This document shows positions 1-44,300 of a stretch of 44,300 nt of DNA, one piece after another. The notes below the pieces were generated by a model that saw only the letters and a list, made by a program, of their open reading frames with translations, made no database searches and was not told where the DNA came from. Made by a program: the position numbers and the translations under genes. How positions within the stretch are numbered: position 1 is the first letter of the stretch; each line of letters opens with the position of its first letter. The DNA comes from Tritrichomonas foetus (taxonomy: Eukaryota; Parabasalia; Tritrichomonadida; Tritrichomonadidae), in NCBI GenBank assembly GCA_001839685.1, contig MLAK01000610.1, forward strand, positions 46,524 to 90,823. Reading direction: 5' to 3'.

Positions 1-219
1 AATGAATGAAATTAATGAAAGAAATGAATGAAAGTAATGAATGAAAATAATGAATGAAATGAATGAAAGTAATGAATGAAATGAATGAAAATAATGAATG
101 AAATTAATGAATGAAATGAATGAAAGTAATGAAAGAAATGAATGAAATTAATGAATGAAATTAATGAAAGAAATGAATGAAAGTAATGAATGAAATTAAT
201 GAAAGAAATGAATGAAAGG
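1..219. repeat. AATGAATGAAA-type short tandem array
   Basis: The left edge is a tandem array of 4- and 11-bp-like units (aatg, aatgaatgaaa, with aatt, agta and aaag variants) running from base 1 to about 219, where it dissolves into AT-rich sequence ending at the neighbouring gene's stop at 328. A reading frame through its minus strand gives only Phe/Ile/His/Ser low complexity and is not a gene. The array is cut by the window edge, so its full length is unknown. It lies downstream of the 1,048-residue protein gene. Confidence 0.9.
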
Positions 220-327
220 AGGAAAAAAAAAATCAAATTCATAATCTTAACCATAATATTTTTATAAATAAATAAAATCAATAACAAATTTCTATAAAAT
301 ATGAATATAAATCACATCAAAGAAAAC

Positions 328-3300
328 TCATTGAAATTTCGCCATTGATATTTCCCTCTTTATATATGGAATATCAATATTGTCTAAATCCGGAACAGAT
401 GGTGTGAAAGGTGAAGGTGGATTATCTGGACTGATAATGAGACTTGAAGCAATCACTTCTCTCATTTCAGGTGGAAAATCTCTTAATGCACTTATTAAGG
501 TCTTTCTTTCTTCATAAAGACCTAATCTCAAATAAATTAGCGCAACAGTATCAATTACAATCTCCAAAAGTGCTTTTGGTGTTTCTTTTTTCACACTTTT
601 AAGTAATCCATCAAGTAATATTGTTGCAATGTTTTTATCGCCTTTTAGTCTCCAGTATGAAGGAAGCATCATTTTCATGAAGAAATCAAGTTTCACGCAA
701 TCTTTGTTAATCATACCAAAAACTGTTTTGATTATATTCGTCAAAACACTCAATCTCGCATTCATTATAAACATCCTTCCAGCTTGTAGTGAAAGATCGC
801 TATTCTTTCTGGTAAAGATAATTTCGAAGAATTTGTTTGCTACTTCATCATCCATTTGTGAAGCAAGTTTAGCACATGCTAAAACAGCATGATCACGTTT
901 TTGCCAAACGCGATACATGCTATATATTGGCTCAGTCAATAATTCTGCAATTTCTTCTGTACTTAATCCAGTTAATGATAAAGAGCAAATTGAAAAAGCA
1001 AAAGCATGTTCATAAGGAGATTGGTATTCATTAATTACAACATTTGGATCTTGAATAAGTTTGCATTCATTTTCTTCCAGTAATTTAGTGATTTTATATA
1101 ATCTTTCTTTATTATCATTATCTATAATATAATAGTCATTTGCAACAGGAAGGCCTAAAACCACATCATTCAACAATTTAAGAACAGGAAATGGACAAAT
1201 GTGTCTATATTTCGGAAGAAATATTGAGAGCCAATGTAAAACACCCGGATCATGTTGTAGATAAGGAACCATTGCTTGGCATAAACGTTTCGCTTCTTCA
1301 GCCATATTATTGAAAATTAAACGTGCAAGTGCTTTTTGTGCAATAATTAAATATGCATCATATGGGCGTAGTTCGAACCTGCTTGGCTCGTTACTCTCAA
1401 TTGGGCCTGTTGAAGGCAAATTTTCAATTATATGATTAACAATCAATGTTGCATTATATGGATCTTCAAAATGTACAGAGAGAATAAAGAGTGATAGAAT
1501 TGTTGCGGATTCATTTGGTTCATTTAACATCGAACGAAGTTCATGAATATAAAACTTTTCTAATAATCGTATGCAGTTATTTGATAACTCATTAAATTGG
1601 CGAGGTGAATTAATTGCTTGAAGAATAAACATCTTCTTGCTTCGATCACTATGATCTTTTGGAATTGCAGAAATTTTATTAATCAAAATTTTACGTTGTT
1701 CTTCGATCAAATTTGCCTCTTCAAAAGTTTTTACTGAAGTAATATTTGTCAAAGCATCTATGTAATTAATTACTGTGAAAATATCTTCAGTTTCTTTAAT
1801 TAACTCAATTAGTGTTGGATTTATCTTCGGATAGTCGCATGATAAAAGCTTTAGAATTAAAAATCGACCACTTTTTGCAATAGTTTTTTCTTTCAACGCT
1901 TTTAGACAGAATTTGATGATTTTTTCGTTTGATGAAAAACGAACTATTACTGGGATCAAAGGTCTAAAAGCTCCACGTATTGATAAATCCATTATATTTA
2001 ATGGAACTTGTCCTGCTTCAAAGAATTTCTGACTGAGTTGTTCAACAAAAGCAGTCGAAAGAACAGAAAAAACAGTTTTAACAAACTCACAAAACTTTGG
2101 TGTAAACATATTTGTTTCAGCACAGTCGCCAAGAGTTCGCTGCAAAGAGAAAATGATACATCTTAAAAGCAAAATTCCCATAGAATGAACATGGACGGAA
2201 GTTAAGTGAAACTCTCGAGCTTTTCCTAAAACACTTTTCATTTTAATATAAAGAGTATTCGATGAAAGATGAATATAACTCAAAAAGTCGTTAATTTTAT
2301 CATCAACAAGAGGTGTTTCATCACTTTTTGGAGTAGAATAAAGAAAATAATTAGAGAGAACAATTGGAATCTTTTCAATAAAAGGTTGCATTTCATTATC
2401 GTTTGTTAAATCAGCCATAATGTATTGTGAAGAATCAATGGTTTGTTGCATGACAGTGTTTGTAGTTAATTCACGTGGTGATAATAAATTGAATAAGTAG
2501 AGATGAACAGGTATATTGTTTACCATGCCTAAAAGGCAAAATGGTGATAAAAATGGCTGGGATTGTAAAAATTCACTTAAGGCCTGTCCATCGATTGAGT
2601 TGGTGGAAGTAAATGCATAAATGTACACAAAAATGCACGAAAACGCAAACAAAAGTTCTTCATGCTTTGCGTTTCGAATTCGATTCAATTCTTTGATTAT
2701 ATCAATAATGGCACGTGTCAAAGCGGCCCTTGAATTAGGGAGATAATGAAAAGGCTGAAAATCCTGGATGGGAACATGGTTCATAATTAGCCTTTTATAA
2801 TAATATTCAAGAGTGACTTCATAAGCCGGAAAAACCACTTTATCGATCATTAAATATGATTCATTCTCTGTGTCTTTGGATTTACTTTCGACTGGACAAA
2901 TCGATTTATAATAACTCATAATATCGTAACTTGAGAAAGGCTTGAAGTAAGCTCTCATTCTGGTAATGCGTTCGTTTATCGGTTCAAAAAACTCGTGGAT
3001 TAACCAATGGGTGGTATCGAGCCCCCAGTTGAGATCGTACGCGCCATTTAATAATACAAATGGCGGGACTTTGTGCGTTATGTGGCCGATCAATTGAAAA
3101 GCGTATTGGATCGTGGGATATGTTTCTGATGATGTTTTCGCGTGGTCTTTGATGTTGAACGAGAGCCAATTACAGATAAAAGAAAATGTCGCAATAAGAT
3201 TCGCAGTTGTCGACTGATTTATCAGAGTTTTGATTTTTTCAAAGCCTACCTCTTTGTTGTGAAGGAACCTGACTGTTTGTGATAAAAGAGTGTTCTGAGA

Positions 3301-3474
3301 ATCATTCAGTCGAAGCATTATTTGTCTATCGTCGCCTAAATTTCCATTTCTCTGAATGTGCATTATCGAAAAAGTTTGGGGAATTGTGTTAACACATTCA
3401 ATTATTTTCCTATTATTACATAAAAAGTTTATTAAATTCCCAGGAATTTCTATACAAAAATCTAGTTTTTTCAT
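328..3474 (-). CDS. Large helical-repeat (HEAT/ARM-like) protein, function unknown
   Basis: An uninterrupted 1,048-residue frame ends in TGA at 328. I do not recognise a family by name. The sequence is rich in Leu, Ile, Asn and Lys, with many amphipathic helices and no signal peptide, no convincing membrane segment and no Cys clusters. The second half (about residues 500-1000) reads as successive helix pairs, which suggests an alpha-solenoid scaffold of the HEAT/ARM kind. The C-terminus has a Pro-rich patch (PDNPPSPFTPSVPD) and then a short basic tail. The start is the first ATG of the frame, and the upstream sequence is AT-rich non-coding. It lies 520 bp downstream of the prefoldin gene on the same strand. 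Alternatives are a karyopherin-like, condensin-like or other adaptor solenoid; profile-profile comparison would decide. The gene itself is near certain, the fold moderately likely, the function unknown. Confidence 0.85.
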   Translation of the reverse strand: MKKLDFCIEIPGNLINFLCNNRKIIECVNTIPQTFSIMHIQRNGNLGDDRQIMLRLNDSQNTLLSQTVRFLHNKEVGFEKIKTLINQSTTANLIATFSFICNWLSFNIKDHAKTSSETYPTIQYAFQLIGHITHKVPPFVLLNGAYDLNWGLDTTHWLIHEFFEPINERITRMRAYFKPFSSYDIMSYYKSICPVESKSKDTENESYLMIDKVVFPAYEVTLEYYYKRLIMNHVPIQDFQPFHYLPNSRAALTRAIIDIIKELNRIRNAKHEELLFAFSCIFVYIYAFTSTNSIDGQALSEFLQSQPFLSPFCLLGMVNNIPVHLYLFNLLSPRELTTNTVMQQTIDSSQYIMADLTNDNEMQPFIEKIPIVLSNYFLYSTPKSDETPLVDDKINDFLSYIHLSSNTLYIKMKSVLGKAREFHLTSVHVHSMGILLLRCIIFSLQRTLGDCAETNMFTPKFCEFVKTVFSVLSTAFVEQLSQKFFEAGQVPLNIMDLSIRGAFRPLIPVIVRFSSNEKIIKFCLKALKEKTIAKSGRFLILKLLSCDYPKINPTLIELIKETEDIFTVINYIDALTNITSVKTFEEANLIEEQRKILINKISAIPKDHSDRSKKMFILQAINSPRQFNELSNNCIRLLEKFYIHELRSMLNEPNESATILSLFILSVHFEDPYNATLIVNHIIENLPSTGPIESNEPSRFELRPYDAYLIIAQKALARLIFNNMAEEAKRLCQAMVPYLQHDPGVLHWLSIFLPKYRHICPFPVLKLLNDVVLGLPVANDYYIIDNDNKERLYKITKLLEENECKLIQDPNVVINEYQSPYEHAFAFSICSLSLTGLSTEEIAELLTEPIYSMYRVWQKRDHAVLACAKLASQMDDEVANKFFEIIFTRKNSDLSLQAGRMFIMNARLSVLTNIIKTVFGMINKDCVKLDFFMKMMLPSYWRLKGDKNIATILLDGLLKSVKKETPKALLEIVIDTVALIYLRLGLYEERKTLISALRDFPPEMREVIASSLIISPDNPPSPFTPSVPDLDNIDIPYIKREISMAKFQ

Positions 3475-3994
3475 AACGCTCGAATAATTGAATTATCAAA
3501 CCGACGAATGATTATGTTAATTATCTCTCTAATGAAAGATGAACAACATTTATTATAAAGATAATAGGAATATGTTTTGGGAATATTTCTAATATTTCTA
3601 TTTTCAACACCTAATTTTTGTTTTTACAAATCCAACATCACAATAATTCCAGTTGGTTTCAAAGAAAAAAAGTCAAAATCGGTTTGATAGATTCTACTCC
3701 AAAAGTAAAAACTATTTCAAGACCTTAAGACGAACTCTAAATAATATCAAATTGAATTGTGATTCGATATTCAACTTGAATGATTCATAATAAGTAATAA
3801 AACAGGAAAGTACGGAATGTTGTGTTTATTAACATTTGTAAAGAACAGTTTGATATTTTCTTGCTTCACAAAAAAAAAAAAAAAATAGACATGTCAAATT
3901 GAAAAATGAAATGAAATGATTTTTTTTGTTTTGCTTTTCGAAATGAAGTGAAATGCATGAGAAAAAATCAATTGTTCATCAAAAAGTGACTTCA
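3475..3994. other. Intergenic spacer, AT-rich
   Basis: About 520 bp between the 5' end of the solenoid gene and the 3' end of the prefoldin gene. It holds a 15-A run near 3871-3885 and AT-rich sequence without a coding frame or RNA gene that I can recognise. The promoter of the solenoid gene must be in its left part, but no clear TCAYWYT initiator lies next to that ATG. Confidence 0.6.
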
Positions 3995-4372
3995 TTATTG
4001 GTTGTTGTTCATATAAGGAGCGATCATATCACTGATTTGTTTCCTCACATCTTCCCGCTGGCCGACAATGTAAATTCCCGTTTGCTTAATTTTGAGAACT
4101 TTTTCATCGCTTTTTCCGAGATCCTTCCGAATTTGAGACACGAGTGTTGGAACATCAGAAAGTAAGAATGCATTTCCCAATTGGCTGTAGACTGGTACAT
4201 CATTTGAATATGTGGATATTTCTCTTCTTGTAATGAATTTTGTTCGGCGTGATTTTAATTCGCCCTCAAGCTGGGCGGTTAAGCGTGCCAATGTTTCTGT
4301 ATGTTTATCTTCTTCATTTCGCAATTTGTAAAACTGTTCTTTAAGTTCATCTGGAAAAGAAACGCGAGTCAT
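3995..4372 (-). CDS. Prefoldin subunit, beta type (PFDN1-like)
   Basis: A 125-residue protein with two helices flanking a central beta-hairpin segment, the layout of beta-type prefoldin subunits and within their usual length range. The diagnostic part is the central YSQLGNAFLL (about residues 61-70), matching the family pattern Y-x-x-[LV]-G-x-x-F-[IL]-L, followed by a coiled helix ending in IVGQREDVRKQISDM. Eukaryotic prefoldin is a cytosolic hexamer that passes unfolded actin and tubulin to the CCT chaperonin, so its closeness to an actin gene is suggestive, although adjacency need not mean co-regulation here. Subunit 1 is the best match; subunits 2, 4 and 6 are also beta type. The ATG is preceded by a 14-bp GC-rich palindrome. 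Confidence 0.8.
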   Translation of the reverse strand: MTRVSFPDELKEQFYKLRNEEDKHTETLARLTAQLEGELKSRRTKFITRREISTYSNDVPVYSQLGNAFLLSDVPTLVSQIRKDLGKSDEKVLKIKQTGIYIVGQREDVRKQISDMIAPYMNNNQ

Positions 4373-4380
4373 CGATCAAT

Positions 4381-4394
4381 AATGGCCGGCCATT
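4381..4394. promoter_or_regulatory. GC-rich palindrome upstream of prefoldin ATG
   Basis: AATGGCCGGCCATT is a perfect 14-bp palindrome that begins eight bases upstream of the prefoldin start codon, in a spacer that is otherwise almost all A and T. Read on the minus strand it ends in CCATT, one base off the TCAYW initiator core of trichomonad genes. It may be a transcription-start or factor-binding site; this is inference. Confidence 0.3.
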
Positions 4395-4648
4395 TAAAAA
4401 TGTCAAAAAAAAATTGTTCTGATTCACTCTGTTAGAAATCGTCAAGATAAGGTGAAAATGATTATCAAATGAATAATTCGGTGAAATTAAAATAATAAAA
4501 TGTTTTCTTTTAATATGAAATTTTTCAAAAACGAATATGTTTCTTTCGATATATCTAAATAAATATTGGGAAATAAATAATGAATAAAGAAAAGAATGAA
4601 TTTTTTTGGATTTAAATTTTATTCAAATATATTACATTTAAAAATTGC

Positions 4649-7600
4649 TTATTTTGGAGTAACCGCGGCACCTTTTCCAGTTAATCCATTTATGACTGAT
4701 GCATAAGAGTCGATAGTCTCTTTCATCTTTTTAATCCTTTCATCGTGAGTCTTCACGATCTTTCCTATTCTATTTGTGATTCTCTTTGTGTCTTCAATTT
4801 CGACTGCCTTCGAAGCGAGTTCCATGTTCTTGTTTGCCAATTCTGTCTTGACAAAGGCGTCACTTTGTTGGATTTTAGAAGACAAGCTAGAGATTTCTTC
4901 GTTAATTTGAGATAAGTTGAATTTGAGATCGTTGATGGCATCTTCATTAAATGCGGCTGAAGTCGACATCAACTCCTTCATTTTATCTGAATCTGTTGCA
5001 GATGAAGGGCTCAATTTCACTGCAATGATTGCTTTCTTGACATCTTGTTTCAAAGAGTCAATATCTTTCCTTATCTCAGTAATCTTCAAAGAATCAATTT
5101 CTTTCTTTATGTTTAAGATTTGTTGTTGACTATCAACTGGAATGTTCTTTATCATGGATGAGTTGTCGCTTTCAGCAAGATCAAGACCACTCTTCATCTC
5201 GTTTACGGCGTTTTGGATCTGGTATGAAGTGCTTTGGTTAAGAGTTTCTAAATTCTTCTTTATTTGTGCAAACATTGTGTCTTGGCGTTTGACAAAGTTT
5301 TGGAAATCTGCGGCAAGAACGAAATGTTCTTCTTCTTCATGTTCACGGTTTTCAATGTAAAGTTTAATGGATTTAATTGTGTTGGCATGTTTTGTAAGTA
5401 ATTTGGAATGCATGTTTACAGTTTTAGTGAGTTGTGCAGAATCTTTTCGGTCACCATCGATTTCACTTTTAAGTTCGCTGTCGGTAACTTTGAATCCTTC
5501 AACAATGGTACGAAGGTATTCAATCTCGGATTCTACTTTGGTGGATGCAGTCTCAAGTGATTTAATTCTTTCGTCAAGTTTGATGTTTTGGTTGACTGCT
5601 TCTTGGATTGCTTTGAGTTGTCTATTTATGGCCTCTCTGAGGCTTTCTTCCATGTTTTCAATTTCTAAGTGAGTAACTTGGTCTTCTGGACTGATAATTG
5701 TTGTGTTACGTTCCATGGAATGATCAAGTCCATCAAGTTGGTTGTCTTCCAATATATTCAATTTGCTTTCATGTTCCTTCAAAATATTGTTGTGTTGGTT
5801 AAGAGTGTCACGAACAGATTCAAAGAATGATTGAAGTTGTTTCTGTTGTTCATTTGCTTGTTTAAGAGATTTGATGTCTTTGCTTTGCTTTTCAATGTGT
5901 TGAACAACTTTCTTATGAGCTTCAGAGATTTTAGCAAGCTTGTTGTGAATCTTTGGAATTGTGTTGTTTTCGATATTTTCTATGTGTGGCAAAAGTTGTT
6001 TATTAAATTCTTCGATTGTAGTAATTGAAGATTTGATGTCACCTGTTGATGAACTTGATGATGCTGAAGATGATGAATGATGTTGTTCATCAACTTGTTG
6101 AGATAATGAAGCGACTGTTTGACTAAGAACTTCAAATTGTTGAGCTAATTTCTCAATTTTATCCTCAACTTCAGGATTGAGGATTTGAGGAACACTGTTA
6201 TCACTTTCATCTTTGTTGTTCTTATTTAAGTTTTGAATTTCATTTGAAGAAATTGTTGGTTCATTTTTAGCTGCAGTATCGATCTTTAAAGTGAGATCAT
6301 CTAGTTTATCGTTGTGATCATCTTGTGTTTTAGCCAAAGATTCTACTAAATCTTTAATTGAATCAATTTCATGAAGTTTTTCATTCATTGACTCTATTTC
6401 ATCTTTATATTTGGCGATTGAATCTTTCATTTCATCGATTTCAGCTGGGAATCTTTCATCAATTTCATCTGGAATTGTGATTTCACGGGTTTGAACGCTG
6501 TTGTTGTTTTCAATTATATGGGAAAGTGAATCAACCTTCTGTTGAAGAAGTGATATTGATTCAATGATTGAAGATAAATCTTCTGATGTATTGTTGCTGA
6601 TTTCTGTTTGTTCAGTCTTGATTACTCGTTGGTTTTCAGTTTCTTCTTCGCCTTTATTGGCATTGTCTAACATTGAAAGAAGTGTAGATTCGAGAGTTTC
6701 AATGTTTGTTCTATAGCTGTAAATGACGTCCTTCAATTGATCCACGTCATCTTGAGAAAGTTTGCTTTGAAGAGATTCTGAGAATGATTCTACAATCTTC
6801 TTCAAAGATTGAACCTCTTCATTATTATGCTTAATAGCAAATTTGATGGCATTAAGTTCTGTTGATGAAATTTCAGTTCCACTTAATGATTCATTGGTAT
6901 TATCTGTATTTAATAATTGGCCTATCATATCTGCTTTTGAATTAAATAACTTATCAAATGATTCTTTTAGTGAATCAATTTCGCTATGATGCGAATCTGC
7001 TTGAGACTTGATTCGATCAATGATGTCTATTTGTGTGTTGAAGCGTTCAAGAATATCATCGTGTGAAGTTTGAAGTTGTTCAACAAGTGTTTTAAGTTGT
7101 TCAATATCGATATTATTGTCTGTAGTTGTTGACTGTGGTTGAACATCTTTCTTAGCAAGTGGGATTTCAGAAAGATCTTCATCATGTGTCCTGATGACTT
7201 CACTACTGCTGCTACTTAAATCGAATTCACTTTCACTTTCTGGAACTTCAACAGCTTTGAACTTGCTAATAGCGGAGGCTTGTGCATTCAGATATTTAAT
7301 GGCATTGTTTTGAGAAATATTTATGTGTTTAAGGGTGTCTTTAAGACCGATGATATCTGATGTGTTTTGTTGGGAAATATTTTGAATGACATTTAATGTT
7401 TCCTTAAGTAATTGGAGTTCTTCAGAAGCTTCATTTGGAGCATGTGTTTCGTTGATTTTCTCAACAAATTGTTTAAGTGATTCGATTTCGTCTTTAATTG
7501 GATCTATTGTTTCCTTCATTGATGATTGAAGTGAACCGAGTAGTTCATCATTCAATTTATTGAGATAGTTTTCTTTGTCTTCCTCTGCATCATCATCATC

Positions 7601-10600
7601 AAGATTAATATTTCTACTGATGATTGGGAAATTCTCATTTTGGTCATTGACAGATGACATGAGTTTCTGAATGTCTTGAGAATTTTCGTCAATTGTAGAT
7701 TTCATTTGATTGAGATTTTCTTTAATAGTATCGATTTCACCAATTAACTGGTCATCAATTTGATAAGTAATTGAGGCTTCTGGCTGTGATTCAATTCTTG
7801 GCTTGGCTTGGATAGATTCTTGAAGCTGTTGTATTTGTGATTTAAGATTCTCAATTTCTTCAAGAAGCTGTTCACTTTGAATGACTGGATCAGAAATTGA
7901 TTTAGATTCAGATTTAACTGATTTAGGTGATGATCTTGATGAGGATGAAGATTGTTTGGTTTGAATCTCATTGCTTGTAATTGATTCCTCTTCTTCTTTC
8001 TGTTCCTTAAGTAATCCATCAGTGTATGATGAGGAAGAAGAAGAAGAAGAAGATTTGTCTTTAGGTTCTTGTTCTTGAAGGGATTCTTCATTTGTAACAG
8101 ATTCTTCGTTAATTATGGATTTTCTTTCAATTGATGAATTTTCATTTATTGAGTCTTCATTTATGGTGAGCTCTTTTTCTTCTTCTTCAAGGAAATTATC
8201 ATTTGCACTTGAAGATGATAATTGTGTATATGATTCTTCTTGAATTGATTCATTAACAAGAGATTCTTCTTCTAGAATGGATTCTGAATCTGGAAGTGGC
8301 TTAGTGGAAGATGACGAAGATGTGGATTGTGCAGTTTCACATTTAGCATTCATCAAATCAATGGAATTGATCTTATCAATAACATCATTTTGTGTAGAAT
8401 TCAACTGTTCAAGATACTCATTAAGAGATTTAATTTCATCTTTCATATTGTTCATGGATTCCTTAAGTTCTTCGATTTCATTGTCACGTTGTTGAATATG
8501 TTCACTACTTGATGATGATGATTCATGAGTAGATGTTTCATCCTTCATGATTTGAGAAACAAGATCATTGATTGTGGAAGTTTGATCATTGGCATTTTCA
8601 ATCAGCATGTTTTGTGATTCTTGAAGTTGTTGAATTTGTGATTTAAGATTATCGATTTCTTCAAGAAGCCGTTGATGAGCGGGAATTTCTAAGGCTCGCT
8701 GAGATTCTGATTTAACTGATTTAGATGATGAGGAAGAGGATGTTAATGATTTACCTGATTCTTCTTTCATAGATTCTTCTTTAGCGGATTCTTCAACTTC
8801 ATTGATTGATTCAGTTTCATTAGTGGAATTGTGCAATGATGAAGAGGATGATGATAATTTGCCATCAGATGGTATAATTTGATCAAGAGATTTCTGTTCC
8901 ATTAATTCCTTAATATGATTGATTTCATCTTCAAGGGTTTCTAGCTGTTGGTTTGATGATTGAATCATATTTGTATGTTCATTCAGAGTATTAATTATGT
9001 CGTTTTGGCTATCTGTGAATTCAGATAATTTATTGGTAACTGTTGAATCTTCGGAATGTTCATCAATATTTGGTAAGGAAAGCAATGAAACTTTGTTTTC
9101 AAGAGAAATGACTCTGTTATTTAGTTGTTGGATTGCATCCATATGAGAATTAACAGCATCGATTATAGATTTATGATTTTCCATAACTTGAGCAGTTCTC
9201 TTTTCAATTTCAGTGATTGGTCGTGATTGGATTGAATCAACATCTTCATTTTGTTCAGTAAGGCGACGAATAAGTGGTTCAAGGTCATCAAGATGAGATT
9301 GAAGCTGATTAATAACATCAGTATGTGAATTCATTTCATTGATGATTTGTTCAACTTTGTTATTTAATTGTTCAATGTTTTCGGATTTGTCGCTGTCAGA
9401 AGATGATGCAACAGAAACGTCTCTGCTTTGTAATTCGTCTTTGCCATCTTCAGTTCTTTCGCACTCTGATGATTCGCTTTCCACAATTGGGTTACTTGAT
9501 GTTGTGATTTCACTTTCAACTTTATCGCTTTCAGAAGACTCTTGTGATTCATCTTCTACTTTAGAGGAATCGCTATCACTGTTAATTGAAACAATTATTT
9601 CAATATTATCACTTTGGGTTGTTGAGCTTTCTTCATTTTGATTGGCAATATCAGTTGTTGATTCAATAGTTGAAGTTCCTAATATTTCATTTTCAAATTC
9701 AAAAACGCTTTCTTCACTTTGTTGTTCTGATTCTGTTTGAGCTGTCTCGATTGGAATTGGCTTATGTTGAGATGAAGAGCTGTGTGAATATTCATTTAGA
9801 ACAGCTTCGCTTGTGACTGCCTCATTTTCGATTTCTTGATGTTCTGGTTGTTGGCTCATACTAGCTTTGATGTTTTTCAGTTCGTGTTTAATGCATCTGA
9901 TAGATTGTGTTAATTGATCATTATTTTCATGTTCATGCACCAGAGAGTCTTCATCAAGACTCTTATTTTCTGGATTCATTACTTCGTTTTCAAGGTTCCT
10001 TACTTTCTTTTCAAGGTTGCGTAATCTTTCATTTCTCTTCTTTGATAATTCTTGTTGAGCTAGGATCTTCTCGAAAATAAGAATGATTTGTTCCTGCAAG
10101 CCTGTACCTGGTGTTGGACGTTTCAATTGTGGTGATTGCAATGTAGAGATTGTGTCGTTTTCGTTTGTATCTTCTTCTTCGTCACCATTGATGATTGCAT
10201 TCATTAATTCGCCAATATTATTTCCATATTTACCATATGGATCAAGCTTGTTGAGCCTGAATTCGTGCAAGCGGATATAGGATGTTTGACTATTGGATGT
10301 ATCAATGAGTGAGCGAGTTCTGTCAGCAAGTTCATTCAATACTTTGCTCATTGCATCAATATCATATGCATGGATGTGTGAAAGAAGTTCACTGTGTTCT
10401 TTCAAAATATCCTCATGATCACGATTAAGATTCATTAATGCAATTTGCGCAAGCCTTAAAGCACGATAATCCTCATCAATATCTTTGAGAGCTATGATTA
10501 CATTTGGTGGAAGTGCATTCAATTCTTGAAGATTATGTGATTCAGCAAGTTTATCTAATGGTGATGCATTTTCTTCTCTCTTGAATGTTGTTTCGTTAAT

Positions 10601-13600
10601 TTGTGGTGCAAATCTAGAATTCTGTTTAAGGAGTTTGATTTCATACTTCAAGCAGCGAACTGAAATTCTCAGTGATTCGAATTCTTGGGTAAATCTTTCT
10701 GTGTCGAATGTATTGGATTGATCTTCATTAATATTAATATTTCTTGTCAAAATTTCATCTTCAGAGATGTCATTTTGTTGAGAAAGTTGTTCAAGAAGTC
10801 CACTTTGAAGTTTCCTCATTAATTCTTTGATAGCAGCAGTTTGTTGATTCAATAAGTGTTGGAATTTCAAAATTCTTTCAGTTTGTGAATTAGATGTGTT
10901 CACGACATCAGATTGGCTAGCAACAACAGTATTCAATGCAGCTTCAATTTCACTCATTTTATGTTCTAATTCATCAAACGTTTGTTCAACGCGTTTATGA
11001 AGCTCTTCAATTGGTTTCATTTTATCTGCGAAGTTTCTTTGAAGATCCATAACGGCCTTTTCAAGAAGTTTCAATGTTGAATCCATCTTGAATAAGTATT
11101 GGAATCCTTTTGGCTGTCTTTCACCTGATTCACTCATTGTAGCTTGTTCAGCTGATTGTTTAATATCAGGAGAAGTGAATGACTGAGCTGTTTCCATCAT
11201 ATCTTTAATATGTTTGATCTCATACTTCAAGCATCTGATTGTAGATGTAAATTTATTGTTTTGATTTTTGAGATGGGCAATTTCTTCTTCAAGTGAATCA
11301 AAAGCTGGTGGGCTTTCTGATTTTATGGTTTGCTCTTGATCCTCACTTGTAGTAGGCTTAGATGGTGAAGATGGTGATGAGGATGGAGATGTAACTGATT
11401 TATTCTCAAAAACGAGAACATTGTCTTCAACTTGATCTTCTTCTGTTGCTCCAGACGAGATATCGGAAACACTAGTGCCTCTGGTGGTAACTTCGAGATT
11501 TTCTTCTTCTTCTTGAGCAGAAGATGTAGATGATGATGATTCTGAATTGGATTTTTCAGTTGAGTTCAATTGTTCATCAGAATTGTATGACTTGTTAGCT
11601 TGCTCGTTGCTATTCGTCTGAGGAAGCGGCAATTGTTCGATACGATCAGTTGGTTGATTAACAATTGTATGTGGTTGGCCTTCAAGTTGGCTGTTTTCTA
11701 GAACATTGAGTCGATGTTGGTGAGTTTGAATATAAGTAGTTTGACTATTTACATTATCAATAAGTTGCCTTGTTCGAATTGACATTAACTCCATGTATTC
11801 TTGGAATGCACGTAATCGAGGATCAAGATCAAGTGATTCTAAGTGGCTTAATGATCCTCCCATTTCTTCAATAAGTTTGGCATGCTCTCTATTCATATCC
11901 ATCAATGTGATTTGAGAGAGTCTCAAAATACGATAGTCTTCATCAATATCACGCAAGGCTTGAACAATATCTGGAGGAAGTCCTTGTAACTTAGAGAGAT
12001 CGTGAATGTTTGGAATTTCTCCTTCTTTGGCTTTTGAGGAGAAAATTGTATTTCTTTGTGGTTGGCTCTTGATTAGTTTAACTTCATGTTTCAAGCACTT
12101 AAGTGAATCAATAATATGAGTGAGAACCTGTGGTGAAAGTAGGATTGAGTTATTATCAATAGAAACATTGTGATTCTTGAAGTCTGAATCAAATTCTGGT
12201 AAGAAAACGTTTCTTTCTGTAATATAAGGAGAATCATCAAATATGTTGGATCTCCTCATGAGCTGCTTCAATGTAGCTGTGTGTTTATTCAATTGATGTT
12301 GATGTTGATGTATTCTGTCTGATTGATTGTTTGAAGTAACAATAACATTATTTTGAGAAGAAATAATTTGGCTTAATATGTCATTAACATCATCAAATTT
12401 CTCGGTGAATATTTGGTTGGTTTCTTCATTTTCAAGTTTATGCTCTTTAAACTTCTGGCCAAGTTCTTCAACTGGCTTCATCTTGTCTGCGAAGTTTTGT
12501 TGAAGAGTGAGGATTGCTCTTTCTAAAATTCTTAAAGCTGAATCAAATTTGTTCATTCCAGTTTGAATTGCAGGAAGATCAGCATCCGTATAATTTGTAG
12601 CTGGTTGTACTGAGATAGTAACATCTGGGCTTGGTTCTTTCATGTGTTTTTGCATCTGTTTGAATTCATGTTTAATGCATTTAATAGTTTGAGAAAGTTC
12701 TAAAAGTTGAGTTGAGTTATTATTTACAGCCTGTACAATATCAGCAAGGGAATTTTTATTGTTTTCCTGAAGAACTAATTCATTGACTGACTTGGATGAT
12801 TTGGTGGATTTAGCAGAATTGGAGGACTTTGATTTCTCGTCACTTGTTTCATCAAGATTGATATCACGTTTTTCAGGGTCTTGGTGTTCTGATGAAGATG
12901 AGGATGAATGGTTTTCATTGATGCGCTTTGGTTTATTAATGTGCTTCTGATGTTCTTTAGGAGCCTTTGGAGGTGGTGAGGAGGAGGAATCATTTTCATG
13001 CTCGAATTCAAATTCTTCATGGAGTGATTCTTCTTCAACTGCAGCAGAAGAAACAATGTGGGATGAAGATTTGGCTTTACCACTTGTGCTACTTTCTGAT
13101 GAACTGCTTTCTTTTGAATCCTCACTTAATAAATCATTAGAGCTTGATAAGAGTTCTTCAGATGTATCTTTAATAATGATGGAAATTGGCTCCTCATTTG
13201 CGCTCTCTTCATTGGAATCATGTGTATGAGAAACTTCATTGGAATTTGAAGATTTACTTGGAGATGATGAGGATGATGGTCCTGATTGATCAATAAGATC
13301 TAAATTTCTAGTTTGGATGGGTTCTTCATATAATTCAGGCTCTGGTTGTAATCCGCTGTTCTTTACTAATTTCTTAATTATTTTCTTGAGGTAGCCGATA
13401 GACTTGTTCAAATTATCGACTTGATCGTTATTCTTGGCAAGTTTATTCTTGAGATCATTTATATCTCGTTCTTGAGTGATATGAGGAAGTTTTCCGTGAA
13501 CTTCAATTCCATTTCCATGCTCAAGAACACTTAATCTGTTGGAATGAAGCTGAAGATAAGTTGTTTGTGAATTTGCAGTATCGATAAGATCACGTGTACG

Positions 13601-16600
13601 AAGAGACATTTCTCCCAAGTAATCTTGGATGGCCATTAATCTTGGATCGAGCTCTAGATCATCGAGATGTTCTAAGAAGTTCTCATGAGACTGGAGCATT
13701 CTGCTGTGTTCTCTGTTCATATTCATTAATGCAATTTGAGATAACCTCAGTTGTCTGTAATCGTCATCAATATTTCTCAAAGTATCATAAATATCTTTAG
13801 GAAGAGCATTGAGAGCATCTATATTGTGCTGAGACAACAAAGCACCAAGATCTTTAGAAGTTGATGGGGTTTCATTTGATTTTCTTTCGGGAATTGGCTT
13901 CGAAACAAATGGTTTGAAAGTTCCATCATCAGATATTGGCGATTCTTGATTGTCTGCATTTTCTTTCTCATCATCATTTGGATATTCTGAATTGATGAGT
14001 ACAGCTCTGCTTGTGATTGGGTCATCAGATAATAATTGTTGTTTAATCATGTCAAGTTCTTTATGAATCTCAATAATCTCTTTTGTAATTTCGCTTGAAG
14101 GAAGAGTATCAGAATCAAAGTTGCCTTTGTTCAAAATTGTTCGAATTGCAGCTGTATTCTTGTTAATTTGGTGTTGATGAGAGGATAATCTTCCAGATTG
14201 ATTATTAACTGTATCAATTACTTGAGCTTGTGAGTTAGCAACTTGGCTTAATGCTGCTTCGAAATCAGCTAATTTATCATTCATTGATTGGAATGATTGT
14301 TCATTATCTGAGAGGTGAATCTTGAAGAGTCTTTGAAGTTCCTCGGCTGGCTTCATCTTATCAGCAAAGTTAAGCTGTAGTTCAACGATGGCTCGTTCAA
14401 TTAATCTTAACTTAGCATCCATATCTGTCAAGCCATTTCTCATTGTCTGAAGATCGGCATTAGAATAAGAAATTTGCTCAGTGTTCTCATCTTCGTTGCC
14501 TGGTGTTGCGAATTTCGAAAGTTTGTGTTTCATCTTACTGAGTTCATGTTTGACGCATTTCATTGATTCGACAAGGCTATCAACTTTCTGTTGAGTAATA
14601 TTTTCTGGTGAATGTGCAACATCAAGATACTCCTGTGTTAATTCTTGAAGGGAATCATTAAGTGTCTTAATTCCACGCTTTTGTACAGATGGTAAGTCAT
14701 TGTTTATTGGTACACCACTCTTGATGTAATCACGAAGGATCTTCATTTCGTGCTTTAAGCATCGAATAGATACCTTTAAATTAGAGATTTCATCATTTGT
14801 GAGTGGTGTATTATTTGACATTGTGACTGGATTCATGTAATGTTCTTGATCATTGTGTGGTGATTGATCCTGGTTCAGTGGATGTTCAATTTTACTATCA
14901 AACTTATTATCTTCAATATATAGTGAACCTGGTTGTGGTGGGGAAATTGGAGAATCTTTGTTCAACATATTAAGTAAGTGTTGATGGTTCTGGATGTATG
15001 TTGTTTGTGAGTTTGATGTGTCGATAAGTTTCACCGTCTTTTCAGCAAGCTCTCTAATGTATGTTTGAATTGCGTTCAATCGTTCATCTAAATCAAGAGA
15101 TTCAAGATGATCAATTGATGTATCATGTTTTCCAAGATGTCTTTCATGTTCTTGATTAAGGTTCATCAAGTCAATTTGGGCTAATCTGAGTCTTCTGTAA
15201 TCTTCATCAATAGCCTTAAGGACTAAAAGAACGTTTGGTGGCAATGCATTGAGAGCAGAGAAGTCACGGCTTTCATTTTCACCTTCTTTATTGTTGATTT
15301 GTTCTTCGAAGCCTTTAGATAAATCGTAATTGAATGTTCCACTCTTTTCTTTAATTATTTGTTTTTCACTGTCATCAAGATCCAAAATGTCTGAATCGCT
15401 TGAATGATTTAAGGTAATTGAACGATCTTGAACATCATATTTGCCTGGAGCAGAGGATCCTTTTCTTGTAAGTGAAAGTTTCTTAGCAAGAATGCGAATT
15501 GCAGCTGCTTGCTTGTTCAAAAGAGACTGTTGCCTCATAATTCTTTCACTTTGGTTGTTTGTGGTTTCAATAATCTCTGACTGAGATGTTGCTAAAGTAT
15601 TTACGTAAGCTTCAACATCATTAATCTTATCATCAACCTCATTAAATGAGGCTATGTTTTCAGATTCGTGAATTTCAAATAATTCTTTGAGTTCTATTGC
15701 AGGTTTCATCTTATCTGTGAAGTTATGTTGGAGTTCAAGAACTGATCTTTCCATCAGGATTAATTTAGCATCCATATCTGTCATTCCAGCACGAATTTCT
15801 GGAAGTTCTGCTTGAGAATAATCTGTGGCGAAAACTTTAGCCTCAAGTGTAACACAAGTCTGGTGATCACTTGGCTTAACATTGGCTGTAAGCTTCTTAA
15901 TTGCATGTTTGATACATCTGACTGATTTAATTAATTGATTGATCTTTTGAGTGTTGTCATCATCGTTTCTATAGTCGTTATTATTTCTTGAGTTGGAACT
16001 TGAGCTATCACTTTGTAGATTAATTGTTGTATCCCTTTCTTGAACATTTGACTCTGATGAACTATCTTCATCCTCAACCTCAATTGGTTCATTCTTGGAT
16101 TTCATGGAGTATTTTGATGACTTGGATGGGCGTTTTGATGATTTAGATTGTTTCGAAGAAACTGAACGCTTCGATGATACAGACTGTTGAGATGATTGAG
16201 ATAATTCTTCATTCAACTTTGAATCTGATGATTCAGATAAGAGTTGTTCATGGATTTGTTGTGCTTTACTTGATGTACTGGCTTCATTTTCAAAGAATGA
16301 CGATGTTGATGATGAGCTACTCAAAGCTTTTGCGGATTCGTGTGATTTGACGGATTTAGGACTGCTCTTTTCACTGCTTGATGCAGATCTGTGATTTGGA
16401 GCATTTGCTAGTGTACGTTTAAGAAGTGCAACTTCATCCTTGAGTGTTTGTAAATCTGCAATAATTGGTTGAAGTTGGCGGAGTGCTCTCATGTCTTCTT
16501 TCTCGATTCCATCTTCTGTTGTTCCAAGATGCTCATTAAGTCTGTGTTCATGACGCCTTATATAAGTTGTATGGCTGTTTGTTGTGTCGATAACGTTGAC

Positions 16601-19600
16601 CATCCTATCAACAAATGATCCAAGTGTATCTTGTATGATTACAAGACGTGGCTCAAGATCAAGAGATGTGATTGAATCAACAAAAATGTTATGTTTTTCT
16701 AAAATCTTCTTATGGATTCTGTTTTCATTGATTAAGTGGATCTGTGATTGTCGTAAAAGTCTGTAGTCTTCATCAATTTCCCTAAGAGCTTTAAGAACAT
16801 CTGGTGGAAGTGATGAAAGGGAACTCATATCATGTGAAGTTCTTGCTTGTGTTGGTGAATATGGATCTTTAGAATTATCGGGAGATAATCCCGGAATAAC
16901 ATGGTTTCCATCAATGTTTACTTTGAATACAGGTGATTTATCACCATCATCATCAGAATGAAGAGTTATGCCTCTTTCAACAGCTTCTGGTGATAATTCA
17001 CGAAGAAGGTCTTCATCATTAGTAAGTTGATAAAGCTTGTTCTTTATCATATCAAGTTCTCTGCGGATTTGACTATTATTGGGAATGGTTGATGGGGAAT
17101 ATGGGCCATTAACTTTTGAGTTAAGTTCACGAAGTGCTGATGTGTGTAAGTTAATTTGGTGAGAATGTTTTCTAATGTATTCTGTTTGAGAGTTTGATGT
17201 ATCAATAATGTTTTGTTGTGAAGAAATAACTTGAGTCAAAATATTATCTAATTCAGAAATTCTGTCATGAACTTCGTTGAATGATTCATTGTTTTCGACC
17301 TTATGTTCTTCGAACTTCTCAGCCAATTCGTTTGTTGGTTTCAATATTTCGAAGTAGTTATTTTGTAGAGCCAAAATAGATTTTTCTATTAAAATCATCT
17401 TGGAATCCATATCTGTTAAAGCGTTTCTCATTGTATTCAAATCAGCATCAGCATATGAGGTTGTTCCTTGTGCAAATTCTGGAATAGCAAGTTTTGATAA
17501 AGTTGACTTAACCTTTTTAAGTTCATATTTTACGCATTTCATTGAGTACACCAAATGATTATAGTCATCATTATTAACTGTTGAATTTCCTTTCTTTAGA
17601 ATCTTGTCATTTTGTGACTCTGCTGAATGATTCATTGGAGTTTTATCTTTCTTCTGTTTCTTGACTCTCTTTCTCTTCTTTCCTTCTTTGCTGAGATCAT
17701 TGTCTTCTGCTGTTCTTTCTGGATTTTGTGACTTCTTCTTCTTGGTTACTTTCTTAACTTTCTTCTTCTTTCCTGTATTATCTGCGTTATTTTCTGTTAT
17801 GCCTTCTTGATCTTCTTCATTTGAAAGCTCGATTCCTCTTTCATAAATCTCCTCTTCGTCGTTTTCATCTTCCGAATCAGTAACATATTCGTATTCATCT
17901 TCTGATGATGAGGAAGAGTTGCTTTCATTATCACTGTCGCTATCACTAATCTTTGGAATATTTTCTATCTTATTGTTATTGATGTAATTATAGAATTCCT
18001 TCTTTAAATTCTTGATCATTTCCTTAAGAGATTGAAGATCAACTGGTGAACCAGAAGAACTTTCTTCATCTTGCATGAGCATTTGCTCATCTGGCATTTC
18101 ATAATTAATTCTTATAAGATTATCTTTAATGTCGCTAAGTTCCCTATCTTGATAGATGTACTTCGCACCTTTGCCTTTCTTGCCTTCCAGCTCGTTAAGT
18201 CTATGCTGATGAAGTTGAAGGTGAGTCGTCTGTGAGTTTACATTATCGACTAATTCTTTGGTTTTTCCTGTTAAAGCGTTTATATATTGGGTGAAAGCAT
18301 CGAATCGTGGTTCTAAATCAAGAGACTCGAGTGCTGTAATGCTTGCTTCATGCCTTTCAAGTGCTTTTGTATGCTTTCTATTCAGTGTCATTAAATCGAT
18401 TTGCGCTCTTCTGACTGCTCTGTAATCATCATCAAGATTCTTAAGTGCAGCTAAGATATCTGTTGGTAATCCGTTAATATCTAATGGTAAATTATTAAAT
18501 GTGCTGCTAATAACCTTATAATCTGGTTGCCCACTAGGTGATCCAAGAATGTTCTTGTCCTTTGTTGGTGTAAATGTCTTCATTGGAGATCCTGCTGATG
18601 AGTCTGAGTTGGAATCCATATTTGAATCATCATCGGACAAATGAACATCGCGTTCTTGAATACCTTCCAAGAAGGTTTCATCACCCAATGATTCGGCAAG
18701 TTTCTTCTTCAATTTATCTAGTTCACGCCGAAGCGTTTCATCTTTACCATCCTTGAATTTCAGTCTTTTGAGCGCAGCTGTGTGTAAGTTAATTTGCTTC
18801 TGATGGCGCATTAATCTTTCGGAATGATTATTCGATGTTTCGATTACAATTTGATGTGAGCCAATTACTTGGCTAAGGGCATCCTCAACCTCCTTGAATC
18901 GGTCATCAATCTTATCGAATGCCTCAATGTTTTGTTCTTCGTGTTGTTCAAGTTTTTGCTTCAGTTCGGAAATTGGTTTCATTTTCTCAACATAATAGTG
19001 CTGAAGCTCAAGAACGGCTCTTTCAAGTACACGAAGCTTATCATCAAAGTCTTTAAGAACATTGATCACCTGTGGAAGATCAGCTTCATCATAATTAATG
19101 GGCTCTTCATTCAAATTGTTTTCTAATGCTTGGAATGTGCTCTTGTTTATGCTTGGTGACCCTGGTTGTTTATGAGTGTTGGCAACAGGAGTTTGTCCAG
19201 AAATAATCTTTTTGATTTCATGTTTCATGCATTTTATGGAATTAACAAGTTCATTAATTTCATTGAGATTGCCAGTGTTCTTTAGTTTCAAGAAATCTTT
19301 CTGGAGCTTTCGAATCTTATCATTGGTTTCTTCGATAAATTCTTTCATTTCAGGTACTTCGCTATAAGCTGAGTATGATTCAACGTCTGATTTGTGATCC
19401 TTGTTTTGTTTCTTAAGTTCTTCAATTTCGGATTTGAGATCTCGTCCCAAAAGCTTATTATCAATAACATCATTTTGCAGAACGATGAAGTTCTTGGCAA
19501 GAATAACAACTTCTTTATGAAGCTTGGAGAATTTTTCATCTGTTTGTAAACCTTCATAATCTTCTTCGTCAAAGTTCATTGGGATGATTTCTTTCTGGCA

Positions 19601-22600
19601 GTTTTCTCTTTCGACAAGAGTTTGAATCTTCTTTTCAAGTTCTTTCATTTGTTCAGGTAATGTTTGTAATTCTTTAATCAAATCTTTATCAAGTCTTGAG
19701 CCATACTTAGAATGTTTCCTATTCTTCTTGTGCTTCTTCGATTTCTTATACTCTTGGGAATTTGAATTGTCTGAGTCACTATCTGTATCGCTGCCTTTGG
19801 CTTGTGTGAAAATAATATTGTTGCTATCGTCGTCATTCATCACTTCATTTGGTTCATTTCCTTCAAGTAAATTAAGACGTTCTTCAATTTCTGAAAGTCT
19901 CTTGAATAAGGATTCCCCATAATTGGAACGGAATAAGTCCAAGAATCGGCGTTGAGTATTCACACTTTCAATAGTTTCATTCTGTGAGCCGCTGATTTCT
20001 CTAAGACGTTCTGCCATGGCATTGAGAATGCCTTGAATATCGTCTGATGTTTCTGGTGTTAATAAAATTGATCCACGTTCTTCGATTTGCTCATTAGGCA
20101 AATCAGTGACCTTGTGCTTCTTTGGATTTTGTTGTGAATTTTGGACCATTGTACCGATTTGCTTTTGAAGTTTCTTCACTGATCTCTTCAGTTTCTTAAG
20201 ATCTTTACGAACTTTATTGTTTGGTATTGGTTCATTATTATTTTCATCTTCGTCTGAAGAAGAGCATGATGATGATGACATATCATTCTTGTTATTGTGA
20301 TCTTTCTCGGTTGTTTGTTTGTCAGCTTCATTCCTATATTTGTGGGATTTCCGCTGTTTAATTGTTGTTTGATCTTCAGGATTGTAAAGATATTCATTTA
20401 ATTGTTTCTCAAGGTTATCAACACGTGATCTCAATGAATCGCCATATGTCTGGCGGAATGAGTCCAAATAGCTTCGTTGTGCGTTGACACTATCAACTGT
20501 TTGATTATGGGAGCCAGCTAATGATTGAAGGCGTGCTAAAACTGTATCTAAGATTTTACGTAGGCTATTTAAATCAGTTGGTAATGCATTTCTGCCTTTG
20601 CCTGATTTGTGTATATCATTGTTCTCATTATTTCCTTCTTCATTGCTAGAATTGTCAGAAAGATCAATTCCACGTTCATCATATTGAAGATCATTAATTT
20701 GTTCTTGAAGGCTTTGAATAGATTTGATAGCATTGGATCCTGCTTGTCTTGGGTCAGTATTGGATTTCAGTTGTTCAATTTCATTTTGTAATCTTTTGAT
20801 TGCCTTTTTAATCTTATGGAGTGACTTGGAAACATGATGAGCCTTCTCTTCTGTTGTTTCATCTTTGCTGTGTGAAGAATCAACATCTGAATCTGATGTA
20901 AGTAAGTAATTTTCTAATTCTTTTGTTTCTTCATCGAATTGATCCTGAAGACGGTCGACAATTCCTTCAGCTTTGTTAATTTCATGATTCATAAGAAGAT
21001 TATTTAGTTTATCTTCTAATTCTGAAACACGATCACCTAAGTGAGCTCCATACTTAGAACGAAATGCATCAAGAAATGTCTTTTGCGCGTTAATTGATTC
21101 TACTGCCTTTTGTTGGTTTCCATAAATTTCAGCAAACATGTCACGTAAAGACTGTGATTCAGGAGTCTCAAGATCTGGAATGCATAAATATTCCATCAGT
21201 GATTGAACACTATTTTCGACCAAGGCAACTCTATCAGCAAGAGTGTTATCGCTATCTTCGTCGCTATTATTTCCATCTTGATTCTTTGACTTACTCTTCT
21301 TGTGTTTCTTGTCTTTCTTAGCCTTCTTGTCCTTCTTCGATTTGTGTGAACTAGATGGAGATCCTAAAATTGATGTTTCATTTTCATCTTCATTGGAATC
21401 GTCACTCGAATCGGATTGATCACTTGATTTGCTCTTCAATGGTGATTTTTCTGATGTTGTGGCTGAATCTGCGGATGTGACAGCTTTAGATTTACCTTTG
21501 TTAACAAGTGGTGAAGTATCTTTGTTTGTGGATTCTTCAATATTTTGTTCTTCCAAATTATCCAAGCGTTCTTCATGATCATTGAGCTTATTGTTGATTT
21601 CTTGATAGCTACGACGGAATGCATCCAAAATACTTCTTTGAGCGTTTACGTTGTTAATTGTTTGGTTCTGTGAGCCAGTGAGTGATTGCAGGCGAACCAA
21701 AATCATATTTAAGCTTTGATTAAGATCGTTCAAATCTTGGTTGAACTTGCCATGATTTTGAGGTGATTTGCCCGATTTCTTTGATTTACCTTTGTGATTC
21801 ATATCATCATTATCACTATCACTGGAGCTTCCACTGCTTGTCTTTAAGGAAATATCAATTCCACGCTCAATTCCTTGTCCATACTCAACTTCATGTTGTT
21901 CTTGAAGTTTATTGATTTGTTCTTGGAGATTTTGTGTTGTTAAGATGAGTTTGTTGATTTGGTCAAAGATATTTTCTTCATTTGGATTAATTTTTCCTTC
22001 TCTTATATGTCTAAGTTGTTTTCGCAACTTTTTAATTTGTTTCCTGATCATGCGAATTGATTTTCTACGTTTGCCTGATTTGCCATTAACTGTGTTCTCA
22101 TTTTCATCTTCATTTCTGATTTCGTCTTCATTTTCGTTTTCGTCCTCATCTGATGAGGATGAATGAGTGTGTTTGGATTCTGATTGATCAGATTTTTGTA
22201 CGTCTTCAAATGAATCTGTAGATTCTGGTGAAATTACGCTGCTACGTTGTTTCTTGTCTTTTTTATCTTTCTTTGGTGTTTCATCATCGAGCCGATCCAT
22301 AATTTCATCGATCTTGGAGAATTCTTTATCCAATAAATCATTCAATTTAGTTTCAACTTCAGAAAGGCGCATTCTTTGTGAATCCAAATATGTTCTTTGA
22401 GCATTAACTGCATTGATGGTATTCACTTGATTTCCATAAAGTTCATTCATAAAGTCCGTGTCTACATTTCCTGTAACTGGAGTTTGGGATTTCAATCGTT
22501 TAAGTTGTTTTTCGAGTTTGGAAAGTCTTGCATCATAATTAGTTCGATCAATTTCGTCATCTGATGTTCCGAGCGATTGATCAGATTGATCAGGTACTGA

Positions 22601-25600
22601 GTCAGACATTAAACTGTTGTCTTTATGATGCTTCCTGTGGTGTTTCTTCTTCTTGGATAAGTTGTCATCGGTTGTATCCTTTCCTTTAGTATGTTCTTTA
22701 GCGTCTTTGTGTTTGAGTGGTGATGATGTGGTACCAGGTGGAGAGTCAGCTTCTAATTTATCAATTTTATCTTCAAGTTTATCAATAAGTTCGAATACTG
22801 GTTGACCATACTTCTTACGGAATTGATCGAGATATGAACGTTGGGCATTTACATTATCGATTGCATTGTTTTGGGCACCGGTTAGGGATTGAATACGATC
22901 TAAAACAGCGTTTAGACATTCACGAACATCATCTAAATCTGCATTTTGTTCAAGGTGATTAATTGGTAAACTATGTGTTGCTTCATCTTCACTTGTTCTT
23001 TGTATCTTTTCATCAGTGCTCTTTGACTTACTCTTCTTGTGTTTCTTGTCTTTCTTAGCCTTCTTGTCCTTCTTCGATTTGTGTGAACTAGATGGAGATC
23101 CTAAAATTGATGTTTCATTTTCATCTTCATTGGAATCGTCACTCGAATCGGATTGATCACTTGATTTGCTCTTCAATGGTGATTTTTCTGATGTTGTGGC
23201 TGAATCTGCGGATGTGACAGCTTTAGATTTACCTTTGTTAACAAGTGGTGAAGTATCTTTGTTTGTGGATTCTTCAATATTTTGTTCTTCCAAATTATCC
23301 AAGCGTTCTTCATGATCATTGAGCTTATTGTTGATTTCTTGATAGCTACGACGGAATGCATCCAANATACTTCTTTGAGCGTTTACGTTGTTAATTGTTT
23401 GCGATTGAGCTTTACTTAATGATTGGAGACGAGTTAAAACCATATTCAAGTTCTGGCAGAGATCATCCAATTCTTCTGGTTTCTCAGATGATTTAGAATG
23501 CTTGTGTGATTTACCCTTGTCCCGTTTATAACCGGTTTCATTAACATTTTCATTGTCATTATCACTACTATTCAGGGAAGAGTTATCGTCTTGAATTGAT
23601 TTGATTTTATCTTGAAGATTTTGTGTTGTTGAAATGAGTTTCTTGATTGTTTCGAAAACATTATTTTCTGATGGATTAATTTTTCCTTCTCTTATATCTT
23701 TAATTTGATCTTCAAGGGATTTAATATCTTCCTTAATCTTTCGTAGAGATTTGTGCGAACTTGTATGTTTACTACTATCTTCATCATTTTTGCCTGCCTC
23801 ATCCGAGGATGAAGATGATGAGGGAGAATCTTCACGGTCTTTGTGATGCTTCTTCCTTGATTTTGTGGCAGATTTGGAAGCATCTTCTTTTTCGGCTGAT
23901 TCAATCCTGGAATTAAGTTGTTGAATGATTTCACTAACTTTGTCTAATTCATCATCAAGTTTGGATTCTACATTATTGATACGTCCAACTAAATTATCGC
24001 CATATTTCTTTCTGTAAGCATCTAAATAGGATTTTTGCGCATTTACTGCAGTCATTGTTTGGTCTTGAGTGCTGCAGATTTCACTTAACCTTTCATAAAT
24101 TTCGTCAATTGGTAAATTATTTTCATTATTCAAAATATATTTGATTTTTTCGATTTCTTTTTCAAGCTTTGGTATTTCATTATTACATTGTTGTTTCATT
24201 TCTTCGACTGACTGTGATTCAGGAATGCTTTCTTTCAAATTCTTTATTTCGTTTTGGATTTCTTCGAGTTGATCTTGAAGGTTCTTATTGAATCTTTCTT
24301 GTTCAGAATTGTCATTTGAATTTTCGTTGAGATTTTCGATGTCTTTTTGAAGTTGAGCAATAGCCGCATTTTGCTCGTCTTGTTTATCTTTCAATTTATC
24401 GAATTTCTGTTGAGTTTTATCGTTTCNTTTTGTATTTGAATTTTCTAAATCTTTGATTCTATTTTGTAGTTGTTTAATTTGTTCTTCAACTTGAGAAAGT
24501 GAGCCGTCTTTCTCTTCGTTCTCTTTATCTTGCTTCTTGATTTCATTTTTGAGATTATCGTTAGCTTTGGATAATTCTTCGATTTGATTTTCAATAGAAT
24601 CCTCATTATTCTTTAATTTCTCGATTTCTTTCTGGATTGATTTTTCATTATCTTTGAGTTCTTTATTTGCCTCCTTCAGTTTTTTATTGGAATCTTTCAA
24701 TTTTTCAATATCTTGTTTCAATTCCTCTAATTCTTCATCGAGAAGTAGATTTGGAGCCGATCTTTCAACAATGTTGCTGTCTATTTTCTCGCTTGTGTTT
24801 TCTATTTCATTTTTGAGCTGGTCGATTCTGTCACTCAATTCTTTGTCAGCTGCAACGAGTTTCGATTTGAGGCGCTTCAATTCTTCCTTGAAATCATCGT
24901 TTGTCATTTCATTCTTTAAATCCTCAGCGAGCTGCTGGAGCTCAGGATGGGCCTTCAAACCATCCAGTTCACTTTGGATTTTGTTGTGAAGAATATCTTG
25001 AACTTCCTTGAATTTCTGGAAATCATTCCGAATATCCTGCTCAGTCAATTGATTTTGAACCTGCTTGTTCGTCTTATTTTGCTTGTTCTTGAATTCATTG
25101 AAAGAATGTAATAAATCCGAATCTGCCTTCGATAACTCTGATTTTGCATTATCAATACTTTCGTGTGCCTGCGAAATTTTCTTGTCGAGCGAGGAGGCGC
25201 CACTCTTGAGTTTGTCGAGTTTTTGATTTGTTTCGTCCAAATCGTCCTGCATGGCCGCGGTGTCGTGGATAATGTCAACGGCACTTTTGAAAGCCTCCAG
25301 ATCGTTTTTAATCTGTTTAATATCGCCGGAAAATGAATTCCATTTCGATCGATCCATATCTGGAACAAGTTTAAGCTTGACTAACTCGATTTTGTCATGA
25401 ACTGCTTGAATTGATGCGTTCATTGTTGCTAATGTCTCCAGATTGTCGTTATATCCTTTATTCAATTGATCGATATCGATTTTAATGCAAGCCATATTTG
25501 CCTCAGTTTGTTCTTTGAATGTGATAAATGATTGATCTGCTTTTTTCTTTCCGCTTGATGGGAGTGGAAGAGACTTCGGGCTTTGTGGATTTTTCATATG

Positions 25601-25948
25601 TTCAATCACGTCATCAAGATCGGAACGAATCTGTGAAATTTCTGTAAAATCGTTTCTGTTAATTTCTTCCTTTAAATTTTTAACCATAATTTGCGACATA
25701 TCAAATAATTTATCAAAATCGGCGGGATTGTATTGGTCGAAAATTTGATTTTTAGATTTTTGATCGAATCTTTGTGCAATTTGTGTGATGTCGTTTGTAA
25801 ATTGTTTATTTTCGGGGTTGCATGATTTTAGAGATTGGAGTAAAGACTTAATGAAAGCTTGCTGACTGACAACGATCTCCTGCATCTTTCCGATGTGGTG
25901 ACCGATGTAACTCCCTTGTGCGTCCGAGGGAGCTCCTGAGCCTTCCAT
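4649..25948 (-). CDS. Giant modular coiled-coil protein, 7,099 residues
   Basis: One open frame of 21.3 kb without introns encodes 7,099 residues. Order: an N-terminal segment (about 1-130) with a short Pro/Lys linker; a classical coiled coil rich in Lys, Glu and Leu (about 150-620); zone A with eight NAQ-type repeats and Lys-rich or Ser/Asp-rich linkers (about 630-2030); zone B/C with six alternating pairs of two conserved modules (about 2285-5240); zone D with looser repeats in Ser/Glu-rich linkers (about 5240-6550); and a C-terminal coiled coil ending TGKGAAVTPK. No signal peptide, membrane span or catalytic motif is visible. If it were continuously helical it would span about 1 micrometre at 0.148 nm per residue, an upper bound because the linkers look disordered. 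I infer a cytoskeletal filament or scaffold, for example of the costa or axostyle; this is not shown by the sequence. Ambiguous bases occur at 23366 (Ile/Met) and 24427 (first codon position, probably Arg). Confidence 0.93.
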   Translation of the reverse strand: MEGSGAPSDAQGSYIGHHIGKMQEIVVSQQAFIKSLLQSLKSCNPENKQFTNDITQIAQRFDQKSKNQIFDQYNPADFDKLFDMSQIMVKNLKEEINRNDFTEISQIRSDLDDVIEHMKNPQSPKSLPLPSSGKKKADQSFITFKEQTEANMACIKIDIDQLNKGYNDNLETLATMNASIQAVHDKIELVKLKLVPDMDRSKWNSFSGDIKQIKNDLEAFKSAVDIIHDTAAMQDDLDETNQKLDKLKSGASSLDKKISQAHESIDNAKSELSKADSDLLHSFNEFKNKQNKTNKQVQNQLTEQDIRNDFQKFKEVQDILHNKIQSELDGLKAHPELQQLAEDLKNEMTNDDFKEELKRLKSKLVAADKELSDRIDQLKNEIENTSEKIDSNIVERSAPNLLLDEELEELKQDIEKLKDSNKKLKEANKELKDNEKSIQKEIEKLKNNEDSIENQIEELSKANDNLKNEIKKQDKENEEKDGSLSQVEEQIKQLQNRIKDLENSNTKXNDKTQQKFDKLKDKQDEQNAAIAQLQKDIENLNENSNDNSEQERFNKNLQDQLEEIQNEIKNLKESIPESQSVEEMKQQCNNEIPKLEKEIEKIKYILNNENNLPIDEIYERLSEICSTQDQTMTAVNAQKSYLDAYRKKYGDNLVGRINNVESKLDDELDKVSEIIQQLNSRIESAEKEDASKSATKSRKKHHKDREDSPSSSSSSDEAGKNDEDSSKHTSSHKSLRKIKEDIKSLEDQIKDIREGKINPSENNVFETIKKLISTTQNLQDKIKSIQDDNSSLNSSDNDNENVNETGYKRDKGKSHKHSKSSEKPEELDDLCQNLNMVLTRLQSLSKAQSQTINNVNAQRSXLDAFRRSYQEINNKLNDHEERLDNLEEQNIEESTNKDTSPLVNKGKSKAVTSADSATTSEKSPLKSKSSDQSDSSDDSNEDENETSILGSPSSSHKSKKDKKAKKDKKHKKSKSKSTDEKIQRTSEDEATHSLPINHLEQNADLDDVRECLNAVLDRIQSLTGAQNNAIDNVNAQRSYLDQFRKKYGQPVFELIDKLEDKIDKLEADSPPGTTSSPLKHKDAKEHTKGKDTTDDNLSKKKKHHRKHHKDNSLMSDSVPDQSDQSLGTSDDEIDRTNYDARLSKLEKQLKRLKSQTPVTGNVDTDFMNELYGNQVNTINAVNAQRTYLDSQRMRLSEVETKLNDLLDKEFSKIDEIMDRLDDETPKKDKKDKKQRSSVISPESTDSFEDVQKSDQSESKHTHSSSSDEDENENEDEIRNEDENENTVNGKSGKRRKSIRMIRKQIKKLRKQLRHIREGKINPNEENIFDQINKLILTTQNLQEQINKLQEQHEVEYGQGIERGIDISLKTSSGSSSDSDNDDMNHKGKSKKSGKSPQNHGKFNQDLNDLNQSLNMILVRLQSLTGSQNQTINNVNAQRSILDAFRRSYQEINNKLNDHEERLDNLEEQNIEESTNKDTSPLVNKGKSKAVTSADSATTSEKSPLKSKSSDQSDSSDDSNEDENETSILGSPSSSHKSKKDKKAKKDKKHKKSKSKNQDGNNSDEDSDNTLADRVALVENSVQSLMEYLCIPDLETPESQSLRDMFAEIYGNQQKAVESINAQKTFLDAFRSKYGAHLGDRVSELEDKLNNLLMNHEINKAEGIVDRLQDQFDEETKELENYLLTSDSDVDSSHSKDETTEEKAHHVSKSLHKIKKAIKRLQNEIEQLKSNTDPRQAGSNAIKSIQSLQEQINDLQYDERGIDLSDNSSNEEGNNENNDIHKSGKGRNALPTDLNSLRKILDTVLARLQSLAGSHNQTVDSVNAQRSYLDSFRQTYGDSLRSRVDNLEKQLNEYLYNPEDQTTIKQRKSHKYRNEADKQTTEKDHNNKNDMSSSSCSSSDEDENNNEPIPNNKVRKDLKKLKRSVKKLQKQIGTMVQNSQQNPKKHKVTDLPNEQIEERGSILLTPETSDDIQGILNAMAERLREISGSQNETIESVNTQRRFLDLFRSNYGESLFKRLSEIEERLNLLEGNEPNEVMNDDDSNNIIFTQAKGSDTDSDSDNSNSQEYKKSKKHKKNRKHSKYGSRLDKDLIKELQTLPEQMKELEKKIQTLVERENCQKEIIPMNFDEEDYEGLQTDEKFSKLHKEVVILAKNFIVLQNDVIDNKLLGRDLKSEIEELKKQNKDHKSDVESYSAYSEVPEMKEFIEETNDKIRKLQKDFLKLKNTGNLNEINELVNSIKCMKHEIKKIISGQTPVANTHKQPGSPSINKSTFQALENNLNEEPINYDEADLPQVINVLKDFDDKLRVLERAVLELQHYYVEKMKPISELKQKLEQHEEQNIEAFDKIDDRFKEVEDALSQVIGSHQIVIETSNNHSERLMRHQKQINLHTAALKRLKFKDGKDETLRRELDKLKKKLAESLGDETFLEGIQERDVHLSDDDSNMDSNSDSSAGSPMKTFTPTKDKNILGSPSGQPDYKVISSTFNNLPLDINGLPTDILAALKNLDDDYRAVRRAQIDLMTLNRKHTKALERHEASITALESLDLEPRFDAFTQYINALTGKTKELVDNVNSQTTHLQLHQHRLNELEGKKGKGAKYIYQDRELSDIKDNLIRINYEMPDEQMLMQDEESSSGSPVDLQSLKEMIKNLKKEFYNYINNNKIENIPKISDSDSDNESNSSSSSEDEYEYVTDSEDENDEEEIYERGIELSNEEDQEGITENNADNTGKKKKVKKVTKKKKSQNPERTAEDNDLSKEGKKRKRVKKQKKDKTPMNHSAESQNDKILKKGNSTVNNDDYNHLVYSMKCVKYELKKVKSTLSKLAIPEFAQGTTSYADADLNTMRNALTDMDSKMILIEKSILALQNNYFEILKPTNELAEKFEEHKVENNESFNEVHDRISELDNILTQVISSQQNIIDTSNSQTEYIRKHSHQINLHTSALRELNSKVNGPYSPSTIPNNSQIRRELDMIKNKLYQLTNDEDLLRELSPEAVERGITLHSDDDGDKSPVFKVNIDGNHVIPGLSPDNSKDPYSPTQARTSHDMSSLSSLPPDVLKALREIDEDYRLLRQSQIHLINENRIHKKILEKHNIFVDSITSLDLEPRLVIIQDTLGSFVDRMVNVIDTTNSHTTYIRRHEHRLNEHLGTTEDGIEKEDMRALRQLQPIIADLQTLKDEVALLKRTLANAPNHRSASSSEKSSPKSVKSHESAKALSSSSSTSSFFENEASTSSKAQQIHEQLLSESSDSKLNEELSQSSQQSVSSKRSVSSKQSKSSKRPSKSSKYSMKSKNEPIEVEDEDSSSESNVQERDTTINLQSDSSSSNSRNNNDYRNDDDNTQKINQLIKSVRCIKHAIKKLTANVKPSDHQTCVTLEAKVFATDYSQAELPEIRAGMTDMDAKLILMERSVLELQHNFTDKMKPAIELKELFEIHESENIASFNEVDDKINDVEAYVNTLATSQSEIIETTNNQSERIMRQQSLLNKQAAAIRILAKKLSLTRKGSSAPGKYDVQDRSITLNHSSDSDILDLDDSEKQIIKEKSGTFNYDLSKGFEEQINNKEGENESRDFSALNALPPNVLLVLKAIDEDYRRLRLAQIDLMNLNQEHERHLGKHDTSIDHLESLDLDERLNAIQTYIRELAEKTVKLIDTSNSQTTYIQNHQHLLNMLNKDSPISPPQPGSLYIEDNKFDSKIEHPLNQDQSPHNDQEHYMNPVTMSNNTPLTNDEISNLKVSIRCLKHEMKILRDYIKSGVPINNDLPSVQKRGIKTLNDSLQELTQEYLDVAHSPENITQQKVDSLVESMKCVKHELSKMKHKLSKFATPGNEDENTEQISYSNADLQTMRNGLTDMDAKLRLIERAIVELQLNFADKMKPAEELQRLFKIHLSDNEQSFQSMNDKLADFEAALSQVANSQAQVIDTVNNQSGRLSSHQHQINKNTAAIRTILNKGNFDSDTLPSSEITKEIIEIHKELDMIKQQLLSDDPITSRAVLINSEYPNDDEKENADNQESPISDDGTFKPFVSKPIPERKSNETPSTSKDLGALLSQHNIDALNALPKDIYDTLRNIDDDYRQLRLSQIALMNMNREHSRMLQSHENFLEHLDDLELDPRLMAIQDYLGEMSLRTRDLIDTANSQTTYLQLHSNRLSVLEHGNGIEVHGKLPHITQERDINDLKNKLAKNNDQVDNLNKSIGYLKKIIKKLVKNSGLQPEPELYEEPIQTRNLDLIDQSGPSSSSSPSKSSNSNEVSHTHDSNEESANEEPISIIIKDTSEELLSSSNDLLSEDSKESSSSESSTSGKAKSSSHIVSSAAVEEESLHEEFEFEHENDSSSSPPPKAPKEHQKHINKPKRINENHSSSSSSEHQDPEKRDINLDETSDEKSKSSNSAKSTKSSKSVNELVLQENNKNSLADIVQAVNNNSTQLLELSQTIKCIKHEFKQMQKHMKEPSPDVTISVQPATNYTDADLPAIQTGMNKFDSALRILERAILTLQQNFADKMKPVEELGQKFKEHKLENEETNQIFTEKFDDVNDILSQIISSQNNVIVTSNNQSDRIHQHQHQLNKHTATLKQLMRRSNIFDDSPYITERNVFLPEFDSDFKNHNVSIDNNSILLSPQVLTHIIDSLKCLKHEVKLIKSQPQRNTIFSSKAKEGEIPNIHDLSKLQGLPPDIVQALRDIDEDYRILRLSQITLMDMNREHAKLIEEMGGSLSHLESLDLDPRLRAFQEYMELMSIRTRQLIDNVNSQTTYIQTHQHRLNVLENSQLEGQPHTIVNQPTDRIEQLPLPQTNSNEQANKSYNSDEQLNSTEKSNSESSSSTSSAQEEEENLEVTTRGTSVSDISSGATEEDQVEDNVLVFENKSVTSPSSSPSSPSKPTTSEDQEQTIKSESPPAFDSLEEEIAHLKNQNNKFTSTIRCLKYEIKHIKDMMETAQSFTSPDIKQSAEQATMSESGERQPKGFQYLFKMDSTLKLLEKAVMDLQRNFADKMKPIEELHKRVEQTFDELEHKMSEIEAALNTVVASQSDVVNTSNSQTERILKFQHLLNQQTAAIKELMRKLQSGLLEQLSQQNDISEDEILTRNININEDQSNTFDTERFTQEFESLRISVRCLKYEIKLLKQNSRFAPQINETTFKREENASPLDKLAESHNLQELNALPPNVIIALKDIDEDYRALRLAQIALMNLNRDHEDILKEHSELLSHIHAYDIDAMSKVLNELADRTRSLIDTSNSQTSYIRLHEFRLNKLDPYGKYGNNIGELMNAIINGDEEEDTNENDTISTLQSPQLKRPTPGTGLQEQIILIFEKILAQQELSKKRNERLRNLEKKVRNLENEVMNPENKSLDEDSLVHEHENNDQLTQSIRCIKHELKNIKASMSQQPEHQEIENEAVTSEAVLNEYSHSSSSQHKPIPIETAQTESEQQSEESVFEFENEILGTSTIESTTDIANQNEESSTTQSDNIEIIVSINSDSDSSKVEDESQESSESDKVESEITTSSNPIVESESSECERTEDGKDELQSRDVSVASSSDSDKSENIEQLNNKVEQIINEMNSHTDVINQLQSHLDDLEPLIRRLTEQNEDVDSIQSRPITEIEKRTAQVMENHKSIIDAVNSHMDAIQQLNNRVISLENKVSLLSLPNIDEHSEDSTVTNKLSEFTDSQNDIINTLNEHTNMIQSSNQQLETLEDEINHIKELMEQKSLDQIIPSDGKLSSSSSSLHNSTNETESINEVEESAKEESMKEESGKSLTSSSSSSKSVKSESQRALEIPAHQRLLEEIDNLKSQIQQLQESQNMLIENANDQTSTINDLVSQIMKDETSTHESSSSSSEHIQQRDNEIEELKESMNNMKDEIKSLNEYLEQLNSTQNDVIDKINSIDLMNAKCETAQSTSSSSSTKPLPDSESILEEESLVNESIQEESYTQLSSSSANDNFLEEEEKELTINEDSINENSSIERKSIINEESVTNEESLQEQEPKDKSSSSSSSSSYTDGLLKEQKEEEESITSNEIQTKQSSSSSRSSPKSVKSESKSISDPVIQSEQLLEEIENLKSQIQQLQESIQAKPRIESQPEASITYQIDDQLIGEIDTIKENLNQMKSTIDENSQDIQKLMSSVNDQNENFPIISRNINLDDDDAEEDKENYLNKLNDELLGSLQSSMKETIDPIKDEIESLKQFVEKINETHAPNEASEELQLLKETLNVIQNISQQNTSDIIGLKDTLKHINISQNNAIKYLNAQASAISKFKAVEVPESESEFDLSSSSSEVIRTHDEDLSEIPLAKKDVQPQSTTTDNNIDIEQLKTLVEQLQTSHDDILERFNTQIDIIDRIKSQADSHHSEIDSLKESFDKLFNSKADMIGQLLNTDNTNESLSGTEISSTELNAIKFAIKHNNEEVQSLKKIVESFSESLQSKLSQDDVDQLKDVIYSYRTNIETLESTLLSMLDNANKGEEETENQRVIKTEQTEISNNTSEDLSSIIESISLLQQKVDSLSHIIENNNSVQTREITIPDEIDERFPAEIDEMKDSIAKYKDEIESMNEKLHEIDSIKDLVESLAKTQDDHNDKLDDLTLKIDTAAKNEPTISSNEIQNLNKNNKDESDNSVPQILNPEVEDKIEKLAQQFEVLSQTVASLSQQVDEQHHSSSSASSSSSTGDIKSSITTIEEFNKQLLPHIENIENNTIPKIHNKLAKISEAHKKVVQHIEKQSKDIKSLKQANEQQKQLQSFFESVRDTLNQHNNILKEHESKLNILEDNQLDGLDHSMERNTTIISPEDQVTHLEIENMEESLREAINRQLKAIQEAVNQNIKLDERIKSLETASTKVESEIEYLRTIVEGFKVTDSELKSEIDGDRKDSAQLTKTVNMHSKLLTKHANTIKSIKLYIENREHEEEEHFVLAADFQNFVKRQDTMFAQIKKNLETLNQSTSYQIQNAVNEMKSGLDLAESDNSSMIKNIPVDSQQQILNIKKEIDSLKITEIRKDIDSLKQDVKKAIIAVKLSPSSATDSDKMKELMSTSAAFNEDAINDLKFNLSQINEEISSLSSKIQQSDAFVKTELANKNMELASKAVEIEDTKRITNRIGKIVKTHDERIKKMKETIDSYASVINGLTGKGAAVTPK
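5600..10230 (-). repeat. Zone D: degenerate Asn/Gln-core repeats with Ser/Glu-rich linkers
   Basis: This is the last part of the giant gene before its C-terminal coiled coil. At least seven degenerate copies of the shared core are visible: IINEMNSHTDVI, IIDAVNSHMDAI, IINTLNEHTNMI, LIENANDQTSTI and VIDKINSID between about 9350 and 8360, then AIKYLNAQASAI (about 7260-7320) and ILERFNTQIDII (about 7005-7075). They are separated by very acidic Ser/Glu linkers. A longer sub-repeat also occurs twice: a SxSPKSVKSES-like or SKSVKSES stretch followed by LLEEI(D/E)NLKSQIQQLQES, near 8600-8720 and 7800-7930. Copy conservation is weaker than in zones A and B/C. Confidence 0.7.
10235..19100 (-). repeat. 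Zone B/C: six alternating pairs of two conserved helical modules
   Basis: Two module types alternate. B (about 115 residues) starts near ADLPxMRxGLTDMD, contains NFADKMKPxEEL and a Gln/Asn core like VIDTSNNQSERI, and ends NxHTAAIRxL. C (about 100 residues) starts LPPxVxxAL, contains IDEDYRxLRLxQIxLM, then SLDLDPRL, and ends IDTSNSQTTYI..HxHRLN. B copies lie near 18755-19100, 17115-17460, 15480-15820, 14125-14470, 12250-12595 and 10805-11105. C copies lie near 18180-18495, 16525-16830, 14960-15265, 13520-13825, 11695-11995 and 10235-10525. The period is roughly 1.4-1.8 kb. Modules are strongly conserved while linkers vary in length and sequence, so purifying selection on the modules is likely. 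The last B copy lacks the ADL start. Confidence 0.85.
21283..21664 (-). repeat. 382-bp direct repeat, copy 1
   Basis: This segment reads identically, base for base by eye, to 23020-23401 except for the N at 23366. The offset is 1,737 bp, exactly 579 codons, so both copies stay in the giant gene's frame. It encodes residues of about 1429-1555, a Lys-rich linker plus an A-type core. Identity stops abruptly on both sides. Confidence 0.93.
23020..23401 (-). repeat. 382-bp direct repeat, copy 2
   Basis: Partner of 21283-21664, encoding residues of about 850-976 of the giant protein. The only difference is the ambiguous base at 23366, where copy 1 has A on the plus strand. Beyond the copy the two units are still related but diverged (for example the shared EGKIN-encoding stretch near 23673-23697 and 21984-22008, at a different offset of 1,689). 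Confidence 0.93.
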
Positions 25949-26412
25949 TTGATTAATTTTCTATCGTCCAAATATTCTACTTTTTCTTTGAAGCTTTATG
26001 TAAACCTTTGAAATTTCATTAAGAGATTTTTTAACGGATCTAATTTTTTGTCAAAATCCCAAAATCTATACCGTTAATTAATTAATTTGTAGAAATTGAA
26101 ATGAAATTTTTAACGGCTGTATGGTGATTTTCCTCAATTTTCCCCAATAATTACTCTGACAGAGTTTGACATTCAATAATATAAAAGTAATACCCCAAAG
26201 AAAATCTTCACGAAACATTATATATAACCAGAAGTATGTAAGGCATGGCAAGAAGAGAAACTTTTGAGATATTTGAAAAATTCTAATTTATTATTTTGAG
26301 CATGAGATTAACAAGACGTATTGCATGGTAATATTTACATGTTTTGAAGAAGAAGAATAGAAAAAAAAATAAAAAAGAAAAGAATGGTAAATGAACCATA
26401 AAATCGAAGTGT
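25949..26412. other. Spacer between the giant gene and actin
   Basis: 464 bp of AT-rich sequence holding the actin 3' flank and the promoter of the giant gene. No coding frame or RNA gene is visible. No textbook TCAYWYT initiator lies immediately before the giant gene's ATG. Confidence 0.55.
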
Positions 26413-27540
<1,128 letters not shown>

Positions 27541-28683
27541 TAGACAAAAAAGTGAAATGACATTTATTTCGTTTCAATGGCTAAACTTTTTCTAACATTT
27601 GATAGGGGACAACTTGGACAAGTTATATTTGATTATAAATCAATAACATTTTTTTTCTCGTGTAATTTGTAGATTATCATGTCATACATTGTTTCTATTT
27701 TACATATTTTATAGTAAAAACTTTTTGAGTGAATACTAAAAATACCAATTCATCAGTTTTTGTCTCACCGATTGAAGCTGTTTACTTGACTTTATATTCA
27801 CATAACTATTGAAGTTAAAGCTTATGAATGGCATGATATCGCCGTTTTCGGGATATTTTCAATCTCGAAAGAATTTCTTCCATTTCATGACGTAAGGCCC
27901 TTTAATGAACTTTTTCCTATAGTTGATCTATACCTTATTTATAGCGCACATTTTTCGTTCTTTTCGCGACATCAAATTTTCTGGACGATAATTTCAATTA
28001 ATTGTCAATTTTAATCAAAATGGATTCTTAAGTGCCTAGATTATAACATAAATATAAAAAAAGACTGATTCGTGAAAAAAAATAATGGCGCCGTAATATG
28101 AACATCGTTTTTCCAACAAAATCTCTCAATGTAGGGCTTTTTTGCAAATTTTCTTGATTTTTTCTCCAACCTATCACTAATTCAACCTTTTTTCAAGAAA
28201 AGTTTCAGAAATCCGTCCCTTGTTCTTATGCTTCACTAAACATCCCTAAATTGGTATTTTTCTAAGTGGTTGCATCTTCTCATGGCAGAATTTGCTCCCT
28301 TTGGAAGTCTTTTGGAAAATATTTTTTTTTCCGGAAAAATTCTTCAAAATGTCGATCTAAATGCATTTTTCTCATTAACCACTCACAATATAGCTGATTT
28401 CATATCAGGTTCCACTGATTAGTCACAGAATTTTTACTTTTTTTATTTATTTTTTTTTTCTCCTCCTAAATCTCTTTTTTCTGTGTATCCATTCTTTCCT
28501 TCTGTCTATGAAGCAAAATGTTGACCATCAAGCACTAATACTCAACTTATATTAAATTGTATAGGCATACTCTTTTTGACATAGAAATAAGATTTCATAT
28601 ATTAAAAAAATTAAATCGAATCAAAAAACAAATCTATAATTATTTAAAGTAACACATAAAATCAAACACCTTCTTCAATACTA
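27541..28683. other. Actin 5' flank and spacer
   Basis: 1.1 kb of AT-rich DNA with long T runs. It contains the actin promoter at its left end and the 3' flank of the phosphatase gene at its right end. I see no coding frame of note, no tRNA-like arms and no repeat. This is long for a trichomonad spacer, which would leave room for an extended actin promoter. Confidence 0.5.
27549..27555 (-). promoter_or_regulatory. Initiator (Inr) of actin
   Basis: Read on the minus strand, TCACTTT lies just upstream of the actin ATG and matches the trichomonad initiator TCA(+1)YWYT. The predicted +1 A would give a 5' UTR of about 13 bases, typical of trichomonad mRNAs. A second partial match (TCATTTC) lies a few bases further upstream. 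Confidence 0.5.
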
Positions 28684-29406
28684 TCAATATTTCCGACTTC
28701 CTGACGACCTGATCCTCCTCGGGGTGGAGTACTGAGAAATCACCAAGCGAACATCTTCCGCTAATGAGCACTCATTCAAAATTGGCGGGAGCCAGTCGAT
28801 GAGGGCGGAATCCTGGGGGATTCCAAACCACCTCTCGATCATGATTGTATTCTTTGGGTTGAAATGCATGGCTGCGGAGTTATCGTCGATTAAAATTAAA
28901 TCTTTCTTTGGTCGATGAAATATTCCCAAATCTTTCTTCACAGTTCCGGATTTCATCTCGCATGAATCACGGTAGAGTCTGTGACTTTGGTTGATAAACG
29001 GGCAAAGCGTGTCGAGAACTGGTTCGGCGTATTGTCTGTCTCCAAAAGTGAAAATGAAAGTATCAAATTTTTCATTGCACATTCTCAAAAAGCTGTCAAG
29101 ACCCGGCCGTTTATACACATAAAATTGTGGGTCCCCACACAAAAAGTACTCAACAGCATCATGCGGAGGAAAATCGGATGAGTGGATTAATGTTTCGTCT
29201 AAGTCAAGAATGAGGGTCTTCTTCCCTTCTATTGCAGGAGGCGGTTTGTAGGTGTCTGGGTCTTCAAATCCGAAAAAATGTCGTATTTTATTTCCCCAGG
29301 ATTTTGGCGACATTGGCGCTTGAGTAGTTTCTCGGTGGCATGAAAGTGAGGTATTTTGGAAGGTTTCGAACTCTTCAGCAGCTCGATACATATCGAATGA
29401 GCTCAT
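28684..29406 (-). CDS. FCP1/SCP-like (NIF/Dullard family) protein phosphatase
   Basis: A 240-residue protein with the HAD-type FCP1 homology domain. The catalytic DxDx(T/V) motif is present as DLDET (Asp68, Asp70, Thr72) in KKTLILDLDETLIHS. Further landmarks are YVYKRPGLDSFL (about 97-107), FTFGDRQYAEPVLDTL (about 119-134) and the second acid motif LILIDDNSAAM (about 170-180). The family dephosphorylates phosphoserine, for example on the RNA polymerase II C-terminal tail or other targets. The N-terminal 60 residues lack a signal peptide or membrane span, so it resembles soluble SCP rather than membrane-bound Dullard. The threonine in TFG where many members have TAS is the main local deviation. 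The substrate cannot be told from sequence. It ends in TGA, upstream of actin on the same strand. Confidence 0.88.
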   Translation of the reverse strand: MSSFDMYRAAEEFETFQNTSLSCHRETTQAPMSPKSWGNKIRHFFGFEDPDTYKPPPAIEGKKTLILDLDETLIHSSDFPPHDAVEYFLCGDPQFYVYKRPGLDSFLRMCNEKFDTFIFTFGDRQYAEPVLDTLCPFINQSHRLYRDSCEMKSGTVKKDLGIFHRPKKDLILIDDNSAAMHFNPKNTIMIERWFGIPQDSALIDWLPPILNECSLAEDVRLVISQYSTPRRIRSSGSRKY

Positions 29407-29703
29407 TTTCGGGATGTAATTCTAAACATTCACACTTTTCTTTCAATTTTGAAAGGAAGAAAATCTTTAGATGTCTGAAAAAGTTCGCTAGAAAAAGTTG
29501 GTAAATGAAAAACTCAAGATATTGATTGAAAATCATTGAAGTTTCCGAAAAATCTCAGAGAAATTACGATGGTTCAAATTTTCTACAATGTGAAATGAAT
29601 AACTTCCTTGAAGAGTATCGATGAGAATGAGATTAATTTCATGTAGAGTGTTTAGTTTGATTTGGTTTGAAAGTTTATGTTTTAAACGTGTTGTTGCAAA
29701 TAT

Positions 29704-29737
29704 GTTGTTTTAAATGTTCTTCCAACAAAAAAATTGT
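29704..29737. repeat. Flanking direct repeat, left copy
   Basis: The sequence gttgttttaaatgttcttcc continuing to an A run and ttgt is repeated at the right end of the minisatellite (30286-30322), differing only by one extra A in the run. It could be an early array unit that received an insertion, or the flank of a duplicated segment. Confidence 0.7.
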
Positions 29738-29823
29738 TGTAAATATGTTGTTTTAAATGTGCTGTTATAAATATGTTGCTTTAAATGTGCTGTTGTAAAT
29801 ATGTTGCTTTAAATGTGCTGTTG

Positions 29824-29944
29824 NNNNNNNNNNNNNNNNNNNNNNNNNNNNNNNNNNNNNNNNNNNNNNNNNNNNNNNNNNNNNNNNNNNNNNNNNNNNN
29901 NNNNNNNNNNNNNNNNNNNNNNNNNNNNNNNNNNNNNNNNNNNN
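29824..29944. other. Assembly gap (121 N)
   Basis: A run of 121 Ns inside the minisatellite. The length is probably an estimate, because tandem units of this kind cannot be spanned by short reads. Confidence 0.95.
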
Positions 29945-30285
29945 AAATGTGTTGTTGTAAATATGTTGTTTTAAATGTGCTGTTGCAAATGTGTTGTTAT
30001 AAATATGTTGTTTTAAATGTGTTGTTATAAATATGTTGCTTTAAATGTGCTGTTGTAAATATGTTGCTTTAAATGTGCTGTTGCAAATATGTTGCTTTAA
30101 ATGTGCTGTTGCAAATATGTTGTTGTAAATATGTTGTTATAAATATGTTGTTTTAAATGTGTTGTTGTAAATATGTTGCTTTAAATGTGCTGTTGTAAAT
30201 ATGTTGCTTTAAATGTGCTGTTGTAAATATGTTGCTTTAAATGTGTTACTGCAAATGTGTTGTTTTAAATGTGTTACTGCAAATG

Positions 30286-30322
30286 TGTTGTTTTAAATGT
30301 TCTTCCAACAAAAAAAATTGTC
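30286..30322. repeat. Flanking direct repeat, right copy
   Basis: Right-hand partner of 29704-29737. Beyond it the sequence (tctaatttccctttctcc) is unique. Confidence 0.7.
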
Positions 30323-32819
30323 TAATTTCCCTTTCTCCCTATCTACATTACTTTATCGATACGGTTTTGTGTCTGAGAAAAATCATCAATTATACAAGCT
30401 AAATAAGAATTGGTATAATACCACAAGAATTGTTAATTTGGCTATTATTGCGATTGGAACTCCTAGAATTTCTGGATATAGAGATTGTTCTACATGTTAG
30501 ACTTGAAGAGATCAACACAAAATCTTTTAAATTTCATAACTAATACAAGATTTGATCAACTATACTCTCGCTTGAATATTGGTGTCTTTGTTAAAAACAG
30601 AAAGCTAAAGGTGAGATAAGAACATAATAAAGTTTTGCAATGAGTGAAAACTGTGATTAGAAAGAATATAGCCTTAAAAATAAATACGTTGATTTCTACT
30701 CGGATGTTTACAGTGGTAGTTATTTTGTGATAGTAATTTCACCAATTTTTACCACTGATCAAGAAGAGAGAACGCCAAAAGAATCAGAGAGAGCACTGGA
30801 CATTGAAATTATTTCTGATTAATTGATTCAATGAAATGTCATCATAAGCTATCAAGAGGACATTTATTAAATATATGGTTGGAGAATATGTGTGAAGGAG
30901 GAAGAATTCATGAAAAGGATACAAGATATAAAAGATTGAATGCCAAATGGCGAATAGTCTTATTGATGGCTTCAAAGAGCTTATTTTTTTTACTTCTCTG
31001 TTTTCTTATTAATAAGTTTCTTACGTTAACATCAGCTTTCCATCATCAAACTGCTTTATTTCACATTAAATAGCCAATCACAAAATTATAATCGATCTTT
31101 CTTCATAATATTCACACTAAACATTTTTTCCCTAATAAAAATTTGGAATTTCGTGGTTTATTGTTTTTATCAGAACTAATAACTTGAATAATAATACCAT
31201 TTCCTTTAAATTAGAATACCAACTATCTGTTTATTTAGAAATTGTGATTAAACGTTTCCTTGGATGTAATGTATCTATGAATCGGATATCATTGATTATG
31301 ATTTTTTGAAGTCATATAAATAATTAGTACTGTGATTACAATGAGAGTCATTAGTTCTCAACTTCTATTGTTGTTTTGCATCATTTTCGGAACTTTGAAT
31401 TGTGTTTTCAGAAATAATACATTTTGAAGAAATGAGAAAGATTTCGAGCAATCTTATTTCAATAAGAAATGCAGACAGAAGTATTTTACATTCAAAATCA
31501 ATTACAAATGAGAAACTAAGAGAATTTCCAATGATTATCATGCTAATTTTTAATGACACACAGATTATTATTGAAAAATACACTAAAACTAATTGGAATT
31601 GATCACAACCAAATTTCAATAGATATCAAAATGGGAAGTACATGTCTCATATTCCTAGATTGACAAATTACGATTACAATCTTCTATTATGGTCAGAGAT
31701 CCAACACGATTTTCTTCTTAAGTGTTAACCAATCATTCATTTGATCAATTTTTTTGCTTTAGCCAAGAAATCTTATATTCAGTTTTTATTTATAAAGTTA
31801 AAGAGAAGAAATATCACGATACTTACAAAGTAAATAATAGCATTAACTCAATTATAGAATGAATGTGATGATAGAAATCACAGGAAAATGGTATTGGTAG
31901 TCATAATAGGAAAGGTTATATTTTATCAAGTCATGATCAGTCATTGTTGTGTGTTTAGAAATGCTTGCAGTTCATTACAATCAGGAAGGAACCTCTTTGT
32001 TGTTCTTCAATCAAATAATTTTTAACAAAATAGTTGAATCAAAGCTAAAAATGGCTGGAATCAATTATTACCTGCCTCTTTTTTTGACGATTCATCATTA
32101 TATCTCTACTAATTCGAATAAACATGGCGAAGCCTCAAAAATGATATATGATGAACTATAAAACGTAGTTAAAAATTGCATTGATAAAACACCCTGGTTC
32201 AGATTAAGGCGAAAAATACTTATTGACATGCTTTGTACAAGAAATAACAAACAGAAAAGATAGAAATTTAATGATCCATTTAGTGAAATACTGATATTGT
32301 TGGAAATCGCTACAATACTTTCATTAATTGTTACAAACATTTAAATTTAGCGCTAGAAATGGTGAAACTAGGTTAGGAGTTGACTAATTAATTTAATCCG
32401 ATAGTTAATTTGATCAATTTCATTTAATTCTGATTGAAATTGATGTAATACTTAAATTTTACTTAAACTGAGAGAAATAGAATGAATTCACGTGAATCTC
32501 ATTTTCATCATTTGAAACATGCTTTGAACACTCTCCCATCAGATTTATAGGTGAAAACAATTGTTAGATTCGATAAAACCTCATATTTTTCTTTTTTGTT
32601 TTATCCAGAGCGTGGAGTTCCTTTTTTGGAATCCAATCATTAACTTTTTTCATGTTACTCATCTTATAGATATGGTTAGAATTTAACATTCATATCATGA
32701 AACAGAATTTCTTAAATTCAAGAAAGTAAGCCAATTAAAGCAAAATGTCATTTTTATAAGTACCTACCGGATAGAATCTTGGAAAAGTTTTAAAAATACT
32801 ATTCCTATTCCTATTAAAC
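30323..32819. other. Gene-poor AT-rich region
   Basis: About 2.5 kb with only short open frames of 60-85 codons on both strands (for example 30831-31073 plus, 31949-32161 plus, 32098-32340 minus). Their translations are AT-driven, overlap one another in opposite strands and show no domain I recognise. I see no tRNA, no terminal inverted repeats and no transposase motif. It may be eroded gene or transposon sequence. Confidence 0.5.
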
Positions 32820-33297
32820 ATGATCAACAATACCAACACTATTAATGAACAGGTTGAAATCCCTATTAGACTTCCTGCTAATGAAAATGAAGCAATTATT
32901 CCGAGGATGATTAATAATTTATTTCATCATGTAAAGTTGCATTCTATATGTACCTCTACCTATGACAATGAAAATGTGAATTATAATGAGCAAGTTTGAT
33001 CAACTAAACATTAATTGAAAATCATTCGCTATACTAATGGACAAAATTAAATCTGCAAATTTCTTGGAAACAGTGATATTCTACGTTATAAATGATAAAA
33101 CTGGTGTAATTTCTGCCATAGATTATACAAAAGCATGTGACGAAGGAATCACTGCAAAAAATGACCATTATGTTTTTGTGTGGAAAATTAATTATCAACA
33201 AAATCAACACCCTTTTATTAACGCATTCCTATTAATACATGTTGATGATTATGATGCTATTCCAATACATTCAATGTACCCTCTTTTTAATTCTTAA
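32820..33297 (+). pseudogene. Possible decayed gene: two adjacent frames in different phase
   Basis: A 59-codon frame starting at 32820 (MINNTNTINEQVEIPIRLPA...) ends in TGA at 32997-32999. A second frame of 86 codons starts at 33037 in another phase (MDKIKSANFLETVIFYVIND...) and stops at 33297. Both translations look more protein-like than the surrounding shadows, with mixed hydrophobic and charged residues and balanced composition. This could be one gene broken by a frameshift and a stop, or two small unknown genes. I recognise no family. A third short frame (about 33340-33441) follows. Confidence 0.3.
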
Positions 33298-33714
33298 TAT
33301 TTATTGGAAAAGTAATCTCAAAATTCAATTTACAATAGCATGAAACCAAACACCAAAGCTAATTCTATTCAACAATCATCAAATAATTGTGTTAATCATC
33401 TTACATTCGGCGAAAATAATGTTTCCAGCGATTTATCGTAACAACGTTGTCAAGTATTGAATCCCGGCACTTTTCTATCAAAAAATCATATCACCGACAC
33501 TTTTCAGTCACTGAAAATTTATGCCATTACATCTTTCAATTTTAGGCAATGGATAAACAATAAATTATTGTTAACTTTTTGAATAGTAAATAATCAAATG
33601 GCACCTAAAACTTTTACTATTCAATCATTTACAACAGTTTCTATTCAATTTTTATGGATAAATTCACTGAAGCGAATTCCCCTTTTTTGATTGAGAGATC
33701 TTGATCTGTCGTAC
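33298..33714. other. Spacer upstream of the discoidin-like gene
   Basis: About 415 bp of AT-rich DNA. It contains a 33-codon frame at about 33340-33441 that may belong to the decayed gene before it. An in-frame TGA at 33688-33690 closes the discoidin-like frame on its 5' side. No clear initiator is seen. Confidence 0.45.
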
Positions 33715-34605
33715 ATGGAGAATGTATATTACAGAACGATTTCTCAACCCACTGCGTTCGCCTCTCATGAATCAGATGGAATCGCAATTGGAGTGAATAA
33801 TGATTCTCATATATCCCATTTTGTGAAACATTTAAAAGGTAAAATTAGAACCAATAATAAACCAAATACTGATTCAAAAATCAACACAATTCAATTCCGC
33901 GAAAGTTCTCCAGGAAAAAATACCGCAATTTGCCATAACAAATTAGACTGGCGCAATTATGCCAGTAAAAATGTCCTCTTCATCGACCCGAGTTCTATGG
34001 AGGACAGCTTTCAAGGAATCCTCAACTACATCCACATCTGCTCCGAAACGAAATTTAACGTCGAAGAAATCGCATTTGATTACACCGAAACCAAATCGAA
34101 CCAAACCAGTGACCCGACAGCAATTTTTTCATACAACGATAAAACGCGAAAATTCCAGACAGGAACATCCAAATATCCATATTTTTCAATTCGATTTAAA
34201 AGGATTCGAGTTAGGCCCGTCGCTTACGCAATTCGATCGAACGTTATAAGCGATGGAAGCCCGCACCTTCAAACGTTCGTATTCCAAGGATTCGATGTGG
34301 ATAAGCAAAAATGGGTTCTTCTTGATGAGAGAGTCAATTCAAACGATTTAATTCCGGATGGGCATTTTGCACTTTATAACCTTTACAGTGAAAAGTATTT
34401 TCAAGACTTCAGGATCCTCCAAACTGGGCGAGCACACAATTCAATGATGGCCTTCGCGCTTGCTGGTTTCGAAATCCATGGAGACGTGCAATTGATTGAT
34501 GAGGAGAGTGAAGTGAGTGGCCATGATATTCATTTTGCTGAAATAGACAGCTTGGAATTTAATCCATACAGTTTTGGAAATGAAGATGAATGGGTGTCAT
34601 CTTGA
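33715..34605 (+). CDS. Discoidin-like (F5/8 type C, galactose-binding-fold) protein
   Basis: The first ATG gives 296 residues; the frame opens only eight codons earlier, after an in-frame TGA. The N-terminal part (about 1-75) has no recognised fold. The middle and C-terminal parts look like an F5/8 type C (discoidin) jelly-roll: FSIRFKRIRVRPVAYAIRS, HLQTFVFQGFDVDKQKWVLLDE, a loop with LIPDG, FRILQTGRAHN and a closing strand ALAGFEIHGDVQL. This resembles the intracellular version in BTB and ubiquitin-ligase proteins (residue pattern R-x-R-P-x-x-Y-x-[IL]-R). There is no signal peptide, so a cytoplasmic role in ligand or protein binding is likelier than secretion. The N-terminal BTB-like partner found in many trichomonad relatives is absent, so it may be a truncated member. 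The tail is acidic (FNPYSFGNEDEWVSS). Confidence 0.75.
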   Translation: MENVYYRTISQPTAFASHESDGIAIGVNNDSHISHFVKHLKGKIRTNNKPNTDSKINTIQFRESSPGKNTAICHNKLDWRNYASKNVLFIDPSSMEDSFQGILNYIHICSETKFNVEEIAFDYTETKSNQTSDPTAIFSYNDKTRKFQTGTSKYPYFSIRFKRIRVRPVAYAIRSNVISDGSPHLQTFVFQGFDVDKQKWVLLDERVNSNDLIPDGHFALYNLYSEKYFQDFRILQTGRAHNSMMAFALAGFEIHGDVQLIDEESEVSGHDIHFAEIDSLEFNPYSFGNEDEWVSS

Positions 34606-34747
34606 TGCTCATTTCGAGTAATTTCATAATCCAAAAAACAAAAACAAAAAGTTTATTTTTAGTTTGATGGACGATTCCATTTGGAAAATAATAATAATTG
34701 ATCGCAGGAAACAAACAAAAACAAACAAACAAAAACAAACAAACAAA

Positions 34748-34790
<43 letters not shown>

Positions 34791-35301
34791 GAATGAGAGG
34801 AGAAAAAAGTGTATTTTCCCACTCCTATATTTAGGCCGTTGAATGTTCAATTTGTTTAACTCTAGTGAGGCTTTTTTTGGCCAAACAGTTATGTTAGAAA
34901 CTTATTCAAAGAGAAATGATAGGATATATAAAAAGAAGAAAAGAAGGGAAGAAACAATATTATATTGATCTTCATACAAATACTAGAAGAAAGAAGAGGA
35001 GTGGATCACATATTTGGCTTTCATTGACACGAAGAAACTTGCCATTATAGCTTTATATTATTTTGAAAAAAGAATATGGTTATTTAAAAAATATTTTAAT
35101 TTTCATAACTTTGTAGTATTTTCGAAGCATCGATCTGGTCCAAACGAAACTTAAAGTCCTCGATTTTAAGAATGGAACAGACGTGATTAGTTTAATAAAC
35201 AAAAAATAAAACAACAGAATTCCAGATTCTATATTTTTCAATTTTTCTTAGTCTCAAAAGCCAAAACATTGTTTAAAAGAAAACATTTAAATACATACAT
35301 T
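34606..35301. other. Convergent spacer with AAAC microsatellite and A38 tract
   Basis: About 700 bp between two converging genes. It holds an (AAAC)n/(AAAAAC) microsatellite at about 34709-34748 that merges into a pure run of 38 A at 34749-34786. Low-complexity frames through this tract (Phe and Cys/Val strings on the minus strand) are not genes. The rest is AT-rich non-coding sequence holding the 3' flanks of both neighbours. Confidence 0.75.
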
Positions 35302-35304
35302 TTA
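35301..35304 (-). terminator. TAAA at the stop of the 1,111-residue gene
   Basis: Stop codon TAA plus the following A on the minus strand gives TAAA, the trichomonad-type 3'-end signal overlapping the stop. Confidence 0.4.
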
Positions 35305-38300
35305 ATAAAACCGTTTTCGAAATCCAGTCCGAAACATTCTAGTAGGTTCTTCAGCTGGTTTAGAAGGTGATGAAGGTTCAGAAGCTGAATGAGTAATGAA
35401 AGCAATGCGTGAAAGCAAAGAGGCACTTATTGTTACAAAATATTTCAAAACATGCACTAAAGATTGTTGCATTTCAGATTCCGGCATTTCCACAATAATG
35501 CTATGAAGTTGGAAGATATGCTCTCTTAAGATAGAAAAGTCTTTTGAATCTGGATCATATGACGAATTTTTGAAGTCAAACGAATTGAATAATGTGGCTA
35601 AGGGTGCCTCAAATTTATAAGCTTCAGCTAAAGTAGTATTTTGACGTATGAACGTTTCGGTTAAAATTGGCAAATAATTGAAAGGAACAATAGATTGAAT
35701 ATTTGCTGTTTTCCTCATTTTTTTTGTCAGTTCATTGAGATCAACTATTGAGATAAAGAATTTATTATCTTCTGGATTCGAGATAAGATCCATAAATGTT
35801 TGTGCTTGAAAGGCTAGTTGTGTGATATTCATCTCATCAAAATTCATTCCTTCATTTTCAAGTAATCTTGCACTGACTTTACAAATTGAACGGAGACTCT
35901 GTTCAGCTGTTTGATTTTCAATGATAATTGAAGTATTATCAGCTTTGATGTTACTAACTTGATTAATGAATGAGTCAAAATTAATTGATAAATAACTCAG
36001 AACTTGAAATGGATCAGATGTTGGAATGTTGGGAGTTTTTCTTTCACAAAATTGATCAACTCTTGTTGCCATAAGTAATAGTTCACTTCCTATTGAACCC
36101 AATTCTTTCAGAGCTTTATCCAAAGGACTTTTCAGGGGATTTGGTCTAAATTCGATAGCGTTCATTAACATTTGAAGTGAATCTTGAATAGGTAGATCGT
36201 TTGTAGATAAATGGGTTATTTTCATCATCCATTTTTCAACTCGTTTTAATAAATCATTACTGAATGCTAAGTCAGATTCTGTTTGGCTCAGTCTCTTTTC
36301 AACTTGCTTTAGTTTTCTGGAAATCATATCTTTAATGCCTTTGCTTTTTTGGCTTTTATCTTGAATTTTCCTTGGAGTTATAAGGGGCGAATCATGCTGA
36401 CCTTTTTCAATCTCTTTGAGTGGACTTTCACTAGAATAATCATCTGTATGGAATAGACTATCCATTTCGAAAGAAATGTTTCGTAGCATTGTATTATGTT
36501 CTTTTCTTAATTTGTCTTCTAGTTCTGCTAATTCTTTTGCATGCTGATCATTTATATCATCTAATGCTTTTTCGATTAATTTAGAAATATCATCAGCACT
36601 TGCATGATCAATTTTTCTTCCTTGTAATAATTTTGAACGTGCTAAAACTTTTTTTAAGGTTTCTTTTAATTTCTTAATTTCATCTGCATATGACTCATTT
36701 TCTTGTTCTAGTTTAGCTTTTATATCTCGTAATGAAGTAACTTCTTTTGTTATTCTTTCAATTGCTCCGATTAAAGTTTCTCCTTTTCTGACACCAATTA
36801 TATTCTGTAGCATTTCTTCAGATTGTTTCTTCATTTCTAAAAAAGCTCGACATGTTTGACATCTTTTTTCAACCACAAAAACACTCATTTTCTCAACATT
36901 TTGAATATCTTCATCATCTTTATGGAATTCAAAATTTTGCTCATTAGCATTCATTAATTCTCCCATTTTTCTTCCAACTTTATCTAAAATTTCTTTATTT
37001 CTTTTGGTGCAATTTGACTCTTTTAATTCTCTAATTAATTTATCTTTCTGTTCGATAGTAGCAAATGCTTCTTGTTTTTCTTTCAAAGCTTTTTCATACA
37101 TTTTATTAAGTTCATCTATTCTTTCATTTAATTTCTTTTGAATGTATTTATTCCGATTATTTGTTTCCTGTGCTTCTTGAATCATATTCGACATTTCTTT
37201 TCCTTGATCTGTTAGATTTTTCTTCAAAATTGCAATGTCTTTTTCTGTTTCTTGAACTAGTTCAATTTTCCTAAAAAAAGACTCTTCTAGATTTTTCAAT
37301 CGATCCCACACATCTAAATTAGGATCATCCAATGGAAGATCCAGTTTCCATTGCATGTTTTCAATAAATTCTTCAACTTTTGAGCAGACAACAATTGAAT
37401 TTTCTGAACCAGCAACAAAATGTTTGATTTTTTCAAAAGTATCAGCCTGCTTTTCTTTCTTCTTCTTTGGTTTTGATTTTGCAACAGTTCTAATAATTGT
37501 CTGTGGTAGATCAAGTGATTTCATAGTTAATTGAAGAGATTTTTGAACTTCTTCCACTTCAGTGAAGATTGTATTTAGTTGTGTTTTCAAATCAAATGCA
37601 CATCTGATACCTTTAATAATATCATTAAAGAAAGACATCACTGAAGATTTGAATTGAGCTAAATCAACTGAATTACAACCACTTTTGGGGAATTCACGAA
37701 AATGTGCTTCATTATATACACGTGTAAATGCTTTTACATCATTTATATAAGCATTCATTAAACTAGGATCAAGATTATGTAAAGCTGTATGTAAAAGCAG
37801 TTGTTGGATAGAATTATTGATTCCCAATAGTAAATGACGTAACTTCCCACCACATTCAAGTAGAGCTTCTGCATGAACAGTATCTCGTCTGTTAGTTGTA
37901 GTAATACTAATGATAGTAAGATGAATACTTTTGAATTTTAATGCAATATAACTTGCAAGTGAAGTTAATCCATTCTCCTCTAAAGCTTTGAATATATCAA
38001 TCACTTCTTTCCATTTATCACCAAAAGCAAAGGCATTTGCTTTTAAGCTTGCTATTGGCAATGAGTTAGTTTTTCTATCTTCCGCTTTCTGATTCATAAT
38101 TTCATATAAGCCACCATAGTATTTTGATGCACTATCATAAAACTTTTTGAATTTTTTATACAATGAACTCATTTCATGGGAAATGTTCGTTTCTATGATA
38201 ATGTTAGAAAAATTAGTAGTTGTGATTGTGCTTACACAATCGGTTATCTTGAAAATGTGGGACCTTAGAGTTTGCAAATTATCAAGTTGGTTAGTTATTT

Positions 38301-38637
38301 CAACTTTTTGAAAATTTGTTTGTGAGGGAGCTTTGCTTCCTAGAAATGGTTTATTATCTTTTGAATTCTTCTTTTCAACTATTTCCTTATATGAATTCAT
38401 ATTTTTCAAATTGCTGTTTTGATCATCATTGATGTCTTTTTTCTCATTTTTATCATCATAGAGATTAACCAGTGAACTTTGCGATAGCGATGGCGAATTG
38501 TGTAATTTTCGGGCCGAATTGATTGGGCTTAAATTTGGCGTGTTTGCTAGTGGCGTTGATATTCGGACGACTTTTGGTTTTGATTGTTTAGAAGAAAAAA
38601 AATGGGAAAGGTAATTAGATGTACCTTTAACATTCAT
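35302..38637 (-). CDS. Coiled-coil protein, 1,111 residues, function unknown
   Basis: A complete intronless frame. The N-terminal ~110 residues are Ser/Asn/Lys-rich and probably disordered. About 120-400 is an all-helical region (for example ECGGKLRHLLLGINNSIQQL) that may form a globular bundle. Coiled coils rich in Lys and Glu follow at about 430-575 and 620-730, with a third segment near 780-820, and a helical C-terminal region ends in a basic tail (MFRTGFRKRFY). A single CxxC (KRCQTCRAF, about residue 589) sits inside the coiled-coil zone. There is no signal peptide, membrane span or motor or catalytic motif. I do not recognise the family; a cytoskeletal or basal-body scaffold is a guess from composition alone. 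It shares a 228-bp upstream spacer with the divergent coiled-coil gene at 38866. Confidence 0.87.
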   Translation of the reverse strand: MNVKGTSNYLSHFFSSKQSKPKVVRISTPLANTPNLSPINSARKLHNSPSLSQSSLVNLYDDKNEKKDINDDQNSNLKNMNSYKEIVEKKNSKDNKPFLGSKAPSQTNFQKVEITNQLDNLQTLRSHIFKITDCVSTITTTNFSNIIIETNISHEMSSLYKKFKKFYDSASKYYGGLYEIMNQKAEDRKTNSLPIASLKANAFAFGDKWKEVIDIFKALEENGLTSLASYIALKFKSIHLTIISITTTNRRDTVHAEALLECGGKLRHLLLGINNSIQQLLLHTALHNLDPSLMNAYINDVKAFTRVYNEAHFREFPKSGCNSVDLAQFKSSVMSFFNDIIKGIRCAFDLKTQLNTIFTEVEEVQKSLQLTMKSLDLPQTIIRTVAKSKPKKKKEKQADTFEKIKHFVAGSENSIVVCSKVEEFIENMQWKLDLPLDDPNLDVWDRLKNLEESFFRKIELVQETEKDIAILKKNLTDQGKEMSNMIQEAQETNNRNKYIQKKLNERIDELNKMYEKALKEKQEAFATIEQKDKLIRELKESNCTKRNKEILDKVGRKMGELMNANEQNFEFHKDDEDIQNVEKMSVFVVEKRCQTCRAFLEMKKQSEEMLQNIIGVRKGETLIGAIERITKEVTSLRDIKAKLEQENESYADEIKKLKETLKKVLARSKLLQGRKIDHASADDISKLIEKALDDINDQHAKELAELEDKLRKEHNTMLRNISFEMDSLFHTDDYSSESPLKEIEKGQHDSPLITPRKIQDKSQKSKGIKDMISRKLKQVEKRLSQTESDLAFSNDLLKRVEKWMMKITHLSTNDLPIQDSLQMLMNAIEFRPNPLKSPLDKALKELGSIGSELLLMATRVDQFCERKTPNIPTSDPFQVLSYLSINFDSFINQVSNIKADNTSIIIENQTAEQSLRSICKVSARLLENEGMNFDEMNITQLAFQAQTFMDLISNPEDNKFFISIVDLNELTKKMRKTANIQSIVPFNYLPILTETFIRQNTTLAEAYKFEAPLATLFNSFDFKNSSYDPDSKDFSILREHIFQLHSIIVEMPESEMQQSLVHVLKYFVTISASLLSRIAFITHSASEPSSPSKPAEEPTRMFRTGFRKRFY

Positions 38638-38865
38638 TCACATTTTAAACGTACTCTGTATTCAAATCGAAAATTTTCTATATTCAAATAAATATATATC
38701 AACTTTTTAAATAATTTATAAGATATTCCCTTCAGAAAATATCTAATTATTTCATCTGATATTTCACCTGGTATTTCGCTTATCATTTAGTTTTATTTAT
38801 AACCATTTCTTGTATCACTTTAACAAAAATATGGTTACATAATTCGAAAAATCACAAAAAAAGAA
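38638..38865. promoter_or_regulatory. Shared divergent promoter region
   Basis: A 228-bp AT-rich spacer separates two start codons pointing away from each other. TCACAAAA and TCACTTTA lie upstream of the plus-strand ATG; TCACAAAA ends within about 14 bases of it and matches the TCAYW initiator core, though not the full TCAYWYT. Nothing comparable is clear for the minus-strand gene. Confidence 0.45.
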
Positions 38866-40173
38866 ATGCATGAAGAAGAAGAGGAATCCTCGCATGAGCA
38901 AAACAATGGAAATATTCAGGACGAAGATTACGAATACGACAATTCAAATCAAGAATTTGAAATGCTGAATCAAGAAATAGAGGATTTGAAATATTCCATT
39001 AGCGATTATTACGTCGATATTAACAAGACACTCTATAACATTCAAAAGGCACTCGATAAGTGCACAATCATCAAAGCGACAATTAAATCGATTCAAGCTG
39101 CTCCACCTCTCATCGAATCTCCATCTGGACGAAGCAGTCGAACTTCCAGCCGGTCGATGGCTGGGGAAGACCAAATTTTACAGAAGCACCAGTTGAAGCT
39201 CGACGGAAAGCTCAAAGAGATCCACAAGCTTCAATCTGAAATCAATCAAAACCAAATCACTTTTGACAATCTCGAAGACCGATTGAGGGCGCTCCTTAAC
39301 GACGAATGCGAAATTCAAATAAATTTAAATACAGCAGAAGCCGAAATTCGCGAATATAACATCAATCGAGAAATCAATAGAAGAAGAGTAGAATTCATGA
39401 AAAATCAAGTAAAAGAACGTAAAAAGGAGTTGCAACAATTACGCGTTTTGAAATCTGATGCACAAAACGCACTTTCTATGCTTGAAGAAAGAGAAAAAAG
39501 TTGTTCAATGATTGACGACCAAAATGCAAGTGAAAAAGTTCTTACATCACGACAAAATGAACTTGTGAGACTTGAAACCGAAATACAGGCGGTCCGCAGA
39601 CGAATGTACGAATTTAAAGAATACGCAATGATGGAAGCTCTTCAATACCAAAGCAGCATCCAAGACCACGAATATTCCGCAAATTGGGAAGAAGAAAAAT
39701 CAGCTTTAACTTCAGCTTTAAATGAACTAAAACAAAAAGTGCGAATTTTGAAACAATATCAAGTATATTATGTTTCTGATAACATTCAACCAAATGATCC
39801 AAACAAAACTATTTCATTGACTCCTGAAGAAAAAGATATTTACGGATCGCTGATTCGAAAATGGGCGAAAGAGGCAAATGAAGAAGAATTGTACGAAGGA
39901 AAAATAAATACAGGTTGGAAAATAATTCAAGAAAAAAGAATCTTACTCGCAAAATTGATGGAGGAGAACGTGAAAAAGGCTAAACAATTAAGCAGGAGAA
40001 AAGAAGCACTACAGTTAACTGTTGAAAAATTTAGGAAGAAAGAAAATGATCTTGTATTCGATTCACAGAAAAGAGCAATTGATTTCGAGGAACAGGAGAA
40101 GAAAATGATTGAGAAAATTCGGAGATTGAAAATTAAATTAGCGCAAATTCGGCTTGATAGGGAGCGTCATTAA
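38866..40173 (+). CDS. Coiled-coil protein, 435 residues, function unknown
   Basis: A complete frame with an acidic start (HEEEEESSHEQ), a first helix (about 25-75), a Ser/Arg linker (SPSGRSSRTSSRSMAG, about 103-118), a long coiled coil (about 120-290), a short more globular insert with LTPEEKDIYGSLIRKWAKEA (about 325-345), and a final coiled coil to the C-terminus. Heptad-like spacing of Leu, Ile and Met is clear; there is no signal peptide or membrane span. The basic Ser/Arg linker could be phosphorylated. The layout resembles axonemal or basal-body CCDC-type proteins, but I cannot name a family and do not claim one. It is divergently paired with the 1,111-residue coiled-coil gene. Confidence 0.85.
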   Translation: MHEEEEESSHEQNNGNIQDEDYEYDNSNQEFEMLNQEIEDLKYSISDYYVDINKTLYNIQKALDKCTIIKATIKSIQAAPPLIESPSGRSSRTSSRSMAGEDQILQKHQLKLDGKLKEIHKLQSEINQNQITFDNLEDRLRALLNDECEIQINLNTAEAEIREYNINREINRRRVEFMKNQVKERKKELQQLRVLKSDAQNALSMLEEREKSCSMIDDQNASEKVLTSRQNELVRLETEIQAVRRRMYEFKEYAMMEALQYQSSIQDHEYSANWEEEKSALTSALNELKQKVRILKQYQVYYVSDNIQPNDPNKTISLTPEEKDIYGSLIRKWAKEANEEELYEGKINTGWKIIQEKRILLAKLMEENVKKAKQLSRRKEALQLTVEKFRKKENDLVFDSQKRAIDFEEQEKKMIEKIRRLKIKLAQIRLDRERH

Positions 40174-40721
40174 TGTAACTCTTTTTTATTATTATAAAAT
40201 TATTATTTTAACATTAGCGAATTAAGTTGTTCTTATTGGATTTCATAGTTTCACGTATCTATTTCTTTCTTTCTCTTATTTTGATGAGATGAAGCATGCG
40301 TTTTTGGAGAAGAAGAACAGATATAATTTTAACTGCATGTGATTTCATATGGATTTGTGACTATCTCATTAATAAGTGCAAATAAATTAAGTTATTCTAA
40401 ATTGATATCATAGTGTCACGCACTGGCATTTAAATATATCCAAGATTATTGAAATCTTGAATTTGATTCGGTAAATCTGTTTTACTTATTAACATATTTG
40501 AAAGATAAGTTAATCATCAGATATTTCATCAATGATATATTGGTAGTTAGTATTTCTCTCATGGAAAAGTCGAAAATCATTATTATTTGGATTCTCTAAA
40601 GTTTTGATGGTTGAGATAATGAGACAATTGATGATAATACACAATAATTTCGATTATCTGAAAACAGATAATTCAATAAATACAGATTTGAAAGTTCATT
40701 GATTAAGTGATAGAAAAAGAT
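40174..40721. other. AT-rich spacer with imperfect repeat
   Basis: No gene is visible. Two imperfect copies of a roughly 45-bp stretch (aattaagtt-ttct...attgat/gatttcatagt-tcacg) occur at about 40217-40255 and 40385-40420, in direct orientation. They may be remnants of a local duplication. Confidence 0.4.
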
Positions 40722-41440
40722 TTAAATTTCCCAATTGTCATTTTTATTAGCGAGATCATTTGCATTTTTATTATAATAAAAAAAGATATTATTTAAATAA
40801 TGCCTATGAATAATAAATTTAAATAAAATATCATCATGAGTTTCACTGTCAATATTAATATGTTTAAATAAAAGTTTAACAATTTTGATATAATTATGTT
40901 GACATTCAAAATGAATAATTCGTCGAGAAACACCTGATAAATGCAAAATATATTATATTGCTTGTGATAAAAAGTGTGAATGTTTCGAAACCATCTTTTC
41001 CAATAATTTTTGCCTGTTCTTCATGTGAATGACCATTTTCTTTTTTTCGATAAATAAGTCATCCTGATCCGATAATAAATATTTTGAGATTCTTCTATTG
41101 TTACTAGAAATTTTATAAACAATTTTTTTAATAAATTTGAGGATTTCATTTGCGAAACTCCAAATTAAAAAAAGATTAGATGTTTATTTCCAAAATCATG
41201 AATCCCTTTTTCAAAGTATGCTATATTAATGGCTCCTTGCTCAGTCAAATATAATAATAGCAAATTTCTTTTGAAAATAAAGAATAGAGTTGATTGTTGA
41301 AATTTCTTTCCCAATGAATGATTGTAAATAAAGCCATTATAAATATCATAATAAAAATTGGATCTTGATTTATCAAATTCCTGGAATGTGAAATTCCTGA
41401 TATTAAGCGCAGTAAAGCTTCATAAATTGAATAGAATCCC
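40722..41440 (-). pseudogene. Possible decayed ankyrin-repeat gene
   Basis: On the minus strand the frame at 40722-40946 translates to SRRIIHFECQHNYIKIVKLL followed by FKHINIDSE, which fits the ankyrin pattern (xPIHxACxxGxxEIVKLLLxHxxIDxN). Upstream, short pieces in other phases read like further fragments, for example HSHEEQAKIIGKDGFETF near 41010 and EQGAINIAYFEKGI near 41230, each cut by stops. No ATG-initiated frame joins them. Trichomonad genomes carry very many ankyrin-type genes, so a dead copy is plausible. Boundaries are approximate and the call rests mainly on one ankyrin-like stretch. Confidence 0.4.
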
Positions 41441-41818
41441 CAAGTGACAACTCTCCTCTCTCTATTATCTTGATGATGACCCGGGGGGTATCATGCTTTT
41501 TTTCTTCTTCCAAAAGCACTTTTTAAAATCTTAAGAAATACTTAGTGTTTTAATTCAACATCTTCATAAGAAGTGATGATATTTTCTTTCATCTAAAATA
41601 TTTTATTCATCGTTTCTAAATATATAACACAATTTCTGGCAGAAATTACTTCTAATTGACATCTAAAATCTAATATATTGCAAATCTCTTTCGAATAAAT
41701 ATCAATGTATGATTTTATCAACCAAACACATATGGGAAAAAAATGATAAGAAATTGCTATAAATAAACAAATGGAAAAAATAGACATATCTGTTTGGATA
41801 TAAAAAATAGGTAATTTT
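41441..41818. other. AT-rich spacer
   Basis: Non-coding sequence between the ankyrin-like relic and the SapB gene's 3' end. A small GC-rich island (gacccggggggtatc, near 41479-41493) stands out from the AT-rich surroundings; I can attach no function to it. Confidence 0.4.
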
Positions 41819-41822
41819 TTTA
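41819..41822 (-). terminator. TAAA at the SapB gene stop
   Basis: The stop codon TAA and the next base form TAAA on the minus strand, and the downstream sequence continues as a short A run. Confidence 0.4.
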
Positions 41823-43094
41823 GCAAAGTCCAAGAGATGAACAAATTTCGCTTGATGAAATACCATCAGTGATTAATTGAATGACATATGGAATGTATTG
41901 CGTTGCAACAGTATCACACAATGTTGAATATGGTGCTGGGAATGTTGCACAGAGCTGTTCAACGAGTGAAATGATTTTTTCTTCAATTTCACCATCCTGA
42001 AGGAGTACTTTTACGTATTCAATGAGTTGTTCACAAATTTGGCAAGACAATCCAGCATTTGCTGATTTTGGAACAACAATTTTCTTTGGTTTTGAAACAG
42101 AAGCAGAAACTTTGATTTGTACTGGTTTATTTCTTTTCAATGAAGCAAATGGATGATTCTGATGTAATTTCACTTGTGTGTCTGTGCATAAGTAAATTTT
42201 ATGACAAATGTCAAGTGATGTGAGATCCTCTTCAATCATATGAATGATTGATGGAACGTAGGAAGATGCAATAAGTTTGCAAGCAGCCGAATAGAGCCAT
42301 GAAAGTGTATCGCAGAAGCTATCCACTTTTTCAATGATTTCTTCTTCAACAGATTGATCTTTCAGGCACGAATCGATGTAATCCACTGTGATTGTGCATA
42401 AGATGCAGACATCGCTGTCGCCTTTCGTGGACCTGCGACGCGAGAGCTTGCGCGCGACAGCACCCTGGGTGGAGCAAAGTCCGAAAATTGAACAAATATC
42501 GATGTCTTCTAATCCCTGCTCAAGATACTGAATGATTGTTGGAAGATAGCTGGCAACTGCATCAAGGCATGCTTGGTCGTACGGCGCTGGGTACTGGCGA
42601 CAAAGGCCGTTCACTGCTTCAGCGATTTCTTCTTCAACTTTTTCATCTTTCAAGCAATTTTCAATATATGAAATCGCCGATTTGCAGATGCTGCATTGAA
42701 TGCTGTTGGCAGGCGACGGGCGTCTCTGAAGCTTTGGACGATTGAGTGATGGATTGAAATTAAGCTTGCCAATTTTCGGTTGGGCTGGCTTGGCTGAACA
42801 GAATCCAAGTTTCTTGCAAATGTCGCCTGTTTCAAGGCCACTTTCGATCAAATCTACAACTAACGGTACATATTTTTCAACATAGCCGACGCAGGCCTCA
42901 TCAATCGGTGGAGCTAGGTTAGCGCAGTAGGATTTGATGGCTTCTGTGATTTCGGCAATTTTTGTTTCGTTTTTGAGAAGATCTTCGACTGATTGAATGG
43001 CCTGATTGCAGGTTTCACAAAGGCCGTTGGGCCCTAAAGGAATGCGAGGAACACGGTGAGTTGAAAAGGCAAAAGTAAGAAGGAATGCAATCAT
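41820..43094 (-). CDS. Secreted protein with four saposin-B (SapB) domains
   Basis: A 424-residue protein with an N-terminal hydrophobic signal-like segment (IAFLLTFAF). Four SapB domains follow, each with the six-cysteine pattern CxxC...C...C...C...C: about residues 26-99 (Cys 26, 29, 57, 68, 93, 99), 134-207, 230-303 and 351-424. Domains 2 and 3 carry an extra Cys at 147 and 243. The domains end in [FL]C or LGLC, and the protein stops at the last cysteine. Linkers are basic and Pro-rich; RKLSRRR between domains 2 and 3 and KRNK before domain 4 could be processing sites. SapB folds bind and disturb lipids. Secreted trichomonad relatives include pore-forming saposin-like proteins, so lysosomal or phagosomal membrane lysis is likely; lipid transfer is the alternative. 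An initiator-like TCATTTC lies 14 bases before the ATG. Confidence 0.93.
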   Translation of the reverse strand: MIAFLLTFAFSTHRVPRIPLGPNGLCETCNQAIQSVEDLLKNETKIAEITEAIKSYCANLAPPIDEACVGYVEKYVPLVVDLIESGLETGDICKKLGFCSAKPAQPKIGKLNFNPSLNRPKLQRRPSPANSIQCSICKSAISYIENCLKDEKVEEEIAEAVNGLCRQYPAPYDQACLDAVASYLPTIIQYLEQGLEDIDICSIFGLCSTQGAVARKLSRRRSTKGDSDVCILCTITVDYIDSCLKDQSVEEEIIEKVDSFCDTLSWLYSAACKLIASSYVPSIIHMIEEDLTSLDICHKIYLCTDTQVKLHQNHPFASLKRNKPVQIKVSASVSKPKKIVVPKSANAGLSCQICEQLIEYVKVLLQDGEIEEKIISLVEQLCATFPAPYSTLCDTVATQYIPYVIQLITDGISSSEICSSLGLC

Positions 43095-44300
43095 TGTATG
43101 TTATGAAATGATTCTGGTTTTGATGTGGAATTCAAACCGATCTTTAGAAAATTTCGAAGATTATTCAAAATATCATCATAGTAAATTCTGAGTTTACCAT
43201 CAAAAATACATTGAAAATTTTGATAAAAATAACGAAATTTTGATTGATAGTTTCGGCGATAAAACATACAAAAAAATGTCCAATAAACTTTTTGAATCAA
43301 AAAATATCATTGTAAAAAATTGGTGATTCATGAATATTCTGTGATCAAGATTATATATCATTTTCTTTTTAATATCCATACATACTATATCAAGTTAGAA
43401 GTAAAATGTGAAAGTAAATATATCGAAAAATTCATTCCATTATCAATTTTTCTAAGATATTAATTTAAACATATTTAAATTACGATATTATTCATTGAAA
43501 ATTTCAGAATTATTTTCTGAAAATAATTTTGCTAATTCTGAGGGTTCGATCATCCAAGAAAATATTTAGCACTACCAGATGAAAGAGTGTAACCCACACT
43601 AAATGTTCCAAATCATATGAAAAATTTCATTTCTTGTCCCATTTTGTGAATTTTGATAATTATTTTCTCTTCTTTTCACTAAACCAATATTTCTTATCTC
43701 TCTACTCATATTATTCTTAATTATTATTTAACCGTATCTGTACTTTGAAAAAATGTGTGCCTCTCAATGGGTTCATTTAATCAGATTTTTTTTGTTGAGT
43801 TTACTCATAATCGTAATATCCATGATAACATTAAAAATTCCATGAGATTTAAACCCATCATTCTGAGGTTTTAACCGTTTGATTAGATAATCCAGATTAA
43901 CAGTCGATTCCTTCTTTTTTCAGAATTTTCATAGAGATTAAGTAATTTCATTTACTAATTAATCAGGTCTCATTTTAAACCAATCTTCCAATAATTGTAA
44001 AATTAACTCAACACTTTTTCTATGTATCATTTCACACAATATTTGCAATATGATAATTTGTTGTATTTTCATTCATTCATTGCTAGTTGTTTATCTACCA
44101 ATAGTCTGTTCAACCTTCAAAAATATGAATCATCTCCTTCAATATATTATGTTTGGGTCATTACGACCCCCTAAAANNTNTNACGTNATCACCACCATCA
44201 ATTCAAAAATAACCCAAATCATAAAGCCCCAACATCGACCATTTCCCCCATTCTATTTTTCATTAATACCCCATGAATGAACTCAATCGATTTTTAACCT
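43095..44300. other. SapB 5' flank and poorly resolved right end
   Basis: 1.2 kb of AT-rich DNA. The SapB promoter is at the left. Short frames to the right (for example 44050-44280) run through ambiguous bases (44177, 44178, 44180, 44182, 44187) and show no known domain. The base-quality pattern suggests a contig-join or read-end artefact near 44177-44187. Confidence 0.5.
43105..43111 (-). promoter_or_regulatory. Initiator-like element of the SapB gene
   Basis: On the minus strand TCATTTC lies just upstream of the ATG and matches TCAYWY of the trichomonad initiator, missing only the last T. The implied 5' UTR is about 14 bases. Confidence 0.4.

What the first reader, a model, noticed from the sequence alone, without database searches (positions are those of the whole stretch)
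4649..25948. Giant single-exon modular protein of 7,099 residues
Seen: one uninterrupted 21.3-kb frame with ordered zones: N-terminal coiled coil, eight A repeats, six B-C pairs, degenerate D repeats, C-terminal coiled coil. Known: trichomonads own large striated or fibrous organelles (costa, axostyle, pelta), and the costa proteins reported so far are mostly uncharacterised coiled-coil proteins. Inference: this could be a repeat-based structural ruler, up to about 1 micrometre long if fully helical, whose modules set a period along a filament. I know of no described family with this combination of modules.
Basis: partly seen in the sequence, partly recalled or inferred. Interest (0 to 1): 0.88.

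Follow-up and report, generated by a model that had tools for sequence, protein, structure and literature searches.

The report
Giant beaded scaffold protein family
One unbroken 21.3-kb reading frame, in what is very likely the genome of the cattle parasite Tritrichomonas foetus, would encode a 7,099-residue protein of repeated beads predicted to be helical; it shares its N-terminal head with at least four other genes of that genome and likely works as a flexible cytoskeletal scaffold rather than a rigid ruler.

Summary
In detail: one open frame (4649-25948, minus strand, 7,099 codons, about 807 kDa) with eight A, six B and six C modules and a degenerate zone. The interpretation changes in four ways. 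(3) It is not alone: four other genes of the genome share its N-terminal head (6,240; at least 5,384; 1,880; 1,715 residues; a sixth is possible), and three head-bearing relatives lie in public data. (4) Linkers are long, irregular and mostly hydrophobic-poor, so a rigid 1-micrometre ruler is unlikely. No Pfam, NCBIfam or PDB match was meaningful for the parts tested. Best reading: a flexible multivalent scaffold of the trichomonad cytoskeleton; location and partner are inferred. New variant of a known kind (giant coiled-coil scaffolds).

The parts
4649..25948 (-). whole open frame, 7,099 codons plus stop
25004..25948 (-). N-terminal head, residues 1-315, shared with four other genes of the genome and with P0001-P0003
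   Evidence: with the giant left out, the profile of the others scores it 123 bits over residues 4-315; best control (shuffled or unrelated coiled coil) below zero
24101..25591 (-). N-terminal coiled-coil-like zone, residues 120-616
   Evidence: sequence; heptad power above background in 3 of 4 blocks
23954..24100 (-). module A1 (617-665)
23282..23440 (-). module A2 (837-889)
22760..22906 (-). module A3 (1015-1063)
22286..22450 (-). module A4 (1167-1221)
21545..21703 (-). module A5 (1416-1468)
21002..21133 (-). module A6 (1606-1649)
20396..20542 (-). module A7 (1803-1851)
19871..20011 (-). module A8 (1980-2026)
18761..19084 (-). module B1 (2289-2396)
18179..18469 (-). module C1 (2494-2590)
17117..17452 (-). 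module B2 (2833-2944)
16523..16810 (-). module C2 (3047-3142)
15488..15817 (-). module B3 (3378-3487)
14957..15244 (-). module C3 (3569-3664)
14129..14464 (-). module B4 (3829-3940)
13517..13804 (-). module C4 (4049-4144); AlphaFold2 with 12 B/C rows: two helices, pLDDT 86.5, pTM 0.39
12254..12589 (-). module B5 (4454-4565)
11693..11980 (-). module C5 (4657-4752)
10817..11104 (-). module B6 (4949-5044)
10235..10513 (-). module C6 (5146-5238)
6959..9385 (-). degenerate D zone, residues 5522-6330, core-like SQxxxIxxxN copies
   Evidence: windows chosen by motif
4652..6091 (-). C-terminal coiled-coil-like zone and tail, residues 6620-7099; part of the tail also in the 6,240-residue relative on C773
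   Evidence: E 2.7e-6; phmmer E 3.6e-9 in an 18-sequence set
5696..21865 (-). 16 arginine motifs R[GDNSEA][ITV]x[LIV], Arg at 1362, 1759, 2433, 2704, 2992, 3305, 3509, 3981, 4361, 4579, 4823, 5069, 5509, 6112, 6488, 6747; none inside an A/B/C module
   Evidence: local shuffles mean 3.7, max 11 of 2,000; D/E/S in the 12 residues after it 0.42-0.75 against 0.30 overall
9881..19231 (-). 10 copies of the Cys-bearing basic helix (C[LIVM]K[HY][EA]), Cys at 2240, 2805, 3345, 3730, 3798, 4424, 4618, 4906, 5099, 5352
   Evidence: 10 of the protein's 22 Cys; at least one before each of six B modules
23021..23365 (-). recently duplicated segment, copy 1 (862-976)
   Evidence: identical to copy 2 in protein and DNA over these residues
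21284..21628 (-). recently duplicated segment, copy 2 (1441-1555)

Best explanation
The 7,099-codon frame is one of at least five genes of this genome with the same N-terminal head, and its product likely works as a long, flexible, multivalent cytoskeletal scaffold in which beads predicted to be helical would self-associate or bind partners while short motifs in the linkers would dock a shared protein. Shown: the frame, the repeated modules, the common head, the repeated arginine motif and Cys-helix, their recurrence in relatives (the Cys-helix in the giants only), and the arginine motif at one matching place in three outside relatives and at a second in two of them. Predicted: the C module is two long helices of about 45 residues (confident secondary structure, unresolved packing), while most of the linker of the one B-C pair folded came out without structure. 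Inferred: the head anchors the protein to one site; the beads make side-to-side or partner contacts; the outward C..[HY]E face of the Cys-helix and the arginine motif are docking sites; the place of action is the trichomonad-specific filament system (costa, parabasal filaments or the attachment of the recurrent flagellum).
For: Same-genome relatives by head: C514 3.4e-7, C773 2.2e-6, C853 2.4e-6, C381 1.6e-3, each at the start of a long frame; the reverse search from the C853 head finds C381 6.7e-15, this gene 5.6e-8, C514 2.1e-4, C773 0.009. In leave-one-out profiles the five score 123-286 bits while the best shuffled or unrelated coiled-coil control stays below zero. A-zone query hits C773 (6.8e-5) and C514 (2.8e-4). 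Outside relatives P0001-P0003 (E 1.9e-112, 2.9e-70, 2.7e-66). Arginine motif on proteins it was not derived from: 15 in the C773 protein (1,000 shuffles: mean 4.7, max 13) and 7 in the C853 protein (mean 1.25, max 6). Against the C853 protein, one site aligns in P0001, P0002 and P0003; at a second site P0002 and P0003 keep the motif and P0001 only its ER. Cys-helix: 10, 14 and 9 copies in the three giants. Highest 19-residue hydropathy mean of the giant 1.17, so no clear membrane span. AlphaFold2: helices 9-55 and 58-103 in C4.
Against: No localisation, expression or binding data. The arginine motif does not exceed the shuffle maximum in the C514 protein (11 against 11), the C381 protein (4 against 6), or P0001, P0002 and P0003 (4, 2, 2 against 5, 3, 5). 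The loose pattern also occurs in 14 background proteins at 1.2 per 1,000 residues (11 in 9,061, five of them in one LRR-type protein) against 2.3 in the giant. Two of the three genome-wide pattern matches that I could read outside the family looked like chance. B-A homology was not above controls. A single unaligned head (P0002) did not find the three giants, and the leave-one-out test used an alignment made with the left-out row. Two searches with B-C stretches of the giant found no relative among 767 and 651 scored candidates of similar length. The B-C pair model is poor (pLDDT 54). A cytoskeletal role is argued from architecture and lineage only.
Confidence: 0.5

Rival explanations
1. A rigid repeat-based ruler: modules stack end to end and set the striation period of a filament such as the costa.
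For: Ordered repeats and heptad periodicity in B modules and in most blocks of both ends; the T. foetus costa is striated and costains are described as helical and probably coiled-coil (PMC13071381, passages seen).
Against: Irregular module spacing (451-625 residues between B starts), linkers of 81-309 residues, only 1,623 of 7,099 residues in A/B/C modules; costa bands listed in that review are 26-135 kDa, far below 807 kDa.
Confidence: 0.12
2. A tether or matrix protein of the Golgi, centrosome or atractophore, comparable in role to the large coiled-coil protein P477 of Trichomonas vaginalis.
For: Size, coiled coils and absence of recognised catalytic domains resemble what is written of P477 (PMC13071381, passage); long flexible tethers with docking motifs fit such a role.
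Confidence: 0.2
3. A low-constraint repeat protein whose length reflects runaway duplication; the modules matter little and only head and tail are functional.
For: Each of the three giants carries at least one identical internal duplication of 114-193 residues, and module numbers differ widely between relatives.
Against: 34 residues stay invariant across six B-C pairs that are only 37-42% identical to pair 4, the frame stays open, and the same motifs recur in distant relatives.
Confidence: 0.1

Closest known systems
Costains of the T. foetus costa (costain-1, -2, -3)
   Same: Same organism (very likely); described as predominantly helical and probably coiled-coil, with only software-level likeness to myosin, Centrosomal Protein 2 or SMC (PMC13071381, passages)
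   Different: 44 hypothetical costa-fraction proteins are mentioned there; whether the giant is one of them is unknown
P477 of the T. vaginalis atractophore
   Same: Large trichomonad coiled-coil protein proposed as a scaffold (PMC13071381, passage)
   Different: Smaller if its name gives the mass (my inference); sequence not available, no module comparison possible
FAZ10 of Trypanosoma brucei
   Same: Giant cytoskeletal protein of a flagellate, needed to attach flagellum to cell body (PMC5358337, abstract and section titles)
   Different: Unrelated lineage; sequence not compared; no claim of homology
Plakins, nesprins and spectrins
   Same: Giant linkers built from repeated helical modules (recalled)
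   Different: No spectrin, plakin or CH match in Pfam; modules here are separated by long linkers, mostly hydrophobic-poor

Membership tests
Spectrin/plakin/nesprin family | spectrin repeats, plakin repeats or CH domains recognised by Pfam | tested here: not met
   no such family listed at E 1 and none of any kind at its cut-off, on three pieces that cover the whole frame
Golgins | C-terminal GRIP, GRAB or transmembrane anchor | tested here: inconclusive
   no Pfam match; highest 19-residue hydropathy mean 1.17; short anchors can be missed
Intermediate filament proteins | central rod recognised by Pfam Filament | tested here: not met
   no match in the giant; the relative on C381 scores 19.4 bits, below the cut-off of 40
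Costa proteins (costains) | presence in purified costa | not testable with these tools
   costain sequences and costa mass-spectrometry lists were not at hand (the costain paper asked for is not held)
Head family defined here (C220, C514, C773, C853, C381, P0001-P0003) | N-terminal head of about 300 residues | tested here: met
Head family defined here (C220, C514, C773, C853, C381, P0001-P0003) | arginine motif above shuffles | tested here: inconclusive
   above every shuffle in the giant (16; maximum 12; the pattern was written from this protein), C773 (15; 13) and C853 (7; 6); equal to the maximum in C514 (11); below it in C381, P0001, P0002, P0003
Solved coiled-coil structures | sequence kinship to a PDB chain | tested here: inconclusive
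   none at E 1 for residues 2151-4650 and for the C853 protein; head profile A6 gives matches that look like coiled coils of many kinds (best gp26 1.4e-5); module profile A4 best 8.8e-4 to sc-apCC-6-SLLA, by its name a designed coiled coil

The most novel reading that the evidence does not exclude
Trichomonads carry their own class of giant scaffold proteins, defined by a common head, helical beads and a private docking code (VQTRDIxLxE-type motif plus the CLKHE helix), and the same motif on an LRR-type protein and a C2-like protein wires these into one large cytoskeletal assembly such as the costa or the flagellar attachment.
Probability: 0.3. Interest if true: 0.78.

Novelty: new variant of a known kind. 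Interest (0 to 1): 0.55.

Why it matters
Trichomonads build large striated organelles from proteins that homology has mostly failed to assign. A head domain and two short motifs that recur across a set of giants give a handle: they let relatives be looked for in other parabasalids, and the arginine motif can be tested as a peptide bait. If the motif has one partner, that partner would be an entry point to the composition of these organelles.

Full report
OBSERVATION. The minus-strand frame 4649-25948 is open for 7,099 codons, while the other five frames of the stretch hold 291 to 1,004 stops. Base composition differs by codon position (0.47/0.30/0.28 GC). Predicted mass is about 807 kDa and net charge (K+R minus D+E) -397. 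Two X residues come from single N bases. Whether one transcript covers it is unknown: the KV-1 genome paper (PMC11415386, passages seen) reports genes up to 29,276 bp but exons only up to 14,942 bp, so a single exon of 21.3 kb is not annotated there.

ORGANISM. An IMP dehydrogenase elsewhere in the same 63.7-Mb genome matches PDB chain 1ak5_A from residue 1 to 503 with 1143.8 bits. 1ak5 is, from recall, the Tritrichomonas foetus enzyme. The genome is therefore very likely T. foetus.

MODULES. Iterated profiles recover eight A, six B and six C copies. Profile-profile comparison shows that B and C are one family (E 1.7e-9, score 55.1, best of 30 coiled-coil controls 34.2), with D19, L32 and N84 of C4 invariant across 12 copies. 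C-A is above its controls (38.1 against 18.6), B-A is not (29.0 against 34.2). D-zone windows were chosen by the motif and so prove little. The other five B-C pairs are 37-42% identical to pair 4, with 34 invariant columns.

LINKER ELEMENTS. Linkers between modules are 81-309 residues long, with 8-22% Ser (7% in modules) and 11-32% ILVMFYW (32% in modules); their acidic content (13-22%) is close to that of the modules (16%). The 16 arginine motifs lie outside A/B/C modules; local shuffles give a mean of 3.7 and a maximum of 11 in 2,000 (4.2 and 12 in 1,000). Exactly one lies in each of 10 of the 11 linkers between B1 and C6; the C3-B4 linker has only a near match. In the A zone 2 of 7 linkers hold one. 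The expression was written after looking at this protein, so the fair tests are on others: C773 protein 15 (shuffle maximum 13), C853 protein 7 (6), C514 protein 11 (11, not exceeded), C381 protein 4 (6, not exceeded); P0001, P0002, P0003 hold 4, 2, 2 (5, 3, 5, not exceeded). Fourteen background proteins hold 11 in 9,061 residues, five of them in one LRR-type protein. In the alignment of the C853 protein with P0001-P0003 one motif site is kept in all four; at a second, P0002 and P0003 keep it and P0001 keeps only the ER. The Cys-helix occurs 10, 14 and 9 times in the three giants and not in the five shorter proteins; 10 of the giant's 22 Cys lie in it. In a heptad reading its I/L residues sit at a and d while Cys and His/Tyr face outward (my reading of the sequence), which suggests a contact surface.

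FAMILY. Searches of the genome with the head, the A zone and the tail found four further frames that begin with the same head: C773 (6,240 residues, closed), C514 (5,384 known residues, then an N gap), C853 (1,880) and C381 (1,715). A sixth, on C94, is possible (E 0.05 from the giant's head; its own head finds only C381 at 2.1e-5 and a chance-level match; by eye the first 70 residues fit). Leave-one-out profiles give the five 123-286 bits against negative controls; the left-out sequence had taken part in making the alignment. One unaligned test, the head of P0002 alone by phmmer, found C853, P0001, P0003 and C381 but not the three giants. A B-C query found only this locus (7 matches), and a C773 module query found only C773 and C514 (29 matches), so the repeats diverged while head, Cys-helix and arginine motif stayed. 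Of 7,980 candidates scored from 5.8 billion proteins, three matched the profile of the two short genes at E 10 or better; their organisms are not given.

STRUCTURE. With 12 rows the C4 module is predicted as two helices (9-55, 58-103; pLDDT 86.5, pTM 0.39), relative packing unresolved. The B-C pair with 6 rows is poor (pLDDT 54), with helices in B and C and a mostly unstructured linker. B modules (6 of 6) show one heptad phase along their length; C modules show little over the whole length, but each half peaks at a period of 3.45-3.55 in the five copies examined of six.

MECHANISM. The architecture (anchoring head, helical beads, long Ser-enriched linkers carrying as a rule one docking-type motif each in the B-C zone, coiled-coil tail) fits a flexible multivalent scaffold. 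The irregular spacing and the share of linker argue against a rigid ruler. Place of action in the trichomonad filament system is inferred from lineage, size and composition. An LRR-type protein on the contig of the C381 gene carries three good arginine motifs and a C2-like Lys/Ser-rich protein on C328 carries one; this hints at a shared partner, no more.

NOVELTY. No Pfam model reached its cut-off on the giant, the C853 or the C381 protein, and no NCBIfam model on the head, one B-C pair, P0001 or P0002; the C514 and C773 proteins were not scanned. PDB sequence searches gave nothing or matches that look like coiled coils of many kinds. Giant coiled-coil scaffolds are a known kind; this head, module and motif set is not described in what I could search.

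Noticed in passing
window 21284-21628 and 23021-23365; likewise in the C514 protein (1079-1271 = 1667-1859) and the C773 protein (1062-1175 = 1714-1827): Each of the three giants holds an internal duplication of 114-193 identical residues, 579-652 residues apart (C773 also two short tandem ones near 5475-5572); recent conversion and assembly artefact cannot be told apart.
   Followed up: partly
L060:4029-6998 (-), contig C381, near the C381 relative: LRR-type protein (LRR_14 E 9.8e-7, below cut-off) with three good arginine motifs in its Ser/Lys-rich part.
   Followed up: partly
L061, contig C328: Lys/Ser-rich protein with one VQTRDIQLDEE motif before Ser runs and a C-terminal part that looks C2-like by eye.
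   Followed up: no
window 26413-27540: Actin gene directly upstream on the same strand (E 6e-128) with nine single ambiguous bases, perhaps collapsed copies.
   Followed up: no
window 29678-30300: Array of 28-base units with a 121-base N gap (29824-29944) inside it.
   Followed up: no
window 41820-43094: Protein with four saposin-B stretches.
   Followed up: no
window 1-217: Tandem array of 13/22/35-base units at the window edge.
   Followed up: no
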